Assembly (NCBI GenBank): GCA_903905065.1
Contig: CAIVEW010000092.1
Location: 1-64,000 of the forward strand
Reading direction: 5' to 3'
DNA length: 64,000 bases
DNA from: an uncultured Bacteroidota bacterium
GTDB lineage: Bacteria > Bacteroidota > Bacteroidia > Chitinophagales > Chitinophagaceae
Position 1 is the first letter of the stretch. Every line of letters begins with the position of its first letter. Shown here piece after piece: positions 1-64,000 of the stretch. The notes below the pieces were generated by a model. That model was not told the origin of the DNA. It worked only from the letters and a program-made list of their open reading frames with translations, and ran no database searches. The position numbers were made by a program, and so were the translations under genes.

Positions 1-1554
1 AAGAATTTTGCAGGCATAGAAGCGGGTATGCAAAAGCAAATAGACAACAAAGAAAAAGAACAAAATAAAAAAGTAAAGGCTGAAGACCAGCGAATAAAAG
101 AACTGATAGCTGCAAATGACCGCGAGCTGGAAGTAAAAAAGAAGGAAACAGACGAACGGATAAAAGAGATAAAACACCAGCAGACAAATAACCTGAAACA
201 GGAGGGCGCTGATATACTGAGACTATCGGAAATAGATAAGGAGCTGGCATCGCTGCAAAGAGAGCTCGACTTTATTAACGATAACCGGGATAAAGTTGCG
301 GAATATAACAAGGACAAGCGCGAACTATTTGACTATGTGGACAAGTTCAAAACAGACAAGCGCCTTAAAGAAAGTCAGCAGGAAAACGAACAGGAAAAAT
401 ACAACCTGCAAAAACAAAAGCTGCACCAGGAAATAGACCAGCTACAGGCGATCATTGCCGAACTGGACAACCGGCTGGCCACCATCAGGGAGGGCATCAC
501 CGCTTTTGAGAGCTTTAAGCAGACAGATCATTACGAGCAGATCGCCGGGTACCAGGGAATGCCGAGTACACTGAAGGAAAGCACTTCGGGCCTGAAGCCG
601 CTTATTGAGACGCTGAATGGTAAGATCTATATTATACAGGAACGCTACAACGATTTGCAAAGCGCCATCAATAAATTCCTGGGTAATTTCTATTCCCAGA
701 ATATTTTCGGGTTCAAGACAAATCTCACCGACCGTCATGAGTTTATAACGTTTGCAGAAATGTTGTATGAATTCCTGGAAGAAAACAAAATAGTGCAGTA
801 TGAAAAACGCGTGAATGAGCGCTTTGCAACGCTCATCAGGCAGATCGGAAAAGAAACCACGGAGCTTACTTCCAAGGGCGGGGAAATACAAAAGGTTATA
901 ACAGACATAAATCGCGATTTTGAAGAACGGAACTTCGCTGGTGTCATCAAGAGCATTCGCCTGCAGCTATCTGAAAGCCGGAATGCGATAGTAACCTTGC
1001 TGCAATCCATAAGGGAGTTCAATGACAAGAACAGTATGAGCCTTGGAGTTGTAAACCTGTTCTCGTCCGGCGACACTGAGGGACAAAACAAGAAGGCTGT
1101 GGCCCTGCTGAAAGAATTTGCGAGGGAGATAAATGCACGTAAGGAAAAAGAAATAGGCCTGGCTGATTCATTTGAGTTGCAATTCAGAATAGTGGAAAAT
1201 GAAAATGACAGCGGCTGGGTGGAGAAGCTCACCAACGTTGGCTCTGAGGGTACGGACATACTAGTGAAGGCAATGATAAACATAATGCTGCTCAATGTAT
1301 TTAAAGACAGCGCATCGAAACGATTTAAGGAATTCAGGCTGCATTGCATGATGGATGAAATAGGCAAGCTGCACCCCAACAATGTGAAGGGGATACTGAA
1401 ATTCGCCAACGACAGGAACATATTGCTTATCAACAGTTCGCCTACATCGTTCAATGCTACTGACTACCGTTATACCTACCTGTTATCTAAGGATAGCAAG
1501 CACATAACAACCGTGAAAAGGCTGATAAAAAAAGGAGTTGAAGTAATGGCATGA
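1..1554 (+). CDS. SMC-like coiled-coil ATPase, C-terminal part (JetC/DUF3584-like), truncated by window edge
   Basis: The frame is open from base 1, so the gene starts upstream and the Walker A motif is not visible. Numbered from the first Met (base 28), residues 1-150 and 260-390 are highly charged coiled coil. An ABC-type signature-like segment (GSEGTD) lies at 405-410, and a Walker B-like MMDEIG has D443/E444. The tail (NDRNILLINSSP) resembles the switch region of SMC-like DUF3584/JetC ATPases. In Wadjet-type systems such an ATPase extrudes plasmid DNA and hands it to a TOPRIM nuclease. The next gene overlaps by 4 bp (ATGA) and carries JetD-type TOPRIM residues, so the two are very likely translated together. 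The family assignment is an inference from motifs; the remaining subunits would lie left of the window. Confidence 0.7.
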   Translation, partial: KNFAGIEAGMQKQIDNKEKEQNKKVKAEDQRIKELIAANDRELEVKKKETDERIKEIKHQQTNNLKQEGADILRLSEIDKELASLQRELDFINDNRDKVAEYNKDKRELFDYVDKFKTDKRLKESQQENEQEKYNLQKQKLHQEIDQLQAIIAELDNRLATIREGITAFESFKQTDHYEQIAGYQGMPSTLKESTSGLKPLIETLNGKIYIIQERYNDLQSAINKFLGNFYSQNIFGFKTNLTDRHEFITFAEMLYEFLEENKIVQYEKRVNERFATLIRQIGKETTELTSKGGEIQKVITDINRDFEERNFAGVIKSIRLQLSESRNAIVTLLQSIREFNDKNSMSLGVVNLFSSGDTEGQNKKAVALLKEFAREINARKEKEIGLADSFELQFRIVENENDSGWVEKLTNVGSEGTDILVKAMINIMLLNVFKDSASKRFKEFRLHCMMDEIGKLHPNNVKGILKFANDRNILLINSSPTSFNATDYRYTYLLSKDSKHITTVKRLIKKGVEVMA

Positions 1555-2411
1555 TCATACCGTTGTCCATAGCTGAGAAACTAAGCCTGCTGGCACAGGG
1601 TGAGCAATTGCCCGCCAGCAGGCTTAAACACTCGATTGTTGATGAGCTAATTGCAGAAAATCTTATCGCTACCCGCATTACCGGCCGCACCAGAAGCACG
1701 CTGTATGTGGCCGACGTTGTTGCCTTTAAGAATTACGTGCACAGCAAATGGAACATTGCCAGCCTTGAGAACTACATTCAAACACTCAAAAACGATGCTG
1801 CAACCCGCGTTGATTTTGTGGCAGTAAGCAATGATAGTAAAGCCATTTCCAGGCGCACTTTCCAGGGCTTCCTTGTAAACAGTTACGCGCAGGTATCTTG
1901 CACTTTGAATGGTGCGTCATTGGTCATTCATCCCCCGGCAGGCACATTTCAGTTTGTGCATGACTTTGAGCATTTTTTTCCGCCATCGGACGTTGTGATT
2001 GTTGGCGTGGAAAACGCGGAAAATTTTCGCCGGATCGGCAGTCAGCAACATTTATTTCCGGGTATAAAAGCGCTTTTTATCAGCCGTTACCCGCAGCAGC
2101 AAAGCGGCGATGTGATGAAATGGCTGCTGTCGATTCCTAATCAATATCTGCATTTTGGCGACTTTGACCTCGCGGGCATAAACATATATCTGCAGGAATA
2201 CAAGCGGCATCTGAATGAGCGCGCCTCCTTTTTTATACCCGATAATTTAGAAACACTGATTGAAAAATACGGTAACAGGAAACTCTATGACCGGCAGCAG
2301 TTAAACAATGCAACAATACCGGAAGACAAACTGAAACAACTGGCATCACTCATACATAAGCACAAAAAAGGGCTGGAACAGGAAGCATTGCTGATAGGTA
2401 ATATCAGTTAA
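1551..2411 (+). CDS. JetD-like TOPRIM protein (Wadjet nuclease subunit homolog, DUF2220-type)
   Basis: 286 residues. Residues about 1-65 look like a winged-helix/arm region. The C-terminal half has a TOPRIM layout: VVIVGVENAENF with E154, then HFGDFDLAGI with D204 and D206. Near the C-terminus GLEQEAL (275-281) matches the conserved LEQE tail of DUF2220/JetD proteins. In JetD these acidic residues bind metal and cleave DNA stalled in the SMC motor. The start codon overlaps the stop of the SMC-like gene (ATGA), which shows coupling. The protein is shorter than typical JetD (about 350-400 residues), so this may be a Bacteroidota variant. An alternative is a Spo11/TopoVIA-like TOPRIM protein of unknown role. 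Function is inferred, not shown. Confidence 0.68.
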   Translation: MIIPLSIAEKLSLLAQGEQLPASRLKHSIVDELIAENLIATRITGRTRSTLYVADVVAFKNYVHSKWNIASLENYIQTLKNDAATRVDFVAVSNDSKAISRRTFQGFLVNSYAQVSCTLNGASLVIHPPAGTFQFVHDFEHFFPPSDVVIVGVENAENFRRIGSQQHLFPGIKALFISRYPQQQSGDVMKWLLSIPNQYLHFGDFDLAGINIYLQEYKRHLNERASFFIPDNLETLIEKYGNRKLYDRQQLNNATIPEDKLKQLASLIHKHKKGLEQEALLIGNIS

Positions 2412-2496
2412 TGTTTTCTGAATTAGCTGCTGACTTGTAGTATTTGCTTTATTTTCGGGTAAGCAACTTTGCTGCTAAGCCGCGTCATCAGGCCCA

Positions 2497-4680
2497 ATGA
2501 GTATGAGAAAATTATTTTCCTCTGTTCTTCTTCTTTTTCTATCAGTGATCGCATACTGCCAGAACGCTGAAATAGATGACTATACCCGGAATATACAGAT
2601 CAATCCTTACAGCGCTGAGTCTTATTTCGGCAGGGGAAATGCAAAATTTAAAATACACGATACCGCTGGGGCCATCGCGGATTATTCCAAAGCAGTAAAA
2701 CTGGACTCCTCCCTAAAGAAAGCTTACTATAACCGGGGGCGAACCATGTACTTCCTCAAAAAGTACAAAAACGCAATAGACGATTATTCCACAGCTATCC
2801 AAATCGACTCCGCTTATGCTAAAGCATATTCCAGCCGGGGTGATGCGAAATTTGATGCGCGGGATTTTGCGGGCGCAATAACAGACTTTACGATCGCGGA
2901 CAAAATGGATACCAGCTATCCCATCCCTTACTTTAAAGTGGGTGTCGCCAAATATCACCTCAACGACATGATTGGCGCTGTCAGCGCCTACGGAAAAGCC
3001 CTGGAAAAAGACACGGCTAATGCTGCCATCTACTATAATAGGGCTGAAGCAAAATATGCGCTTAGAGAATATGCCGAAGCTATTGCAGACTATAGTGCCG
3101 CCATAAAAATAAAGCCGGACGCTGCTGCCTATAACAGCAGAGGTCTGACAAAAAACAAGGTCAGCGGGCCCGCCAGCGCAATACCGGATTACACCATGTC
3201 TGTGTCGCTCGATACTAACTATGCCATGGCTTATTTTAATCGCGGGGCTGCTGAATATGCTTTGAACGATTATAGCAAGGCTATAGCAGACCACAGCAAG
3301 GCAATAAAAATAAACCCAGGCTATACGGAAGCTTACATAGGCCGAGGTATGGCAAAAGCTGCACAGCACAATTATGCAAACGCTATCAGCGACTACAGCA
3401 AAGCGCTGGAAAAAGATAAGAATAATGCTACCGCTTATTTCCAAAGGGCAGAGGCGCAATATGCGCTCAAAGCGTTTAATAAGGCTATTGATGATTATAA
3501 TAAGGCCATCAGCATAAACCCCGGCGATGCAAAAGTGTATAACGGTCTTGGCAACGCAACTCACGCAATTAAGGATGAAAATGCTGCCATCGCTGCCTAT
3601 ACTAAAGCCATCGGATCAGACCCTGCATTTACACAGGCTTATGTGAACAGGGGGGTAGCGAATGTCGCCTTGCTAAAGTATGACATTGCGATAGCTGATT
3701 TTAATAAAGCCATAGCAACAGACGCCAACTATGCCAACGCCTATTACAACCGGGGTATTGCCCGGTATAAAATGCAGAACGATAGTGGCGCCATAAATGA
3801 TGAAACCAAAGCCATATCCCTAAATCCCAACTATGCCGAAGCCTGGTACAGCCGCGGTCAGGCAAAGAGTGATATGAAAAACGACAGCGATGCAATAACT
3901 GATTTCGATAAGGCCATCGCAATAACCCCTGGCTATGCGGAAGCTTTTTACAGCAGGGGCATATCGAAAGTAAAATTACAAAACGATACCGGCGCGATAA
4001 ACGACGAAAGCAGAGCGATTGCGCTAAACCCAAATTATACCGATGCCTATTACAACAGGGCCGTTGTAAAAAGCATGCTCCAGCAAGACAGCGCTGCAAT
4101 AAAAGACTACAACAAGGCGCTCACTTTGAACCCGTCGTTTAGTGCTGCCTATTATAACCGCGCCATATCTAAGAGCAAAATACAGGACCACGACGGAGCC
4201 ATAGCAGACTACAATACTGTTATAAAAATAGATAGCAGTTCCGTGCAGGCATACTATAACAGGGGCACGGAGAAAGCAGCGCTGAAGAATGATAGCAGCG
4301 CTATTAAAGACTATAATAAGGCCATAACGTTGAGCCCCGGTTTTGCCGGCGCCTATGTAAGGAAAGGCATCTCGGAAGATAATCTGCAAAATGACAGTGC
4401 TGCAATTGAGGACTATTCAAGAGCACTCGATCTGAGCCCGGATACGCTCGCCTATTACAGCAGGGGTACGGCAAAAATTAAGCTGGCAAATTATGAAGGT
4501 GCAATAGTAGACTTCTCCAGCGCCATAGACATGGATTCCTTATATGCCAAGCCTTACACCTTCCGCGGGGTTTGCCGCATACTTACCGGCGAAAAAAAGG
4601 GCGGCTGCAACGACCTCAACACGGCCAAAAGGCTGGGTGATACGAGGGCTGATAAGTATATAAAGGATGCCTGCAAATAA
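2497..4680 (+). CDS. Exported tetratricopeptide repeat protein, about 20 TPRs
   Basis: 727 residues. It begins with a signal peptide (MSMRKLFSSVLLLFLSVIAYC) and is then filled by 34-residue TPR units with the recurrent pattern AYYNRG...AI.DY.KAI...P, from about residue 27 to 700. The end (GGCNDLNTAKRLGD) is the Cys-containing C-cap seen in many Bacteroidota TPR proteins. TPR solenoids bind proteins; no catalytic domain is visible, so partner and role are unknown. It probably acts in the periplasm. Another TPR gene with a similar C-cap is cut by the right edge of the window. The 34-residue repeats make internal recombination likely. Confidence 0.85.
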   Translation: MSMRKLFSSVLLLFLSVIAYCQNAEIDDYTRNIQINPYSAESYFGRGNAKFKIHDTAGAIADYSKAVKLDSSLKKAYYNRGRTMYFLKKYKNAIDDYSTAIQIDSAYAKAYSSRGDAKFDARDFAGAITDFTIADKMDTSYPIPYFKVGVAKYHLNDMIGAVSAYGKALEKDTANAAIYYNRAEAKYALREYAEAIADYSAAIKIKPDAAAYNSRGLTKNKVSGPASAIPDYTMSVSLDTNYAMAYFNRGAAEYALNDYSKAIADHSKAIKINPGYTEAYIGRGMAKAAQHNYANAISDYSKALEKDKNNATAYFQRAEAQYALKAFNKAIDDYNKAISINPGDAKVYNGLGNATHAIKDENAAIAAYTKAIGSDPAFTQAYVNRGVANVALLKYDIAIADFNKAIATDANYANAYYNRGIARYKMQNDSGAINDETKAISLNPNYAEAWYSRGQAKSDMKNDSDAITDFDKAIAITPGYAEAFYSRGISKVKLQNDTGAINDESRAIALNPNYTDAYYNRAVVKSMLQQDSAAIKDYNKALTLNPSFSAAYYNRAISKSKIQDHDGAIADYNTVIKIDSSSVQAYYNRGTEKAALKNDSSAIKDYNKAITLSPGFAGAYVRKGISEDNLQNDSAAIEDYSRALDLSPDTLAYYSRGTAKIKLANYEGAIVDFSSAIDMDSLYAKPYTFRGVCRILTGEKKGGCNDLNTAKRLGDTRADKYIKDACK

Positions 4681-4711
4681 AAAAGCCCCGGAACAAATAG
4701 TCCCGGGGCTT
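4677..4711 (-). terminator. Rho-independent terminator
   Basis: Inverted repeat AAGCCCCGG (4683-4691) / CCGGGGCTT (4703-4711). On the minus strand the stem is followed by a run of T, so it best terminates the minus-strand lipoprotein gene at 4730. On the plus strand the T-tract is weaker (TTCTTAG), but it may also serve the convergent TPR gene. Confidence 0.75.
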
Positions 4712-4729
4712 CTTAGTCAATAAAATACG

Positions 4730-5659
4730 TTATCTCAACTCTACCTGGCCGCCACCTATGCGATAGCCACCGTTGTAGATAGTTATTGTGTAGATGCCCG
4801 ATTCATACTCAGCTTCTTGTTTCCATTCTACTGTGACATCCTTTACCGGCTCATTGGTAACAAGTGGTATATCTTTTTGTACGCTGTAATTCAGTTGGCC
4901 GCCATTGCTGATGGTTGTAGATCCGGAACCCGCAGTTGTATTGCTTAGCAGATTGCCCGCAGGATCTTTAATAACAAGGTAAAGCGTTTTAGTACCATTC
5001 TCTGCCACCCTGTTCTCGTCAATATCAAACTGCACTTTCAATTCATCGGCCCGACGCGCGCGGTTTGTTTCTTTTTCTTTTGTACCATGCTTTTTCAGGT
5101 GTATAGCCTCAAGCCTTATGTTTGATGCGTGCAATACCGAACCAAGTGCGAGTACCTTATTATATTTCTGCAGCAGTTCGTCTCTCTGGCGCATCAGGTC
5201 TTTTTTGTCATTTTCCAGCAGGCCCAGTTGTTGCTCATAAGCCTTTGTCTTTTCGTTCAGATCGTCCTTCATGGAGGCGATCAGCTTTTTGTCTGTTTTC
5301 AGCTCATTGGCAAGTTTCTTGTTGTTGCTTGCGAGGTTGCTGTTTATACTTTTCAGCTTGCTGATCTGCAGGTCCTTTTGTGCGATCTGGCTGTCGAGCC
5401 GGGCGCTCATGGTAGCATATTCGTCCATCTGGTTGTGCGCTGCATTGGCCTGTGCCTGGATGGTGTCTTTGGCCATGGACAGCGAATCTTTCAGGCCCTG
5501 GTTCTCCGTCTTCGCCGGAGTATTGCTGTTATTACAGGAGCTGGCCGCGCTCAGCATGCCGACAAGAACAGGCAGATAAATAAATGCCAGGCGGAACCTG
5601 CTCATAAAAGAATTGCATTTCAATTTTTTTTCGGTCATTAATTCTGTTTTGTTATTCAT
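4730..5659 (-). CDS. Coiled-coil lipoprotein of unknown function
   Basis: 309 residues from the first Met. Met19 (base 5605) gives a cleaner lipoprotein signal: MSRFRLAFIYLPVLVGML followed by SAASSC, whose Cys would be lipidated. Residues about 55-170 are a long heptad-rich coiled coil with many K, L, D and N. The last 100 residues look like a compact beta domain (LYLVIKDPAGNLL ... VEWKQ ... YTITIYNGGYRIG). I do not recognise a named family; similar layouts (lipid anchor, coiled coil, C-terminal beta domain) are common in Bacteroidota envelope proteins. It reads in the same direction as the exported coiled-coil protein upstream (5707-6900), so they may be co-transcribed. Confidence 0.72.
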   Translation of the reverse strand: MNNKTELMTEKKLKCNSFMSRFRLAFIYLPVLVGMLSAASSCNNSNTPAKTENQGLKDSLSMAKDTIQAQANAAHNQMDEYATMSARLDSQIAQKDLQISKLKSINSNLASNNKKLANELKTDKKLIASMKDDLNEKTKAYEQQLGLLENDKKDLMRQRDELLQKYNKVLALGSVLHASNIRLEAIHLKKHGTKEKETNRARRADELKVQFDIDENRVAENGTKTLYLVIKDPAGNLLSNTTAGSGSTTISNGGQLNYSVQKDIPLVTNEPVKDVTVEWKQEAEYESGIYTITIYNGGYRIGGGQVELR

Positions 5660-5706
5660 AAAAGGTTGTTTTTGAGTGTTTGATGAGATTAATATAAAAA
5701 TCGAGC

Positions 5707-6900
5707 CTACAGCACTTTATACATCTGCGTGGCCGAGTGAACGTATTGTGTAGGCTCAAAAGTATCATCGAATGTGGACTTTAATTGGTTCAGTTTTTCA
5801 TCCAGTTTGCCCACGTTGCTGCCTATTTCTTTATTGTTTTTATATTTGGTTATGAGCACGTTGTATTTATTGATGTGGTGCTTTATGCGGTAAGTTAAGT
5901 CACCATACCGCACCTTTAACGACTGTACGTCCATAAGTTGGTAGTAAATATTCTCCTTCCAGTCCTTTGGGTTTTTCTTTTTCATGTCTGCCACATAGTC
6001 ACCGGCTTTCTGGCGAAGCATAGTGAGATAGGTGTACCGCTTGCTGGCGTCACTCTGCCGGGTAAAACCGTTACTTACATCATCGCGGTCTATACTGAGC
6101 ATGCGCATATTCCTGTCGATGACCGTATCATACTGTACCTGCATTTCCTCCAGCGACTGCGTGATGCCATCCCATTCATTTTCCACCAGGTTTTTATCGG
6201 TGGTGAACTGGCTGAGCGCGGCGGTAACTGCAAACATCTTTTCAGCTTCGGTTTTCAACTCCCTCCTTTTATGGCCAATAGAGTTTACATAATCAGCCAT
6301 ACCGGAAAATAACAATTGAGAATATGCGCCAACTATTGGTACACCAAATGAAATGTTCCCTGTAGCGGTAATTACCTCTCCTATTGTCTTTAAGGTTGCG
6401 TTGTTGTCCTTTGTCTTATCTACATACACCCTGAATTTTTCAAATCCCGCCCTGAATCCGTCGTAGTTCATCGGGTTGCTGGTCTCGGTAAGCGCGTTGA
6501 AAAAATCTTTGGTTGTGCGGAAGAGGATCAGCGGTTTTATCTCCCGGTCCATAGACACCAGGTTGATGATCGCAGATTGGTAGTTGGCCTCATATACATT
6601 CAGTTCGTTTTGTTCTTCAGCCTTCTGCTTCTCCTCTAATATCTGTACGCGCTCTACGATCTTATCAAGGCGTTCCTTCGGGTTGCCGGTCAATTTAATT
6701 ACGCTATCCAGCCTGCTTACTTTTCCATCCAGGCGGGTAATGGTGGAGTCTACCACTTTATTTTTACGGTCAAGGTTCTGCTGTATGTCATTGAGTATTT
6801 TCTCCCGTACGCTCTTCTCCGTGAGAGATGTATCGTTGACCGATGCCTTTGCCTGTGCATAGAAACACAAGCACAAACAGGCAATAATGATCTTTTTCAT
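5707..6900 (-). CDS. Exported alpha-helical protein of unknown function
   Basis: 397 residues with a signal peptide (MKKIIIACLCLCFYAQAKAS, cleavage near residue 18-20). Residues 25-95 are rich in charged heptads (RLDSVIKL, ERVQILEEKQKAEEQ) and predict a coiled coil. The rest is also mostly helical, with a small apolar stretch near ISFGVPIVGAYSQLLFSG. No catalytic motif is visible. It lies 48 bp upstream of the coiled-coil lipoprotein on the same strand, which suggests a joint envelope role. No named family recognised. Confidence 0.72.
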   Translation of the reverse strand: MKKIIIACLCLCFYAQAKASVNDTSLTEKSVREKILNDIQQNLDRKNKVVDSTITRLDGKVSRLDSVIKLTGNPKERLDKIVERVQILEEKQKAEEQNELNVYEANYQSAIINLVSMDREIKPLILFRTTKDFFNALTETSNPMNYDGFRAGFEKFRVYVDKTKDNNATLKTIGEVITATGNISFGVPIVGAYSQLLFSGMADYVNSIGHKRRELKTEAEKMFAVTAALSQFTTDKNLVENEWDGITQSLEEMQVQYDTVIDRNMRMLSIDRDDVSNGFTRQSDASKRYTYLTMLRQKAGDYVADMKKKNPKDWKENIYYQLMDVQSLKVRYGDLTYRIKHHINKYNVLITKYKNNKEIGSNVGKLDEKLNQLKSTFDDTFEPTQYVHSATQMYKVL

Positions 6901-6996
6901 GTTGTTGTTATTAAGCTGTGATACTGATCTAACCGAAACAAGAATAAAAAAAAGCTAAAATTATTTGGGCTATAACGCAATATGCGAATAAATATT

Positions 6997-7383
6997 CTAT
7001 ACCTGATAAAGATCAATATGGGGCGGACCTCGCAACCCAAATAAGTGCTGTTCGCGCGAAGGGATCAGAAAATAAGGGGCGATACTTACCGGGCCATCTG
7101 AAAATTCGGGAAATATCTGAAAAAAAGGGGTAGAGCAAATCGCGAAGCTACATTCGCCACTCATATACCTTATCTTGACGTTGTCTTTCTTAGTTACACT
7201 TTTTGAAATGACAGAATTATTGACCGTAAAATTTTGCGGATTGATCCCCGGTAAGATCAAAGAGCGCGGGGCAGACTTGTTGTATCTACTTTGGGAAGCA
7301 CCCAGAGCACCAGGCACGTCTTTCCTAAAAAAAACAAACGAAAATAAAAACAGGAAGGCGACTACAAATTTAGTTTTAGCCAT
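6997..7383 (-). CDS. Small exported hypothetical protein
   Basis: 128 residues beginning MAKTKFVVAFLFLFSFVFF, a plausible signal peptide or N-terminal anchor. The remainder has two Cys (in GECSFAIC) and many Pro and Ser, with no known motif. It lies upstream of two exported proteins on the same strand. Support is the signal sequence, normal codon use and the absence of a competing plus-strand gene. It could still be a chance reading frame. Confidence 0.45.
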   Translation of the reverse strand: MAKTKFVVAFLFLFSFVFFRKDVPGALGASQSRYNKSAPRSLILPGINPQNFTVNNSVISKSVTKKDNVKIRYMSGECSFAICSTPFFQIFPEFSDGPVSIAPYFLIPSREQHLFGLRGPPHIDLYQV

Positions 7384-7523
7384 TGGCAGCTTTCTGATGT
7401 AAAATTAGATATTTAAATAACCATTTTGAAAGTCTCTGATAATAGAAATGTTAATGTTTTGATATGAAAACGGCCAACACCCCTTGTCAACTTGCCAACT
7501 TATCACCATATCTCCCTATCCCC

Positions 7524-7531
7524 TACCTTTG
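7524..7531 (+). promoter_or_regulatory. Bacteroidota -7 box TACCTTTG, upstream of metH domain gene
   Basis: TACCTTTG matches the TAnnTTTG -7 consensus of the Bacteroidota housekeeping sigma factor. It ends 4 nt before the ATG at 7536, so the mRNA would start at or next to the start codon (leaderless). No good -33 TTTG is seen at 19 nt. Confidence 0.55.
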
Positions 7532-7535
7532 CACA

Positions 7536-8561
7536 ATGAATACAGAAGCAAAACTCCGCGATCTCCTCGATAAACGCATCCTGATCATAGATGGAGCTAT
7601 GGGCACCATGGTGCAGCGCTACAAGCTGCAGGAAGCCGACTATCGTGGTGAGCGGTTTAAGGACTGGCATACTGATGTGAAGGGAAATAATGACTTGTTA
7701 TGCCTCACGCAACCACATATAGTAAAGGAGATACACCGCAAATACCTGGAGGCAGGTGCAAACATATTGGAGACCAACACCTTCAACGCACAGGTCATAT
7801 CTCTTGCAGATTATGATATGCAGCCATTGGCCTACGAACTCAATGTTGCCGCTGCTACACTCGCCCGCGAAGCCGTGAATGAATACAAGGCTACCAATAA
7901 GCTTGAGACTGCCGATCTATTCGTTGCCGGTGCGATAGGCCCGATGAATAAAACGCTTTCTCTATCGCCGGACGTGAACAATCCCGGCTATCGTGCCGTT
8001 ACATTTGATGAAGTAGCCGACGCTTATTATGAGCAAATAAAGGGCCTCGTTGACGGGGGCGCGGACATCCTGGTGGTAGAAACCATTTTTGACACGCTTA
8101 ATGCCAAAGCCGCGATTTATGCTATCAATAAGTTCTTCCGCGATACGAAACATGAAAAACTCCCTGTGATGATCTCCGGTACCATTACAGATGCTTCCGG
8201 ACGCACGCTGAGCGGGCAGACCCTGGAAGCCTTCTATATTTCGGTAATGCACGCCAACCCAATAAGCATAGGACTCAATTGTGCGCTGGGTGCAGAGCAG
8301 ATGCGCCCGCACATAGAGGAATTGGCACAAATTGCAGCGTGCTATGTAAGCGCCTACCCAAATGCTGGCCTGCCGAATGCAATGGGCGAATATGACGAAA
8401 GCCCCGAACATACTGCATTGGTTATTTCGCAATGGGCAAAAGAAGGATGGGTGAATATGGTAGGCGGTTGCTGTGGTACCACCCCCAACCATATTGCCGC
8501 AATAGCTAAGGCTATGAAGAAATACAGCCCCCGGCCGTTGCCGGAAATGGCAGTTGCATAG
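7536..8561 (+). CDS. metH: Methionine synthase, homocysteine S-methyltransferase domain only
   Basis: 341 residues from ATG 7536; the frame extends further upstream but this Met gives the standard start ([18 protein letters not shown]). It is the Hcy-binding TIM barrel of cobalamin-dependent methionine synthase. Zinc ligands are visible in LNCALG and [11 protein letters not shown] near the C-terminus. Full MetH (about 1200 residues) also has folate, cobalamin and activation domains; in many Bacteroidota the gene is split in two, this being the first part. The second part is not adjacent here: a thioredoxin-like gene follows. It would transfer the methyl group to homocysteine with the rest of MetH supplied in trans, or act alone with another methyl donor. 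Confidence 0.88.
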
Positions 8562-8640
8562 GTTTCCGTAAGCAGCTTCACTGTTTTCAGTCTTTGCTGC
8601 GGCTTTACGAACTTTGCAAAAAATCTGTTTATCCTGGCTT

Positions 8641-10065
8641 ATGAAACTCTGGTCTTTTGCCTTGCTATTTCTCGCAAATGCAGCCCTCGCGCAGGACAGC
8701 GTTAAACTATCGGGTAAAATACTAAACCCTGTTTCCGACAGCATCATTGTTAGCTACAACGACAATGCGATTGCCTATTATCCGAAGGATTTCATTGCTA
8801 CGGTGGGCCGAGGCGGATATTTCTCGCTGGCCTTTCCTATACCGCACGGTGTTTATACCCAGGCAACAATCAGGCACCGCGACAAAGCAGCGGAACTGAT
8901 ATTGAATCCCGGTGATAGTATTTTCGTGTCTGTGGATGCCGCTCATTTCGATAGTACGCTACATTTTCTCGGGCGGGGGGGTGCTATTCAGAACTTTATT
9001 GCCAAACACACGATCACCGCCGGGAGGATCAACCAATACGTGCTGAAAGTGAAAACGCACATCAACAAGGAGCCCGATGAGTTTCTCAAGAACCTCGACA
9101 ATGAGCGGAAAATAGAAAACGAATTTCTCGATAAAAATAAAACCGGCCTGCCGGGATCATTTATTAATTATTGGACCGCGCTTTTTCAATATTACAACTA
9201 CTTCTTCCTGGAGCAGTACCCGCAGATGCATGCCATGATCAAGGCGAGAAAATATACGGACAGCATACCAGAAGCCAATTATTCTGTTGTGTCGCACCTG
9301 CCGTATGCTTTCAACGATTCGCTGCTACAGCTTTCACCATATTTATTGTATCTCACCGGTGTCTTTGAAATAAAACTGAAGGCTGCCGGATACACTTTTT
9401 ATGGCCACGACACCGCCACTTATCGGAAATTCCAGGATAGTGTAATGAAACTCGTGTACCAACACCTACCGCCAAAAAGCACCGAATACTACATGGCCCA
9501 AAACCTCTACGGAAGAGCAAGAAATCAACCGATAGCCCGTACGGAATTCATGTATACCGACTTTAAGAAGCGCTGGCCAAAAAGCGGGTATCTTCCCACG
9601 TTAGACAAACAAATGGCCATAGCTGAAAGGCTGGCACCCGGACAGCCAGCCCCGGATTTCGACATAACAACGCCGGATGGCAGGCAAATGAAACTATCTG
9701 ACCTCAGGGGCAAAGTAGTCTACGTAAATTTTTGGGCAAGCTGGTGTAAACAATGCGTCGGGGAGATCATTAAAGAAGGAAAAATGAAAGAACTGATCAA
9801 AAATAAGCCGCTGGAATTCGTTTATATATCCATAGACAATGATACAGCAGCGGATAACAAATTGATAGCAAAATACAAAATGGAAGGACTCTTCACCCAC
9901 GCGATCGGGGAATGGAGTGCGCCGGAGGTGCAGCTATACGGTGTGCAGTCCCTGCCCGCTTATTTCCTTATTGACGACGAGGGGAAATTCGCCATGCAAA
10001 ATCCTCCTCCGTCACCGCTTCAGTCAACTGAACTGATTTTGGCGTTGGAAAAGCTGTTCAAGTAA
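8641..10065 (+). CDS. Exported TlpA-like thioredoxin-fold protein with DUF4369-like N-terminus
   Basis: 474 residues from ATG 8641, chosen because it starts a signal peptide (MKLWSFALLFLANAALAQ); an upstream in-frame Met at 8614 would bury it. Residues 20-120 resemble the DUF4369 beta domain common in Bacteroidota thioredoxins, and the middle is helical. From about residue 335 comes an AhpC/TSA-TlpA domain (APDFDITTPDGRQMKLSDLRGKVVYVNFWASWC) with the redox motif C369-K-Q-C372. A cis-Pro-like segment (SLPAYFLID) follows. It likely acts in periplasmic disulfide reduction or cytochrome maturation. Its redox partner is not in the neighbourhood. Confidence 0.85.
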   Translation: MKLWSFALLFLANAALAQDSVKLSGKILNPVSDSIIVSYNDNAIAYYPKDFIATVGRGGYFSLAFPIPHGVYTQATIRHRDKAAELILNPGDSIFVSVDAAHFDSTLHFLGRGGAIQNFIAKHTITAGRINQYVLKVKTHINKEPDEFLKNLDNERKIENEFLDKNKTGLPGSFINYWTALFQYYNYFFLEQYPQMHAMIKARKYTDSIPEANYSVVSHLPYAFNDSLLQLSPYLLYLTGVFEIKLKAAGYTFYGHDTATYRKFQDSVMKLVYQHLPPKSTEYYMAQNLYGRARNQPIARTEFMYTDFKKRWPKSGYLPTLDKQMAIAERLAPGQPAPDFDITTPDGRQMKLSDLRGKVVYVNFWASWCKQCVGEIIKEGKMKELIKNKPLEFVYISIDNDTAADNKLIAKYKMEGLFTHAIGEWSAPEVQLYGVQSLPAYFLIDDEGKFAMQNPPPSPLQSTELILALEKLFK

Positions 10066-10070
10066 GTCTT

Positions 10071-10778
10071 TTACTCCGGGTTATAGTTGAATTTAAAGCC
10101 GATACCATGTATGGTCTGCAACTTGGCTACGTTCTGTGACTTCAGGTATTTCCTCACCTTGGTAATGAACACGTCCATGCTCCTTCCCAGGAAGTAGTCA
10201 TCCTTGCCCCATACGCTCATCAGTATCTCATCCCGTTTCAGCACACGGTTGGCATTGAGGCACAGAAACCGCACCAGGTCTGCTTCACGCTGCGTAAGCT
10301 GGTGGCTAACTTTCTCATTGCTGAGCGTCAGGTTAGTATAATCAAACAACAAGTCCCCTATCTTGAAGATAACCGGGCCCAGGTCATCTTTCTTCTTACT
10401 GCGCTTCACAAATACCTGTATACGATGCAGGAGTTCCTGCAGGTTGTAGGGTTTGGTGATGTAATCATCCGCGCCACTTTCGAAACCCATGATCTTGTCA
10501 TTGTCCATGTTTTTGGCCGATAACAAAATGATAGGAATATTTTCGTTTTTCTTACGGATACTGTTTGCCAGCTCCATGCCATCCTTTTTACCGGGCAGCA
10601 TTACATCCAGCAGGCAGATGTCGTAGATATTTTTCATGAACTGGTGCCAGGCGGCATCCCCTTCCGTACAATGCGTTACATCGAAGTCCTGCTTTTGCAG
10701 GAAATCCTTCACCACATACCCCAAAACGGGGTCATCTTCCACTAACAATATTTTTAGTTTTGGTTGTGACATAGGCAC
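10071..10778 (-). CDS. OmpR/PhoB-family response regulator
   Basis: 235 residues (possible internal start at Met3). The receiver domain (1-125) has the acidic pocket VEDD, phospho-acceptor D58 in CLLDVMLPG and the conserved Lys in DYITKP. The C-terminal winged-helix domain (135-235) shows HQLTQREADLVRFLCLN and RSMDVFITKVRKYL, typical of OmpR-type DNA binding. No histidine kinase gene lies next to it, so its kinase is elsewhere. It converges with the thioredoxin-like gene with only 5 bp between the stops. Confidence 0.93.
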   Translation of the reverse strand: MPMSQPKLKILLVEDDPVLGYVVKDFLQKQDFDVTHCTEGDAAWHQFMKNIYDICLLDVMLPGKKDGMELANSIRKKNENIPIILLSAKNMDNDKIMGFESGADDYITKPYNLQELLHRIQVFVKRSKKKDDLGPVIFKIGDLLFDYTNLTLSNEKVSHQLTQREADLVRFLCLNANRVLKRDEILMSVWGKDDYFLGRSMDVFITKVRKYLKSQNVAKLQTIHGIGFKFNYNPE

Positions 10779-10877
10779 GAAAAAAAATAAATTGACGATT
10801 TTTCCTTCCGCTAATATAATACCTATTTGTTAATAACCGAAATTTAACCAACAATTTAATATATAATGACAAAAGAT

Positions 10878-11456
10878 TTATTTTATCCGGTCCGGGTTCT
10901 GGGCGATAAAGGAAGCCCAGGAGTTCCCGGTTTTCGCCTTGATTTTCGGCGCATTATCCCTTTTTAGGGCAGCCGTTTTGCCCTGATAATGGTGACACAA
11001 AGCTGCCGCTACAGCGTCTGTAGCGTCCATAAAACGCACATCTTCCGTAATGTTAAGGGTATGTTGCAGCATTTTCAATACCTGTTCCTTTGTCGCGTTT
11101 CCCCGGCCGGTAATCGACTGCTTTATTTTTCGGGGCGCATATTCTACGGCATGCAGATCGTGCATCATAGCAGCCGCAATGGCAACGCCTTGCGCTCTGC
11201 CCAGTTTCAGCATGCTTTGTACATTTTTTCCAAAAAATGGGGCTTCTATAGCCACCGCACCGGGTTTGTGCAATGTTATAAGGCTCTCCATTTTCTTGAA
11301 AATGAGCTGAAGGCGCTCTGCGTGATCTTTATGTTTTGATAAATGTAATACACCCATTTCTATGAGTGATACGTTACTTTTGTTAACAAGGATGAGCCCA
11401 TACCCCATCACTAATGTACCCGGGTCAATTCCAAGAATTATCTGGCTCTCTTTCAA
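10878..11456 (-). CDS. ruvC: Holliday junction resolvase RuvC
   Basis: 192 residues. RuvC cleaves Holliday junctions as a dimer in the RuvABC complex. The RNase H-like fold residues are present: D11 in ILGIDPGTLVMGYG, the Glu in VAIEAPFFGKNVQSML, and the paired Asp in FMDATDAVAAALCHH near residue 145. The helix QGVAIAAAM and basic segment RKIKQSITGRGNATKEQV match RuvC. Length is slightly above the usual 155-190 owing to a Lys-rich tail. Neither ruvA nor ruvB is adjacent. It is divergent from the flippase-like gene, with about 20 bp between starts. Confidence 0.95.
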   Translation of the reverse strand: MKESQIILGIDPGTLVMGYGLILVNKSNVSLIEMGVLHLSKHKDHAERLQLIFKKMESLITLHKPGAVAIEAPFFGKNVQSMLKLGRAQGVAIAAAMMHDLHAVEYAPRKIKQSITGRGNATKEQVLKMLQHTLNITEDVRFMDATDAVAAALCHHYQGKTAALKRDNAPKIKAKTGNSWASFIAQNPDRIK

Positions 11457-11476
11457 AAAAGTAAGTATTAAGTATA

Positions 11477-12418
11477 GTGAACAAAAATACCAAAATATGG
11501 CTGAACTATACGTTGGGCGCCGCTATTTCGTTGCTGCTGCTCTGGAGCATATACACGCAGGTAAAGAAGCAACTTGGGGGAATGGATGCAAATGTCTGGA
11601 AACAAACAGGGCCAGGTCTGTTTTTAGCCCTTTGTATTGCCTTGCTGTTTGTTAACGTATTGCTGGAGAGTGGCAAATGGTACCTGCTCACAAATATGGT
11701 GGAACCCATAAGTTACCCGAAGGCGCTTTCGAGTTACCTGGCAGGGGTGGCGTTTTCCATTATTACACCCAACCGTATTGGTGACTATCCCGGCCGTATT
11801 CTCTTTTTGGGCAGGAACAATACCTTCCGGTATGTTAATGTTTCCGTGCTTGGCATTATGTCACAACTGTCGGCGATATTTCTTTTCGGGCTGTGCGGGC
11901 TTATATACTATAATGTGGCTTTCCCGTCATTGGTAGCCCGCCTTGCGCTGGGGCTATGCCTGGCCGCTAATATTGGTATCGCCATCGTTTACTGGCGATT
12001 CGAAAACCTATTGCCAAAGCTGGCAAATGTCCGGTTGCTAAAGAAATATATTATCTACGCAAGGTCCCTGAGCCGTGTTAATGCGTGCAGGCAAACAACC
12101 ATATTAATGCTGTCAATATTACGGTTCGGTGTCTTTACGGCACAGTATTTGTTTTTACTCCGCTGGATGAATGTAGAGGTACCTCTCGCAGAAGGATTTA
12201 TCATTGCCGCATTATTTTTTTGGGTGATGGCAGTCATTCCGTCAGTAGCTCTTTCAGAGTTGGGCGTCAGGGGAAATGTAAGCCTGTACCTTTTTCACAA
12301 TTTTTCGCCAAATACCGTTGGTGTGCTTGCCGCAACTATGGGGATATGGCTGCTCAATCTTATATTACCGTCAATTTTCGGCAGTGTACTGATAATGAGA
12401 ATGAGATTATTACGTTAG
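11477..12418 (+). CDS. Integral membrane protein, lysylphosphatidylglycerol synthase/flippase-like (UPF0104)
   Basis: 313 residues starting with GTG; no in-frame ATG lies nearby. About eight hydrophobic segments are visible (AAISLLLLWSI, LFLALCIALLFVNVLLE, ISQL..AIFLFGLCGLI and others). The pattern ESGKWYLLTN, PNRIGDYPGRI and the late IPSVALSELGVRGN match the LPG_synthase_TM/AglD membrane domain, which in other proteins flips aminoacyl-lipids. There is no catalytic GNAT-like domain, so transport or flipping is the more likely role. It reads into the DUF3108 gene 35 bp downstream, suggesting one transcript. Confidence 0.8.
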   Translation: MNKNTKIWLNYTLGAAISLLLLWSIYTQVKKQLGGMDANVWKQTGPGLFLALCIALLFVNVLLESGKWYLLTNMVEPISYPKALSSYLAGVAFSIITPNRIGDYPGRILFLGRNNTFRYVNVSVLGIMSQLSAIFLFGLCGLIYYNVAFPSLVARLALGLCLAANIGIAIVYWRFENLLPKLANVRLLKKYIIYARSLSRVNACRQTTILMLSILRFGVFTAQYLFLLRWMNVEVPLAEGFIIAALFFWVMAVIPSVALSELGVRGNVSLYLFHNFSPNTVGVLAATMGIWLLNLILPSIFGSVLIMRMRLLR

Positions 12419-12453
12419 TATGTAGATTTATGGTAGTGTTAAGAAGAGAACAA

Positions 12454-13275
12454 ATGAATGGCGTAGTAAAATTGATCCTTTGCATTTGTATGATCGGGTT
12501 TCCCGCAGCAGCATTTTCACAAAATGATTTTTCGGGCGCAAAGAACACCAGCTTTAAGAGCGGCGAAAAACTCACATTCAAGGTTTATTATAACCTAAAC
12601 TTTGTATGGATAAATGCCGGCAATGCTTACTTCAATACCGTACAGGAGGATATGGACGGCCATAAGGTGTACCACGTTACCGGCGATGGCAAAACAACGA
12701 AATCATACGAATGGGTCTATAAAGTTAATGACAAGTATGAAACCTTTATAGATAAGGAAACGATGCTGCCACTAAGGTTTGTGAGAAATGTAAATGAAGG
12801 CGGCTTCAAAATAAACCAGGACGTTACCTTCGATCATAAAAAAGGGAAAGCCACTTCGAACAAAAAAGTGTACGACATTCCAAAATCAACGCAGGATGTA
12901 CTTTCTGCCATATTTTTCGCCCGCAATATCGACTACAATAAGCATCAGCCTGGGGACAAAATACCCTTCAGTATGTTCCTCGACGACAAGGTTTACAATC
13001 TCTACATCAAGTACCAGGGCAAGGAAAAAATAAAAACAAAAATGGGCACTTTTAATGCATTGAAAATAGTGCCACTGCTCATAGAAGGTACCATATTCAG
13101 CGGCGGGGAAAAAATGACCGTTTGGGTAAGCGATGATTCCAATCACGTGCCGCTGCGCATCAACAGCCCTATACTGGTAGGCAGCATTAAGGTAGATCTG
13201 ATAGACTACAGCAATCTGCGAAGCCCATTTACATCAATAATAAAAGAGAAGAACGGGCACTCAGAATCAGAATAG
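12454..13275 (+). CDS. DUF3108-domain exported protein
   Basis: 273 residues from ATG 12454, which begins a signal peptide (MNGVVKLILCICMIGFPAAAFSQ). An in-frame ATG at 12430 is possible, and the longer frame upstream overlaps the previous gene. The mature part has the DUF3108 pattern: SGEKLTFKVYYNLNFVWINAGNA, YHVTGDGKTTKSYEWVYKVNDKYE, then LPLRFVRNVNEGG and DVLSAIFFARN. DUF3108 proteins are periplasmic or outer-membrane-associated and of unknown function. The last 9 bp overlap the convergent polysaccharide exporter gene. Confidence 0.85.
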   Translation: MNGVVKLILCICMIGFPAAAFSQNDFSGAKNTSFKSGEKLTFKVYYNLNFVWINAGNAYFNTVQEDMDGHKVYHVTGDGKTTKSYEWVYKVNDKYETFIDKETMLPLRFVRNVNEGGFKINQDVTFDHKKGKATSNKKVYDIPKSTQDVLSAIFFARNIDYNKHQPGDKIPFSMFLDDKVYNLYIKYQGKEKIKTKMGTFNALKIVPLLIEGTIFSGGEKMTVWVSDDSNHVPLRINSPILVGSIKVDLIDYSNLRSPFTSIIKEKNGHSESE

Positions 13276-14778
13276 CCGTTTGTTCTTTTTTACGGTAGCC
13301 ATATATTCCTGCAGGTCTGGCGAGGGTTTGAGCCACAAAAGCATCAATACATAAACGACAACTATAACCATGCTGCGTATGGCAACGTCGGCAAATGTGC
13401 GCACATATATATGGTGTGCCTGGTCAAAAAAATGCGGAAAATAGTACCCTGCTGCAAGCGCCGGAACGGCCGCGAGGATCACAAATGATGTCCCCTTCGA
13501 AAAAGGTTGCATGTTCAGTCGTTTCCAGATGAATAGCGACTTCACAACGTTAAAGGCCACGAGCACCGTTGTAGTGCTCCATGCTGCGCCGTAGATACCA
13601 TATCGTGGCACCAAAACGCGGATCAGGGCAAACAGCACCGCCATCAGAAACAGCGACAGGTAAAAATTGAATTTGTAATAATTAGCTATCGACAACACCT
13701 GGTCATTCATTCCTGTGGCAATGTTCACTATGTTGCCTATAGACAGGATGGCAAAGACGGGTATGATCTCCGTGTAGCCATTCTTAATGACCGCAATAAC
13801 GTTTTCGAGGTTACAGCACAGCAACACCGCTATACCGATGGTAGGAATAAGGATATTGATGGATGACCGGGAGAAAATGTTCTTTGCTTTCGGCATATCA
13901 TCGTCGGCAAACGCCCTTGCAAGCACCGTGAAGCTAGCAGGCTGCATGGCTTTCATCGGCAATTGCAAAAAGGAGATAAAGAAAACCGCATTAGAATATA
14001 TCGCCACAGAACTAAAACCATTGCGATCGTAAAACGGCAGTGAGAGTGCGTCCATATACCCCATCAGCAACACAGAGACCGTTAATAAAAAGTGGTACCA
14101 GGAGAAATGAAGCATTTCCTTGTATTCGTCTTTGGTAAAGTCGCCAGGGTGGAACGAGATACCGAAACCCTTGGTGAGCGCAGAAAGGAACAGGAAGATC
14201 AGTACCGGCAGGAAGTAAATAAGTATAGAGCCGATCACAAAAATATTGAACGCGATATAACCGAACCCGAACAGCAGGATGAGCAAAATACTGGCCACTC
14301 TCACCACCACCTCCCTCATGAATGCCGATACCGCCACCTTCATCTGCGAGCCCAGGTACTGCTCCAGGATCACCATATAAATAAACAATAACGTATACAA
14401 GGGAAGCCAGTAAAAGTAACGCTGCATGTACGGAATATCAGCAGGCTGAAAATGTGGGAGTATCCACGCGTGCAGAGATATATATACCAGTGAAAATATC
14501 GCTGCAATAACCACCGGCAAAAGGAGGCAGATCGTGATCAGTGACTTTTTTTTACGTGCGTCATTGGCGTACCGGTGGATATAAACCGCAAGTGTATTGT
14601 TAAGCCCCAGTAGTAATATCTGGGATAGCACTACTGCGTAGTTGGTGAGGTTCCGGGTAAAGCCCAGTTGCGGCTTGGTAAGATATTTGATGGACAGCCA
14701 AATGATCAGCCCGCCAAGGATGGCCCCAAGGATTACAACAATAGAATTTTTTGCAGATTGCCGGAAGACAACACCCAT
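13267..14778 (-). CDS. Polysaccharide/oligosaccharide flippase-like membrane protein (MOP/MATE superfamily)
   Basis: 503 residues with about 12-14 membrane segments. The start MGVVFRQSAKNSIVVILGAILGGLIIW is typical of Wzx/polysaccharide biosynthesis proteins (the RQSAKNS motif begins the first helix), and YIHRYANDARKKKS follows as the first cytoplasmic loop. These proteins flip lipid-linked saccharides across the inner membrane. No glycosyltransferase cluster is nearby, so the substrate is unknown. It converges with the DUF3108 gene, overlapping by 9 bp. Confidence 0.85.
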   Translation of the reverse strand: MGVVFRQSAKNSIVVILGAILGGLIIWLSIKYLTKPQLGFTRNLTNYAVVLSQILLLGLNNTLAVYIHRYANDARKKKSLITICLLLPVVIAAIFSLVYISLHAWILPHFQPADIPYMQRYFYWLPLYTLLFIYMVILEQYLGSQMKVAVSAFMREVVVRVASILLILLFGFGYIAFNIFVIGSILIYFLPVLIFLFLSALTKGFGISFHPGDFTKDEYKEMLHFSWYHFLLTVSVLLMGYMDALSLPFYDRNGFSSVAIYSNAVFFISFLQLPMKAMQPASFTVLARAFADDDMPKAKNIFSRSSINILIPTIGIAVLLCCNLENVIAVIKNGYTEIIPVFAILSIGNIVNIATGMNDQVLSIANYYKFNFYLSLFLMAVLFALIRVLVPRYGIYGAAWSTTTVLVAFNVVKSLFIWKRLNMQPFSKGTSFVILAAVPALAAGYYFPHFFDQAHHIYVRTFADVAIRSMVIVVVYVLMLLWLKPSPDLQEYMATVKKNKRLF

Positions 14779-14892
14779 GTGCGCAAAGGTAATTGTTTAA
14801 TAAACAGGCTACTATTTTACAAATGCGCGGGACATCGCTATTATTGTGTTATTCCTCAGAAGGCTCCCGGCAATGGTTCCCGGTTTTTCCCG

Positions 14893-14900
14893 TACCTTTG
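14893..14900 (+). promoter_or_regulatory. Bacteroidota -7 box TACCTTTG upstream of clpX
   Basis: TACCTTTG fits TAnnTTTG and lies 27 nt before the clpX ATG, giving a leader of roughly 20 nt. No clear -33 TTTG is seen at the expected 19-nt spacing. Confidence 0.55.
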
Positions 14901-14927
14901 CACCTCAAATAATCAGTGTAAACGTTA

Positions 14928-16178
14928 ATGGCAAAGCAATCCGAAAAAAAATGTTCTTTTTGTGACCGTGCAGAAAGTGATGTAAATATCCTGTTCACAG
15001 GGATAAAGGGTAACATTTGCGATCAATGCATAGAAAACGCCCATTCTCTGCTGGCAGAGGCTACAGGAGCTGCAGATAAGGTGAAAAAAGAGGAGCCCAA
15101 GCCGGAGATCCTGAAGACAAAAATTTACAAACCACGCGAAATAAAGGAATTCCTTGATCAATACGTGATCGGGCAGAACGACGCAAAAAAAGTGCTGTCG
15201 GTAGCCATATATAACCACTACAAGCGCCTTACCATGCCGCCACAGGATGATGTGGAGATCGAAAAATCAAACATCATGATGGTAGGCGAGACCGGTACGG
15301 GCAAGACCCTGCTGGCCAAGACCATCGCAAGGTTGCTGCAGGTTCCGTTTGCTATTGTAGACGCTACCGTGTTTACAGAGGCTGGATATGTGGGCGAGGA
15401 CGTGGAAAGCATCTTATCCCGCCTGCTTCAGGCCAGCAACTACGATGTAGCTGCGGCCGAGCGCGGCATCGTATATATAGATGAGCTTGATAAAATAGGC
15501 CGTAAGAGCGATAACCCATCCATAACCCGCGATGTAAGCGGCGAGGGTGTGCAGCAGGCCATGCTTAAGCTGCTGGAAGGCTCTGAAGTGATGGTTCCTC
15601 CACAGGGCGGACGGAAACATCCGGAGCAAAAGATGATAAAAGTAAACACGCAAAATATACTCTTCATTTGCGGAGGAGCCTTTGAGGGCATCGATAAGAT
15701 GATCGCCCGCAGGATACAAACCTCTGCGATAGGCTACAACGCCATAAAGGCCACCAAGGACCTGGACCGCGCAAACCTGCTGCAATATGTGAACGCACAG
15801 GATCTCCGCACCTTCGGGCTGATACCTGAGCTGCTGGGACGGTTGCCGGTGGTCACCTATCTAAACCCATTGGATGCGGCCTCGCTGAAGCTGATACTTA
15901 CACAGCCCAAGAATGCGCTGGTAAAACAATACATGAGGCTGTTTGAATTTGAAGGGATAAAGCTGACTATGGAAGACGGGGCGCTGGATTACATGGTGCA
16001 AAAAGCAATTCAGTACAAGCTGGGTGGCCGTGGATTGCGCGCGATCTGTGAAATGATACTTACAGATGCGATGTTCGACATGCCATCGGAGCAGCATAAC
16101 GGCACGTTCCATCTTACCCTTGATTATTCGAAGCAGATGATAGAGCACGCAAAGCTGGATCATATGAAAGCGGCCTAA
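14928..16178 (+). CDS. clpX: ATP-dependent protease ATP-binding subunit ClpX
   Basis: 416 residues. ClpX unfolds tagged proteins and feeds them to ClpP. The N-terminal zinc-binding domain has C9, C12, C31 and C34. The AAA+ domain shows Walker A at 120-127 (GETGTGKT), the pore-loop motif GYVGED, Walker B in [11 protein letters not shown] and the ISREF-like region with GRLPVVTYL. An IGF-type ClpP-binding loop is expected near residue 255, and the segment SAIGYNA is a possible match. clpP is not adjacent. A dispersed palindrome begins at the base after the stop codon. Confidence 0.97.
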
Positions 16179-16202
16179 CCGCCCGGCCCCTGAAAGGGGG
16201 AG
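16179..16202. repeat. C/G palindrome family, copy after clpX stop
   Basis: CCGCCCGGCCCCTGAAAGGGGG begins directly after the clpX TAA. Core CCCCTGAAAGGGG can form a short hairpin. One of about ten related copies in the window. Confidence 0.75.
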
Positions 16203-16236
16203 TTTTTCTTATTGTTTAATCGAGAGAAAGTGTTTC

Positions 16237-16270
16237 GTTTTTTGAATTTTTACTTTTGAATTTTACTTTG
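16237..16270 (+). repeat. T-rich leader repeat before small ORF
   Basis: TTTTTTGAATTTTTACTTTTG followed by AATTTTACTTTGCA runs up to the ATG at 16273. It contains TACTTTTG (16251-16258), which fits the TAnnTTTG -7 box. Near-identical leaders precede several nuo genes. Confidence 0.65.
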
Positions 16271-16272
16271 CA

Positions 16273-16455
16273 ATGGACGATTTAGTACAGCAATTAAAAG
16301 ACAGAGCAGGGCTTACTGAAGACCAGGCCCTTAAGGCGCTGGATACTATGAAGGACTACCTGATGGGTAAGGTACCACCTATGTTCAGCGGTTTTGTGGA
16401 TAGCTTTTTTGCCAAGGCTGGCAAAACCACCGATGAAATAGACCCGCTAGCTTAG
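16273..16455 (+). CDS. Small conserved-type hypothetical protein, 60 residues
   Basis: MDDLVQQLKDRAGLTEDQAL starts a small helical protein that continues with a KALDTMKDYLMGKVPP helix and ends KTTDEIDPLA. The amphipathic helix pattern and its own T-rich leader with a possible -7 box support a real gene. The TEDQALKALDTM segment resembles the helix-turn of DUF2267/DUF2780-type small proteins, but the match is too short to name. Cytosolic; no function proposed. It ends in a 4-bp overlap with the stop of the convergent methyltransferase-like gene. Confidence 0.6.
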   Translation: MDDLVQQLKDRAGLTEDQALKALDTMKDYLMGKVPPMFSGFVDSFFAKAGKTTDEIDPLA

Positions 16456-16955
16456 TATTTCAAAACGAAGTGCTGCCGCTCTTTAAATTCTTCCTTAAAT
16501 AATAACAGGCCTATTCCAAACAGGTCTATACTCATGCGCACCTGCGGGTGTTTCATAGCAGCACTCCACGCCTTGCCGTGAGCAGCAGTTTTATGGATGC
16601 CGGTCATTATCACAACACCGTTACGACTCAACAAGTACAGATACTCATCCATCAGGCTCATCCATTTGGCTGGTTCTTTTTCGGGCAGCAATAAGATATC
16701 GACACCGTTTTCAGGAACGGCTGCGGCCGGCAGGTTTAAAACGTTCTTATAGTTGTAATAGGTAGCGATCCGGCAAATGAGGTTTTCATACTTCAGCGGA
16801 AGCCACGGGCATTTTACCAGGTAGCCTTTATTGAGCAGTTCTTTGTCGAGCAGCACATGCTCCACAAAATCATAGACAAACGGAGAGTGCGTGCCATGGC
16901 GGCCTTTGCCTTTCCATTTATATTGAATATAGGCTATGAAATTGTGAGCGGTCAT
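16452..16955 (-). CDS. Methyltransferase-related protein, apparently shortened
   Basis: 167 residues. The N-terminus (YKWKGKGRHGTHSPFVYDFVEHVLLD) is the hallmark start of a Bacteroidota class I SAM-dependent methyltransferase family that normally has about 230-250 residues with a GxGxG motif. Here that SAM-binding core is missing or replaced by a short link (NVLNLPAAAVPENGVDILLLPEKEP). The C-terminus (VRMSIDLFGIGLLLFKEEFKERQHFVLKY) again matches that family. I infer an internal deletion, so catalytic activity is doubtful. It lies 42 bp downstream of folA on the same strand. Confidence 0.65.
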   Translation of the reverse strand: MTAHNFIAYIQYKWKGKGRHGTHSPFVYDFVEHVLLDKELLNKGYLVKCPWLPLKYENLICRIATYYNYKNVLNLPAAAVPENGVDILLLPEKEPAKWMSLMDEYLYLLSRNGVVIMTGIHKTAAHGKAWSAAMKHPQVRMSIDLFGIGLLLFKEEFKERQHFVLKY

Positions 16956-16970
16956 TTAAGTAAATAGCAT

Positions 16971-16997
16971 GGGGAAAGCCCTTAGGGGTTTGGGGTT
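16971..16997. repeat. C/G palindrome family, copy after folA stop
   Basis: Read on the minus strand, AACCCCAAACCCCTAAGGGC follows the folA TAG with no gap. Same orientation relative to its gene as the other stop-adjacent copies. Confidence 0.75.
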
Positions 16998-17501
16998 CTA
17001 CATTTCTACCCGCTCGAATTTCTGAAACGTAAAGGGGTATTGATGGAAATCATCAACATGGTGTTTTTCTTCCCAAACCAGTTTCCAGTGCGTGTGATCA
17101 ATAGCCGGGAAAAAAGCATCCGCATCGTGAATGATGGTATGCACCCGTGTTATGTATAGTCTGTCTGCAAGTGGCATGGTGGCTTCAAATACTTTCCCGC
17201 CGCCGATAATAAAGCCTTCATCGGCATTTTCCAGTTGCAGGCGTTCTATTGCTGCATTTATGTCGTCATACAACAGCACTCCTTCCGGCAGTTTCAGGTC
17301 CTTGCTGGAAGACAGCACGATATTAAGCCTGCCCGGCAGCGCCCTTCCCAGCGATTCAAAAGTTTTGCGGCCCATGATCACGGGCTTGCCCATCGTTGTG
17401 CGCTTAAAAAATTTAAGGTCTTCGGGCAGGTGCCAGGGCAATGCATTATGCCGGCCAATGGCATTGTTTTCGGAAACGGCTGCTATAAAGGAAAGGACCA
17501 T
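16998..17501 (-). CDS. folA: Dihydrofolate reductase
   Basis: 167 residues, the usual length. DHFR reduces dihydrofolate to tetrahydrofolate with NADPH. Motifs seen: LSFIAAVSENNAIGRHNALPW at the start (Met20-loop region), the acidic substrate residue in WHLPEDLKFFKRTTMGK, PVIMGRKTFESLGRALPGR (cofactor loop) and FIIGGGKVFEATMPLADRLYITRV. It lies downstream of thyA on the same strand, the classical pairing in which ThyA makes dihydrofolate and FolA recycles it. A 142-bp gap with TTACGACT repeats and its own -7 box separates the two genes. Confidence 0.96.
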   Translation of the reverse strand: MVLSFIAAVSENNAIGRHNALPWHLPEDLKFFKRTTMGKPVIMGRKTFESLGRALPGRLNIVLSSSKDLKLPEGVLLYDDINAAIERLQLENADEGFIIGGGKVFEATMPLADRLYITRVHTIIHDADAFFPAIDHTHWKLVWEEKHHVDDFHQYPFTFQKFERVEM

Positions 17502-17510
17502 TTTTTTTTA

Positions 17511-17545
17511 AAGTCGTGAGTAGTAAGTGATAAGTCGTAAGTCTG
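17511..17545. repeat. TTACGACTCACGACT repeat family, folA side
   Basis: AAGTCGTGAGTAGTAAGTGA followed by TAAGTCGTAAGTC, upstream of folA on the minus strand. It is the near-inverse of the thyA-side copy at 17610-17643, so the two could pair. Confidence 0.7.
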
Positions 17546-17551
17546 CGGGTA

Positions 17552-17559
17552 CAAAGATA
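17552..17559 (-). promoter_or_regulatory. Bacteroidota -7 box TATCTTTG upstream of folA
   Basis: On the minus strand TATCTTTG fits TAnnTTTG, about 50 nt before the folA ATG and between the two repeat copies. It suggests folA has its own promoter besides read-through from thyA. Confidence 0.5.
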
Positions 17560-17609
17560 CAAATTATTTGACCCCAGTGCCGATCAGAAGGCGTAATTGT
17601 CTCATTCCC

Positions 17610-17643
17610 GGACTTACGACTCACGACTTATGACTTACGACTT
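17610..17643. repeat. TTACGACTCACGACT repeat family, thyA side
   Basis: GGACTTACGACTCACGACTT followed by ATGACTTACGACTTC. It starts right after the thyA TAG when read on the minus strand. A copy matching almost base for base is inside gltX at 28332-28372. Confidence 0.75.
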
Positions 17644-18438
17644 CTAAACCGCTACCGGCGCCTTTATGGCGGGATGATGCTGGTAATTTTCAAGTGTGAA
17701 ATCTTCGTACTTAAAATCGAACAGGTCTTTTACTTCGGGATTTAGTTTCATTGTTGGCAATGGGAATGGCGTACGGCTCAACTGAAGTTTTGCCTGTTCC
17801 ATATGGTTGCTGTACAGATGCACATCGCCAAAAGTATGAACGAACTCACCAGGCTGTAATCCGCATACCTGCGCCATCATCATCGTCAGCAATGCATAAG
17901 AAGCAATGTTGAACGGCACGCCGAGAAACACATCCGCGCTGCGCTGGTAGAGCTGGCAACTAAGCTTGCCGTCCGCTACATAAAACTGGAATAAGGCATG
18001 GCAGGGATTCAGCCCCATCTTGGGCAGGTCGGCCACATTCCAGGCACTCACGATCATCCGACGGCTATCGGGATTGGTTTTGATCTGGTGTAGCACGTCC
18101 TTTATCTGGTCGTAAGTTTTACCGTCAGCACCCGTCCAGCTGCGCCATTGGTGGCCGTATATCGGGCCCAGGCTGCCATTTTTATCCGCCCATTCGTCCC
18201 AGATACTCACGCCATGCTCATGCAGATAGGCAACATTCGTATCGCCCCTTAGGAACCACAACAATTCATAAATAATAGACTTAAGGTGCAGCTTCTTAGT
18301 GGTCACCAGCGGGAAACCTTTCTGCAGGTCGAACCGCATCTGGTAACCGAAGCAACTGGTTGTGCCGGTTCCGGTGCGGTCGCTCTTTTTTACGCCGGTG
18401 TCTATTATGTGTTGAACGAGATCTAAATACGCCTGCAT
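17644..18438 (-). CDS. thyA: Thymidylate synthase
   Basis: 264 residues, the same length as E. coli ThyA. It converts dUMP and methylene-THF to dTMP and dihydrofolate. The catalytic Cys is in [11 protein letters not shown]; other signatures are [18 protein letters not shown], the nucleotide-binding [25 protein letters not shown] and the C-terminal KAPVAV with a terminal aliphatic residue. An AAAGGAG Shine-Dalgarno-like site lies just before the ATG, unusual for this phylum, and a TAATTTTG box sits further up. Downstream on the same strand is folA, its metabolic partner. Confidence 0.97.
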
Positions 18439-18460
18439 AGCTCCTTTAAGAAATGTACTG

Positions 18461-18468
18461 CAAAATTA
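18461..18468 (-). promoter_or_regulatory. Bacteroidota -7 box TAATTTTG upstream of thyA
   Basis: Minus-strand TAATTTTG fits TAnnTTTG and ends 22 nt before the thyA ATG. Transcription would start near base 18455. Confidence 0.5.
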
Positions 18469-18564
18469 CTTATTCCCTTTCTACCCCTATTGATTTTTTA
18501 GACCCAGCTTGTTAAAAAACTCTTTTTTATGACTGTCGCTGAAGTTTTCTGAACTCGGCGTTCA

Positions 18565-19188
18565 CTACCCGGCTTCGTCCAGTATAGTTTCTAGCTCACT
18601 GATCATCATCGCGGTTGCGCCCCAGATGATGGTGCCATCTTCCAGTTTATAAGCATTCACATTTCTAATGACATCTGGTAATGCGGGTGATACCACGTCT
18701 GTTACTGTTTTCCGCTCTGGATGTAGCAGGCTGCTCAGCGGTACCTCGATGGTATAGGAAACTTCATTGTGGCTAAGGTTGTATTTTGGCCTTTGCGCCG
18801 AGTAGCCAACGAATGGATAAACATTGAAATTGCTGACTGGGATATAGAGCGGCGTCAATGCCCCGAGGATATCTACGTCCGCCGAAACAATACCTACTTC
18901 CTCCTGTGCTTCTCTGAGTGCTGTGGCCTTAAAGTCTGCGTCAGTGGTCTCGTAGCTACCGCCGGGAAAACTCACCTGCGCGCTATGCGCCGTTTTGTCT
19001 TCTCTTCTTTTCATCAGCAGCATCACCAGTTCATTATTCATGGGGAAGAGCAGGCACAGCACTGCGCTGGGCCGTGCATGCTCCGGTACTTTTATCGGGT
19101 GGGGCAGCACACGGCCCATCATCCGCTCCTGTGCGCTGCGGCCCGGTAAGGGCCGTTGCAGCCATTCTATTTTACCCGCGATTTCCAA
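18565..19188 (-). CDS. Nudix hydrolase, CoA diphosphatase-like
   Basis: 207 residues. The stretch LLMKRREDKTAHSAQVSFPG is the UPF0035-type signature preceding the Nudix box, and the box itself ends in ALREAQEEVGI with the metal-binding glutamates. This combination is characteristic of CoA/acyl-CoA pyrophosphatases (NudL/PCD1 type) cleaving CoA to phosphopantetheine and 3',5'-ADP. Substrate is inferred from the family. Its start lies 5 bp from the end of the iron-sulfur mini-protein gene on the same strand, suggesting a two-gene transcript. Confidence 0.85.
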   Translation of the reverse strand: MEIAGKIEWLQRPLPGRSAQERMMGRVLPHPIKVPEHARPSAVLCLLFPMNNELVMLLMKRREDKTAHSAQVSFPGGSYETTDADFKATALREAQEEVGIVSADVDILGALTPLYIPVSNFNVYPFVGYSAQRPKYNLSHNEVSYTIEVPLSSLLHPERKTVTDVVSPALPDVIRNVNAYKLEDGTIIWGATAMMISELETILDEAG

Positions 19189-19193
19189 ATCTG

Positions 19194-19415
19194 CTATTGT
19201 TCTTTTATCTCCAAACTAAGCGCTCCGGAGGGGCACTTTTTTACCTGCTCTATAATGCGCTCTGCTTCGGCGCCATCCATGTTTATCCACGGGCTTATTT
19301 TCGGGTTGAACACCTCGCCAAGGCCTTTCCAGCAAATGGTGGAATGCTGACAGAGCGCCGATTTCCAGATGACCGTTACATCACCCCTGGTATAGTGTTT
19401 TACTACGCTATCCAT
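19194..19415 (-). CDS. Divergent 4Fe-4S mono-cluster protein (YjdI-like)
   Basis: 73 residues from Met at 19415; an upstream in-frame Met at 19454 would add 13 atypical residues. The pattern is that of the Fer4_19/YjdI family: VKHYTRGDVTVIW, C-x5-C in CQHSTICWKGL, EVFNP and the late CPSGAL. These small proteins bind one iron-sulfur cluster with a divergent ligand set; their function is not well defined. It ends 5 bp before the Nudix gene. Confidence 0.78.
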   Translation of the reverse strand: MDSVVKHYTRGDVTVIWKSALCQHSTICWKGLGEVFNPKISPWINMDGAEAERIIEQVKKCPSGALSLEIKEQ

Positions 19416-19515
19416 AACCAATGTTTTTATAAAAATACGCAAACCTCCACACATAACCGCGCCCCAACTGTCATTACACAGAGGGGCGCGGGTACATTAG
19501 TCTTCAATAAAGTTG

Positions 19516-20232
19516 TTATGCCATCGGCACTTCAAATATCAGTACATCGCTGGTTGCATCAGCCTTTATTTCAAAGCTATCTGCTTCGCTGATACCAAAT
19601 GCATCTCTTTTGTTCAGTACCTGGTCGCCAACGGTTACCTTACCATCGATCAGGAAGATATATGCCCCGTTATCTTTGTTGCGGAAGCTGTGGGTGAGGC
19701 TCTTTCCGGCTTCCAGGGTAGTGCGGTATATCCAGGCATCCTGGTGTATCTTCATTCCATCGTCGTTGCTGTCTATTGGCGATACTATCGTCTGCAATTT
19801 GTTTACGCGGTCTTCCGGCGGATACATTTTCTGGTCGTAGCGCGGCTGCACATTCTTTTTGTTGGGGAATATCCAGGTCTGCAGGAGGTTGGTTTTGTGA
19901 TCCGGATCCGGGTTATACTCACTATGCGTTACCCCGCTGCCGGCGCTCATTACCTGTACTTCATTAGGTATTATCTGCTGTGCGTGGCCCATGCTGTCTT
20001 TATGTTCCAGCTTGCCGTCCAGCACTATCGTGATGATCTCCATATTATCGTGCGGGTGCCTGCCAAAGCCCATTCCGCCGTCAATTATATCATCATTGAG
20101 TACCCGCAATACCCCAAAGTGTACCTTGGTGGGATCGTACCAGTCTGCGAAACTGAATGAATGATGTGCATCGAGCCACCCATGTTTGGCGTGCCCTCTT
20201 TTATCTGCTGCATGAAATATTGTCTTTGCCAT
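19516..20232 (-). CDS. Pirin family protein (quercetinase-like bicupin)
   Basis: 238 residues from Met at 20232, the family's usual length; 16 further in-frame codons upstream look non-coding. Pirin motifs: HGWLDAHHSFSFADWYDP at the start, FGRHPHDNMEIITIVLDGKL with metal-binding His/Glu of the first cupin, VQVMSAGSGVTHSEYNP, and PNKKNVQPRYDQK. The second cupin is less conserved. E. coli YhhW of this family oxidises quercetin; the native substrate here is unknown. It stands alone, divergent from the NtrC-like regulator. Confidence 0.92.
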   Translation of the reverse strand: MAKTIFHAADKRGHAKHGWLDAHHSFSFADWYDPTKVHFGVLRVLNDDIIDGGMGFGRHPHDNMEIITIVLDGKLEHKDSMGHAQQIIPNEVQVMSAGSGVTHSEYNPDPDHKTNLLQTWIFPNKKNVQPRYDQKMYPPEDRVNKLQTIVSPIDSNDDGMKIHQDAWIYRTTLEAGKSLTHSFRNKDNGAYIFLIDGKVTVGDQVLNKRDAFGISEADSFEIKADATSDVLIFEVPMA

Positions 20233-20450
20233 AATTTTTCTTGTTTTAAAAATGAATGTACATACATGTATACAAAACAAGTGCCCAAATATTTCTATGA
20301 CAAAATTGCGGGTTTTTCCGCATATAAAGGATGGATGGATGGCACATTTGCATGTAGAAAGGGAATAAAATGGTAAATTGGCACTTTACACGATAGTTGT
20401 TTTGCACGGCTATCTACTAAATACTAACTTACCAAATACTAACTTACAAC

Positions 20451-21617
20451 ATGGCTCAAAGCATACTGATAATAGATGATGAAAAGGCGATCCGCAAGGC
20501 GCTGGGTGAGATACTGACCTTCGAGGGGTTTGTGGTGGACGAGGCCACAGATGGTGCCGAAGGCGTCAAGAAGATCAAAGAGAATAATTACGACTGCATC
20601 CTTTGCGATATAAAGATGCCGAAGATGGATGGCATAGAAGTGCTGCAAGTAGCCCGGGAGGAGCGCCCGGATACTCCGTTCATAGTTATCTCGGGTCATG
20701 GGAACTTAGAAACAGCGGTAGATGCCGTAAAGAAGGGTGCCTATGACTACATCTCCAAGCCACCCGACCTGAACCGGTTGCTGATAACCGTGCGCAATGC
20801 AATGGATAAAAAGAGCCTGGTGTCTGAAACACGGCAACTGCGCAAGCGGATATCGCGCGGCAATGAAATGATAGGTGGCAGTGAGGCGATGGCGCAGATA
20901 CAAGAGACAATTAAAAAAGTGGCCCCAACTGACGCACGCGTTTTGGTGACCGGTGAAAACGGTGTGGGCAAAGAACTGGTAGCACGCCGTATTCATGAGC
21001 TGAGCAACCGCGCCAATGGCCCGCTGGTGGAGGTGAATTGCGCCGCTATACCTTCTGAACTGATCGAGAGTGAACTGTTCGGGCACGAGAAGGGCTCGTT
21101 CACTTCTGCCATAAAACAGCGTATCGGTAAGTTTGAACAGGCTAATGGCGGAACACTCTTCCTGGATGAGATAGGTGATATGAGCCATGATGCGCAGGCC
21201 AAAATGCTGCGCGCACTGCAAGAAGGCAAGATAACCCGCGTTGGTGGCGAAAAAGAAATAAAAGTAGATGTGCGCGTAATAGCTGCAACGAATAAGAACC
21301 TGATGGAAGAAGTAGATGCAAAAAAATTCCGCCTCGACTTATACCATCGCCTCAGCGTCATCCTGATAAAAGTGCCACCACTGAATGCAAGGAGGGAGGA
21401 CATACCTGAACTGATCAGCCACTTCATGAAGGAGATCAGCGAGGATTACAAACAGCAACCAAAAGAAGTGGAACCAGCGGCAGTCACCGCATTGCAGCAG
21501 TTCAACTGGACCGGAAACATCCGCGAGCTGAGAAATGTGGTGGAGCGCCTTATTATCCTTTCAGATAAAAAGATAACAAAAAAAGATGTGGAGACATATA
21601 TAACCCCCGGCCCCTAA
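20451..21617 (+). CDS. NtrC-family response regulator without DNA-binding domain
   Basis: 388 residues. Receiver domain 1-120: phospho-acceptor D53 in CILCDIKMPKMDG and K103 in YISKP. AAA+ sigma-54 interaction domain about 140-365: Walker A 168-175 (GENGVGKE), Walker B D239/E240 in GGTLFLDEIGDM, and WTGNIRELRNVVERL. The loop that contacts sigma-54 reads GSFTSA (215-220) instead of GAFTGA, keeping the key Phe and Thr. The usual C-terminal Fis-type helix-turn-helix (about 50-80 residues) is absent. The last four codons and the stop lie in a dispersed C/G palindrome, so the original C-terminus may have been cut. No kinase gene is adjacent. Confidence 0.93.
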   Translation: MAQSILIIDDEKAIRKALGEILTFEGFVVDEATDGAEGVKKIKENNYDCILCDIKMPKMDGIEVLQVAREERPDTPFIVISGHGNLETAVDAVKKGAYDYISKPPDLNRLLITVRNAMDKKSLVSETRQLRKRISRGNEMIGGSEAMAQIQETIKKVAPTDARVLVTGENGVGKELVARRIHELSNRANGPLVEVNCAAIPSELIESELFGHEKGSFTSAIKQRIGKFEQANGGTLFLDEIGDMSHDAQAKMLRALQEGKITRVGGEKEIKVDVRVIAATNKNLMEEVDAKKFRLDLYHRLSVILIKVPPLNARREDIPELISHFMKEISEDYKQQPKEVEPAAVTALQQFNWTGNIRELRNVVERLIILSDKKITKKDVETYITPGP

Positions 21618-21623
21618 AGGGGA
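21603..21623. repeat. C/G palindrome family, copy containing the regulator's stop codon
   Basis: ACCCCCGGCCCCTAAAGGGG: the TAA inside its centre is the stop codon of the NtrC-like gene. An almost perfect inverted copy lies at 21726-21747 beside the convergent VOC gene. Confidence 0.8.
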
Positions 21624-21725
21624 GCGCTTTATGAATATATTTTCAGCTTAGTGCTTCTATATAGTATTTTCTCGCCCTGAGTAAGCGCAATTTTGCAGTA
21701 ACGATGAATTTTAATTCCCAACGTA

Positions 21726-21747
21726 CTCCCCTTTAGGGGTCGGGGGT
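21726..21747. repeat. C/G palindrome family, copy near VOC gene stop
   Basis: CTCCCCTTTAGGGGTCGGGG, 14 nt beyond the stop of the VOC gene on the minus strand. Its reverse complement matches the copy at 21603 with a single mismatch over 21 bases. Confidence 0.75.
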
Positions 21748-21761
21748 TTCAGGCCAAAGGG

Positions 21762-22142
21762 TTAGTCAATCGCTTCCCACAGTTCTATTTTGTTCCCTTC
21801 GGGATCCATGATGTGCGCAAACTTGCCGTATTCAGAGACCTCCATTTCACCTATCTGCTCCACACCCTCCTTCTTTAATTCTCCCAGCAGCCACTCCAGG
21901 TCCTCTACACGGTAGTTGATCATGAACTCTCTTGCAGAAGGCCCAAAGTATTTAGTATCTGCCGGAAAGGTACTCCATACGGTGGATCCCTTTTTATCCG
22001 GATCGTCAGCGTGACGCCAGTCGAATGTAGCTCCCCATTGTTCCGCGTTCAGGCCCAGGTGGGTATTGTACCAGTCGCGGGTGGCAGCAGGGTCGGCGCT
22101 TTTAAAGAAAATACCTCCGATGTTTGTAACTCTTTTTGGCAT
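21762..22142 (-). CDS. VOC superfamily protein (glyoxalase/bleomycin-resistance fold)
   Basis: 126 residues, one VOC module. The N-terminus NIGGIFFKSADPAATRDWYNTHLGLN is the typical first beta-alpha unit with the DPAATRDWY helix; the C-terminus EYGKFAHIMDPEGNKIELWEA holds the DPxGNxIEL strand and metal-ligand Glu. Members include glyoxalase I, dioxygenases and antibiotic-binding proteins, and the sequence does not decide among them. It lies downstream of the tandem small exported genes but beyond their terminator. Confidence 0.88.
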   Translation of the reverse strand: MPKRVTNIGGIFFKSADPAATRDWYNTHLGLNAEQWGATFDWRHADDPDKKGSTVWSTFPADTKYFGPSAREFMINYRVEDLEWLLGELKKEGVEQIGEMEVSEYGKFAHIMDPEGNKIELWEAID

Positions 22143-22163
22143 GGTGCAGATGTTTTTAAGGAA

Positions 22164-22199
22164 CTAAAATAATAAAGTTCCGGGGGAAACCGGAACTTT
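22164..22199 (-). terminator. Rho-independent terminator after tandem exported paralogs
   Basis: AAAGTTCCGG (22174-22183) pairs perfectly with CCGGAACTTT (22190-22199) around a 6-nt loop. On the minus strand it is followed by TATTATTTT. It ends the transcript of the two exported paralogs before the VOC gene. Confidence 0.75.
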
Positions 22200-22227
22200 A
22201 AGAATGACTATTATTAAAAACTTAATC

Positions 22228-22614
22228 TTAGTATATCGTAGCATCGAACTCACCGAGCTTGCTATGGAGCACCGCACGATTTGTAGCGAGGTCTGTCCTG
22301 AGCGGAAGTATCATCTTGTATAGATTCCTTTGGGTGTCAAGGATCGCTAAGAAAGCGGCTTTATCAGCAGGCGTGGTTGCCAGATTTATGCTGTTTTTAG
22401 TGTAGCCGAGTACCTCCAGCATCATAGTATGAACTACGTTCCATGTCGCAGTGGCGGATGTCAAGTTGCCGGCAGCCAGGTATGAGTCAAGCAAGTTCAC
22501 CTGAGTGGTGAATTCCGGGGCAGTTACATGCACAACTTGTGCAGAGCAGCGTGGAGTGGAAGTTACCGAGCACACTGCAGTGAGCAGAAAACAAGCTAAT
22601 AAAATACGTTTCAT
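22228..22614 (-). CDS. Small exported helical protein, paralog B
   Basis: 128 residues from Met at 22614, which starts a signal peptide (MKRILLACFLLTAVCSVTST). The mature part is mostly helical and ends LHSKLGEFDATIY. It is clearly a duplicate of the next gene upstream (22655-23035): both share the MKRILxACFLLTA signal, ATPADK, LxTNRAxLxSKLxxFDxTIY and nearly equal length. No domain recognised. Only 40 bp separate the two, so they form one transcript, ended by the hairpin at 22174. Periplasmic location is inferred from the signal peptide. Confidence 0.8.
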   Translation of the reverse strand: MKRILLACFLLTAVCSVTSTPRCSAQVVHVTAPEFTTQVNLLDSYLAAGNLTSATATWNVVHTMMLEVLGYTKNSINLATTPADKAAFLAILDTQRNLYKMILPLRTDLATNRAVLHSKLGEFDATIY

Positions 22615-22654
22615 ATTTTTAATTTTAGAAAGGCGAAAATTTGTGCTTAGCAGA

Positions 22655-23035
22655 CTAGTAAATGGTAAGATCAAATTGTGCAAGCTTAGAATCGAGCGCA
22701 GCACGATTCAAAGCAAGGTCAGATTTCAAACCCCAGATAGTCTTGTAAATGTGCGTCTGGTTGCCAATAATAGACTGGTAGGTAGTCTTGTCGGCGGGCG
22801 TAGCAGCAGTATAGATACTTTTTTTGGTAACCGCCAGTACAGTTTTCATCATCCTGTTCAGCGTATCAAATGTCGCCTGCGCCATCGGCATATTTCCGGC
22901 GCTGATATACGAATCCATCTGGTTCACGGTTGCGGTAAAGGAAGCCTGTGTTACAGCCTGTGCCGAAGCACGCTGAACTGTAGATACGGTCGCTGTTGCA
23001 GTAAGCAGGAAACAGGCAAATAGAATGCGTTTCAT
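22655..23035 (-). CDS. Small exported helical protein, paralog A
   Basis: 126 residues with signal peptide MKRILFACFLLTATATVST, cleaved near the AQA before VTQASF. The mature domain (about 100 residues) is helical and contains TAATPADKTTYQSIIGNQ and the terminal LDSKLAQFDLTIY, both mirrored in paralog B downstream. The family is not one I recognise. Tandem duplication with divergence suggests dosage or subfunctionalisation. It lies 35 bp upstream of the end of the UbiD-family gene, all on the minus strand. Confidence 0.8.
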   Translation of the reverse strand: MKRILFACFLLTATATVSTVQRASAQAVTQASFTATVNQMDSYISAGNMPMAQATFDTLNRMMKTVLAVTKKSIYTAATPADKTTYQSIIGNQTHIYKTIWGLKSDLALNRAALDSKLAQFDLTIY

Positions 23036-23070
23036 TTTTCTAAATTTTATTAAAGTTATAAAAAAAATCG

Positions 23071-24987
23071 TTATTCACTATCTAAGACAGTAGCACCCCC
23101 CCTGTATAGTTGGGTTTTATACCGTAAAGATGGAGAAAAAATTATTTCGCCTATCCCCAATTCACTCCATTTCTTGTCTACAGACGCTATTGTCTTGTCA
23201 TCTGCTACAATGATATTGGGCCAGGGACGGTCAAAGTTATCTAATTTTTTTGTTTTACGAGTGCCATCTAGGCCTAAGATATTACCCCCTGCGTAAAAAT
23301 TATCCCTTTTGGGGTCCAGGTTATTGCAAAAACGCCATAATACGTCCGCAATGTCGTCGGCTTTCACTGTATGTTCTACATACAAAATTATCTTAATTCC
23401 ATCTAGCCCGTGTTGTGAACATATACTTTTATGTAATTCGGATACGTGGTGCGGCCGGTTCTTTTCCACGGCAACGAACAAAACAGGTATTCCCCATTCC
23501 TTAGCCAGTTTTTCATTGATCCCGGTTATTTCCGGGTAAAGAGCCAGCATATTTTGTTTTGAAAATGAAGGAAGAAGGCGGAAAGGAACATGCGGCGTAG
23601 TCATTTCCTCTTCCATTTTTTTAGTACCGTCTATGCACATCTTACCTCCGAAGCCCAGCTTGGAGCAGCTATGGTCCAGCACATCCATTGGCCCCTGGCT
23701 AAAGTAAACATCGGTGAGGGGGTTCACATTTTTGAATACATATTGGGCCAGGGTTTTATAATCATCTATCTTAACCCCGCTATTCGCGAAGCTATCTGTG
23801 AGTACGAGTATTTTGTTGAACATCATCTGGCCCGCCCCCCACATGGCGTTCATTACCTTTGGTCCTTGCCCCGCATATTCTTTATTGATGGCGGTAATGA
23901 CCAGGTTGTGAAACACACCTTCCACCGGCATGTTCATATCAGTTATCTCGGGTACCATGGTCATTTTTATAGGAGCGAGGAATATGCGTTCTGTGGCCTT
24001 GCCCAGCCATGCATCTTCCTGCGGCGGTATACCTACTATAGTTGCAGGGTACACTGCGTCCTTGCGGTGGGTGATAGCGGTGACGTGAAACCGGGGGTAA
24101 AAGTCCGGCAAGGAGTAATAACCCGTGTGATCGCCAAATGGCCCTTCCCATATAAGGTCTTCCTCAGGGTCTACGTAGCCCTCTATAATGAAATCGGCAT
24201 CGGCAGGCACTTCCAGTTCTGGCTGGGTGATGCAGCGTACCAGTTCCACTTTCTTTTTGCGCAGGAATCCAGCCAACATGTATTCATCTACATTTTCCGG
24301 TAATGGGGCCGTGGCCGAATACGTATATACCGGATCACCGCCCAGCGCTACCGCAACCGGCATGCGCTTACCTAGCTTTTTATATTCATTAAAATGGCGG
24401 GCAGAGACCTTATGTTTATGCCAGTGCATACCCGTCATCGTGGGCTCAAATACCTGCATTCGGTACATGCCGATGTTCCGGATACCATTGTTAGGGTCTT
24501 TGGTGTGTATGGCAGGGAGGGTAATAAACCGCCCGCCGTCTTCGGGCCAGCATTTAAGGATAGGTATTTTGCCTAGGTCGGGCTGCTCCATGATTACTTC
24601 CTGGCATGCACCGCGGCCACTAACCACCTTGGGCATCCAAGAGGCAAATTTGCTGAGCTGGGGCAGCATCGCCAGCTTTTCGAGCATGCCGTTTTTCGGT
24701 GCGGACAGTTTTTTGAAAAGGTCTTCGATATCGTGCGTCACATCATCCAGGTCTTTAACTCCCAAGGCTATGCACATGCGTCGCTCACTGCCCATAGAGT
24801 TGATCAGCAATGGGAAATCAGTACCTGTGTTTTCAAACAAAAGAGCTTTATTCCTGTCGGCTGTTTTCGAGATACGGTCGGTGATCTCAGCGATCTCCAG
24901 AAAGGGATCAACAAATGTTTTAATTCTTAGCAGTTCACCAGCCTGCTCCAACGCCTCTATGAATGCCCGTAAAGATTTGTATGCCAT
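23071..24987 (-). CDS. UbiD family decarboxylase
   Basis: 638 residues. UbiD enzymes use prenylated FMN to (de)carboxylate aromatic or unsaturated acids. Family signatures: YKSLRAFIEALEQAGELLRI at the start, GRGACQEVIMEQPDLGKIPI, MYRMQVFEPTMTGMHWHKHK, the metal/prFMN region EGPFGDHTGYYSLPDFYPRF and PATIVGIPPQEDAWLGKATE. Length is above E. coli UbiD (497), as in the larger Bacteroidota forms often annotated as menaquinone biosynthesis decarboxylase; that pathway role is an inference. No ubiX homolog is adjacent. A TACCTTTG box ends 4 nt before the ATG. Confidence 0.92.
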   Translation of the reverse strand: MAYKSLRAFIEALEQAGELLRIKTFVDPFLEIAEITDRISKTADRNKALLFENTGTDFPLLINSMGSERRMCIALGVKDLDDVTHDIEDLFKKLSAPKNGMLEKLAMLPQLSKFASWMPKVVSGRGACQEVIMEQPDLGKIPILKCWPEDGGRFITLPAIHTKDPNNGIRNIGMYRMQVFEPTMTGMHWHKHKVSARHFNEYKKLGKRMPVAVALGGDPVYTYSATAPLPENVDEYMLAGFLRKKKVELVRCITQPELEVPADADFIIEGYVDPEEDLIWEGPFGDHTGYYSLPDFYPRFHVTAITHRKDAVYPATIVGIPPQEDAWLGKATERIFLAPIKMTMVPEITDMNMPVEGVFHNLVITAINKEYAGQGPKVMNAMWGAGQMMFNKILVLTDSFANSGVKIDDYKTLAQYVFKNVNPLTDVYFSQGPMDVLDHSCSKLGFGGKMCIDGTKKMEEEMTTPHVPFRLLPSFSKQNMLALYPEITGINEKLAKEWGIPVLFVAVEKNRPHHVSELHKSICSQHGLDGIKIILYVEHTVKADDIADVLWRFCNNLDPKRDNFYAGGNILGLDGTRKTKKLDNFDRPWPNIIVADDKTIASVDKKWSELGIGEIIFSPSLRYKTQLYRGGATVLDSE

Positions 24988-24991
24988 AAAG

Positions 24992-24999
24992 CAAAGGTA
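24992..24999 (-). promoter_or_regulatory. Bacteroidota -7 box TACCTTTG abutting UbiD-family gene start
   Basis: Minus-strand TACCTTTG ends 4 nt before the ATG at 24987, the same spacing as at metH and arfB. Predicts a leaderless transcript. Confidence 0.55.
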
Positions 25000-25042
25000 A
25001 GTAATGGTGAAAAGGAATATAGAAAGGGGGTATAACTAAAAA

Positions 25043-26158
25043 CTAATCAATGTCCCGGCCAATGATGAGGGAAGGCTTCATACGGCCGGCAATGTGCTTT
25101 CCTATACGCATAAAGGGCAGTTCTATACAGTAATGCAATATAGTAGCCACCAACACAACTGCCAGTATTACCAATATAGTTATCAGCGCAAAACTGGCGG
25201 CAGGATGAGATCCGGAAAGATATTGCTCCGTATACAAGTAGACGGTATTAATGACTACTACATGCACCAGGTATACGCCATAAGATATTTTGCCCAGGTA
25301 CACCAGGACCCTGTTTTCCAGGAACCGCTGCACGCGCTTGCTATGCAATATGCCAACGAGGAAAACAAAACAAGCAATGCCAGTGTAGGTGAAAAAATCT
25401 ATACCCAGGTACGCTGCCAGATCCTTATACGATGGCCCGAGCGGAGAGATAGCATCTATCTGCCGTATAGAGAATAAAACTACAGACGCGATCAGTATAG
25501 GATACCGGTATTTAAACCACTTTGTCTCGCGGAATGAAACGCCAGTGATCTCACTATAATAACAGCTTGCGATGATACCGAACGCGAACATATAACTAAA
25601 GCACAGATTGTTGCCGATGATCAGCATAGCCAAAACAAAATAAGGAATGAGCCGCCTGTTTTTCAGCGCCAGCGCGATATAAAACGGCATCAGGAAAGAG
25701 CCGACCATTTCCAGCGTTAGCGTCCAGCCCGGATAATAGAATTTGTTGTGAAAATGCAGCAGGAATGCTTCTTCCCAAAACTCATATTTATTGAAGATAA
25801 ACAGGTCTTTGAATGTTTGGCAGCCGAGTTCGTTCCTGAATGTGTACAAGGCGCTCCATAAAACGATCAGGAAGTATGCCGGAAACAGCCGGAAAACCCT
25901 GCTGACATAGAATTTCTTTATGTCCAACGGCTTGCCGAGCACAACATATTTATAAGAAAGTACGAAACCGCTAAGCACAAAGAAAAAGGAAACCGCATCA
26001 TTACCATTGAGCACGAAGAAAAAGTAATGGACATTCATTTTTGCCTGGAAGGTGCGGGCTACAAAATGGCTGCCAAAAACCATTAATGCCGCAATGCCCC
26101 TCGCAGAGTCCAGGTATTTAAAATGCTTTTCGGAATTGTCAGGCGGGATTATGGGCAT
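25043..26158 (-). CDS. Acyltransferase 3 family membrane protein
   Basis: 371 residues from Met at 26158; an upstream in-frame Met at 26194 adds 12 residues. The N-terminus KYLDSARGIAALMVFGSHF has the conserved Arg and catalytic-type His of acyltransferase-3 (OafA/NodX) proteins; FFFVLSGFVLSYKY and YVSRVFRLFPAYFLIVL are further family hallmarks. About ten membrane helices follow. Such enzymes O-acetylate or succinylate surface sugars and lipids. No glycan cluster is adjacent, so the acceptor is unknown. Confidence 0.92.
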   Translation of the reverse strand: MPIIPPDNSEKHFKYLDSARGIAALMVFGSHFVARTFQAKMNVHYFFFVLNGNDAVSFFFVLSGFVLSYKYVVLGKPLDIKKFYVSRVFRLFPAYFLIVLWSALYTFRNELGCQTFKDLFIFNKYEFWEEAFLLHFHNKFYYPGWTLTLEMVGSFLMPFYIALALKNRRLIPYFVLAMLIIGNNLCFSYMFAFGIIASCYYSEITGVSFRETKWFKYRYPILIASVVLFSIRQIDAISPLGPSYKDLAAYLGIDFFTYTGIACFVFLVGILHSKRVQRFLENRVLVYLGKISYGVYLVHVVVINTVYLYTEQYLSGSHPAASFALITILVILAVVLVATILHYCIELPFMRIGKHIAGRMKPSLIIGRDID

Positions 26159-26298
26159 TGTAACTAAAAGTATAAAATTTCCAACTGAATACAAATCACC
26201 TGAACCGGTTTCAAATTTAGCAAACCATTGGCATTGCCGGGCACGTATTTACTCACAGTAGGGGTGGAACAATAAATTAACGCTAAAATACTAAGATC

Positions 26299-27084
26299 AT
26301 GAAAAAGATAAAATATTTGATAGCCGCGGCGCTGGTTGGGACTGCCGCTATCACAAGCTGCAACAAGGGCGACACACAATACGGCGCAGCAGCGAATGAC
26401 AATCTGGCGGTATCAAACGCTGACATAATCTTCCAGGTGCAGGTCAATCCGCAGCGGCCAGGTTATATGTTGCAATGGACGGCGGGATCGATGATAACCA
26501 GCGAAGTAATGTTTACGGGCACGTTTGTGAATGGAGATCCGGTTGAGCAAAAATCCTATTCTGGCAAGGCATTTAATACGATTGACCTGGTGACCCCGTC
26601 GGTTACCACTGTTGGAGGGGTGAATGTGCCATATCATGATTATTTACGTGGCTTTTTCACTGTTGCCCTCAATCCGATCAACTCGGTTACCTCCCTGGAA
26701 CTTAAAGGGCAGTACCTTCAGATTCAGCCGCCTAGTGGCGCCCTCGCCCCCTTTGTTCCGGTACCTGTTACGATAGCTATAACCACACCGGTCGCCCTTA
26801 ACAGCGTAATGCTGTCTAACTTACCTATCAATAAGAGCAGGTACGTAGCCACTATTACTATGGATGTTAACCAGCTTACCAACGGTATTGATGATGCGGC
26901 GCTTAGCGCAGCGGCCCGGACAGATGGCGGAATTCTTATTACAAACGAGTCCAATCCAAACCTGTATGGAATTGTGGTGAAGAACCTGGAGAATTATTTT
27001 ATGAATGTGCAGCTTTCGGCTCAAAACGTGAACGTACCAATAACCCCCGGGCCAGTGGTAGCCATTCACGCGGATATAAAATAA
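26299..27084 (+). CDS. Lipoprotein of unknown function
   Basis: 261 residues with a lipoprotein signal: MKKIKYLIAAALVGTAAITSC, the Cys at about residue 21 being the lipidation site. The mature part predicts beta strands (FQVQVNPQRPGYMLQWTAG, VTIAITTPVALNSVMLSNLP, RYVATITMDVN), like small SusE/DUF4382-type envelope lipoproteins, but no family can be named. It is a single gene with an apparent terminator behind it and no SusC/SusD pair nearby. Location is the outer or inner membrane, inferred from the lipobox. Confidence 0.78.
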   Translation: MKKIKYLIAAALVGTAAITSCNKGDTQYGAAANDNLAVSNADIIFQVQVNPQRPGYMLQWTAGSMITSEVMFTGTFVNGDPVEQKSYSGKAFNTIDLVTPSVTTVGGVNVPYHDYLRGFFTVALNPINSVTSLELKGQYLQIQPPSGALAPFVPVPVTIAITTPVALNSVMLSNLPINKSRYVATITMDVNQLTNGIDDAALSAAARTDGGILITNESNPNLYGIVVKNLENYFMNVQLSAQNVNVPITPGPVVAIHADIK

Positions 27085-27102
27085 AACCGCGATCACAGAC
27101 AA

Positions 27103-27136
27103 AAAGCAGCGTCGTTTAGGCGCTGCTTTCCTGTTT
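27103..27136. terminator. Hairpin terminator after lipoprotein gene
   Basis: AAAGCAGCG (27103-27111) pairs with CGCTGCTTT (27121-27129). The T-rich tail on the plus strand is short (TTTCCTGTTT), so termination may be partial. Confidence 0.6.
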
Positions 27137-27178
27137 CCGGAAATGTCCGGAATAATGAGCGAAGTCGAACTTGCTGCT

Positions 27179-27186
27179 TACCTTTG
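27179..27186 (+). promoter_or_regulatory. Bacteroidota -7 box TACCTTTG upstream of gltX
   Basis: TACCTTTG ends 8 nt before the gltX ATG at 27195; transcription would begin within a few bases of the start codon. Confidence 0.55.
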
Positions 27187-27194
27187 CTTTCCTT

Positions 27195-28745
27195 ATGAGC
27201 AAAAAAGTACGTGTAAGATTTGCCCCAAGCCCAACTGGGGGGTTGCACCTGGGCGGTGTGCGCACCGTTTTATATAATTATCTCTTTGCCCGTCAGCACG
27301 GCGGCGATTTCGTTCTTCGCATAGAAGATACCGACCAGGCGCGGTTTGTGGAAGGTGCAGAGCAGTACATCATGGACTGTCTGAAATGGTGTGGACTGGA
27401 GCCCGATGAAAGCCCGGAAAAGGGCGGCCCGTTTGCCCCGTACCGCCAGAGCGAACGTAAACACCTTTATTACGAGTATGCACAGAAGCTGATAGACTCA
27501 GGCCATGCCTACTATGCTTTTGATACTACCGAAGAAATAGAAAAAATGCGGAATACGTATGGTAATGACGACCATAAAGCACAGTATGATGAGACTACCC
27601 GCGGGTACATGCGTAATTCCATTTCCCTGCCGCCCGATGAGGTAGTAAAGCTATTAGAAAATGGTACGCCTTATGTCGTAAGGATAAAGATGCCTGTGAA
27701 CCAAACTATAAGGCTCACAGACATGATCAGGGGTGAGGTAACATTTGACAGCTCTTTGGTTGACGATAAGGTGCTGCTGAAGGCGGATGGAATGCCGACC
27801 TACCACCTGGCAGTAGTGGTGGACGACTACCTGATGCAGATAACACACGCCTTCAGAGGCGAAGAGTGGTTACCGAGCGCACCGGTGCATGTGTTGCTTT
27901 GGGAATACCTTGGCTGGAAAGAGCATATGCCACTATGGGCTCACTTACCATTAATATTAAAACCTGATGGTAATGGCAAGCTGAGCAAAAGGGATGGAGA
28001 CCGCCTCGGATTTCCAGTTTTTGCGATGAACTGGACCGACCCCAAAACAGGCGAGATCACAAAGGGCTTCCGCGAAATGGGTTTTATGCCGCAGGCTTTC
28101 GTAAATATGCTGGCATTGCTGGGCTGGAATCCTGGTGTAGAAAAGGAAATTTTTACCCTAGATGAGCTAATAATGGCGTTTTCGATCGAGCGTGTGCATA
28201 AAGGCGGCGCAAAATTTGACTTTGAGAAAGCCAAATGGTTCAATAACCAATATATACATCATGCAGATAATGAAACACTGGCGAAGCTGGCGATGCCGTA
28301 TATAGAGGATGGCTTAAAGAATACAGGTATTAACTCACGGGCTTACGACTCACGACTAATGACTTACGACTATCTTCAAAGGGTTGTAGGCTTAGTAAAA
28401 GACCGTTGCACGCTTTTGCCGGATTTTTGGGCGCAAGCTCACTTTTTCTTTGTAACGCCGGAAACTATTGACGTGGCGGCTATAAAGGATAAATGGAACG
28501 ACCAGAAACAGCAGTTTTTCAGCAATTGGGCAGCAGCTCTTGAAGCACTACCCGAATGGAATGAGCAGGCCATAGAAGCAAGTTGTAATGAACATGCACT
28601 GCAGGCAGGCCTTAAAAAGGGAGATGTGATGCTGCCGCTGCGAATAATGCTGGTTGGTGGTAAGTATGGACCTGGTGTATTTATTATTGCAGATATGATT
28701 GGCAAAGAAGAAACTATAAAACGCATAAAAGCGGTACATTTATAA
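27195..28745 (+). CDS. gltX: Glutamate--tRNA ligase
   Basis: 516 residues from ATG 27195, chosen for the standard start (KKVRVRFAPSPTGGLHLGG) and the -7 box just upstream. GltX charges tRNA-Glu. The class I HIGH motif appears as HLGG near residue 18, the KMSKS loop as KLSKRD, and the insertion WLPSAPVHVLLWEYLGW is typical. Odd feature: residues 380-392 (NSRAYDSRLMTYD) are encoded by a copy of the TTACGACTCACGACT dispersed repeat, inserted in frame in the anticodon-binding half. The frame continues to a normal C-terminus, so the enzyme is presumably active. A cupin gene follows 24 bp downstream. Confidence 0.96.
   Translation: MSKKVRVRFAPSPTGGLHLGGVRTVLYNYLFARQHGGDFVLRIEDTDQARFVEGAEQYIMDCLKWCGLEPDESPEKGGPFAPYRQSERKHLYYEYAQKLIDSGHAYYAFDTTEEIEKMRNTYGNDDHKAQYDETTRGYMRNSISLPPDEVVKLLENGTPYVVRIKMPVNQTIRLTDMIRGEVTFDSSLVDDKVLLKADGMPTYHLAVVVDDYLMQITHAFRGEEWLPSAPVHVLLWEYLGWKEHMPLWAHLPLILKPDGNGKLSKRDGDRLGFPVFAMNWTDPKTGEITKGFREMGFMPQAFVNMLALLGWNPGVEKEIFTLDELIMAFSIERVHKGGAKFDFEKAKWFNNQYIHHADNETLAKLAMPYIEDGLKNTGINSRAYDSRLMTYDYLQRVVGLVKDRCTLLPDFWAQAHFFFVTPETIDVAAIKDKWNDQKQQFFSNWAAALEALPEWNEQAIEASCNEHALQAGLKKGDVMLPLRIMLVGGKYGPGVFIIADMIGKEETIKRIKAVHL
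28332..28372. repeat. TTACGACTCACGACT repeat copy inside gltX
   Basis: GCTTACGACTCACGACTAAT followed by GACTTACGACTA, almost identical to the intergenic copy at 17610-17643. It keeps the gltX frame and has no stop in that frame. Confidence 0.85.
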
Positions 28746-28769
28746 TTACCGCCAGAGGCGTGAGGAGAA

Positions 28770-29366
28770 ATGAATACGGAAGCTTATATAAACAGCGGAA
28801 TATTGCACGAGTACTGCATCGATACCCTCTCTGCCAGTGAGCGGGCTGAAGTGGAGCAGGTATGTGCACAATATCCTGAAATAAGAAATGAGCTGAGGCA
28901 AATGCAACGTGCGTTGGAAAAATTTGCAGAGAGTGTAGGTAAAAAGCCGGCGAAAGAAGTGGAGCAAACTATCTGGGGCACCCTGGAAAACATTAATAAA
29001 GAAAAGACCGGCGATCTCAACGACCTGCCGTTGATCAATAAATATTCAGATCACAATAACTGGAAGCGAATGATAAGACCTCTCATCCCTTCCCCAATAC
29101 CTGATGAGCGCGTAATGCTGCCGCTCCGCAACGCGAACGGCATAATGCAGATGCTCGTGATCAGCAAAACAGATGTAGAAGACGAAGTGCATGAACATGA
29201 GCGCGAGAGTTTCCTGGTGCTGGAGGGTGAGTGCGAATGCCATATAGGCGATGAGACCTGGCGCCTGGGGCCGGGCGGTTTCCTGGAAATACCCCTGCAC
29301 AAAAACCACAATGTAAGAGTCTTGTCTCCCTATGTGCTGGCCGTGCTGCAGCACGTAGATATTTAG
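28770..29366 (+). CDS. Cupin protein with anti-sigma-like N-terminus (ChrR-type layout)
   Basis: 198 residues. The N-terminus (MNTEAYINSGILHEYCIDTL, followed by SASERAEVEQVCAQYPEIRNEL) resembles the helical start of Bacteroidota anti-sigma factors, without a zinc-binding HxxxCxxC. Residues about 110-195 form a cupin: VHEHERESFLVLEGECECHIG with likely metal ligands, then GPGGFLEIPLHKNHNVRVLS. A helical anti-sigma region joined to a cupin is the ChrR architecture, where the cupin senses a signal. No ECF sigma gene is adjacent, so this role is only suggested. An AGGAGA site precedes the ATG. Confidence 0.8.
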   Translation: MNTEAYINSGILHEYCIDTLSASERAEVEQVCAQYPEIRNELRQMQRALEKFAESVGKKPAKEVEQTIWGTLENINKEKTGDLNDLPLINKYSDHNNWKRMIRPLIPSPIPDERVMLPLRNANGIMQMLVISKTDVEDEVHEHERESFLVLEGECECHIGDETWRLGPGGFLEIPLHKNHNVRVLSPYVLAVLQHVDI

Positions 29367-29445
29367 CAGGCCTATACTTTGAATTACAGTACCTGTGGCA
29401 CGATTGTATATTACTCTTTATCATTATCTTCATAAAAAGGTGGCT

Positions 29446-30171
29446 ATGAAAAAACTCATTGTATTTGTCATTTGCGTATTGGTGTGTGCAACAGGGTTTA
29501 CGCAGGAAAAAAACAACCGATCAAAACCAGTAGGCGGCACTTTACCAAATCTGCAGAATTGCTTGCATACCGCTCAGCAAAACCTACGGTTGTTTACCGA
29601 AGGCCAGCCGAATGATGTGAACTCCATAGTGAAGGAAATAGAACTTTATATAGACTCCATGCCGAAAAACAAGACAACAGCAGACTTACTGTTGTCTAAA
29701 AACTTTGCACCGCTGCGGCATTTCTTCCTTACCACCACCAATAAGACGAGTGTAGCTGCGGAGTTTCTATACACAGTCGCGCCATATAACTTCTGCATGT
29801 ATAATGACACAGCCATGGCGTTATACATTTGGGCGGTAAAGGACGGAGATCCTTATAACCTAAGCAAAATGACTGATAAGCGTATAGTGAAACTGGCCCT
29901 TACTAACTGCCTCCTCCCGTCATTGGCTGCCTTGGATGAATTTAAAGACGGTGAACTGAAATATGTAGCGCTCAGCGTTTATTATGGCTGTAAGGACAGT
30001 CGGGAAGGGGCGCCGAAAGTAGCAGCAGTGCCTTATTGCCTTACGCTTGTAGCCCGGCTTTCTGATATACAGCAATATGCGGCGGGGTTGATCACTGATA
30101 AGGGTCTACTGGCTAATGCCGAGGTGTACCTGGCTGATGAGACCGATATGAGGCGGCTGAACGTGGAATAG
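29446..30171 (+). CDS. Exported hypothetical protein
   Basis: 241 residues from Met at 29446, which opens a signal peptide (MKKLIVFVICVLVCATGFTQ); the frame upstream is short and lacks other starts of this type. The mature part is helical, with FAPLRHFFLTTTNKTSVAAEFLYTVAPYNFCMYND and several Cys. No domain recognised. It converges with the exported protein at 30177, with 5 bp between the stops. Periplasmic location is inferred. Confidence 0.7.
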   Translation: MKKLIVFVICVLVCATGFTQEKNNRSKPVGGTLPNLQNCLHTAQQNLRLFTEGQPNDVNSIVKEIELYIDSMPKNKTTADLLLSKNFAPLRHFFLTTTNKTSVAAEFLYTVAPYNFCMYNDTAMALYIWAVKDGDPYNLSKMTDKRIVKLALTNCLLPSLAALDEFKDGELKYVALSVYYGCKDSREGAPKVAAVPYCLTLVARLSDIQQYAAGLITDKGLLANAEVYLADETDMRRLNVE

Positions 30172-30176
30172 AATGT

Positions 30177-30551
30177 CTATTCGCAACTCCCGTGTACGAA
30201 ATGCAGGGCTGATGTTTCCGGTGCGGAGGAACGGATCACGAAATGAGGGTCGGTACCTTCGGTCTTGTAAAAGCTGAACTTTTGCTTTGGGCGGTCATTA
30301 TATATAAGCCATAGATTACCGCCATCTAATAAATATTTACCCTGTATCGTCTCTTCTTTGCCATTTGAATCGAGATCGTGCAGGAGGAAATTGGAGTATT
30401 CCGAGAATTTAATGTTTACGTCGGAATTGTGCGGCACAAACCAGCAGCCGCCGAATAATACCTTCTCATCGTAGCTTGCTGCTTTCTCCTTTTGTGCAAA
30501 GCAAACATTTACACAAAGCAACGATACAAGAGTAAAAATTCTGTAAAGCAT
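30177..30551 (-). CDS. Small exported hypothetical protein, lipocalin-like pattern
   Basis: 124 residues with signal peptide MLYRIFTLVSLLCVNVCFAQ. The mature part has FGGCWFVPHNSDVNIKFSEY, then TIQGKYLLDGGNLWLIYND and FSFYKTEGTDPHFVIRSS, an order of strands that resembles lipocalin-like domains which start from a G-x-W motif. The match is only a pattern; no family is claimed. It lies 32 bp downstream of the glucosaminidase gene on the same strand and may share its transcript. Confidence 0.68.
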   Translation of the reverse strand: MLYRIFTLVSLLCVNVCFAQKEKAASYDEKVLFGGCWFVPHNSDVNIKFSEYSNFLLHDLDSNGKEETIQGKYLLDGGNLWLIYNDRPKQKFSFYKTEGTDPHFVIRSSAPETSALHFVHGSCE

Positions 30552-30583
30552 ACGGGCTATTAGTTTATTCAGGCTGCTTTGAC

Positions 30584-31090
30584 TCAGTTAGAGGCAAACG
30601 AAGCAAAACTAAAAACGGGCTGAGACTTAAAGGAGTAAAGCACACTGAAAACTCTTTGTTCCCACTGGCCAGGCTGCTCAGAATAGCCGCAATGGCTAAT
30701 GGCTTTCACCCAGGCGGTGCAGTCTGTGTTGCCCTTCAGCTTCTTATAGAAACGTTTGCGAGAGATGAGCCTGCAAAAATCCACATATGATGCCAACTCG
30801 TTGCTGTATTGCTTGTAGCGACTTTTGCGTCCCTTCCTGTTAACGAAGCTATTTCTGCCTACAATACCGAAGTGATTATTCAGCACTCTGGCTGTTGGGC
30901 CAGCTCCACCAGATGACTCTACCGCCGCGATAGAAAGGATGACCGGTGCGGGGATACCGTAGCTTTGTGCAAGCACCGCCGCAATGAGTTTGTGATTGAA
31001 TATATACGACTTGTTTTGCGCGCTTGCACAAAACACCGATGCGGAAAACAGCATCACTAAAATCGTTGTATATATTCTATTCATTGGCAA
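30584..31090 (-). CDS. Exported glucosaminidase-domain protein (GH73-like)
   Basis: 168 residues with a signal peptide (MNRIYTTILVMLFSASVFCASAQ; Met3 is an alternative start). The domain follows the FlgJ/GH73 pattern: YGIPAPVILSIAAVESSGGAGPTARVLNNHFGI with the catalytic-type Glu, then YKQYSNELASYVDFCRLI and WVKAISHCGYSEQPGQWEQRV. It would hydrolyse the N-acetylglucosaminyl bond of peptidoglycan in the periplasm. There is no LysM or SPOR domain for wall binding. A minus-strand TATATTTG box lies 21 nt before the start. Confidence 0.86.
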   Translation of the reverse strand: MPMNRIYTTILVMLFSASVFCASAQNKSYIFNHKLIAAVLAQSYGIPAPVILSIAAVESSGGAGPTARVLNNHFGIVGRNSFVNRKGRKSRYKQYSNELASYVDFCRLISRKRFYKKLKGNTDCTAWVKAISHCGYSEQPGQWEQRVFSVLYSFKSQPVFSFASFASN

Positions 31091-31111
31091 TATCTCACCC
31101 TAAGTGGGTCA

Positions 31112-31119
31112 CAAATATA
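31112..31119 (-). promoter_or_regulatory. Bacteroidota -7 box TATATTTG upstream of glucosaminidase gene
   Basis: Minus-strand TATATTTG fits TAnnTTTG, 21 nt before the ATG at 31090. No -33 TTTG is found at 19 nt. Confidence 0.45.
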
Positions 31120-31259
31120 CCCCCTATGTGCAAAAGATGTTGATAAAAGTTGTTAAAATTTACAAAGAATGAAAAACAATATCTATATTTAGATGATTAT
31201 GAGTTTATTGTATTTTATTCGGCGGAAACACAACAAGAGAACGATTATATCAGCAGGTA

Positions 31260-31973
31260 TTATTCGGGCGTTTTATCGATCAGGTCGCTGGCTTCTTTGT
31301 TTACATTCCGGCCTTTGCCGAACAGGTAGCCCGCAGAAATACCCCACATCCTGTTCTTATCTACCTCAGTGCCGGGCCCGATATCGCTGATACCAATAGT
31401 GTAGTAGAGCCGGAAAAATAATCCGGTGGGCAATTCATAACCAGCGGTCAGGTTCAGCCCGATGTCAAAACCCTTTATCGTTTTACCGGTAACAATTTTT
31501 ATGTCATCATCGGTAATCGTCTTTCTACCACTGGAATCGAAATTGTCGTGGAGCTTGTTTTTACCTCCTATTATATAAGAAGGTGCAGCTCCGATGCCAC
31601 CGATAAAACGGCCCCGCCCCTGGTGGCCGGATTTAAAGATGAGGTTTACCGGCAGCTCGGCATAATAGATATGCAAGGTCTGGTTTACCGATTCATTAAA
31701 GCTGTCATTTGTGTAGTAAGAGAAAGCCCTTACAGCTCCTTTGCTGGAAACAGACAATCCTGCCTGGAAGTAAAGATGCTTATTAAGTGGGAAATCCACG
31801 AGGCCGCCGACTTTTCCGCTGGCCATGGTCGCCACATTGGCTGAAGTGAAACCAAGCGGCGGTGCAAAGTGCATAGTGCTCATACCCACACCGACTTCCG
31901 GGCCGAAACCTACCTGGGCGTTAACCGGGTTATAGGCAAATAACAATAGGAGGATCGAAAAAATAAGCCGCAT
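31260..31973 (-). CDS. Outer-membrane beta-barrel protein (PorT/OMP_b-brl_2-like)
   Basis: 237 residues from Met at 31973, where a signal peptide starts (MRLIFSILLLLFAYNPVNAQ); the longer frame upstream overlaps the next gene and is strongly basic, so it is rejected. Alternating strands such as GFGPEVGVGMSTMHF, YFQAGLSVSSKGAVRAFSYY, ELPVNLIFKSG, FRLYYTIGISDI and MWGISAGYLFG fit an 8-12-strand barrel. Proteins of this type sit in the outer membrane and often have no known substrate. A similar barrel gene precedes it on the same strand. Confidence 0.82.
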   Translation of the reverse strand: MRLIFSILLLLFAYNPVNAQVGFGPEVGVGMSTMHFAPPLGFTSANVATMASGKVGGLVDFPLNKHLYFQAGLSVSSKGAVRAFSYYTNDSFNESVNQTLHIYYAELPVNLIFKSGHQGRGRFIGGIGAAPSYIIGGKNKLHDNFDSSGRKTITDDDIKIVTGKTIKGFDIGLNLTAGYELPTGLFFRLYYTIGISDIGPGTEVDKNRMWGISAGYLFGKGRNVNKEASDLIDKTPE

Positions 31974-32026
31974 CTCCGGCAAAGATAGGCAGAACAACAA
32001 TGTATAAGCACCACAGCAGCGGGAAG

Positions 32027-32794
32027 CTATTTCTTCTTGTCCTTCTCTTTTGCCCGCTCTTTTTCTTTGTCTTTCTTCTTCTGCTCTTTCCGCTCCTTTT
32101 TCCACTCTTTTTTATCGATTACTTTTCCGTTCTTATCGTGGTATACCTTTTGCTTAACTACGGTGAAAGCATAACCCATCGTTATCCGGATATCCTGGTT
32201 ATAGGTTGCATTCTTGGTATCGATCGTGGGATTTTTCTTGTCGCCCATTGGGGTCATGTTATTAAAACCCTGCAGGTAACTGCCCCGCACATACAGTCCA
32301 CCCACGATCTGTATCATCACCCAGCCCTGGGCGCCGTAGTCCCAGTGGTTAATGTCATCAAGGGCCCCATTGCCTATGCGCATATCGCGGGAGCTGGGCA
32401 GTGTGCCGGTGAGTTTGAAGATGCCATCCTGATTGTAATCCATGTATGGGCCGGCACCGATGAAAAAATGGCTTCGTTCCGGCCCGATCTGGTACTCGAG
32501 GCTTAGTGGTATCTCGAACGTATTGATACCCTCGTAAAGATGCTGTCCCCGGTATGGACATGTGTAGCCGTTGCGCACAAAGAAAACACCGGGCAGCAAT
32601 GAAAAATGCTTGCTGAGCGCAAAATTCAGATTGCCCCCTACGGTATAGGAATTTTGGCCGGTACGCGTATGGCCGTCGGTAGTGCCTGTATATTTGCAGA
32701 TATTGTAGCCGCCCTCAGGGGCGAACATTACCTGCGCCGAAGCAGCGCCCGCGGTGAAAAAAACGGCCGCAAAAAGTAAATAAATTAGTTTCAT
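32027..32794 (-). CDS. Outer-membrane beta-barrel protein with lysine-rich tail
   Basis: 255 residues from Met at 32794, opening a signal peptide (MKLIYLLFAAVFFTAGAASAQ). Strands such as FAPEGGYNICKYTG, FSLLPGVFFVRNG, FEIPLSLEYQIG, HFFIGAGPYMDY, GLYVRGSYLQGF and DIRITMGYAF suggest a PorT-like barrel. After the last strand comes a 40-residue tail made almost only of K, E, D, R and Q, from about 220 to the end. Such a tail should be periplasmic and could bind nucleic acid, LPS or peptidoglycan, or form a charged coil. A TATATTTG box lies about 30 nt upstream. Confidence 0.82.
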   Translation of the reverse strand: MKLIYLLFAAVFFTAGAASAQVMFAPEGGYNICKYTGTTDGHTRTGQNSYTVGGNLNFALSKHFSLLPGVFFVRNGYTCPYRGQHLYEGINTFEIPLSLEYQIGPERSHFFIGAGPYMDYNQDGIFKLTGTLPSSRDMRIGNGALDDINHWDYGAQGWVMIQIVGGLYVRGSYLQGFNNMTPMGDKKNPTIDTKNATYNQDIRITMGYAFTVVKQKVYHDKNGKVIDKKEWKKERKEQKKKDKEKERAKEKDKKK

Positions 32795-32824
32795 AACTGT
32801 AATACCGGCGTCTGAAATGGTACC

Positions 32825-32832
32825 CAAATATA
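32825..32832 (-). promoter_or_regulatory. Bacteroidota -7 box TATATTTG upstream of barrel gene
   Basis: Minus-strand TATATTTG, about 30 nt before the ATG at 32794 and just past the stop of the aminotransferase gene. Confidence 0.45.
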
Positions 32833-32841
32833 ATGCATATT

Positions 32842-33660
32842 TTATGCCTGCCTATGCAGTAAATTATAAATCTCTGTTGCCTGCACATTGCTGTATTGGC
32901 TGGCACCTATATTACTTACCCAGCGCAGTTGCTTTATAGCGTTCGTGAGAAATATCTCGTCCGCACTTAACAGCGCATCAAGCGAAAGACTTTCTTCCCG
33001 CACGGTTATCTTTTCCAGCAGGTATCGCCGCATGGTACCGGCTATGCAGCCATCTGCCAGCGGCGGTGTATAAACTGTTTTATCTTTCACCCAGAAAATA
33101 TTGGCGATAGTGCTTTCTATGATGTTGCCCGCGGTGTTACAGATCAGCGCATCGTTCCATTTGCTTTCCTTTGCCTGCCGGGCTGCAATAGCATAGATAA
33201 GCGCATTACAGGACTTCAGATTGCTAAGGGAATCCACGCTTTTTTCCACGCCCGTGGCAATGCCTGCAACCAGGCCGTTTTCGTTCATTCGCAGTATGGT
33301 TTCATCGAGCGGGAAACATTCTATTACGAAGCCCGGTTTGTTGTCCATACCGAAAAGGCCACCACCACCGGCAAACAGTTGCAGCCGCACCCGGCAAAGT
33401 TTTTCGAGCTTGTTTTTCTTCACAGTTTTCAGCACTTCGCTGTCCAGGTATCCGGGTGTCATTAAAACAGGCAGGTCGAAATACAATTGTTTTGCGCCGA
33501 CGAACAGCCGTTCCCAGTGATATTGCCCCAGCCGGATAGCGCCATCCTGCACGAGCATGGTTTCGAACAGCCCGTAACCATAGCGAAACGCTCCATTGTC
33601 TATGGGCATTACCGCGTTGCTGGCTTCTGTTATTTTTCCGTTGAGGTTGATGAAGTTCAA
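32842..33660 (-). CDS. Class IV aminotransferase (aminodeoxychorismate lyase / branched-chain type)
   Basis: 272 residues if translation starts at TTG 33660 (NFINLNGKITEASNAVMPID), which gives the family's standard N-terminus. The frame also continues to an ATG at 33765, adding a 35-residue hydrophobic stretch. PLP-fold IV motifs: NGAFRYGYGLFETMLV, the PLP-Lys in the LSNLKSCNALIYAIAARQAKE segment, the Glu in AGNIIESTIANIFWV, and DGCIAGTMRRYLLE. Members include PabC (folate), IlvE and D-amino-acid transaminase. PabC is most likely from size and sequence flavour, but no pab genes are adjacent. Confidence 0.88.
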   Translation of the reverse strand: MNFINLNGKITEASNAVMPIDNGAFRYGYGLFETMLVQDGAIRLGQYHWERLFVGAKQLYFDLPVLMTPGYLDSEVLKTVKKNKLEKLCRVRLQLFAGGGGLFGMDNKPGFVIECFPLDETILRMNENGLVAGIATGVEKSVDSLSNLKSCNALIYAIAARQAKESKWNDALICNTAGNIIESTIANIFWVKDKTVYTPPLADGCIAGTMRRYLLEKITVREESLSLDALLSADEIFLTNAIKQLRWVSNIGASQYSNVQATEIYNLLHRQA

Positions 33661-33792
33661 GATGGTGCTAAGATAAAATAGTTTGAAGTAAACGAACAAG
33701 AGTACCACAACGGCAGTAGCGCCGTAAAAACTCACCCCAGCACATTTTAATAAATATTTAATCAAAACGTCCGAAAACAGGCAAATTAAATG

Positions 33793-33822
33793 TTTGCTGG
33801 TACCGAAATAAGGTTAATTTTG
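33793..33822 (+). promoter_or_regulatory. Promoter for mgtE: TTTG-N18-TAATTTTG
   Basis: TTTG at 33793-33796 and TAATTTTG at 33815-33822 are separated by 18 nt, close to the Bacteroidota consensus TTTG-N19-TAnnTTTG. It lies 65 nt before the mgtE start. Confidence 0.65.
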
Positions 33823-33886
33823 CGTGCCCTTCAGGGGTCTTGCTTTTCGAGAAAGTACAATCCAATTCTAAATCTATTAAATATGG

Positions 33887-35308
33887 ATGGCAATGCTGGT
33901 TCAGGATCTAAGGGAGAAAATTCTGGAAGGCGACCTCAGCGAGTTGCTACACCACAGCAAGGATGAAGATTATCCGGCTGAGGTGTCCAAGCTATTGGCC
34001 TCATTGCCGAAAGAATTTGCCATAAACACTTTTCTTTCTTTACCGGAAAAAATACAGATACAGATATTCTCATTCCTGGACCACGTACTCCAAATAGGGG
34101 TAATAGAGGAGTTACCGCGGCCCAAAATATCGACCATACTTAATAACCTGGAGTCGAACGACCGTGTAGCGTTTTTCGATACGCTGGACGGCATAGAGGT
34201 GACCGAATACCTGAACCTGCTGAATGACAAAAACAGGCTGGCTACATACGACCTGCTGGGCTATCCCGAAAACAGCGTGGCGCGACTGATCAACACTAAC
34301 TTCACGACCGTACGCAAGGAATGGACCATAGGCCAGGCAATAGAGCATCTGCGCCGTTTCTACAGCGATACGCCTGCTGCCAACGTGATATTTGTGGTAG
34401 ACAGTACGGGCAAACTGGTGGACGATATACCGATCCGCCGGCTGGTACTGAACGAGCACAGCAAGACGATAGAGGACATCATGGACGGATTCTATGTGAA
34501 GCTGGACATACAGGACAGCATAGAAGACGCGATACAGAAATTTAAGGAGTACGACCGCGTGGCACTGCCTGTAACCAACAGCAATAATGTGGTGATGGGA
34601 GTGGTGACGGTGGATGACGTGATAGACGAAGCCGAAGAAAAGGACACCAAGGAAATGCAACAGTTCGGTGGTCTGGAATCACTGGACCTTCCTTATGTGA
34701 AAACGGGCTTCTTTACGCTTATACAAAAGCGCGCGGGCTGGCTTATCATCCTGTTCCTAAGCGAGATGCTGACAGCTACCGCTATGCAGCACTTCCAGGG
34801 CGAATTGGATAAGTTGGTTGTGCTGGCCATGTTTGTGCCGCTCATCATGAGCAGCGGTGGTAACAGCGGCTCGCAGGCAGCAACGCTTATCATACGCGCC
34901 ATGGCCCTTAAAGAATTGTCGCCGCGCGACTGGTGGTATGTAATGCGCCGTGAAATATTCTCGGGTCTCACGCTGGGCATTATACTGGGCAGTATAGGGT
35001 TTATTCGTATCACCATATGGCAGAAGCTTTCTTTCTGGAATTATAATATCCGTGCACTTGCCAGCGAGTCCGGAGGCATCCCTCAGGGAGGGCTGCCTGG
35101 TAGCTGGGTGCTGGTAGGCCTTACCGTTTCGTTCTCTCTTATCGGCATCGTGATGTGGGGCACACTGAGTGGGTCCATGATACCAATTGTGCTGAAGAGG
35201 CTGAAGCTGGATCCGGCGACATCCTCGGCCCCGTTTGTGGCTACGCTTGTGGATGTAACGGGGCTGATCATTTATTTTAGCATAGCTGCAATGATGCTGC
35301 ATTTATAG
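33887..35308 (+). CDS. mgtE: Magnesium transporter MgtE
   Basis: 473 residues (start could also be ATG 33883 in another frame, but 33887 keeps the frame). N domain about 1-135 with helical MgtE_N repeats; two CBS domains about 140-265 (TIGQAIEHLRRF, VVDSTGKLVDDIPIRRLVL; MGVVTVDDVIDEAEEKD). From about 290 five membrane helices follow, with the pore motif MFVPLIMSSGGNSGSQAATLIIRAM and the conserved ATSSAPFVATLVDVTGLIIYF. Cytosolic Mg2+ bound between the N and CBS domains closes the channel. Length compares well with Thermus MgtE (450). Confidence 0.96.
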   Translation: MAMLVQDLREKILEGDLSELLHHSKDEDYPAEVSKLLASLPKEFAINTFLSLPEKIQIQIFSFLDHVLQIGVIEELPRPKISTILNNLESNDRVAFFDTLDGIEVTEYLNLLNDKNRLATYDLLGYPENSVARLINTNFTTVRKEWTIGQAIEHLRRFYSDTPAANVIFVVDSTGKLVDDIPIRRLVLNEHSKTIEDIMDGFYVKLDIQDSIEDAIQKFKEYDRVALPVTNSNNVVMGVVTVDDVIDEAEEKDTKEMQQFGGLESLDLPYVKTGFFTLIQKRAGWLIILFLSEMLTATAMQHFQGELDKLVVLAMFVPLIMSSGGNSGSQAATLIIRAMALKELSPRDWWYVMRREIFSGLTLGIILGSIGFIRITIWQKLSFWNYNIRALASESGGIPQGGLPGSWVLVGLTVSFSLIGIVMWGTLSGSMIPIVLKRLKLDPATSSAPFVATLVDVTGLIIYFSIAAMMLHL

Positions 35309-35421
35309 GCTGTGCTTGGGGATAAAGTAAAGCTCTATTTTTAGTTTGTTGGATTTGTGTGAGATGCCGACTTGTGTTTTTCTGCTTGTATTGTCTTTTC
35401 TTTCTTTGTTGACGTAGAACA

Positions 35422-35470
35422 TCCCCCCTGCCCCCTTAGCTAAACAACATGGCCTACGCCCAAAGGGGGA
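35422..35470. repeat. C/G palindrome family, long-loop variant
   Basis: CCCCCCTGCCCCCTTAG and CCAAAGGGGG are separated by a 21-nt loop. It resembles the short copies but carries an insertion in the centre. It lies in the 245-bp gap after mgtE, which otherwise shows nothing recognisable. Confidence 0.55.
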
Positions 35471-35553
35471 ATGCTGAATCAAGACAATTTTTGCAACATA
35501 ACGTACCTCACCTACTGAAATATTACTAATTTACCCTTGCTAAGCAATAAACA

Positions 35554-37254
35554 TTGCAGAACGACAACCTACATATTGGCCACCTACCCCCTGAGACTGC
35601 CCAACAGAAAAGATGGCGCGGTGTGTTTGGTATTCTTTGGGCGCTGATGTTCATCCTTTATCTGCCTGCCGCAAAGGCGGGCTTTGTAACCGACTTCACT
35701 GGCTGGCTCGACCAGGTAAAAAATCACGGATTTTGGGAGTATATCAACCGCAGCAATTTTAAAGCTACCAGCCTTTACCAGGTCACGCAGTTTATTACGT
35801 GGATCTTTTACCATTTGTTTGGCATACATGCCTGGCTGTGGCATCTCTTGTTCATTACCCTCCATGTGATTAATGCTACTTTGCTGTTTACGCTATGCCG
35901 GGGAATGCTTGATGATGCGGGCGTAAAGAACAGCCGGGAGATATCTTTTACGGGAGTGGTACTGTTTTGCTTATCGCCATATATCTCCGAGGTGATCGTC
36001 TGGGAACCTTCCTTTCATTTTCTACAGGGTTTATTGATGATATTGCTGGTACTGGTATGGGTGAGGAAATACCTGCACACAGGAAGCGGTAAATATGCCT
36101 TGTGGGCGGCTATCGTTTATCTGTTATCCACACACACCCTGGAGGTGTTTTATATAACACCCTGGCTGGTGCTGACATTGGCTTTGTTTTACCGGGAAGT
36201 TGTTGGTAAAGGGCTGTTTGTAAAAGTATTACTCCTGTTTTTTTTGCCGGAGCTTATTATGTTCTGCCTGCGCCTTGTTGAATTCAGGGTTATTTATGGG
36301 GGCTGGGTATCGCGGATAGGTACGGATGCCGCAATGGCAGCACCCTTGACCGGCCTGGGCAAGCCCGCGAAGTATCTTTTTCACTTGCTGCTACTGGGCA
36401 GGTTCTTTGGTCATGAGATAAAAGAAAAGGTGTATGCATTTTGCGATAGTGCAAAGGGTGTAGTTGCTTTTTATGGTATTGCGGTTGTGGTCCTGGGATA
36501 TATTGCTTATCGGTTCAGGATAATGAGTGGTAAAGGAAAAGTGGCCAGCCTGCTGTTCGTATGGATGCTGATAACCTTTGTGTTGCTGCTGCCCCTTTGG
36601 TTTGGAGACATGCTGCTGGTGATGTTCGACCGGTATACCTATTTCACCGGGGCATTTTTCTATATGCTGCTGGCGTTGCTGGCCGCGTTTATCACCATGC
36701 AATATGTGCGGTGGGGGGTGCTAGGGCTATATGCGTTGGCTAATCTGCGCTTTGCGATATTGGTGAGCAGGTATTGGGGTAAGTCGTGTAAGGTTAACCA
36801 TGGTTTGCTATATCACCTGCCTGAGCCTGGAGATAAAATACTGGTTTTATTGAATCTCCCGGAGTCTATGCATGGTGCGCCGATGATAGGGTCGGGGCAA
36901 GAGAGTGAGTACAAGCTGATGGACAACCTGCTGCTGCCAGGAAAGACGATCAATAATAAAGTGTACGATGGCCTTTCCTATAATATGGAAACGCCAGAAG
37001 ATGGTGCGCACACTTTAGTCCTTAACGACAGCATGGTGCGGGTGACGCTGAACCAATGGGGTACCTGGTGGTGGTATGAGGGTAAGGGCGGGCATAGCTA
37101 TGAAAATGAAGACTACAAACTGAATATGATAGATGGCGGCCACTTTTACGAGCTCACCATGAAGCAGCCCGCATCGCGGTACCTGTTGCTATACCAGGTA
37201 GGTGATCAATGGCATACGGTGGATATGAATAAGCGAGGTGTGGATCAGAATTAG
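35554..37254 (+). CDS. Polytopic membrane protein of unknown function
   Basis: 566 residues starting with TTG at 35554; a later in-frame Met (residue 32) inside the first helix is less likely. About ten hydrophobic helices run to residue 410 (WALMFILYLPAAKAG, IHAWLWHLLFITLHVIN, LLMILLVLVWV, YVLLALLAAFIT-like). A soluble beta-rich C-terminal region follows (about 430-566). The FVTDFTGWLDQ loop followed by TWIFYHLFGIHAWLWH is reminiscent of GT-C-type membrane glycosyltransferases, but no clear DD or DE motif is assigned. It is a single gene ending at a strong hairpin. Confidence 0.75.
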   Translation: MQNDNLHIGHLPPETAQQKRWRGVFGILWALMFILYLPAAKAGFVTDFTGWLDQVKNHGFWEYINRSNFKATSLYQVTQFITWIFYHLFGIHAWLWHLLFITLHVINATLLFTLCRGMLDDAGVKNSREISFTGVVLFCLSPYISEVIVWEPSFHFLQGLLMILLVLVWVRKYLHTGSGKYALWAAIVYLLSTHTLEVFYITPWLVLTLALFYREVVGKGLFVKVLLLFFLPELIMFCLRLVEFRVIYGGWVSRIGTDAAMAAPLTGLGKPAKYLFHLLLLGRFFGHEIKEKVYAFCDSAKGVVAFYGIAVVVLGYIAYRFRIMSGKGKVASLLFVWMLITFVLLLPLWFGDMLLVMFDRYTYFTGAFFYMLLALLAAFITMQYVRWGVLGLYALANLRFAILVSRYWGKSCKVNHGLLYHLPEPGDKILVLLNLPESMHGAPMIGSGQESEYKLMDNLLLPGKTINNKVYDGLSYNMETPEDGAHTLVLNDSMVRVTLNQWGTWWWYEGKGGHSYENEDYKLNMIDGGHFYELTMKQPASRYLLLYQVGDQWHTVDMNKRGVDQN

Positions 37255-37265
37255 GCATTGGATCA

Positions 37266-37296
37266 GGTGTGGCACACCTTAGAGGTGTGCCACACC
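37266..37296. terminator. Perfect 14-bp hairpin between convergent genes
   Basis: GGTGTGGCACACCT (37266-37279) and AGGTGTGCCACACC (37283-37296) form a 14-bp perfect stem with a 3-nt loop. It lies 11 bp after the stop of the membrane protein and 1 bp from the stop of the reductase gene. No T-run follows on either side, so it could be a terminator-like or mRNA-protecting element. Confidence 0.65.
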
Positions 37297-37297
37297 G

Positions 37298-38344
37298 TTA
37301 CACTTCAATTGTCACATCACCATTTACCGGATGTCCCACGCAGGTAAGGATACTGCCGTGCTGCAGGTCGGTATCCATAAGCACTTCATTATAAGAAAGC
37401 CATACTTTCCCCCTGATGCAGCGGGCGGCACAACTGCCGCAACGGCCCACCTCGCAGCTATAGGGTAATGAAAGGCCGTTCTTTTTTGCTGCCTGCAAAA
37501 TAGTATCTGGATACTCAACGGGGAAAGTGTATTCTTTACCGAGATATCTTATAGTGGCGTTATGGGTTGTTCGATCCGGTGGTTCTAACTTTAAGATATT
37601 CCGATCATTGGTATTGAAATTTTCTTTCCTGATTTGGTCGTCATGTATGCCTTGCTCTTCGAGAGAGATAATGACCATACGCATATAGCTGAACGGTCCG
37701 CAGACATAAAACAGTAGATCATTTTTGGGAACGATGGCGTTTTCCTGTAGCAGCACCGGCAGCAACGCTTTGCTCAGCCGCGCACGGCTAAGATCGAAGG
37801 AGGTACTGTACAGGAATACGATCTTAAAATTGGCCGGGAAATTTTTGCTCAGTGCCTGCAGCTCATCATAAAATACAACCTCTTCGCGCGACCTGTTGCT
37901 ATATATAAGCACCGCACTCAGGCTGGGACTGGTGTGCAGGAGTGCCTTGATGATCGAAAAGACCGGTGTGATACCTATACCCGCAGCAAAGAAGAATACC
38001 TGTTTTGCAGATAATGCGGCAGGCAATGTAAACAGCCCTGCCGCGCCGGTGGTGAATAATTTATCTCCTACCTGCGCCCTGTCAATGAGTAGTCGGGAGT
38101 AGGCGCCATTGTCTATTCGTTTTATGGTAAAAGAGACTGGTTCATTTAGTTCGGGGCAGGAGGATAAGGAAAACGAACGTCGCTCTTCCTTCCCATGATG
38201 GGTAAAAACGAAAGTAATGAACTGCCCGGCAGTATAGGGTATCGGCTGCCCCTCACTTGCGATAGAAAAGGTTTTTACCCCGGGCGCTTCTTCTCCGATG
38301 GATGTGATAATGACTGTTTGTAAACCGGGGCTTGCTGGGACCAT
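37298..38344 (-). CDS. Ferredoxin-NAD(P)H reductase fused to 2Fe-2S ferredoxin (PaaE/HmpX-like)
   Basis: 348 residues from Met at 38344. Residues 5-100 form the FAD domain (RSFSLSSCPELNEP binding FAD), and 105-230 the NAD(P) domain (FFFAAGIGITPVFSIIKALL and FYVCGPFSYMRMV). The C-terminal ferredoxin domain has the plant-type cluster ligands C-x4-C-x2-C in SCEVGRCGSCAARC with the last Cys in ILTCVGHP. Such fusions pass electrons from NAD(P)H to oxygenases or other acceptors (PaaE in phenylacetyl-CoA epoxidase, for example). No oxygenase subunit is nearby, so the partner is unknown. Confidence 0.93.
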   Translation of the reverse strand: MVPASPGLQTVIITSIGEEAPGVKTFSIASEGQPIPYTAGQFITFVFTHHGKEERRSFSLSSCPELNEPVSFTIKRIDNGAYSRLLIDRAQVGDKLFTTGAAGLFTLPAALSAKQVFFFAAGIGITPVFSIIKALLHTSPSLSAVLIYSNRSREEVVFYDELQALSKNFPANFKIVFLYSTSFDLSRARLSKALLPVLLQENAIVPKNDLLFYVCGPFSYMRMVIISLEEQGIHDDQIRKENFNTNDRNILKLEPPDRTTHNATIRYLGKEYTFPVEYPDTILQAAKKNGLSLPYSCEVGRCGSCAARCIRGKVWLSYNEVLMDTDLQHGSILTCVGHPVNGDVTIEV

Positions 38345-38440
38345 AACAAAAACGTGAATAAAAATAGTTATTTTAACAGGAGAATTAGCGAGACGGTAAA
38401 CTACAATAAGCACGGCGCATCCGCGTTCTTTGTAATAACT

Positions 38441-39541
38441 ATGAGAAAGGCATTATTATTTCTTGGAGTTTGTTTGCTTGCGTCCATAAAATATGTTTAT
38501 GCGCAGGGGCAATCCGCAAGATTAGTTACTGTTGTAAATTATGTGGAGTATTCCGATAGCCTCGGGCATAAGTTGCGGATAGCTGGGGATTCAACACATT
38601 ATGGATACAAAAAAAATTCCGGCAATGATCTGAAATTTGTTGGTTATGAAATGGTAAAAGGAATGCCATCATTCGGCATTCAAGGGATTATTCCTGTGAA
38701 ATGCGATTCTGTGTTCGTGTGTAAAACAGACGAGCGAAGTCCCAAGATCAAATTGTCATCGTTAACAATTAATGAATATGACCAGCGCAACAATCTGGTG
38801 GACGAAAAAATATTTGATGTTTCCTACTTCTCAAACGAGTTGTATCTTTTTAATCACAAAATCTATACTTACGACAAAAATAACAACAACACTTCAATAA
38901 CAGAAAGTATATATGATGATCGTAAAGACACCGTTTTGCATGAAAAGATTAGAAAATACGAATATAGTTCGGTCAATAAGGATACTGCTGAAACGGAAAT
39001 TGATTTGAAAACTGGATTTGTCCTAACAAAATCGTTTTTTAGGTATGATGGCCGAGATAGAATAATACAAAGCCATACAACGAGATGGGGTAAAAAGATG
39101 AGGGAAGAATCGTTGAACACTACTTGTAGCTACTCATATGATAGTAGCGCTAACATCATTGTCGTAAAAATGCAAACACATAATGTTGTTGATAAAAATA
39201 GCTATAGTGATCCTCAAGCAGTTGTTACCTATACTTATAAAAACAATAAAATTGTTGATTTTGATTATTCTCAACGAAATGATAGTACAAGGCCGTGGAG
39301 TCATCCTATTTCAACGTCTTTTGTTTACAGCGATAAAGGACAATTGGTATCGACAGCAGGCAAGAAGACATTAGGCCAGGAAGGAACGTGGGAGTATAAT
39401 GACGAGGGGCAGCCCATAAATTTTACTTCGGCAGAAGAAGATTTTAGCCCAAAGCCATTTACTATGCCAGACGGAACCCGATGCTTTAAAGGGCGACTTG
39501 TACGCCAATATTTATATCAGCCCTACAACCCTTCAAAATAG
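38441..39541 (+). CDS. Exported YD-repeat-like protein, paralog 1
   Basis: 366 residues from Met at 38441, where a signal peptide begins (MRKALLFLGVCLLASIKYVYAQ). The mature chain is beta-rich with repeated Y-D-x-x-N/G-N-L/I phrases such as EYDQRNNLVDEK, YTYDKNNNNTS, YRYDGRDRIIQS-like and YSYDSSANIIV. These are the marks of RHS/YD and DUF4595-like repeats, which fold as extended beta units at the cell surface. The next gene is a paralog with the same opening motif (TVVNYVEYSDS... / GESRYYLYKDQ...). AT content is higher than in neighbouring genes. Confidence 0.72.
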   Translation: MRKALLFLGVCLLASIKYVYAQGQSARLVTVVNYVEYSDSLGHKLRIAGDSTHYGYKKNSGNDLKFVGYEMVKGMPSFGIQGIIPVKCDSVFVCKTDERSPKIKLSSLTINEYDQRNNLVDEKIFDVSYFSNELYLFNHKIYTYDKNNNNTSITESIYDDRKDTVLHEKIRKYEYSSVNKDTAETEIDLKTGFVLTKSFFRYDGRDRIIQSHTTRWGKKMREESLNTTCSYSYDSSANIIVVKMQTHNVVDKNSYSDPQAVVTYTYKNNKIVDFDYSQRNDSTRPWSHPISTSFVYSDKGQLVSTAGKKTLGQEGTWEYNDEGQPINFTSAEEDFSPKPFTMPDGTRCFKGRLVRQYLYQPYNPSK

Positions 39542-39561
39542 AAACTTCGTTTCCGGAGATT

Positions 39562-40638
39562 ATGCGGTTATTGTCCATCTTTATTATCACAAGTGCGCTG
39601 CTATTTTTGCGGCGTGAAACGACCCATGCACAAAAACAATTGACCAGACTGGCGGGCGAGAGCAGGTACTATCTTTATAAAGATCAGACGGGCAAAGAAT
39701 ATACGGTGCCTGTAGATTCTATCCACTACGGATATACTAAAGGCCGCAGTAACGAATTGAGATACATATATAACAACACCGTTGACACCGACAAATATCC
39801 GGAAACGGCTTATTTGCACGATCCGGGGTTTTATGATATTTATCCGGCGGAATATGATACGGCCATCAAGGTGGACAATAAAGAAGATTCGATATTGTTC
39901 ATTGAAAACTGGAACACTTCTTATATGGAATGGGACGAGTATGACAAGAACGGTACACTGGGTAGGGAAATAAACCTGCTGAATAATGCGCAAACCATTA
40001 ATAAATACGGGCGCAATAAGCTTATCGAGTCGAGGAGTATTTATGCACCGGACAGCTCCGGCGATTCCATCGTGCTTACGGGTTCTATCAAATATAGTTA
40101 TGATAAAAGCGGGAAGTTGTCCCTGAAGAAATTTGTTCCTGCCAATGCGCCGGATTCTGCGGTGGGCATACTGTATTATTACAACGAAAAAGGCCAGGTA
40201 GCGAAGATAGAATCGCCGAACAGGGTAGTAAATTTTTTGTACGAAGGAAATGATGAAAAAAGATCGGTCACAGCACAGATAACGGAATATACTAAAAGCG
40301 ATTCCTCATCCATGACGGTGCGGAATACTTATGAATATAATAATGGAGACCTTGTGCTTTACCGCCAGGAGAAAAAAGATGATACTACCTGGAATACGTT
40401 GAACACGGACACACTTATTTATGATGATAACCATTGGCTTGCCTCATTCACGGACGGCGAAAGCGGACTCTACCACCATTTCAGCATCCGGTACAATTCC
40501 TTTGGTCAGCCAGTATATCGTACATCAGAGCTGAGCGACGAAAAATACAACCGTTTTCTCCCGGACGGCTCTAAAGTGAAAATATATGCCGCCGAGTGTC
40601 ACTATTATTATCAATTTTACGACCGTCCGAAACATTAG
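39562..40638 (+). CDS. Exported YD-repeat-like protein, paralog 2
   Basis: 358 residues with signal peptide MRLLSIFIITSALLFLRRETTHAQ. The plan matches the preceding gene: a short opening domain (VDSIHYGYTKGRSNELRYI mirrors DSTHYGYKKNSGNDLKFV), then YD-like units (EYDKNGTLGREI, YSYDKSGKLSLKKF, YYNEKGQVAKIE) and a final DGSKVKIYAAECHYYYQFY. 20 bp separate the genes, so they form one transcript. Surface or outer-membrane role is inferred only from the repeats. The stop codon is next to the -7 box of arfB. Confidence 0.75.
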   Translation: MRLLSIFIITSALLFLRRETTHAQKQLTRLAGESRYYLYKDQTGKEYTVPVDSIHYGYTKGRSNELRYIYNNTVDTDKYPETAYLHDPGFYDIYPAEYDTAIKVDNKEDSILFIENWNTSYMEWDEYDKNGTLGREINLLNNAQTINKYGRNKLIESRSIYAPDSSGDSIVLTGSIKYSYDKSGKLSLKKFVPANAPDSAVGILYYYNEKGQVAKIESPNRVVNFLYEGNDEKRSVTAQITEYTKSDSSSMTVRNTYEYNNGDLVLYRQEKKDDTTWNTLNTDTLIYDDNHWLASFTDGESGLYHHFSIRYNSFGQPVYRTSELSDEKYNRFLPDGSKVKIYAAECHYYYQFYDRPKH

Positions 40639-40646
40639 TACTTTTG
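40639..40646 (+). promoter_or_regulatory. Bacteroidota -7 box TACTTTTG abutting arfB start
   Basis: TACTTTTG starts right after the stop of the upstream gene and ends 4 nt before the GTG at 40651. Predicts a leaderless arfB mRNA. Confidence 0.5.
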
Positions 40647-40650
40647 CCTT

Positions 40651-41049
40651 GTGAACGACTTTTCTTCCGAAATATCTTTTAAAACAGCGCGAAGCGGCGG
40701 CAAGGGCGGCCAAAATGTGAACAAGGTGGAGACCATGGTGGAAGCGCTATGGCATGTGGCTGCCTCACGTTTTTTCACCGATGAAGAAAAAGAGCTGATA
40801 CAAGCTAAGCTGGAAAAGAAAATAAACAAACAAGGTCAGTTGGCAGTAAGAAGCAGTGAGGCCCGCTCGCAGCTGGAAAACAAGATCATAGCCCAAAACA
40901 AAATGGAGCAGTTGGTTGCCAAAAGCCTCATTAAGCCTAAGAAACGCAAGCCCACCAAAATATCTAAAGAAGCGAGGGAGAAAAGGCTGGAGAGTAAAAA
41001 GAAAGAATCGCTGAAGAAGGAGATGCGGAGATTACCCAAGAATGTTTAG
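40651..41049 (+). CDS. arfB: Ribosome rescue peptidyl-tRNA hydrolase ArfB
   Basis: 132 residues, GTG start. The GGQ motif is in RSGGKGGQNVNKVETMVEAL, as in class I release factors, which hydrolyse peptidyl-tRNA in the ribosome. The protein has only this domain plus a strongly basic tail (KKRKPTKISKEAREKRLESKKK) that in ArfB/YaeJ lies in the empty mRNA channel. That tail, and length close to 140, separate it from RF1/RF2. It rescues ribosomes stalled without a stop codon. Its TACTTTTG box is 4 nt from the start. Confidence 0.92.
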   Translation: MNDFSSEISFKTARSGGKGGQNVNKVETMVEALWHVAASRFFTDEEKELIQAKLEKKINKQGQLAVRSSEARSQLENKIIAQNKMEQLVAKSLIKPKKRKPTKISKEAREKRLESKKKESLKKEMRRLPKNV

Positions 41050-41102
41050 GTGCGTTTGCTTAACTTTAATGGAGAATGATACGAATCTTTTAAAAATTAT
41101 TT

Positions 41103-41756
41103 ATGACAGGTCCGCAAAGAGCATTTTTATTATCATCACTATTTAAATCGAATTTAACTGATATTGAAAGTTACGTAAGAACAATAGCGGTGGATTTTGG
41201 CTTATCTGAAGCAGAGAGAATAGTTCAAACTGAAAACATAATTAGGATATTTAATGATGGGATTAAAAACCTCAACAACAATCAATTTGATAATATTCTC
41301 AATAAGGTCAAAGAGACAGGTTTTGATGAGGCGTCCATCAGAAAGAAGTTAGATTTTTATGGAATAGACGAAGAGTATCACCAAAATATTTTACGTTTTT
41401 TCGATGACAGTTTCTTAGCAGACAGGCCAATAGATGTTGATAATTTGGAGATGGACTTTAGGGGGGTGCAAGTTGCAACGAGAGACAATTTTAATACAAT
41501 CATCAACAACGGTTATACAGGCGATTGGGATTTACAACCTAATAATATTGATCCGAGAAGAATCCAAATTGCTTCCATGAATGAAAATGGACCATATCCC
41601 CGAGGGTGCTATATAAACGCTGATATAGATAGAATTGATCCTATTTTGCAGCCTGACGGGAGTCTTAGGTATCGAATTTTTATAACCAATCCTTTAATTG
41701 TGAATACCGGTAAGCGGAATGTAAAATTTATAGCCCAACCGGTAAGGTATATGTAA
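41103..41756 (+). CDS. AT-rich hypothetical protein, possible ADP-ribosyltransferase-like C-terminus
   Basis: 217 residues. The N-terminal 110 residues are helical (SNLTDIESYVRTIAVDFGLSE, VKETGFDEASIRKKLDFYG) and look like a death-domain or effector-associated fold. The C-terminal part has FRGVQVATRDNFNTIINNGY, then PRGCYIN and LRYRIFITNPLIV, a layout faintly like the Arg and strand pattern of ART toxins. No secretion signal. Base composition is clearly more AT-rich than neighbours and there is no -7 box, so horizontal acquisition is likely. Function is unknown; the ART idea is weak. Confidence 0.62.
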   Translation: MTGPQRAFLLSSLFKSNLTDIESYVRTIAVDFGLSEAERIVQTENIIRIFNDGIKNLNNNQFDNILNKVKETGFDEASIRKKLDFYGIDEEYHQNILRFFDDSFLADRPIDVDNLEMDFRGVQVATRDNFNTIINNGYTGDWDLQPNNIDPRRIQIASMNENGPYPRGCYINADIDRIDPILQPDGSLRYRIFITNPLIVNTGKRNVKFIAQPVRYM

Positions 41757-41937
41757 CTATTTTTCTTTTTACAGTTTTTTAAACAGCATTCACACATTTT
41801 ATTCCGGTTTTCTACGGCTAACTTATTCCACCCCATTGAATTCATAACCGATAACGGAAAGCCTATTTGAATAATTAATTGAGGAATTAAAACTCGGTTT
41901 CTTATCGAGATAATATTTTATTGGAAGCAATTACCCC

Positions 41938-43311
41938 TCAAAACAGCATCTTATAAACGTCCTCCACTTTATTCACCGTCTTTATATTGATCTTATATTT
42001 TTTGTCCTGCAGGCCCTTGGCGTTGGCCTTGGGTATGAAGATCACGTCCATGCCTAGCTTGTCGGCCTCGGCTATGCGCTGGTCTATGCGGTTTACAGCG
42101 CGTATCTCTCCGCTCAGTCCTATCTCGCCTACCAGGCAAATGTTGGAAGGAAGGGCTTTGTCTTCGTAAGAGGAGAGGAGGGAGCACACCAGCGCCAGTT
42201 CTATGGAGGGGTCTTCTATTTTCAGGCCGCCGGCTATATTTACAAATACGTCTTTTGCGCCGAAGTGAAAACCGCCGCGTTTTTCCAGCACGGCCAGCAG
42301 CAGTTGCAGGCGGCGCAGGTCCAGTCCGCTTACCGTGCGCTGGGGAGTGCCATAGACCGCAGTGGTCACCAGTGCCTGTACTTCTATCATCAGCGGGCGC
42401 GATGCTTCCATGGTTGCCGCGATAGCTATGCCGCTAAGCGGCTCATCATGCTGCGACAACAATATTTCGGAGGGGTTACTCACCGGCCGCATGCCTTGGG
42501 TTACCATTTCATAGATCCCCAATTCTGATGTGGAACCAAAACGGTTTTTAAGGGTGCGGAGTATACGATAGGCGTAGTGCCGGTCACCTTCAAACTGCAG
42601 TACAGTGTCCACCATGTGCTCCAGCACCTTTGGTCCGGCTATGGCGCCGTCCTTGGTGATATGGCCTATGATGCACACGGGTATGTTGCTGGCTTTTGCA
42701 AACCGCTGCAATTCTGCGGCGCACTCGCGCACCTGCGATACACTTCCCGCAGCAGATTCCACGTATGGTGATTCGAGCGTTTGTATAGAATCTATGATCA
42801 GCAATTGTGGCCTCACCTTTTTTACTTCCTGGAAAAGGGAGTTGGTATCAGTAGCCGTCAGTAAATAAAGATTCGGATTTTTTACGCCTATGCGATCGGC
42901 ACGGAGTTTTATTTGTTGTGCGCTTTCCTCGCCCGATACGTAGAGCGTGGTAATGCTTCGCCAGTGAAGTGCCAGTTGTAAGAACAATGTGCTTTTGCCT
43001 ATGCCGGGATCACCGGCTATAAGAATCACCGAGCCCGGTACCATGCCCCCGCCAAGCACGCGGTTCAGTTCGCCATCGGGTGCCTGCATGCGCGCCTGGT
43101 GCGTTTGCACCACTTCATCCAGCTTATGTGCTTTGCGTTGTTCTTTGTTGTCTTCGTCCCAGTTAATTACTTCCGGTTTCGATTTGTCTTCCCGCTGTAC
43201 TACTTCTTCCACAAAAGAATTCCACGCCCCACATGATGGACATTTGCCCGTCCACTTCGGCGTTTCATAGCCACACTGTTGGCAGAAGAAAGCTGATTTT
43301 ATTTTTGCCAT
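41938..43311 (-). CDS. radA: DNA repair protein RadA
   Basis: 457 residues. RadA/Sms helps process recombination intermediates as a DnaB-like helicase. The N-terminal zinc finger is C-x2-C-x11-C-x2-C in FFCQQCGYETPKWTGKCPSC. The RecA-like core has Walker A GDPGIGKST, Walker B LLIIDSIQTL and the RadA-specific KNRFG motif in TLKNRFGSTSELGIYEM. A Lon-like C-terminal domain ends with VGEIGLSGEIRAVNRIDQRI. The ATG is one base from a C/G palindrome, which thus forms its leader together with the hairpin at 43337-43366. Confidence 0.96.
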   Translation of the reverse strand: MAKIKSAFFCQQCGYETPKWTGKCPSCGAWNSFVEEVVQREDKSKPEVINWDEDNKEQRKAHKLDEVVQTHQARMQAPDGELNRVLGGGMVPGSVILIAGDPGIGKSTLFLQLALHWRSITTLYVSGEESAQQIKLRADRIGVKNPNLYLLTATDTNSLFQEVKKVRPQLLIIDSIQTLESPYVESAAGSVSQVRECAAELQRFAKASNIPVCIIGHITKDGAIAGPKVLEHMVDTVLQFEGDRHYAYRILRTLKNRFGSTSELGIYEMVTQGMRPVSNPSEILLSQHDEPLSGIAIAATMEASRPLMIEVQALVTTAVYGTPQRTVSGLDLRRLQLLLAVLEKRGGFHFGAKDVFVNIAGGLKIEDPSIELALVCSLLSSYEDKALPSNICLVGEIGLSGEIRAVNRIDQRIAEADKLGMDVIFIPKANAKGLQDKKYKINIKTVNKVEDVYKMLF

Positions 43312-43312
43312 A

Positions 43313-43335
43313 CCCCAAACCCCTGAAGGGGCTTT
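43313..43335. repeat. C/G palindrome family, copy before radA start
   Basis: CCCCAAACCCCTGAAGGGGC on the plus strand, one base upstream of the radA ATG on the minus strand. The CCCCAAACCCC end faces the gene, as in the stop-adjacent copies. Confidence 0.75.
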
Positions 43336-43605
43336 CCCTCGCGTTTCTTCAAAAAAGAAAGCGAGGCGTTTTTAATTACTGTAAATGTTGGTGTAAATAA
43401 TTTTTATAAAAGTACGTGATAAAAACTATGCTCCATATAAAAAGCAAATTGTTGAAGCGGTGTGAGAATTCAAAAAATATTTTCGGGAGAAGAGAAAAAG
43501 TAAAATCAGAAATTCGAAGCTGAAAATATTTTCACTAGCGAAGACCCGGAACAAGGTCCCGATTTTTATCGGGAGGGGTTTGGGGTGAGCAAGCAATTGT
43601 GGAAT

Positions 43606-43668
43606 AAAAAAAAGAGCCGCTGGAGGAATCCGGCAGCTCTCACTTACTAACCCATTAAATTCACAACT
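43606..43668 (-). ncRNA. Candidate short RNA with own promoter box and terminator
   Basis: On the minus strand, TACATTTG (43674-43681) fits the -7 box. About 30 nt later comes a hairpin AGAGCTGCCGG ... CCAGCGGCTCT (one mismatch), followed by eight T (43606-43613), a good intrinsic terminator. The predicted transcript is about 60 nt, with no reading frame beyond a few codons. The -33 box is not clear. Confidence 0.4.
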
Positions 43669-43992
43669 TGACACAAATGTAGTGTGAGCAACCGTAGGAA
43701 AAAAATGGAATTATGCAGGCGGGCAATCACTTTTATAGATATAACGCTAAATCATATCCCATCTGTTATAATGGCAGAAAAACACGGATTTATTGGTTAA
43801 AATCTGTAAAAACGACCTTTTACTTTCTCAAAAGCAAACATTAAGAAACGAAACATGTTTTAATTGTTAACAATTTGTTTTTGAGAATAGTGACAAATAC
43901 TTATTATATTAATTCGGCGATAATTTTTACTGTTATTTAGTAAAGTTACCTTTACCTGATAACCGCAATTTGCAGTTAGAAATAAAGATATC

Positions 43993-45723
43993 ATGACCCA
44001 GGCATTTGTTCCATTGAAAGAAAAGCACCGGCATTTTTTGCCCACCGATTTTAAGTTGACAGATTGGGAAGCCTTGCTTCCGTATTTTGAAGAACTGAAA
44101 GACAGGGTTATCGACAGCAAGGAGAAACTTGAAAAATGGTTGGCCGATGTGAGCGAGCTGGAGGCTGTGGTGAGCGAGGACGCTTGCTGGCGGCAGATCA
44201 AAATGACCTGCGATACCACCAATAAAGAATTTGAAGAAGCATTTACTTATTTCTGCATGGAAATAGAGCCGAAGATGAAGCCATACAACTTTGAGCTGAA
44301 TAAAAAATTGCTGGCCTGCCCATTTACAAAAGAACTGGATAATAGTTTGTTCTTTCCCTACCTGCGCAGTGTAGACAATGCGGCGAAGTTATACCGTGAT
44401 GAAAATGTGCCGCTGCAAGCGGATGCGAACCTGCTGGCGCAACAATACGGCGTAATATCCGGCGCTATGAGTATAGAAGTAGACGGCAAAGAATATACGA
44501 TGCAGCAGGCCGCCAAATTGTTGCAAAGTCCCGACAGGAGTTTGCGCGAAACTGTCTTTACCAAGATGTCGAACCGCCGCCTGCAGGATAAGGATAAACT
44601 AAATGAGCTTTTTGATAAGTTGCTGGCTATCCGCCAGAAGATTGCTGTAAACGCGGGGTTTGAAAATTACAGGGATTATAAATTCCGTGAGCTAGGCCGC
44701 TTCGACTATACGGTTGCCGATTGTTTTGCATTCCATGAGGCGGTGCGAGAGCACATTCTGCCACTGCATGCTATGCTGATAAAACACCGGCAGAAAAAAT
44801 TGGGGGTGGATGTGATGCGCCCATGGGATGGTGATGCAGAACCGGCGGGCACAACTCCGCTGCACCCCTTCAAAGATGGCGCCGAACTGAGCCAGAAAGC
44901 TGTAGAAGTATTCAACAACCTCAGCCCCTACTTCAGCGGTTGCCTGGAGACCATGCAGCAAATGCACCGGCTGGACCTGGAAAGCAGGAAAGGAAAAGCA
45001 CCGGGCGGCTACAATTGTCCCTTGGCGGAAACCGGCGTACCTTTTATTTTTATGAATGCTGCCGGCACAATGGGCGATGTGATCACCATGATGCACGAAG
45101 GCGGCCATGCAGTTCATTCGTTCCTCTCTGATCCATTGCCATTGTCGGCATTTAAAGAATACCCGATGGAAATAGCCGAACTGGCAAGTATGAGCATGGA
45201 GCTGTTTTCTATGGAGCACTGGGACGTATTTTTTAAAGATGAAAACGAATTAAAACGTGCCCGACTGGAAGAAATGGAAAGGGTGATCAGCGTGCTGCCA
45301 TGGATAGCAACCATTGATAAATACCAGCACTGGATATATACGCATCCCGGCCACACCGTAAAGGAGCGCGAAGAAAACTGGATGGCTATTCTTACGGAGT
45401 TTTCCACAGGCATTACCGACTGGAGCGGTTTTGAAGAATACCGCACCAACTTCTGGCAAAAGCAACTGCACCTTTTTGAAGTACCCTTCTATTATATAGA
45501 GTACGGAATTGCACAACTGGGTGCAATGGCTATGTGGCGACAGTACCGGCAAAATAAAGAACAGGCGCTAAGCAATTATATGAAGGCGCTCAGCTTGGGC
45601 TACACAAAAACCCTGAGGGAACTGTATACCGCGGCAGGGATTAAATTTGATTTTTCACCTGCCTATATAAAAGAGATCGCTAATTTTGTAACGCCCGTTT
45701 TGAAGGAAATGGAGGTACAATAA
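43993..45723 (+). CDS. M3 family oligoendopeptidase
   Basis: 576 residues, close to PepF (about 600). It is a cytosolic zinc metallopeptidase that degrades short peptides. The active site is HEGGHAVHSFLSDPLPLSAF (HExxH with the distal Glu in EYPMEIAELASMSMELFSM). The N-terminal helical cap begins LTDWEALLPYFEELKDRVID, and the C-terminus FFYIEYGIAQLGAMAMW matches the PepF-type substrate clamp. It has no signal peptide, so the enzyme is cytosolic. It converges with a lipoprotein gene that ends at the very next base. Confidence 0.93.
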   Translation: MTQAFVPLKEKHRHFLPTDFKLTDWEALLPYFEELKDRVIDSKEKLEKWLADVSELEAVVSEDACWRQIKMTCDTTNKEFEEAFTYFCMEIEPKMKPYNFELNKKLLACPFTKELDNSLFFPYLRSVDNAAKLYRDENVPLQADANLLAQQYGVISGAMSIEVDGKEYTMQQAAKLLQSPDRSLRETVFTKMSNRRLQDKDKLNELFDKLLAIRQKIAVNAGFENYRDYKFRELGRFDYTVADCFAFHEAVREHILPLHAMLIKHRQKKLGVDVMRPWDGDAEPAGTTPLHPFKDGAELSQKAVEVFNNLSPYFSGCLETMQQMHRLDLESRKGKAPGGYNCPLAETGVPFIFMNAAGTMGDVITMMHEGGHAVHSFLSDPLPLSAFKEYPMEIAELASMSMELFSMEHWDVFFKDENELKRARLEEMERVISVLPWIATIDKYQHWIYTHPGHTVKEREENWMAILTEFSTGITDWSGFEEYRTNFWQKQLHLFEVPFYYIEYGIAQLGAMAMWRQYRQNKEQALSNYMKALSLGYTKTLRELYTAAGIKFDFSPAYIKEIANFVTPVLKEMEVQ

Positions 45724-46383
45724 TTAACCTTCCCGATTGCGAAGTCGGGTGAATTTTTCACCATCTTCGCCTTCTGTTTTGAGGAACTGTTTGAACTGTT
45801 TGCGAGATGGTGCAAAGTTCGTCTGTGTACTGTCGGCTGTCTCTGTTATTGTTCTGAGATCGTCGAGGTCTTTAGGCGTCCCTATTTCAGTGATTGTTAA
45901 AACACCTTTTTCGACCAACAATTTTCGTACGCTCCAGGTACACGTGTTGTCTCTTTTAAAGCGTTCATTGAGGAAGTAATATCCTTTGAATTTTTTCAAC
46001 ACACTGGAATCGGATAACATAAATAAAGTATCGATATAGCGCACATTAGTTATGATAGTATCACCCGTTACTTTCACATTTGTTGCAAATACTGAGTCCC
46101 CGTTTTCGTTTGAAAAGAGTGTATCATTCCGTAAGTGAAATGGGAATGGGATGCTGTCTTTGGTCGTTTTCACGATATAATCATATTTCCGCAAAATAAG
46201 GTCGTCAGATATAGTTACAACCGACGCCTGGTCGTCCGCGATAAACTCGCCTTGCATATCTCCCGGAAACTTAGAAAGTGCCCTTGTGTTGGCAGGTTGT
46301 GCTTCATCGAACGTTACGGAAGGTCCGCATCCGGAAAGTAAGATCAGCGAGATGAGGACGAAAATTTGTTTAAATTTATCCAT
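45724..46383 (-). CDS. Lipoprotein of unknown function
   Basis: 219 residues with a clear lipobox (MDKFKQIFVLISLILLSGC, Cys19). The mature part has repeated hydrophilic strands (VVTISDDLILRKYDYIVKTT, DSVFATNVKVTGDTIITNVRYIDTL), suggesting a beta-sandwich. No family recognised. A TATATTTG box (46401-46408) lies 17 nt before the ATG. Convergent with the oligopeptidase gene. Confidence 0.75.
   Translation of the reverse strand: MDKFKQIFVLISLILLSGCGPSVTFDEAQPANTRALSKFPGDMQGEFIADDQASVVTISDDLILRKYDYIVKTTKDSIPFPFHLRNDTLFSNENGDSVFATNVKVTGDTIITNVRYIDTLFMLSDSSVLKKFKGYYFLNERFKRDNTCTWSVRKLLVEKGVLTITEIGTPKDLDDLRTITETADSTQTNFAPSRKQFKQFLKTEGEDGEKFTRLRNREG
45732..45758 (+). terminator. Possible terminator for oligopeptidase gene
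   Basis: CCCGA (45733-45737) / TCGGG (45745-45749) followed by TGAATTTTT. It lies inside the 3' end of the convergent lipoprotein gene, so it is only a weak candidate. Confidence 0.35.
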
Positions 46384-46400
46384 AGCATGGTGGTCCGTTT

Positions 46401-46408
46401 CAAATATA
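46401..46408 (-). promoter_or_regulatory. Bacteroidota -7 box TATATTTG upstream of lipoprotein gene
   Basis: Minus-strand TATATTTG, 17 nt before the ATG at 46383. No -33 TTTG seen. Confidence 0.45.
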
Positions 46409-46487
46409 CCTTAAATGCGGTGTTCCATTAAACCTTTAACGTTTATATTTATCAGATACTTCTTTACTTTGCGGTCAAATAAAAAAG

Positions 46488-47354
46488 ATGCTTAATAGAT
46501 ATATACGGGTTATTATTCCGGTAGTGTTTCTTTTGTCGTGCAGCAGCTCGAAACATTCCGGGAGATCAAAAGATGCAATGCCCGGCGCCTGGCAAGCCAC
46601 GCCGATAGTAATAGATGGAGACAGCAAGGACTGGCCATCGCCTTACCCTAATTTTGATGCCAAGGCGGAGATCGCATATGCAACATCTAATGACAAAGAA
46701 AACCTGTACATCACCATGGAGACAGGTGATGAACTGACCCAAATGAAAATATTGAAGCAGGGCATGACCGTGTCGATTGATACATCTGGCGGGAAAAGCG
46801 CAGACTTCCACATCAATTTTCCCTTGCCCAATGATAATGACCCCATAGACCTTCCTCAAGGTGGAACGCGCAAGCAAGACCCGGGATCCATCCGGGGCAA
46901 ACAACTGGATGTGAAACTCAGCAAAAGTGCTAAAGATGCCAACCAATATTCGCTCGAAGGTTTTATCAATTGCAGCGGGGGATTTATGGTGTCACAGAAT
47001 ATCCCATGTGGTATTAAAGTGATAGCTCGTGTGGATGAATATAAGGAACTGGTATGGGAGGCGGTAGTCCCGTTAAAAACCATTTACAATAAAGCCGAGA
47101 TCACCGAAAAAGAAGCTGATAAGCCGATCAGTGTGTGTTTTGCAATAAAAGGATTTAAGAATCCGGCCACAAAAGCTGCGGATAATGGAAATGGTATAAG
47201 TAATAATACAAGTGGCGGCGGTGCCAATATGGGCGGCCGTGGTGGTCGTGGTGGCAAGGGTGGCGGCGGAGCCCGCCCCTCCGAAAACCCATTGCAACAC
47301 CTCTATGAAAGTACAAAAACGTGGAAGCATTTTGCGCTTGTGTATAAACCATAA
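46488..47354 (+). CDS. Lipoprotein with CBM9-like sugar-binding domain and Gly/Arg-rich tail
   Basis: 288 residues with a lipobox (VIIPVVFLLSCSSSKHSG). Residues about 35-220 follow the carbohydrate-binding family 9/DOMON-like pattern: PIVIDGDSKDWPSPYPNFDA, AYATSNDKENLYITMETGDE, VSIDTSGGKSADFHINFPLP and late YSLEGFINCSG. Such domains bind sugar ends or heme. Before the C-terminus is a Gly/Arg-rich run (about 236-262, GGGANMGGRGGRGGKGG), unusual in a lipoprotein. A box resembling TAnnTTTG (TTACTTTG) lies upstream. Confidence 0.78.
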   Translation: MLNRYIRVIIPVVFLLSCSSSKHSGRSKDAMPGAWQATPIVIDGDSKDWPSPYPNFDAKAEIAYATSNDKENLYITMETGDELTQMKILKQGMTVSIDTSGGKSADFHINFPLPNDNDPIDLPQGGTRKQDPGSIRGKQLDVKLSKSAKDANQYSLEGFINCSGGFMVSQNIPCGIKVIARVDEYKELVWEAVVPLKTIYNKAEITEKEADKPISVCFAIKGFKNPATKAADNGNGISNNTSGGGANMGGRGGRGGKGGGGARPSENPLQHLYESTKTWKHFALVYKP

Positions 47355-47394
47355 TATTTCTAAGGTATAGTTCTTATTTATTTGTTAAACGGCG

Positions 47395-47425
47395 TTTGCA
47401 ATTTCGGTGTATAACTGTAACTTTG
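47395..47425 (+). promoter_or_regulatory. nuo operon promoter TTTG-N19-TAACTTTG
   Basis: TTTG at 47395-47398, exactly 19 nt, then TAACTTTG at 47418-47425: a perfect match to the Bacteroidota consensus. Transcription should start near 47432, giving a leader of about 33 nt with GGGGGA before nuoA. Confidence 0.8.
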
Positions 47426-47464
47426 TATATTCCGTAACACGCTTTCTAAGTAGGGGGACCAAAT

Positions 47465-47857
47465 ATGAATCTTTTATTGCTGGCGGTGGAGCACAATACG
47501 CCTTTTAATTATTTTCCAATAGCCCTGCAACTGGTTATTGCAATAGGATTTATTATAGTAATGATGGGTGCCACCCATTTACTGGGTCCTAAGAGAAAAA
47601 CCAACGATAAACTCATTAATTTTGAAAGTGGTATTCCCTCGGTAGGCAATGCGCGCCAGCCAATGGGTATAAAGTATTTCCTTGTAGCTATCTTGTTTGT
47701 TCTTTTTGATGTGGAGGTGATCTTCTTTTACCCTTATGCGGTTAATTTCCGTTTCCTGGGCAAGGATGGTTTCATGGAGGTTGTGTTGTTTGTCGCTTTC
47801 TTTTTGTGTGGCTTTATTTACATAGTAAAGAAGGGTGCGTTGGATTGGGAAGATTAA
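47465..47857 (+). CDS. nuoA: NADH-quinone oxidoreductase subunit A
   Basis: 130 residues, three membrane helices. NuoA is a small membrane subunit at the hinge of complex I near the quinone site. Signatures: PKRKTNDKLINFESGIPSVGNA in the first loop (the conserved ESGxxP), then FFLVAILFVLFDVEVIFFYPYAV with the conserved acidic FDVEVxFxxPW-type region. First gene of the operon, 40 bp from the promoter. A C/G palindrome starts right after its stop codon. Confidence 0.96.
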   Translation: MNLLLLAVEHNTPFNYFPIALQLVIAIGFIIVMMGATHLLGPKRKTNDKLINFESGIPSVGNARQPMGIKYFLVAILFVLFDVEVIFFYPYAVNFRFLGKDGFMEVVLFVAFFLCGFIYIVKKGALDWED

Positions 47858-47880
47858 ACCCCCAACCCCCTAAAGGGGGC
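47858..47880. repeat. C/G palindrome family, copy after nuoA stop
   Basis: ACCCCCAACCCCCTAAAGGG, directly after the nuoA TAA. Confidence 0.8.
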
Positions 47881-47910
47881 TTATTTATGTTGAGTAAGGA
47901 GCATGAGTGT

Positions 47911-47935
47911 GTTTACTTTTAATTTTTAATTTTTT
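47911..47935 (+). repeat. T-rich leader before nuoB
   Basis: GTTTACTTTTAATTTTTAAT followed by TTTTT runs up to the nuoB ATG. Confidence 0.65.
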
Positions 47936-48499
47936 ATGGGGCGTCCGGTTCAGTATAATACGAAGATAAAGATGGTGGAGATACCTGAGGGGTACTCCGG
48001 TGCGGGCTTTCATGCTACGTCATTTGACAAGGTAGTAGGGCTGGCACGTAAAAATTCATTGTGGCCATTGCCATTCGCAACCTCATGTTGTGGTATCGAA
48101 TTTATGGCGACAATGGGTTCTAACTATGACCTTGGCCGATTTGGCGCCGAGCGTATGGGTTTCACCCCGCGCCAGTGTGATATGCTGCTGGTGGCAGGAA
48201 CCATTGCGAAAAAGATGGGTCCGATCCTTAGGCAGGTTTACTTGCAGATGGCAGAACCCCGTTGGGTCATTGCCATTGGCGCTTGTGCATCCAGTGGTGG
48301 TATTTTTGATTCTTACCCTGTGTTGCAAGGTATTGACCAGGTGATACCGGTGGACGTTTATGTTCCCGGTTGCCCGCCAAGGCCGGAAGGCATACTTGAT
48401 GGTATATTGAAATTGCAGGACCTGGTGCAGAACGAGAGCCTGCGCAGGCGCAACAGTGATCAGTATAAGGCGTTGATGGACAGCTATGCGATACAGTAA
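47936..48499 (+). CDS. nuoB: NADH-quinone oxidoreductase subunit B
   Basis: 187 residues. NuoB holds the last iron-sulfur cluster (N2) that reduces quinone. Cluster ligands: the two Cys in ATSCCGIEFMAT, a Cys in AIGACASSGG and the Cys in YVPGCPPRPEGIL. All four needed are present. It lies in the peripheral arm, docked on NuoD and NuoH. Preceded by a T-rich leader and followed directly by a palindrome copy. Confidence 0.97.
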   Translation: MGRPVQYNTKIKMVEIPEGYSGAGFHATSFDKVVGLARKNSLWPLPFATSCCGIEFMATMGSNYDLGRFGAERMGFTPRQCDMLLVAGTIAKKMGPILRQVYLQMAEPRWVIAIGACASSGGIFDSYPVLQGIDQVIPVDVYVPGCPPRPEGILDGILKLQDLVQNESLRRRNSDQYKALMDSYAIQ

Positions 48500-48522
48500 C
48501 CCCCCGGCCCCCTGAAGGGGGA
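48500..48522. repeat. C/G palindrome family, copy after nuoB stop
   Basis: CCCCCCGGCCCCCTGAAGGG follows the nuoB TAA without a gap. Confidence 0.8.
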
Positions 48523-48596
48523 GTGCCGGAACCTAAAACATCAGGCTTTGGTTATCAATCGCGCATTGTTTTAAAAAAAAAGTAACAAAATAACAT

Positions 48597-48623
48597 GGGG
48601 AAGCCCCTTTAGGGGTTTGGGGT
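48597..48623. repeat. C/G palindrome family, copy before nuoC start
   Basis: GGGGAAGCCCCTTTAGGGGT then TTGGGGT, 2 nt from the nuoC ATG. Inverted relative to the stop-adjacent copies, so its CCCCAAACCCC end again faces the gene. Confidence 0.78.
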
Positions 48624-48625
48624 TT

Positions 48626-49123
48626 ATGACAAACGAGATTATTAAACAGCGTTTAACCGATAAGTTCGGCGACAGCCTTACCGAATGGGAGGAACAATAT
48701 GGATTGCTGACTTTCAGGGCTCCGGCGGAGATGAACCTGAAAGCCATGCAGTTCTTATTCGACGATGAAGAACTGCGGTTCCGGTTTATGACCGATCTTA
48801 CTGCCGTTCATTATCCGAACAGAAAAGGAGAGGAACTATGCGTGGTTTATCACCTGCACAACCTGAATGATAATGTTCGCCTGCGCCTGAAAGTGTATGT
48901 GCCCGTTGAAAAACCGGACGTTTATACGGCTTCGCAGTTGTTCTCGGCGGCTAACTGGATGGAGCGTGAAACGTATGATTTTTTTGGGGTAAACTTTGTT
49001 GGTCATCCAAACCTGGTACGCATTCTGAATGTAGACGAGATGGATTATTTTCCGATGCGCAAAGAATATGAGATGGAAGACCCGACAAGAAGAGATAAGG
49101 ATGATGAAATGTTTGGCCGATAA
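48626..49123 (+). CDS. nuoC: NADH-quinone oxidoreductase subunit C
   Basis: 165 residues from ATG 48626; the upstream TTG in the palindrome is not a likely start. NuoC is a peripheral-arm subunit joining NuoD and NuoB. Signature: SAANWMERETYDFFGVNFVGHPNLVRIL, with the conserved ERExxDxxGxxFxGHPxLxRIL motif. It is not fused to NuoD, unlike in E. coli. The C-terminus KEYEMEDPTRRDKDDEMFGR is typical for Bacteroidota forms. Confidence 0.95.
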   Translation: MTNEIIKQRLTDKFGDSLTEWEEQYGLLTFRAPAEMNLKAMQFLFDDEELRFRFMTDLTAVHYPNRKGEELCVVYHLHNLNDNVRLRLKVYVPVEKPDVYTASQLFSAANWMERETYDFFGVNFVGHPNLVRILNVDEMDYFPMRKEYEMEDPTRRDKDDEMFGR

Positions 49124-49134
49124 GGCTTGTTTAT

Positions 49135-49386
49135 ATGGAAGACCTGGTATTATATTTTTTCAAGGATAGGCCTGATGTTATCAGTGCTTATCACAGATAC
49201 CGGATAGTGGCTGTGGATGTGCTGCTGTTAGTGGCAGTATGCATCGGGCTGCTGGCGGGTAATGAGAAGATCAGGTCTTTTTCATTGGGTTTAGCAGCAG
49301 GTGTTTTATTGGTGAAGACAGGGGAGAGCATTGGCAGATTAAGAAACAGCGGCAGTAAAAAGCTACCTGCCGGGAATGAGTGCTAA
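49135..49386 (+). CDS. Small membrane protein inserted between nuoC and nuoD
   Basis: 83 residues: a hydrophilic start (MEDLVLYFFKDRPDVISAYH), then two hydrophobic stretches (IVAVDVLLLVAVCIGLLAG and FSLGLAAGVLLVKTG) with a short turn between, ending in a basic tail. It resembles no standard complex I subunit. It starts 11 bp after nuoC and ends 18 bp before nuoD, so it is co-translated with them. A role as small accessory or assembly membrane protein is a guess from position. Confidence 0.7.
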   Translation: MEDLVLYFFKDRPDVISAYHRYRIVAVDVLLLVAVCIGLLAGNEKIRSFSLGLAAGVLLVKTGESIGRLRNSGSKKLPAGNEC

Positions 49387-49404
49387 AGAGTAAAAAACGG
49401 AGAA

Positions 49405-50658
49405 ATGTCAGAGCAACTAACGCATACACAACATCATATTAAGCTTTCTGAAGAGTCGCTCCAGAAGCAGACAACTACGCTTAACCTGGGCCCTACGCAC
49501 CCGGCCACTCACGGTGTTTTTCAGAACATAATGGAAATTGATGGGGAGCGTGTACTGGAAACGGTGCCCACCATCGGCTATATACATCGTGCGTTCGAAA
49601 AGATCGCAGAGCGCCGCCCATACTACCAGATCACCCCGCTTACAGACAGGCTTAACTATTGTTCGTCGCCCATAAACAACATGGGCTGGCATATGACCAT
49701 AGAAAAACTGCTTGGACTGAAACTGCCCAAGCGTGTAGAATATCTGCGCGTCATCATAATGGAGTTATCCAGAATTGCTGACCACCTGGTTTGTAATTCA
49801 GTTATCGCTGTGGACACAGGTGCGCTTACTCCATTTACTTATGTATTCCAGTACCGGGAAAAAATTTACGAAATATTTGAAGAGATATGCGGCTCCCGCC
49901 TTACGACCAACATTGGCAGGGTAGGTGGATTTGAGCGCAACTTTACGCCTGCGTCGTTCACTAAGCTGCATGATTTCATGAAAACCTTCCCGAAGGTGCT
50001 GAAGGAATTCGAATCGCTGCTGAACCGGAACCGCGTATTCATGGACCGCTGCATAGGCGCCGGACCAATCAGCGCAGAAAAGGCACTGAATTATGGCTTT
50101 ACCGGTCCTAATCTTCGTGCTACAGGAGTTGATTATGATGTGCGCGTAGCCATGCCCTATTCTTCATACGAAGATTTTGATTTTAAGATACCCGTAGGTA
50201 CGGTTGGCGACGTTTATGACCGCTTTATGGTGCGCAACGGCGAGATGTGGGAAAGTGTGAGCATTATCCACCAGGCGATAGAGAAAATAGAAAAAATAGA
50301 AAAAGAGTTTCCGGACCAGAAAGAGGTATTTTATGCCAAGGAAGCAGACCATTTCCACATTCCCGCCAAGGAAGATGTATACACAAAAATGGAAGCGCTT
50401 ATCTGGCATTTCAAAATAATAATGGGGGAGATAGATGCACCAGCAGGCGAGGTTTACCACTCGGTGGAAGGCGGCAACGGAGAGGTAGGATATTATCTGA
50501 TCAGTGATGGTGGCAGAAGCCCTTATCGTCTGCATTTCCGCAGGCCGTGTTTTATTTATTACCAGGCATACCCGGAAATGGTAGAAGGTGGGTTACTCAG
50601 TGATGCGATCATTACCCTGAGTAGCTTGAATGTGATCGCGGGAGAATTGGATGCTTAA
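49405..50658 (+). CDS. nuoD: NADH-quinone oxidoreductase subunit D
   Basis: 417 residues. NuoD is the 49-kDa subunit that forms the quinone pocket. Start LNLGPTHPATHGVFQNIMEIDGE contains the conserved GPxHPxxHG loop; MELSRIADHLVCNSVIAVDTGA and the Gly-Gly region RVGGFERNF are also typical. Length fits the stand-alone form. A palindrome copy follows the stop codon. A plausible upstream box is absent, so it depends on the operon transcript. Confidence 0.97.
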   Translation: MSEQLTHTQHHIKLSEESLQKQTTTLNLGPTHPATHGVFQNIMEIDGERVLETVPTIGYIHRAFEKIAERRPYYQITPLTDRLNYCSSPINNMGWHMTIEKLLGLKLPKRVEYLRVIIMELSRIADHLVCNSVIAVDTGALTPFTYVFQYREKIYEIFEEICGSRLTTNIGRVGGFERNFTPASFTKLHDFMKTFPKVLKEFESLLNRNRVFMDRCIGAGPISAEKALNYGFTGPNLRATGVDYDVRVAMPYSSYEDFDFKIPVGTVGDVYDRFMVRNGEMWESVSIIHQAIEKIEKIEKEFPDQKEVFYAKEADHFHIPAKEDVYTKMEALIWHFKIIMGEIDAPAGEVYHSVEGGNGEVGYYLISDGGRSPYRLHFRRPCFIYYQAYPEMVEGGLLSDAIITLSSLNVIAGELDA

Positions 50659-50679
50659 ACACCAGCCCTAAAGGGGAAC
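50659..50679. repeat. C/G palindrome family, shortened copy after nuoD stop
   Basis: ACACCAGCCCTAAAGGGGAA directly after the nuoD TAA; the left arm is degenerate. Confidence 0.65.
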
Positions 50680-50775
50680 CATGGATTTGGCAGCTGTTCA
50701 ATATTTGCGAGGTAGTAAACTAATTAAGCAGCGAAGAATAACATTTGGAATTAGAGGTTCTATAAAAAGCATTAA

Positions 50776-51273
50776 ATGAGTATTCGTTTTAGTGAAGAAA
50801 AATTAAAAGAGGTAAAAGAGCTGATCTCGCACTACCCGGAAGGGAAGCAGAAGAGCGCGCTGATACCGTTACTGCACATGGCGCAGGACGAGAATGGCGG
50901 CTGGCTGGACGCACCTGCGATGGATTATGTAGCGGAGATATTGCAGATACTGCCAATAGAAGTATACGAGGTAGCTACCTTTTACAGTATGTTCAATACA
51001 AAACCTGTGGGCAAACACCTCCTTGAGGTATGCCGCACCGGGCCCTGCATGCTGAATGGCAGCGACCAGATAATAGACTACATAAAAGAAAAACTGGGTA
51101 TCGGTGAAGGTGAAACAACTACGGATGGCTTGTTTACATTAAAGCCAGCTGAGTGCCTCGGCGCGTGTGGATATGCACCAATGATGCAGCTGGGCAAGAC
51201 ATACCGGGAGCACCTGACAAAAGAAAAAATAGATAAACTGATAGACGAATTGAGGGGGCAGGCCAAAAACTAA
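50776..51273 (+). CDS. nuoE: NADH-quinone oxidoreductase subunit E
   Basis: 165 residues. NuoE carries the 2Fe-2S cluster N1a of the NADH dehydrogenase module. Four Cys ligands: CRTGPCMLNG (two) and CLGACGYAPMMQLG (two). The N-terminal helical part begins YPEGKQKSALIPLLHMAQDENGGW, as in most NuoE. It binds NuoF, encoded two genes downstream after an SRPBCC gene. Confidence 0.96.
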   Translation: MSIRFSEEKLKEVKELISHYPEGKQKSALIPLLHMAQDENGGWLDAPAMDYVAEILQILPIEVYEVATFYSMFNTKPVGKHLLEVCRTGPCMLNGSDQIIDYIKEKLGIGEGETTTDGLFTLKPAECLGACGYAPMMQLGKTYREHLTKEKIDKLIDELRGQAKN

Positions 51274-51277
51274 ACCT

Positions 51278-51682
51278 ATGGTTTTCGATCTTGCGCTTGA
51301 GTTTATTTTATCGGGAAAACCGGAAAGAGTGATGCAACTGCTCACAGATCCGATACTGATAAGGAAGTGGAGTGGCGGAAAAGCGGTGCTGGAAAAGAAA
51401 GAAGGTGGACAGTTCCAGATGTTTGATGGATGGGTGAAGGGTACTGTGTTGAAGGCAACTGAAAATGAGCTGGCCTATACCTGGAAAACAAGTGACTGGC
51501 CGGAAGAAACAAAACCAACTGAAGTTCATTATTTACTGAAGGAAGACGAAGCTGGAACAAAGGTGATATTGCATCACACGGGTTTTGAAGACGAAGCAGA
51601 AATGAAGAGTCACCGGGCCGGATGGACAGATTATTTTTTTGACCCGATGGAAGATTTTATTTTGATCATAGATAAAAGTTGA
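51278..51682 (+). CDS. SRPBCC/AHSA1-type domain protein inserted between nuoE and nuoF
   Basis: 134 residues, one START-like fold. Pattern: FDLALEFILSGKPERVMQLLTDPILIRKWSGGKAVLEKKEGG at the start, FQMFDGWVKGTVLKATENELAYTWKTSDWP in the middle and HTGFEDEAEMKSHRAGWTDYFF at the end, all as in AHSA1/Aha1-C-like proteins that bind hydrophobic ligands or Hsp90. It starts 4 bp after the nuoE stop, so it is tightly coupled. It has no known complex I role; the position suggests assembly or cofactor handling, which is only an inference. Confidence 0.85.
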   Translation: MVFDLALEFILSGKPERVMQLLTDPILIRKWSGGKAVLEKKEGGQFQMFDGWVKGTVLKATENELAYTWKTSDWPEETKPTEVHYLLKEDEAGTKVILHHTGFEDEAEMKSHRAGWTDYFFDPMEDFILIIDKS

Positions 51683-51704
51683 ACCACTTCCCTTAAAGGG
51701 GAGG
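51683..51704. repeat. C/G palindrome family, copy after SRPBCC gene stop
   Basis: ACCACTTCCCTTAAAGGGGA directly after the TGA. Confidence 0.65.
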
Positions 51705-51773
51705 AATAATTTAGGAAAGAGAACAGAATACGGAAACGAATAATTATTAAGCTCAAAAGAATATCAAAACGCA

Positions 51774-51808
51774 TTTTTTGACTTTTGACTTTTGATTTTT
51801 GACTTTGA
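51774..51808 (+). repeat. T-rich leader before nuoF
   Basis: TTTTTTGACTTTTGACTTTT then GATTTTTGACTTT, ending just before the ATG at 51813. Confidence 0.65.
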
Positions 51809-51812
51809 AAAA

Positions 51813-53168
51813 ATGGGCGTAAAACTATTATTAGAGCACGACAAGGTAGAAGGCATTCGTTATTACGATGCCTACCGTAAGCATGGCGGCTACCGTGCGG
51901 CTGAGAAGGCATTTAAAATGTCACCGGCTGATATCGTGGAAGAAGTGAAGAAAAGCGGTCTCCGTGGCCGCGGTGGTGCGGGCTTCCCTACCGGTATGAA
52001 ATGGAGCTTCCTGGCAAAGCCCGAGGGTGTGCCACGCCACCTGGTGTGCAATGCCGATGAGTCAGAGCCCGGCACCTTCAAGGACCGTTACCTGATGGAA
52101 TTTCATCCACATCTTTTTATTGAAGGATTGTTGATCAGTAGTTTCGCTCTAGGCAGCAATGCTACCTATGTGTATATACGCGGTGAGTATGCCTGGATAC
52201 CGGAGATACTGGAGCAGGCTATAGCAGAAGCGAAAAACAACGGCTGGCTGGGTAAAAATATTCTTGGTTCCGGCTTTGATTGCGAGATATATGTGCATCG
52301 TGGCGCCGGGGCCTATATCTGTGGCGAAGAAACGGCACTAATAGAATCACTGGAAGGCAAGCGCGGCAACCCGCGCATGAAGCCGCCATTCCCTGCGATA
52401 CAGGGGGTTTGGATGCGCCCTACAGTGGTGAACAACGTAGAGACGATAGCGGCTGTAGTGCCCATAATAAATATCGGTGGCGATGAATACGCCAAGATCG
52501 GTGTCGGCAAATCTACAGGTACCAAGCTACTGTCCGTATGCGGTAATGTAAAGAACCAGGGCGTTTACGAAATAGACATGACCATTTCTGTAGAGGAGTT
52601 TATCTACAGCGATGAATACTGCGGAGGCATACCTAATGGCAAAAAGCTGAAGGCTTGCATCCCTGGCGGATCATCTGTACCAATAATACCTGCTAATCTG
52701 TTGCTGAAAACAGCAAAAGGCGAAACGCGGTATATGAACTATGAGAGACTTTCTGATGGTGGATTTGTATCTGGCAGTATGATGGGTTCTGGTGGTTTTA
52801 TAGTGTTGGATGAAGATCAATGCGTGGTTCGCCACACTATGACCCTCGCCCGTTTTTACAATCACGAAAGTTGCGGACAATGCAGCCCCTGCCGCGAAGG
52901 TACCGGCTGGATGTACAAAATACTGAAGAATATAGAATACGGAAAGGGAAAGATGAGCGACATCGACCTGCTTTGGGACATTCAGCGCAAGATCGAGGGC
53001 AACACAATATGCCCGCTGGGAGATGCTGCTGCATGGCCGATAGCTGCTGCTATCCGCCATTTCCGGGATGAATTTGAATGGCATGTATTGAACCCCGATG
53101 AATCGCAGAAACGTAATTACGGACTGGCACATTATGCCGACCCTATTCATGTAGCTGCAACAGCGTAA
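51813..53168 (+). CDS. nuoF: NADH-quinone oxidoreductase subunit F
   Basis: 451 residues from ATG 51813; an earlier in-frame ATG at 51792 lies within the T-rich leader. NuoF binds NADH, FMN and the 4Fe-4S cluster N3. Motifs: GLRGRGGAGFPTGMKW (FMN/NADH glycine-rich loop), GAYICGEETALIESLEGKRG and the cluster ligands in ESCGQCSPCREGTGWM with the distal Cys in GNTICPLGDAA. It is the entry point for electrons, paired with NuoE. Confidence 0.97.
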   Translation: MGVKLLLEHDKVEGIRYYDAYRKHGGYRAAEKAFKMSPADIVEEVKKSGLRGRGGAGFPTGMKWSFLAKPEGVPRHLVCNADESEPGTFKDRYLMEFHPHLFIEGLLISSFALGSNATYVYIRGEYAWIPEILEQAIAEAKNNGWLGKNILGSGFDCEIYVHRGAGAYICGEETALIESLEGKRGNPRMKPPFPAIQGVWMRPTVVNNVETIAAVVPIINIGGDEYAKIGVGKSTGTKLLSVCGNVKNQGVYEIDMTISVEEFIYSDEYCGGIPNGKKLKACIPGGSSVPIIPANLLLKTAKGETRYMNYERLSDGGFVSGSMMGSGGFIVLDEDQCVVRHTMTLARFYNHESCGQCSPCREGTGWMYKILKNIEYGKGKMSDIDLLWDIQRKIEGNTICPLGDAAAWPIAAAIRHFRDEFEWHVLNPDESQKRNYGLAHYADPIHVAATA

Positions 53169-53200
53169 AATTGTATTAAGTAATAAAGGAGAAACGCAGG

Positions 53201-53225
53201 TTTTGACTTTTAATTTTTGACTTTG
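53201..53225 (+). repeat. T-rich leader before nuoG
   Basis: TTTTGACTTTTAATTTTTGA then CTTTG ends 1 nt before the nuoG ATG. Confidence 0.65.
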
Positions 53226-53226
53226 T

Positions 53227-54309
53227 ATGTCAGAACAACCAAAATTTAAAGTAACCATTGATAACATCACTGTAGAGGTGCCAGCCGGTACTACTATATT
53301 GAATGCCGCGCGAATGATAGGTGGAGAGGTTACCCCACCAGCTATGTGTTATTACAGCAAGCTGAAAGACAGTGGTGGTAAATGCCGCACCTGTCTGGTA
53401 GAGGTAAGCAAGGGTTCTGAAAAAGACCCGCGCCCTATGCCAAAGCTGGTAGCTAGCTGCCGCACTACTGTTATGGATGGTATGGAAGTGAAAAACATCA
53501 CTTCACCTAAAGTTATCGACGCGCGCAAAGGAATCGTTGAATTTTTATTACTCAACCACCCGCTCGATTGCCCGGTATGTGACCAGGCCGGGGAGTGCGA
53601 TCTTCAGAACCTTAGCTACGAACATGGTGCTGAAGCCACCCGCTACGAGTTCAAGCGCCGCACTTTTGAAAAAGAAGATATCGGCCCATACATTTCTCTG
53701 CACATGACGCGCTGCATAATGTGCTTCCGTTGTGTGTTTACTGCCGACCAGCTTACCGATAAGCGCGAACACGGTATACTGGAGCGTGGTGACCATGCAC
53801 AGATCAGTACCATGCTCAATAAGTCATTGGATCACGACTTTATTGGTAATGTGATAGACGTTTGCCCGGTGGGTGCACTCACTGATAAAACATTCCGCTT
53901 CAAGAACCGCGTGTGGTTTACAAAACCGGTTGATGCGCACCGCGACTGCCCTACCTGTAGCGGCAAGGTGCGCCTGTGGATGCGCGGCGAAGAAGTGTTT
54001 CGCGTTACGGCACGCAAAGACCAATGGGGAGAGGTGGAAGAATTTATCTGTAATGATTGCCGTTTCCACAAAAAGGAAACAAAAGACTGGGTGATAGAAG
54101 GCCCTTCCGTAATTGCGCGGAGCAGCGTTATAGCGCAGGGGCATTATGTAGGTACATTAAAAACACCGGTAGTCATTGACAAAGTCATTGGCAAGCAACC
54201 TAAATTTTTGATGGACATACATGATGAAAGCGATGTGAACAGGCCGGAAGTTCATCTTTCAGAGATAGAAGGCCCGGCACATTCGGATGATTTTAAAGTC
54301 AAGCCATAA
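53227..54309 (+). CDS. nuoG: NADH-quinone oxidoreductase subunit G, short form
   Basis: 360 residues, about half or less of E. coli NuoG (about 900). N-terminal 2Fe-2S domain with Cys in MCYYSKLKDSGGKCRTC; then a His/Cys cluster region CPVCDQAGECDLQNLSYEHG and 4Fe-4S ligands CIMCFRC with VCPVGAL. A further four-Cys unit DCPTCSGKVRLW ... ICNDCRF begins the molybdopterin-type domain, but the rest of that large domain is absent. It conducts electrons from NuoF to NuoI. Shortened NuoG proteins are known in Bacteroidota. A nucleotidyltransferase gene follows at 54338. Confidence 0.93.
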   Translation: MSEQPKFKVTIDNITVEVPAGTTILNAARMIGGEVTPPAMCYYSKLKDSGGKCRTCLVEVSKGSEKDPRPMPKLVASCRTTVMDGMEVKNITSPKVIDARKGIVEFLLLNHPLDCPVCDQAGECDLQNLSYEHGAEATRYEFKRRTFEKEDIGPYISLHMTRCIMCFRCVFTADQLTDKREHGILERGDHAQISTMLNKSLDHDFIGNVIDVCPVGALTDKTFRFKNRVWFTKPVDAHRDCPTCSGKVRLWMRGEEVFRVTARKDQWGEVEEFICNDCRFHKKETKDWVIEGPSVIARSSVIAQGHYVGTLKTPVVIDKVIGKQPKFLMDIHDESDVNRPEVHLSEIEGPAHSDDFKVKP

Positions 54310-54337
54310 AAAAAGTCCAGGTTAGGAATTGAATAAA

Positions 54338-54643
54338 ATGATTTTGACCACTGAACATATAAAACAAACTGTAGCCGAGTTTTTTAGAAAAAAGCCGGTT
54401 AAAAAAGTGTGGTTGTTTGGTTCGTATGCGCGTGGTGATGCTGACGAAAGTAGTGACGTAGATGTGTTGGTTGATATAGATCATACAATTCCGGTTGGTT
54501 GGGATTATTTTTGCTGGAAAGATGAGCTTGCTCATTTGTTAAAAAAGAAAGTTGATGTTGTGAGCTACGGCTGGGAGAACAAAAAAATAAAACCTTTTAT
54601 AGATAAGGATAAATATATTATTTATGAAAGACGCAATATCTGA
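54338..54643 (+). CDS. MNT-type nucleotidyltransferase (MntA-like antitoxin)
   Basis: 101 residues from ATG 54338 (a TTG at 54329 is in frame). The minimal nucleotidyltransferase signature is complete: VWLFGSYARGDADESSDVDV, i.e. GS followed by paired Asp, with the third acidic residue in KKVDVVSYG. In MntA-HepT modules this protein adds AMP to the HEPN RNase and so neutralises it. The partner HEPN gene overlaps its 3' end by 20 bp but is broken. The module sits inside the nuo operon between nuoG and nuoH and is AT-richer than them, a sign of insertion. Confidence 0.85.
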   Translation: MILTTEHIKQTVAEFFRKKPVKKVWLFGSYARGDADESSDVDVLVDIDHTIPVGWDYFCWKDELAHLLKKKVDVVSYGWENKKIKPFIDKDKYIIYERRNI

Positions 54644-54770
54644 TGGAGCTCGAGTGGAACACATTATTGAATGTATAGCTGAAATTGAGAGAGCATTAGA
54701 AGGGGCGAATTATGAAACGTTTATCAGCGATCACGTTTTGCGTATAGCTGTTGTAACAATAAAACTTGAT
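54624..54770 (+). pseudogene. Frameshifted remnant of HEPN (HepT/DUF86) toxin gene
   Basis: The first 32 codons (MKDAISDGARVEHIIECIAE and on to LEGANYET) match the start of DUF86 HEPN proteins. At a run of four T (about 54719-54722) the frame shifts and soon stops. In the next frame the homology continues (FISDHVLRIAVV) for about 12 residues and then ends too. The RNase motif R-x4-6-H is missing. It overlaps the MNT gene by 20 bp, as in intact modules. I infer an inactivated toxin. Confidence 0.7.
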
Positions 54771-54799
54771 TAAACGATAAATTTTTAACTAACTAAAAC

Positions 54800-54807
54800 T
54801 ACTTTTG
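54800..54807 (+). promoter_or_regulatory. Bacteroidota -7 box TACTTTTG before nuoH
   Basis: TACTTTTG ends 7 nt before the nuoH ATG. It suggests an internal promoter after the MNT/HEPN insertion. Confidence 0.45.
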
Positions 54808-54814
54808 CGCCACT

Positions 54815-55894
54815 ATGCTGTTACTTCAGATTGATACAGCGCTGATTATAGAAAAAGTCATCCTCATCTCGGTAATATTGATGGGGTCGTTGGGCATTGC
54901 TATGTATGCCACTTGGGGTGAGCGTAAAGTGGCTGCTGTAATGCAGGATCGTATTGGTCCGAACCGCGCGGGCCCGTTCGGGCTGCTTCAGCCATTGGCA
55001 GACGGTTTAAAGTTGTTTTTTAAAGAGGAGATCATACCAGACCGTTCCACAAGATTTATTTTCATTCTAGGTCCGTGCCTGGCTATGCTTACCGCATTGA
55101 TGACCAGTGCTATAGTGCCGTGGGGTCCTGATTACGTAACCGATAGCGGCCGTGTCATTTCCTTCCAGGTAGCGGATATAAGTATCGGTATACTGTTTGT
55201 TTTTGGTGTGGTTAGCCTTGGTGTGTATGGTGTTATGCTGGGTGGCTGGGCGTCAAATAATAAGTTCTCACTGCTTAGCAGCATCCGTGCTGCCTCCCAG
55301 GCGATCTCTTACGAGCTGGCAATGGGTATCAGTCTCATCGCGCTGCTCATGCTCACGGGTTCACTTAGCCTTCGTGAAATAGTGACGCAGCAGCATGGTT
55401 TCTGGAATGACGGCTACTTTTCATGGAACTTTTTTAAACAACCAGTAGGTTTCGTGATTTTCCTTACCTGCGCTTTCGCAGAACTGAACAGAGCTCCTTT
55501 CGACCTTCCGGAATGTGAAAGTGAATTGAACATGGGTTATCACCAGGAGTATTCTTCTATGAAACTTGGTTTTTACCTGTTTGCGGAATACATCAATATG
55601 TTTGTAAGCTCCGCGATCATTGTTACGCTGTTCTTTGGCGGGTACAACTTCCCCTTCATGGACCAGGTGCAACATGCTACTCTGGCGCACCCTATCCTGT
55701 TTACCATCATTTGTATATTAGCACTGTTGACCAAGGTTGTGCTTATGATCCTGTTTTTTATGTTTGTCAGGTGGACGCTTCCACGCTTCCGCTACGACCA
55801 GCTTATGAAATTGGGTTGGCGCTCATTGATACCGATAGCGTTGGTAAATATGCTGGTAACTGGGGTGTTGATATTGTGGGTGTTTAAGAAATGA
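54815..55894 (+). CDS. nuoH: NADH-quinone oxidoreductase subunit H
   Basis: 359 residues, about eight membrane helices. NuoH forms the quinone channel wall between the peripheral arm and the membrane arm. Signatures: TWGERKVAAVMQDRIGPNRAGPFGLLQPLADGLKLFFKE in the first loop (invariant ERKxxxxxQxRxGPNR), FAELNRAPFDLPECESELNMGYHQEYSSM with the proton-channel glutamates, and WTLPRFRYDQLMKLGWRSLIP near the end. Full length and intact. Confidence 0.97.
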   Translation: MLLLQIDTALIIEKVILISVILMGSLGIAMYATWGERKVAAVMQDRIGPNRAGPFGLLQPLADGLKLFFKEEIIPDRSTRFIFILGPCLAMLTALMTSAIVPWGPDYVTDSGRVISFQVADISIGILFVFGVVSLGVYGVMLGGWASNNKFSLLSSIRAASQAISYELAMGISLIALLMLTGSLSLREIVTQQHGFWNDGYFSWNFFKQPVGFVIFLTCAFAELNRAPFDLPECESELNMGYHQEYSSMKLGFYLFAEYINMFVSSAIIVTLFFGGYNFPFMDQVQHATLAHPILFTIICILALLTKVVLMILFFMFVRWTLPRFRYDQLMKLGWRSLIPIALVNMLVTGVLILWVFKK

Positions 55895-55921
55895 TTATAG
55901 AGGTTTTGGAAAAAGAGAATA

Positions 55922-56431
55922 ATGCAGAAACTAACTAACAGAGCAGTGCAGATAGATCGCAGCCCGATGACTTTCGGGGAGCGCATCTACCTGCCTTCGC
56001 TGGCCAAGGGCCTCGGGATTACGCTCGGGCACATATTTAAGAAAAAGGCGACAACCAGCTATCCGGAGGAGAAGCGTCCGTTTAGCCCTGTGTTCCGTGG
56101 CCTGCATATATTGAACCGTGATGAGAACGGAGCAGAGCGTTGCACCGCCTGTGGGCTGTGTGCACTGGCCTGCCCGGCCGAAGCGATAACCATGGAAGCG
56201 GCAGAGCGCAAACCTGGTGAAGAGCATCTGTACCGTGAAGAGAAATATGCGGCAAAATATGAGATCAATATGCTGCGTTGCATTTTCTGCGGATATTGCG
56301 AAGAAGCCTGCCCTAAGGACGCAATATATCTTACAGAGACGATAATGCCCTCGAACTATACGCGCGCCAGTTTCATTTATAAAAAAGACGACCTGCTCAT
56401 TCCGGACACTAAAAAACAGGGGAGCAAATAA
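55922..56431 (+). CDS. nuoI: NADH-quinone oxidoreductase subunit I
   Basis: 169 residues. NuoI carries clusters N6a and N6b in two 4Fe-4S ferredoxin motifs: CTACGLCALACPAEA and CIFCGYCEEACPKDA, each with C-x2-C-x2-C-x3-C. An N-terminal amphipathic region (LTNRAVQIDRSPMTFGERIYLPSLAKGLGITLGHIFKKK) anchors it on NuoH. It ends 2 bp before nuoJ. Confidence 0.97.
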   Translation: MQKLTNRAVQIDRSPMTFGERIYLPSLAKGLGITLGHIFKKKATTSYPEEKRPFSPVFRGLHILNRDENGAERCTACGLCALACPAEAITMEAAERKPGEEHLYREEKYAAKYEINMLRCIFCGYCEEACPKDAIYLTETIMPSNYTRASFIYKKDDLLIPDTKKQGSK

Positions 56432-56433
56432 GT

Positions 56434-56979
56434 ATGGACATATACGATATATTATTTTGGATTCTGTCTGCTTTGGCCGTTGGCTGTGCGCTGGGTGTTA
56501 TCCTTAGCCGCAACCCGGTTAATAGCGTAATGTTCCTCATCGTTACTTTTTTCGCAATATCGGGCCACTATGTATTGATGAATGCACAGTTCCTGGCAAT
56601 AGTGAATATTATAGTTTATGCCGGCGCCATAATGGTACTGTTCCTTTTTGTGATCATGCTCATGAACCTCAACGCCGATGTGGAACCGCAAAAAGGCCAA
56701 ATGGTGCAACTGGCCGGCGTTATTTCGGGTGGCGTTCTGTTTCTCGTGATATTGGCGTCCATAAAAACAGCTAAAACAGAATACATGGATAAGGCTTCGA
56801 CTGATATTGGACTAATTACCAATCTCGGCAAAGTGTTGTTCACAAAATATGTGTTGCCTTTTGAGATAAGCAGTGTACTCTTTCTTAGTGCAATGATAGG
56901 AGCAGTAGTTATAGGTAAGAAGGAAGACGCAAAGCCGCCCTCTAAAGCTGACGAAGCGGAAATGAAACAATTTTTATAA
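56434..56979 (+). CDS. nuoJ: NADH-quinone oxidoreductase subunit J
   Basis: 181 residues with five membrane helices. NuoJ links NuoH to the antiporter arm and has a pi-bulge helix whose rotation couples proton pumping. Signatures: SRNPVNSVMFLIVTFFAISGHYVLMNAQFLAIVNIIVYAGAIMVLFLFVIMLMNL, with VYAGAIMVLFLFVIML as the conserved core. Intact. Confidence 0.95.
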   Translation: MDIYDILFWILSALAVGCALGVILSRNPVNSVMFLIVTFFAISGHYVLMNAQFLAIVNIIVYAGAIMVLFLFVIMLMNLNADVEPQKGQMVQLAGVISGGVLFLVILASIKTAKTEYMDKASTDIGLITNLGKVLFTKYVLPFEISSVLFLSAMIGAVVIGKKEDAKPPSKADEAEMKQFL

Positions 56980-57026
56980 ACTAAAGACCAAATTTATTGC
57001 ACCTTAGTTTATGCGGTAATACTGGG

Positions 57027-57060
57027 ATTTTTACTTTTAATTTTACTTTTTTATTTTTTA
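57027..57060 (+). repeat. T-rich leader before nuoK
   Basis: ATTTTTACTTTTAATTTTAC followed by TTTTTTATTTTTTA ends 2 nt before the nuoK ATG. Confidence 0.65.
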
Positions 57061-57062
57061 AG

Positions 57063-57368
57063 ATGCCGGTAAATTCAACACATTATTTGTTCTTAAGCCT
57101 CCTGTTATTCTCTATCGGGATAATGGGTGCACTGATGCGCCGCAATGCCATCATCATATTTATGTGCATAGAACTTATGCTCAATGCCGTGAATTTACTG
57201 TTAGTGGCTTTCTCAAAGATCTATGGCGATGCCGATGCACAACTATTTGTTTTTTTTATAATGGTGGTAGCTGCTGCTGAGGTAGCGGTTGGACTGGCGA
57301 TAATAGTGATGATGTACCGCAAAGTACATTCGGTAGACATTAATATATTGAACAGGCTGAAACACTAA
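57063..57368 (+). CDS. nuoK: NADH-quinone oxidoreductase subunit K
   Basis: 101 residues from ATG 57063; the longer frame upstream translates the T-rich leader and is rejected. Three helices with the conserved proton-path Glu in MCIELMLNAVNLLLVAFS and in AAEVAVGLAIIVMMYR. NuoK is MrpC-like, between NuoJ and NuoN. Full length. Confidence 0.96.
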   Translation: MPVNSTHYLFLSLLLFSIGIMGALMRRNAIIIFMCIELMLNAVNLLLVAFSKIYGDADAQLFVFFIMVVAAAEVAVGLAIIVMMYRKVHSVDINILNRLKH

Positions 57369-57386
57369 AATAATTTTAAAATTAAA

Positions 57387-59285
57387 ATGGGGAATTTTTC
57401 TCAACTCGTCTACTTAGTGCCATTGTTTCCGCTGATCGGGTTTTTGATCAACGGTTTGTTTTGGAAAAGGATGCCTAAAAACCTTGGTGGTGTTATTGGC
57501 ACGCTTGCAATACTCTGCTCGTTCGTAGTTTCACTCGGCATTTTCTTTGAAGTAAAGGATCCTGCTTTTCACGGGCCAGTGATTGTTCGGTTATTTGACT
57601 TCATACAGTCTGGTAAACTTTACATTCCCTTTTCGTTCCAGGTCGATGCACTTTCGGCCTTGTTCCTGCTTATTATTACCGGGGTAGGGTTCCTCATACA
57701 TGTTTATTCCACGTCTTATATGCATCACGATGAGGGAATGGTAAAATACTTTGCTTATCTCAATCTCTTCGTTTTCTCCATGCTTTTACTGGTGCTTGGT
57801 GCAAACTATCTTATCATGTTTATAGGCTGGGAAGGCGTCGGTTTGTGCTCGTACCTGCTTATAGGTTTCTGGTTTAAAAACCGGGATTATACCAATGCCG
57901 CGAAAAAAGCATTTGTAATGAACCGCATCGGAGACCTTGGCTTCCTTGTGGGCATGTTACTGATATTGTTCAATTTCGGCACTCTTTCGTACCAGGAATT
58001 CTTCGGACAGGTGCACAGCGGGCAGGCAATAGTTACTACCAGCACATACAACTGGATAGCCTTGTGCCTGTTTATTGGCGCTACCGGCAAAAGCGCCCAG
58101 ATCCCTTTATATACCTGGTTGCCCGATGCCATGGCTGGTCCCACCCCTGTGTCAGCACTGATACACGCGGCCACTATGGTTACGGCTGGCATTTATATGA
58201 TAGCGCGTAGCGGAGCATTATACAGCCTCACACCAATGATCCTGCACGTAGTGGCTATCATTGGCCTGGCCACAGCTATCCTGGCAGCGACCATTGCCAT
58301 AAAACAATACGATATCAAAAAAGTGCTTGCCTATTCCACTGTCAGCCAGCTTGGCTTTATGTTCCTTGCATTAGGCGTAGGTGCATATACTACTGCTGTG
58401 TTCCATGTCATGACACATGCGTTCTTCAAGGCGTTGTTGTTCCTTGGTTCAGGTAGTGTTATACATGCGATGGGTGGCGAACAGGATATTCGAAAGATGG
58501 GCGGGCTAGGTAAACACATGCGCATTACGCAGGCTACTTTTCTTATAGGCTGCCTGGCTATATCCGGTATCCCCGGTTTTTCCGGCTTCTTTTCGAAAGA
58601 TGCCATACTGACCGATGCTTGCGCCCATGACCCGATATTGTACTATCTGGGCATCGCGGCCGCAATGATGACGGCATTTTACATGTTTCGTTTGTACTTT
58701 CTAACATTCAATGGCAGTTTCCGTGGCACTGAAGACCAGCGGCATCACTTGCATGAGAGCCCTTACGCAATGACCATACCGCTGATGATACTTGCCGTTC
58801 TTTCCATTATCGGTGGGTATGTAGGTATTCCCGAAATACTCGGCGGCCATAATCTTATTGATTCGTACCTCGCCAGTGTAGTTACTAATTTCGGCGAGCA
58901 CCATCTCGCTGAATCTACAGAATGGATGTTGATGTCCGTATCGGTAGTTGCTGCTGTAATAATGATCCTATTAGCTTATTCCGTAAACCGGAAACCTAAT
59001 TTTGTCGAAAACAAAGGTTTTGCGAAGCTACTCGAAAACAAATGGTACGTGGATGAGATCTATGACGCGATAATTGTGAGGCCAATAGAAGCGCTCTCTA
59101 ACTTGCTCGATAAATTTGCCGAGAAAAAAGGAATCGATGGAGTTGTAAATGGCGTTGGCAAAACAGTAAAGTGGGGTGGCGACCGTTTGAGGTTACTACA
59201 AAGCGGGCAGGTAGGTTTTTACATTTTTATTATGGTGCTCGGCATAGTGGTGTTGTTTACACTTAGCTTTTTTTGGATAAAGTAA
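57387..59285 (+). CDS. nuoL: NADH-quinone oxidoreductase subunit L
   Basis: 632 residues. Distal antiporter-like pump subunit with about 16 helices. Signatures: FIGWEGVGLCSYLLIGFWF with the key Glu, GATGKSAQIPLYTWLPDAMAGPTPVSALIHAATMVTAGIYM (Lys and Pro helix breaks), KQYDIKKVLAYSTVSQLGFMF and HVMTHAFFKALLFLGSGSVIHAMGGEQDIRKMGG. The C-terminal lateral helix and anchor helix are present (WGGDRLRLLQSGQVGFYIFIMVLG). A palindrome copy abuts the stop codon. Confidence 0.97.
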   Translation: MGNFSQLVYLVPLFPLIGFLINGLFWKRMPKNLGGVIGTLAILCSFVVSLGIFFEVKDPAFHGPVIVRLFDFIQSGKLYIPFSFQVDALSALFLLIITGVGFLIHVYSTSYMHHDEGMVKYFAYLNLFVFSMLLLVLGANYLIMFIGWEGVGLCSYLLIGFWFKNRDYTNAAKKAFVMNRIGDLGFLVGMLLILFNFGTLSYQEFFGQVHSGQAIVTTSTYNWIALCLFIGATGKSAQIPLYTWLPDAMAGPTPVSALIHAATMVTAGIYMIARSGALYSLTPMILHVVAIIGLATAILAATIAIKQYDIKKVLAYSTVSQLGFMFLALGVGAYTTAVFHVMTHAFFKALLFLGSGSVIHAMGGEQDIRKMGGLGKHMRITQATFLIGCLAISGIPGFSGFFSKDAILTDACAHDPILYYLGIAAAMMTAFYMFRLYFLTFNGSFRGTEDQRHHLHESPYAMTIPLMILAVLSIIGGYVGIPEILGGHNLIDSYLASVVTNFGEHHLAESTEWMLMSVSVVAAVIMILLAYSVNRKPNFVENKGFAKLLENKWYVDEIYDAIIVRPIEALSNLLDKFAEKKGIDGVVNGVGKTVKWGGDRLRLLQSGQVGFYIFIMVLGIVVLFTLSFFWIK

Positions 59286-59308
59286 AACCCCCTGCCCCTA
59301 AAGGAGAG
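59286..59308. repeat. C/G palindrome family, copy after nuoL stop
   Basis: AACCCCCTGCCCCTAAAGGA, directly after the nuoL TAA. Confidence 0.75.
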
Positions 59309-59382
59309 TACAGGGTCAAGGAAATTGAGCGGTGAGTTATTAATTGAAATGGTATTTATTAAAAATGAAGGAAGCCCGCTTT

Positions 59383-59420
59383 GGGATTTTGATTTTTAAA
59401 TTTTGATTTTTAAATTTTAA
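59383..59420 (+). repeat. T-rich leader before nuoM
   Basis: GGGATTTTGATTTTTAAATT followed by TTGATTTTTAAATTTTAA, ending 1 nt before the nuoM ATG. Contains two 16-nt direct repeats (TTTTGATTTTTAAATT). Confidence 0.7.
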
Positions 59421-59421
59421 A

Positions 59422-60864
59422 ATGGTTTTACTATTACTTATACTCATTCCACTGATCACAGGCATCCTGTCCTTCGCAGTAAAGGGCGATGGGGCAAAGG
59501 CGCTTGCATTAATAAGCTCGATACTCACACTTGGGGTATCTGCCTATGTAAGCGGGGCTAATTATACTGCGCCGATTACTTACAATCACGACTGGATACC
59601 GATCCTGGGCACCCAGCTTAGTTTTGTTGCAGACGGGATGAGCAGTATGCTGTGCCTGCTTACCGGCATTGTGGTGATGGTGGTGATGATATCCAGCGTA
59701 AATAAGAATGTAGAGAGCCCGGGCGCATTTTATGGTTTCCTCCTTTTATCACAAGCAGGGCTTATGGGTGTGTTCCTTGCTTATGATGCGCTTGTTTTTT
59801 ATGTATTCTGGGAGCTGGCGCTTATTCCAGTTTACTTCCTGTGTTCCCGTTGGGGGGGTGAAAAGCGTATCCAGGTCACGTTCAAGTTTTTCATTTACAC
59901 TTTCGTTGGTAGTCTTATGATGTTGGCCGGGCTTATCTACCTGTCTATGCAGACACAAGGTCTCAGCAGTTATTCCTGGCCGGATATAGTTCGTGCAGGG
60001 GCTTCGTTGCCTCCAGCTACACAGCAATGGCTGTTTTGGCTCATCTTCATAGCATTCGCTATTAAAATGCCCATTTTTCCGTTCCATACCTGGCAGCCGG
60101 ACACTTATGAACAATCACCTACCCCGGTAACTATTATACTAAGTGCGTTGATGGTAAAAATGGGATTGTACGCAGTGCTTCGCTGGTTGTTGCCGGTGCT
60201 GCCGTCGGGCGTCGCATATTGGTCTGATACGGTTATTATCCTTTCCGTCATAGGTATCATCTACGCTTCCTGCATTGCTATTGTGCAGACAGACATGAAG
60301 CGCCTGGTGGCGTATTCGTCTATAGCACATATGGGGCTGATGTGCGCAGTTGCCTTTTCCCACAGCAATATTGGCATGCATGGTGTCATGGTACAAATGT
60401 TCAATCATGGCATTACTATTACCGGCATGTGGCTTATCATCAGTATGGTGGAAAACCGCTGGGGTACCCGCGATATGACGAAACTTGGCGGCATGGCTAC
60501 TTCAGCGCCTAACATGGCCATAGCATTTGTGATCATCTCCCTTGCCAGTATTGCATTGCCACTTACTAATGGTTTTATCGGTGAGTTTATGTTGTTCAAC
60601 GGCTTGTTCTCAGGTACAGAATCAAATCATGTGACAATGACTGTTATCGCCGGCCTGGGAATAATATTAGGAGCGGTGTATACGCTGAACATGATCCAGA
60701 AGACCGCTTATGGCAGTACTGTAAAAATGACAATTGCTAAAGATCTGAGTATGAATGAATATTTGGGTTTGGCCATCATTGTCATCCTAATCATTTTCCT
60801 GGGTGTTTATCCGAAACCACTTTTGGATCTTACATCTGGAATTGCCGGGATGATCGTGAAATAA
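59422..60864 (+). CDS. nuoM: NADH-quinone oxidoreductase subunit M
   Basis: 480 residues, about 14 helices; antiporter-like proton pump. Signatures: AYDALVFYVFWELALIPVYFLCSRWGG (key Glu in FWELALIP), IAFAIKMPIFPFHTWQPDTYEQSPTPVTIILSALMVKMGLYAVLRW with the conserved Lys, TDMKRLVAYSSIAHMGLMCA and GFIGEFMLF. Intact. A remnant-like G-rich stretch and a T-rich leader separate it from nuoN. Confidence 0.97.
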   Translation: MVLLLLILIPLITGILSFAVKGDGAKALALISSILTLGVSAYVSGANYTAPITYNHDWIPILGTQLSFVADGMSSMLCLLTGIVVMVVMISSVNKNVESPGAFYGFLLLSQAGLMGVFLAYDALVFYVFWELALIPVYFLCSRWGGEKRIQVTFKFFIYTFVGSLMMLAGLIYLSMQTQGLSSYSWPDIVRAGASLPPATQQWLFWLIFIAFAIKMPIFPFHTWQPDTYEQSPTPVTIILSALMVKMGLYAVLRWLLPVLPSGVAYWSDTVIILSVIGIIYASCIAIVQTDMKRLVAYSSIAHMGLMCAVAFSHSNIGMHGVMVQMFNHGITITGMWLIISMVENRWGTRDMTKLGGMATSAPNMAIAFVIISLASIALPLTNGFIGEFMLFNGLFSGTESNHVTMTVIAGLGIILGAVYTLNMIQKTAYGSTVKMTIAKDLSMNEYLGLAIIVILIIFLGVYPKPLLDLTSGIAGMIVK

Positions 60865-60898
60865 TTTTTGAATAATAAAAATGGGTGTTCGGGTCGGG

Positions 60899-60930
60899 GT
60901 TTTGAATTTTTACTTTTGAATTTTGAATTT
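60899..60930 (+). repeat. T-rich leader before nuoN
   Basis: TTTTGAATTTTTACTTTTGA then ATTTTGAATTTG, 5 nt before the nuoN ATG. Contains TACTTTTG, a -7-like box. Nearly identical to the leader at 16237-16270, 45 kb away. Confidence 0.7.
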
Positions 60931-60935
60931 GTAAC

Positions 60936-62318
60936 ATGAAGGCAATTATTGCTACAACTGTTTTTGGTATCATCATGATGTTTGCCGGTATTGTGGTAAA
61001 CAATAAGAAAAGTGTGGCCTCTATCGCTGCTCTGCTCTTTATTGCATTGCTCGGTGTAAACATATGGGACCTCCTGACTACATCCGCCAATGCACCCCAG
61101 TTATTGTATGGCAATATGCTCCGGGTGGAGCACTATTCATTATGGTTTAACACCCTGATGACCGGATGCTCTGTGCTTTATGTTTTATTGATGGGTAAAG
61201 AGATTCAAAAGGTAGGATCACACGTTGCTGAATATTTTGCGCTTATCTTCTTTATACTTTGCGGGCTATACATCCTGTCTACTTACAATAATCTGCTCAT
61301 GCTGTTTATCGGCATTGAGATACTCTCTATTCCGCAGTATATACTTGCGGGTAGCGATAAGCGCAACCTGAAGAGCAGTGAGGCGTCGCTCAAATACTTC
61401 CTGATGGGTGCTTTCTCTACAGGTATCCTTTTGATGGGTATTGCCTTGCTTTACGGTGCAGCCCGTACTTTTAATATCATGGATATGGTGGGTATTTTGC
61501 ACAGCGATGCGCTTAATCCACTGGCGCTCGCCGGCATCATGTTCATCATGATAGCGCTTTCCTTCAAGGTATCTGCTGCACCTATGCACATGTGGACACC
61601 CGATGTGTATGATGGTGCGCCAACGCCGTTCACGGCATACATGGCCACTGTTGTTAAGGCATCTGCGTTCTTTGCATTCCTTCGCCTGTTCCAGGTTTCT
61701 TTCAACAGCCTCAGCGAACACTGGACCATCATTCTGGCTATTATTACGGCGGCTACGTTACTTGTTGGTAATGTGACTGCCGTCTTCCAGCAGAGCGTGA
61801 AGCGCATGCTTGCCTATTCGTCTATTGCACAGGCCGGTTTTATGCTTTTTGCTGTGCTGGCCGTAAACCAGTTTGCATGGCAGGGTATCATTATCTATGC
61901 AGTTGCATATAGTGTAGCTACCATCGGTATTTTCTCTGTGCTGGTAAAGCTGAAAGACTATACTTACGACGGCTTTAATGGCCTTGCAAAGAAGGAGCCG
62001 TTACTAGCTTTTACGGCGTCGATATTCTTGTTCTCACTTGCTGGTATTCCGCTTACCGGTGGATTTATGGCCAAGTATTATGTATTACTGGCGGTAGTGC
62101 AGCAGGGTCATTTGCTGTGGCTGGTGATTTTCGCACTACTCATGGCTGCCATCAGTGTCTACTACTATTTCCGTGTCATCATTGCTATGTATTTCAAAAC
62201 GGGCACACCGGAATTCAACTCACCGATAACAATGGGTGATAAGGTAATGCTGATGGTTACCTGTATCCTTGTTTTCCTGTTAGGTATTTTCCCGCAGATC
62301 TTCCTTTATCACGTTTAG
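60936..62318 (+). CDS. nuoN: NADH-quinone oxidoreductase subunit N
   Basis: 460 residues, about 14 helices; the antiporter-like subunit next to NuoK. Signatures: NNLLMLFIGIEILSIPQYILAGSDKRNLKSSEASLKYFLMGAFSTGILLMGIALLYG (conserved Glu and Lys), FKVSAAPMHMWTPDVYDGAPTPFTAYMATVVKASAFFAFLRL and QQSVKRMLAYSSIAQAGFML. Last gene of the operon. It is followed after 45 bp by an array of four inverted repeats rather than a normal T-run terminator. Confidence 0.96.
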   Translation: MKAIIATTVFGIIMMFAGIVVNNKKSVASIAALLFIALLGVNIWDLLTTSANAPQLLYGNMLRVEHYSLWFNTLMTGCSVLYVLLMGKEIQKVGSHVAEYFALIFFILCGLYILSTYNNLLMLFIGIEILSIPQYILAGSDKRNLKSSEASLKYFLMGAFSTGILLMGIALLYGAARTFNIMDMVGILHSDALNPLALAGIMFIMIALSFKVSAAPMHMWTPDVYDGAPTPFTAYMATVVKASAFFAFLRLFQVSFNSLSEHWTIILAIITAATLLVGNVTAVFQQSVKRMLAYSSIAQAGFMLFAVLAVNQFAWQGIIIYAVAYSVATIGIFSVLVKLKDYTYDGFNGLAKKEPLLAFTASIFLFSLAGIPLTGGFMAKYYVLLAVVQQGHLLWLVIFALLMAAISVYYYFRVIIAMYFKTGTPEFNSPITMGDKVMLMVTCILVFLLGIFPQIFLYHV

Positions 62319-62363
62319 TGAAAGAGATTCATGTAAAAGGCATTCGATAATTACATTTTTGAC

Positions 62364-62504
62364 AATTAGGTCACTCGGCTGACCTAATTAATACAAATTG
62401 CGTCACTTGCCCGACCTAATTTATAATTTTTGTCTGTTTTTTGTTAATTAAGTCACTTAACTGACCTAATTAATACAAATTAGGTCACTTGACCGACCTA
62501 ATTT
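62364..62504. repeat. Array of four AATTAGGTCA-type inverted repeats
   Basis: Four hairpins: 62364-62389, 62396-62422, 62446-62472 and 62477-62504. Arms are AATTAGGTCA and TGACCTAATT with small changes; adjacent pairs are joined by AATACAAATT. The first pair and the second pair are direct repeats about 82 bp apart. It occupies the 214-bp gap between nuoN and purN (convergent). Could be transcript-ending hairpins or a set of operators. Confidence 0.8.
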
Positions 62505-62533
62505 ATAATTTTTAGACTAACGGGGTGCAAACA

Positions 62534-63094
62534 TTACCCCAGCAAAAACTCAATAGCCCTCGGATAATAAAAATGCTCCAGCTTGTGGATACGAGCTGCT
62601 AATTCTTCCGCATTATCATTTTCATGTATCATGCAGCGCGCCTGGAGTATAATATTGCCGTCATCATACACCTCGTTCACATAGTGTATCGTAATGCCCG
62701 ATTCTTTTTCTTTCGCAGAGACCACAGCATTATGCACATGATGGCCATACATGCCCTTGCCGCCATAGCCGGGGAGTAATGCCGGGTGTATATTGATGAT
62801 CTTACCTGGGAAAGCATGCACAATGCCAGCAGGTACCTTCCACATAAAACCTGCGAGCACTATAAGCGAGGGCTTTGCATCGGTGATCTGCTCTATGAGC
62901 ATCGTCTCGTTCAGTGTTTGCTTGTTGACGATCAGGAATGGTATCTCTTCCTTTTCAGCGATCTGCAGCACACCCGCATCGGCTTTATTGCTTACTATAA
63001 GCGATACTTTGGCTTTGCCATTTTGTTTAAAATAAGAAATGATTGCCGCAGCATTGGTGCCAGCGCCGGATGCGAAAATAATGAGTGAATGCAT
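62534..63094 (-). CDS. purN: Phosphoribosylglycinamide formyltransferase
   Basis: 186 residues from Met at 63094, the standard PurN start (MHSLIIFASGAGTNAAAIISYF). PurN transfers formyl from 10-formyl-THF to GAR in purine synthesis. The catalytic Asn-His pair is in IINIHPALLPGYGGKGMYGHHVH, and the Asp in HYVNEVYDDGNIILQ. Residue VLAGFMWKVPAGIV is the usual folate-pocket region. No other pur gene is adjacent. It converges with the nuo operon across the hairpin array. Confidence 0.95.
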   Translation of the reverse strand: MHSLIIFASGAGTNAAAIISYFKQNGKAKVSLIVSNKADAGVLQIAEKEEIPFLIVNKQTLNETMLIEQITDAKPSLIVLAGFMWKVPAGIVHAFPGKIINIHPALLPGYGGKGMYGHHVHNAVVSAKEKESGITIHYVNEVYDDGNIILQARCMIHENDNAEELAARIHKLEHFYYPRAIEFLLG

Positions 63095-63139
63095 AATTGG
63101 TAATAAGCCACGAAAATAGTGAATATGCTGCGGAAACCT

Positions 63140-63147
63140 TATGTTTG
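63140..63147 (+). promoter_or_regulatory. Bacteroidota -7 box TATGTTTG before channel gene
   Basis: TATGTTTG fits TAnnTTTG, ending 24 nt before the ATG at 63172. Confidence 0.45.
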
Positions 63148-63171
63148 CCTTGCTCTTAATGGAACTGACTA

Positions 63172-63756
63172 ATGAATAAATCACGGCTGGAAGCATTTAG
63201 TGACGGTGTCTTTGCCATCATCATCACCATTATGGTACTGGAACTCAAAGTGCCGGAGGGTACTAGCTGGGCCGTATTAAAACCACTGCTGCCGGTGTTC
63301 GGCAGTTACATACTTAGCTTTATTTTCGTCGCCATATATTGGGTCAACCACCACCACCTGGTGCACACATTGCGGCGGGTCAATTCACGTGTGATGTGGG
63401 CCAACATGCATCTGCTTTTTTGGTTATCGCTTATCCCGTTTGTTACGGGCTGGATGGGCGTAAATAATTTCGATAAAGTCACCGTTGCCGTATACGGATG
63501 TGTACCCATACTTAGTGGTATTGCATTTACAATACTCAGCAACGAAATATGCCGCACCTACAAAGAGCAGACGCCACTCACGCGCGCGATAGCAAAAAGC
63601 AATGTGAAAGCCATTTGGTCAACTGTATTATATGCAGCAGCGATCCCGACAGCGCTCTATATTCATCCCGGCGTTTCTGCGGTTTTGTTTGTCAGTGTAT
63701 CAGTGATGTGGATCATTCCCAGCAAGGACATTGAAAAGGCCCTCGATCATGAGTAG
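63172..63756 (+). CDS. TMEM175-family (DUF1211) potassium channel-like protein
   Basis: 194 residues, six membrane segments. The N-terminal helix RLEAFSDGVFAIIITIMVLEL has the RxxxFSD signature that defines the TMEM175/DUF1211 family; bacterial members are K+-conducting tetramers. HHLVHTLRRVNSRVMWANMHLLFWLSLIPF is the conserved helix 3-4 region. Length is typical for bacterial forms. It has its own -7 box and is divergent from purN. Confidence 0.92.
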   Translation: MNKSRLEAFSDGVFAIIITIMVLELKVPEGTSWAVLKPLLPVFGSYILSFIFVAIYWVNHHHLVHTLRRVNSRVMWANMHLLFWLSLIPFVTGWMGVNNFDKVTVAVYGCVPILSGIAFTILSNEICRTYKEQTPLTRAIAKSNVKAIWSTVLYAAAIPTALYIHPGVSAVLFVSVSVMWIIPSKDIEKALDHE

Positions 63757-63798
63757 GCAACTTTGGAATTTGGAGTTTCCTCTTTGGAATTTATAAGC

Positions 63799-64000
63799 TT
63801 ATTGGCAGAGATCTTTTATCTTTTTAAAAGCGTTCACATTGCCCAGTTCTTTGGCTTTGGCCAGGTCTGCACATACTGCGTCCCTTCGCCCAAGCAGGTA
63901 ATTTTCCATCGCGCGGTTGTAGTAGGCATCGGCATCTTTTGGCCTTATAGCTATTATATGTGTGTAGTCTTCTATGGCGCCCTTGTAGTCCTCCCATTTC
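63799..64000 (-). CDS. TPR-repeat protein, C-terminal part, cut by window edge
   Basis: Reading the minus strand from the edge gives TPR phrases (WEDYKGAIEDYTHIIAIRPK, then DADAYYNRAMENYLLGRRDA) and ends VCADLAKAKELGNVNAFKKI followed by KDLCQ and a stop. It has the same C-cap as the long TPR gene at 2497-4680 (CNDL.TAKRLGD). At least 66 residues are present; the rest lies right of the window. Confidence 0.75.
   Translation of the reverse strand, partial: KWEDYKGAIEDYTHIIAIRPKDADAYYNRAMENYLLGRRDAVCADLAKAKELGNVNAFKKIKDLCQ

Follow-up and report, generated by a model that had tools for sequence, protein, structure and literature searches.

A REP-like palindrome family at stop and start codons in a Chitinophagaceae genome, with some copies that seem to be kept as mRNA hairpins

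Copies of the repeat in the window

The window, that is, the whole 64,000-nucleotide stretch of DNA analysed from an uncultured Bacteroidota bacterium of the Chitinophagaceae, contains clpX, folA and several genes of the nuo operon, and a short palindrome with the core CCCCTRAAGGGG stands at the edges of these and other genes (Table 1). The initial annotation counted about ten copies. At no more than one mismatch, 11 matches were found (6 of them exact); 100 shuffles gave a mean of 0.36 and a maximum of 2. It also named nine gene edges with a copy, all of which were confirmed by base-by-base reading. Seven of these copies directly follow a stop, namely those of clpX (16178), folA (16998, minus strand), nuoA (47857), nuoB (48499), nuoD (50658), ORF 51278-51682, named as an SRPBCC gene in the initial annotation, and ORF 57387-59285, presumably nuoL (59285); the copies at folA, nuoD and 51683 are degenerate. 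Two more had been placed 1-2 nt before a start codon. This is correct for the minus-strand gene ending at 43311, presumably radA (1 nt), while the nuoC edge reads GGGGTTT-ATG at 48626, a distance of 3 nt. In all of its copies, the initial annotation had the CCCC-NN-CCCC end facing the gene. A further one-mismatch core match at 33826 lacks a CCCC head.

Table 1. Positions of the repeat copies in the 64-kb window
Feature	Position	Strand	Evidence
Copy directly 3' of clpX stop (TAA followed by CCGCCCGGCCCCTGAAAGGGGG)	16179..16200	+	Core match, base reading; clpX domains found
Degenerate copy 3' of folA stop (TAG followed by AACCCCAAACCCCTAAGGG...)	16971..16997	-	Head scan; R1 match 16976-16995; DHFR domain
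Inverted pair, left copy; ORF 20451-21617 ends at the copy's internal TAA (d = -14)	21602..21622	+	
Inverted pair, right copy; 15 nt past stop of minus-strand gene 21762-22142	21728..21748	-	
Copy 1 nt ahead of start of minus-strand gene ending 43311 (CAT, A, CCCC)	43312..43334	+	R1 match
Copy 3' of nuoA stop (TAA followed by ACCCCCAACCCCCTAAAGGGGGCTT)	47858..47882	+	nuoA domain found
Copy 3' of nuoB stop (TAA followed by CCCCCCGGCCCCCTGAAGGGGGAGTGCCGG); stem lengthened by CCGG/CCGG	48500..48529	+	
Copy ahead of nuoC start (mRNA AAGCCCC-UUUA-GGGGUUU-GGGG-UUU-AUG)	48601..48625	-	nuoC domain found
Degenerate copy 3' of nuoD stop; intact version at same site in G022	50659..50676	+	
Degenerate copy 3' of stop of ORF 51278-51682	51683..51701	+	
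Copy 3' of stop of ORF 57387-59285	59286..59306	+	

The repeat family in the genome

A genome-wide search found 91 exact copies of the core (44 on the plus and 47 on the minus strand) and none of its reversed control. A lenient search of 57 merged stretches of the same genome (355,751 bases) yielded 106 copies. Of these, 4 were removed because no head could be read and 2 because no gene was called on the side of the head; in the remaining 100, the head faces the 3' end of a gene in 63 cases and a 5' end in 37. Copies past a stop have the mRNA-sense form stop-A(0-3)-CCCC-NNN-CCCC-URAA-GGGG. Its reverse complement, AAGCCCC-UUYA-GGGGUUU-GGGG-U(1-3)-AUG, is the form found ahead of a start.

Two hallmarks of REP, BIME and REPIN elements are present. 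The repeat is a short extragenic palindrome in many dispersed copies, and 23 of 25 close neighbours are inverted dimers of constant orientation with their heads outward. The foot of the hairpin is AACCCC-NNN and bears no GTAG/GGAG or CGTC tag; this alone does not rule out a REP, because tagless REPs are described for subclass 2.6 in the available part of PMC6006769. Members of the inverted pairs are 86-189 bp apart with a variable interior, which would also suit a MITE-like element with terminal inverted repeats (ACCCC...GGGGT) mobilized by a DDE transposase. Such an element is very unlikely, given that many copies are single and that a pair often combines ends of two types. Further, no target duplication was recognized by eye, and five stretches between distant outward heads showed no transposase-like ORF by eye that might mark a parent element.

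Distance to stop and start codons

Genes were called with a program of our own that was trained on codon usage in the window; its starts are less certain than its stops. By these calls, 37 of the 63 3'-facing heads begin 0-4 nt past a stop and 14 of the 37 5'-facing heads lie within 7 nt of a start. Against a null of uniform placement within the gap, from which gaps below 60 nt and distances below -2 were left out, 36 of 49 3'-facing heads stand at 0-4 nt where 2.1 are expected, and 11 of 36 5'-facing heads abut where 1.4 are expected. Among GC hairpins of these gaps that are not of the family, the stem starts 4-13 nt past the stop in 1 of 31 cases (1.6 expected), compared with 15 of 33 for the repeat family. 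Stop and start distances, the uniform null and the control hairpins thus rule out a random spread of copies, as the initial annotation had held, and the genome-wide check that it proposed places the copies far closer to stops than the null does, long gaps included. Types with a CTT tail are enriched near starts, where they make up 21 of 27 copies, compared with 17 of 45 in the vicinity of stops (counted at distances from -1 to 30; p = 0.0014). For stops, the alignment to codons recurs in other Bacteroidota, to which the caller was applied without retraining: among the matches listed, which include Pedobacter and Terrimonas, 31 of 71 heads stand at 0-4 nt past a stop, while the start side there is weak (4 of 42 at 0-4 nt).

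Where gaps measure 150 nt or more, 17 of 28 heads stand at 0-4 nt, with 0.67 expected. This contradicts compact gaps as a full explanation, whereby insertions would fall into the space from stop to start for want of any other free site. That reading, the least probable of those considered here, is consistent with copies that fill entire intercistronic gaps and with the short nuoD-nuoE gaps (18-53 nt) of several relatives without the repeat. However, the nuoD-nuoE gaps of other repeat-less relatives measure 64-212 nt (four of them, in G010, G017, G014 and G027, look alignable in their 3' part), and yet the repeat begins 0-1 nt past the stop in its carriers G000, G022, G025 and G028.

The junctions themselves have a bias. 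Abutting stops are TAA in 34 of 37 cases, compared with 162 of 296 across all called genes, and start junctions read CAT followed by A or AAA in 10 of 14. Both are points in favour of a quite possible alternative, in which a REP/REPIN population is moved purely as DNA by a Y1 (HUH) transposase and any effects on RNA are side effects. Copies would adjoin gene edges because the (A)AACCCC end, joined after T, restores a TAA stop or spares the ATG, other insertions being lost. According to the available part of PMC3733652, GTAG and CGTC REPs often lie less than 20 bp from gene 3' ends, and the GTAG end likewise often supplies the TAG stop codon of the adjoining ORF. Target choice alone nevertheless fails to explain the abutment in long gaps.

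An intrinsic terminator would also be a GC hairpin after a stop, and 27 of 99 copies stand in convergent gaps (divergent gaps hold copies too). The nuoA copy even passes the terminator rule of our scan. A terminator role, which had been suggested for the palindrome, is nonetheless highly improbable: the 91 listed copies generally lack a T run, copies sit within the nuo operon and ahead of starts, and terminator-like sites between 46400 and 62400 are at shuffle level (18 versus 16.1). Two of these 18 sites overlap family copies, one in sense (47866-47879) and one antisense to nuoL (59288-59307). Rfam 15 covariance models gave no match at gathering score in the window, and two sub-threshold leader matches, both at one locus (L061), among eight other loci of the genome.

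Hairpins in the nuo operon

A hairpin of like build was found by manual reading at the orthologous place before nuoD in 19 of 32 genus genomes; by comparison of orthologous sites, the window's own nuoD lacks it. When the best 150 candidates per genome were scored, this site was the sole model match in G004, G011, G013 and G016, and was accompanied by one weak match each in G005 and G007. The exact core is absent from G004, G005, G007, G011 and G013 and occurs once in G016. In a distant MAG (locus L188), the hairpin stands 8 nt upstream of nuoB.

In 18 hand-trimmed sequences from the nuoC-D and nuoB-C gaps, whose rows were selected by hand, 92.9% of the stem cells pair, and 9 cells are altered on both sides compared with 3.6 in shuffles, a count reached in 0 of 500. 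Apart from two of five measures that are not above shuffles (both-side-changed pairs, 99/500; further pair types, 500/500), the compensatory changes at orthologous sites expected of a cis-acting mRNA hairpin are found, and target choice alone fails to explain them. Position, orientation and base pairing of the repeats are observed directly. That selection may retain some copies we infer from the nuo operon, where stems covary and hairpins hold orthologous places.

With z from -0.2 to -1.8, the predicted stability of single hairpins is not unusual for sequences of such composition. The mRNA sense is predicted to fold better than the other strand for the copies ahead of nuoC and radA (-10.0 and -9.9 versus -6.4 kcal/mol), and the antisense strand for the after-stop copy at nuoA (-12.9 versus -9.7 kcal/mol).

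Turnover between relatives

Among 21 genus genomes compared, the closest pair shares 88% identity over nuoB and nuoD; between the window's genome and its relative G026, identity at the third codon positions of nuoB-D is 62%. Of 236 gaps, 56 could be matched to G026, and by the strict pattern 41 of these have no copy, 7 have one in both genomes, 5 in the window's genome only and 3 in G026 only. In the 12 gaps with a strict copy on the window's side, copies are 207/328 identical (63%) and the rest of the gaps 1750/2582 (68%); in the 10 gaps counted from the G026 side, the figures are 190/224 (85%) and 1320/1834 (72%). Shared copies are near-identical (19/19, 39/39, 18/18, 19/20, 32/39, 33/49 and 14/20), conditional on a pattern match on both sides. 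The copies turn over, and family-wide they are not better conserved than their own gaps when counted from the window's side, as would be expected of elements moved purely as DNA.

Two suggestions of the initial annotation are qualified by these comparisons. Retention at reading-frame edges is supported for some places (nuoB, nuoC and nuoD) and not for the family as a whole; comparison of orthologous loci, which it had advised, revealed the hairpin before nuoD in relatives together with this turnover. Mobility is plausible from the dispersed near-identical copies, the inverted pairs and the presence or absence of copies in relatives, but no mobilizer was found and no clean empty site was readable in the comparisons with relatives.

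Y1 transposases as candidate mobilizers

Y1 genes are present in 33 of 35 genus genomes. A Y1 hit of at least 70 bits occurs in 19 of 21 genomes with at least 10 exact cores and in 6 of 14 others (Fisher p = 0.006); by ranks, the association of Y1 hits with copy number has p = 0.065, and neither test is corrected for kinship. Together with the head-out inverted pairs, this favours movement by a Y1 transposase, and palindromes of the form AACCCC-GAA/AAA-GGGGTT, which loosely resemble the core by eye, adjoin the Y1 genes of groups C and E. In the window's genome, genes with subclass 2.6 motifs, assigned by eye, occur at loci L032 and L033; the Y1 gene of L033 has, about 200 nt upstream, a CCCC-GAA-GGGG palindrome with a ACCCCGGCCC that resembles the head. 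Four matches to 23S IVP genes also occur in this genome.

However, the Y1 genes read, which are a part of those of the genus, the window's genome included, comprise no cognate RAYT flanked by the repeat. In 34 loci with 32 Y1 genes, the exact core was found in L089 only, about 1.3 kb away, and one degenerate family copy stands about 2.8 kb from a Y1 gene of the window's genome (L068). The flanks of 38 of 46 short Y1 genes and of 5 longer ones bear different palindromes by eye. Y1 hits are absent from G009, which has 8 copies. No hit reaches 70 bits in the window's genome or in G010, both of which are rich in copies, and the exact core is missing from G005, G007, G023, G032 and G034 despite strong hits.

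Interpretation and relation to known systems

Overall, the best explanation, which we hold tentatively, is an oriented REP-like family on cistron edges, some copies of which may work as RNA. To judge from sequence comparison, the family is without a known mobilizer and some copies seem to be kept as mRNA hairpins. Such copies would most likely set the start, end or survival of a cistron in polycistronic mRNA, either through translation restart at the next start codon or by shielding an mRNA that has been cut between cistrons. Copies would then adjoin edges both because insertion there is tolerated and because helpful copies are retained.

Liang and co-workers reportedly carried out the study behind ribosome stalling by E. 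coli REPs near stop codons. Such REPs stall ribosomes when they lie no more than 15 nt from the stop codon (as cited in the available part of PMC12306157). The hairpins described here likewise stand directly past the stop, within reach of a terminating ribosome, but they differ in sequence, in phylum and in having a before-start half. Compared with the GTAG- and CGTC-tagged REPs of Proteobacteria and others, as far as the available part of PMC3733652 describes them, the family is alike in its short dispersed palindromes, variable-spacer dimers and heterodimers. It differs in its foot, (A)AACCCC plus spacer, in abutting start codons too, in that no cognate RAYT was found among the genes read and in having a like hairpin at the orthologous place before nuoD. 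Atypical structures are described in Bacteroidetes for subclass 2.6 TnpA-REP (RAYT group 5) in the available part of PMC6006769. The phylum is the same and genes with such motifs are present in the window's genome, but the palindromes beside the five such genes read are different, e.g. CTCGTTTGCAACGAG.

For a REP-like family whose transposase was not found among the genes read, adjacency to gene edges can be measured here to the single base, and selection and insertion preference are therefore separable. Further, Bacteroidota ribosomes reportedly do not recognize Shine-Dalgarno sequences (PMC9976891, available part), and it is therefore worth asking how internal starts are marked in their operons. 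The hairpins described here adjoin both kinds of codon and show compensatory changes in the nuo operon, which makes them a concrete, deletable candidate for a start mark.

A more specific proposal is an intercistronic RNA clamp, in which the C-rich after-stop head would pair with the G-rich before-start head and the looped-out spacer would bring the terminating ribosome to the next AUG. If true, the clamp would serve for re-initiation in a phylum whose ribosomes reportedly disregard Shine-Dalgarno sequences (PMC9976891, available part). We consider the clamp unlikely, as many copies are single and copies also occur in convergent and divergent gaps. Of 15 stop/start pairs, 13 were folded (two are in longer gaps), and 8 of the 13 are predicted to form 8 or more end-to-end pairs, but the antisense strand gives such folds in 7 of 13. 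The window's nuoB-nuoC gap is predicted to fold in a clamp-like manner, with an MFE of -46.5 kcal/mol and a z of -2.3, which 3 of 200 shuffles equalled.

Position of the repeat at gene ends

The window holds 11 matches to CCCCTRAAGGGG at one mismatch or fewer, six of them exact, against an average of 0.36 in shuffles. The initial annotation had placed such palindromes at the stop or start codons of nine genes, and all nine edges are real in the window, with corrections (the names radA, nuoL and SRPBCC are taken from that annotation; nuoB, nuoD and nuoE were assigned by operon order, and clpX, folA, nuoA and nuoC by domain hits). The window's genome (4.68 Mb, 113 contigs) contains 91 exact cores and the reversed control none; stretches around all 91 were fetched and then merged. 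From head to tail, a copy reads (A)AACCCC-NNN-CCCC-TRAA-GGGG-tail, with spacer and tail coupled, as judged by eye: AAA with CTT, CGG or CAG with AGYGC, and TGA or TGT with AACCA. Neighbours less than 300 bp apart (n = 25) are inverted with heads outward in 23 cases (++ 1, -- 1, -+ 0), which explains, for pairs, why the CCCC-NN-CCCC end had been described earlier as facing the gene. The two ends of one pair are frequently of different types.

Lenient matching gave 106 copies, 100 of which could be scored for codon distance. Heads toward a 3' end (n = 63) lie 0 nt after the stop in 17 copies, 1 nt in 12, 2 nt in three, 3 nt in four and 4 nt in one; 13 distances are negative, the called gene ending within the element or past its head. 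Heads toward a 5' end (n = 37) lie at 1 nt in six copies, 3 nt in five, 5 nt in two and 7 nt in one, the remainder being all at 13 nt or more apart from one negative value. Relative to a uniform null, 36 of 49 3'-facing heads lie at 0-4 nt against 2.1 expected, and 11 of 36 5'-facing heads against 1.4; gaps of at least 150 nt gave 17/28 (0.67 expected) and 6/22 (0.47 expected), respectively. Tandem gaps hold 64 copies, convergent gaps 27 and divergent gaps 8, the shortage in the last not being significant against sampled gaps (p = 0.10).

TAA accounts for 34 of 37 abutting stops, against 162 of 296 overall, and CAT directly followed by A or AAA forms 10 of 14 start junctions. These junctions suggest that the A's of the element may themselves complete the stop codon. 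Similar cases are known elsewhere: GTAG REPs are described as lending stop codons (PMC3733652), and those E. coli REPs that lie within 15 nt of stops as stalling ribosomes (PMC12306157). A terminator scan makes intrinsic terminators unlikely. Rfam returned nothing for the repeat in the window and other own-genome loci searched. An open-licence text search for CCCCTAAAGGGG found nothing related to the repeat, and, among the papers listed, open-licence literature on REP, RAYT, REPIN and Bacteroidetes held nothing closer than these two reports and PMC6006769.

Exact cores occur in 26 of 35 genus genomes (maximum 115). A scan of named genomes with AACCCCNNNCCCCTRAAGGGG gave at least 115 stretches, the matches listed including Paludibacter, Tannerella, Terrimonas, Pedobacter, Emticicia, Spirosoma and Saprospiraceae. 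Among the matches listed from other Bacteroidota, 31 of 71 3'-facing and 4 of 42 5'-facing heads lie at 0-4 nt; among these, the start-side peak is weak beyond the window's genus.

The nuo operon and conservation of copies

Intercistronic gaps in the nuo operons of the genus are frequently filled from stop to start, by elements that differ between species. Whether or not a copy is present, the nuo proteins have similar C-terminal residues; thus, the native stop position is kept. A hairpin, AAGUCCC-N4-GGGAUUU-AGGG, occupies the same place before nuoD in 19 of 32 genus genomes by the reader's judgement, 1-3 nt from the AUG in 13 and 10-21 nt in six (G018, G019, G021, G025, G027 and G028). The window's genome is one of the 13 of 32 without it.

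nuoD hairpins and nuoB-nuoC sequences were aligned in 18 hand-trimmed rows of 22 columns, excluding the nuoD rows of G019 and G020 (longer stems), G025, G008 and G018 (duplicates) and G034, and the nuoB-nuoC rows of G026, G028, G018, G031 and G006. Paired cells make up 92.9%. Cells changed on both sides (9 vs 3.6 in shuffles) and the covariation score (0.225 vs 0.145) were each equalled in 0/500 shuffles; pairs changed on both sides (2; 99/500) and further pair types (5; 500/500) were not above shuffles. A search model built on these 18 rows yields 76 own-genome matches at E ≤5, many of them repeat copies. Among the best 150 first-look candidates scored per genome in 13 relatives, a sample in which weak matches may be missed, G004, G011, G013 and G016 have a single match, at nuoD; G005 and G007 have that match and a weak second; none was scored in G012 or G034; G023 (2) and G032 (4) have matches elsewhere; and G014, G017 and G006 have 11, 30 and 15. 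The nuoD hairpin is thus present also where the exact core is absent. It would be either an old insertion that was co-opted or a functional element predating the spread of the repeat.

The nuoB after-stop copy shows a stem swap between genus genomes, CGG/CCG in G000 and CAG/CTG in G026. Identity to G026 is 61.9% at the third codon positions of nuoB-D; for copies matched in both genomes it is 19/19, 39/39, 18/18, 19/20, 32/39, 33/49 and 14/20, figures conditional on the pattern in each genome. Unconditioned, copies gave 207/328 in the 12 own gaps that hold a strict one (rest of gaps 1750/2582) and 190/224 in 10 G026 gaps (rest 1320/1834), counts that include some gaps with ORFs missed by the gene caller. 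Taken together, copies appear mostly near-unchanged or lost; from the own side, the 12 gaps show no family-wide conservation excess of copies.

Folding and strand preference

Before-start copies have predicted folds of -10.0 and -9.9 in the mRNA sense against -6.4 on the other strand, because the AAA/CTT coupling appears as a G-U pair or, with the sense reversed, as an A-C mismatch. After-stop copies lack this advantage (nuoB -17.1 vs -16.7; nuoA -9.7 vs -12.9). Within distances of -1 to 30, CTT-tail types account for 21 of the 27 heads close to a start and 17 of the 45 close to a stop among the matches listed (p = 0.0014). Since Bacteroidia ribosomes are reported to ignore Shine-Dalgarno sequences (PMC9976891), start-codon hairpins are testable candidates for start selection or restart. 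A bolder proposal is that the after-stop head pairs in the mRNA with the head before the next start, folding out the spacer. Behind this proposal are the end-to-end folds predicted for the nuoB-nuoC gap and 8/13 stop/start pairs (antisense 7/13); inverted repeats fold end-to-end on either strand, so the probability of the proposal is low.

Relation to Y1 transposases

Close behind the preferred reading, that some copies are kept as mRNA hairpins, stands that of a REP family mobile purely as DNA through a Y1 transposase. Y1 genes are present in 33 of 35 genus genomes, and hits of at least 70 bits are commoner in core-rich ones (19/21 with at least 10 cores vs 6/14 others; p = 0.006; ranks 0.065; kinship not corrected). 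However, short Y1 genes of six groups (38 flanks) and the longer ones (n = 5), which bear motifs given for subclass 2.6 in PMC6006769, are flanked by palindromes other than this repeat. Two short groups have AACCCC-AAA/GAA-GGGGTT palindromes, whose loose likeness might reflect kinship with the repeat. Across 34 loci that together hold 32 Y1 genes, a single exact core occurs, about 1.3 kb away (L089). One of the own Y1 genes (locus L033) has a head-like CCCC-GAA-GGGG palindrome about 200 nt upstream, and a degenerate copy of the family lies about 2.8 kb from an own Y1 gene. The Y1 evidence taken together keeps DNA mobility close behind mRNA hairpins.

Other repeats and insertions

A second filler is AT-rich and consists of runs of roughly (TTTTGAC)n ahead of starts and (AAAAGTC)n behind stops, with the same outward polarity as the C/G repeat.

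Further repeats, insertions and conserved gaps (L, fetched loci; C, own genome)
Feature	Location	Remark
AT-rich filler	window 47909-47938, 51775-51804, 53200-53229, 59386-59415, 60906-60935	
AT-rich filler	L129, L136, L139, L145	nuoB-nuoC gaps
23S_rRNA_IVP (PF05635) ORF	L132:922-1206, L137:924-1283	inside long nuoA-nuoB gaps; flanked by AT repeats abutting stop and start
Uma2 (PF05685) ORF	L143:1881-2459, L147:2006-2584 (minus)	inside nuoC-nuoD gaps of some relatives
GACTTAC heptamer-like repeats	window 17606-17642, 28335-28371	two gaps
82-nt tandem pair	window 62356-62513	GGTCA palindromes
Gap	C25 ~18356	75/77 vs G026, far above third codon positions
Gap	C56 ~5265	164/168 vs G026, far above third codon positions

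In the nuoA-nuoB gaps of L129, L131, L133, L138, L139 and L264, a strong Shine-Dalgarno-like GGAGGG or GGGAGGG stands between a hairpin and nuoB, which is odd for a phylum reported to ignore such sequences.
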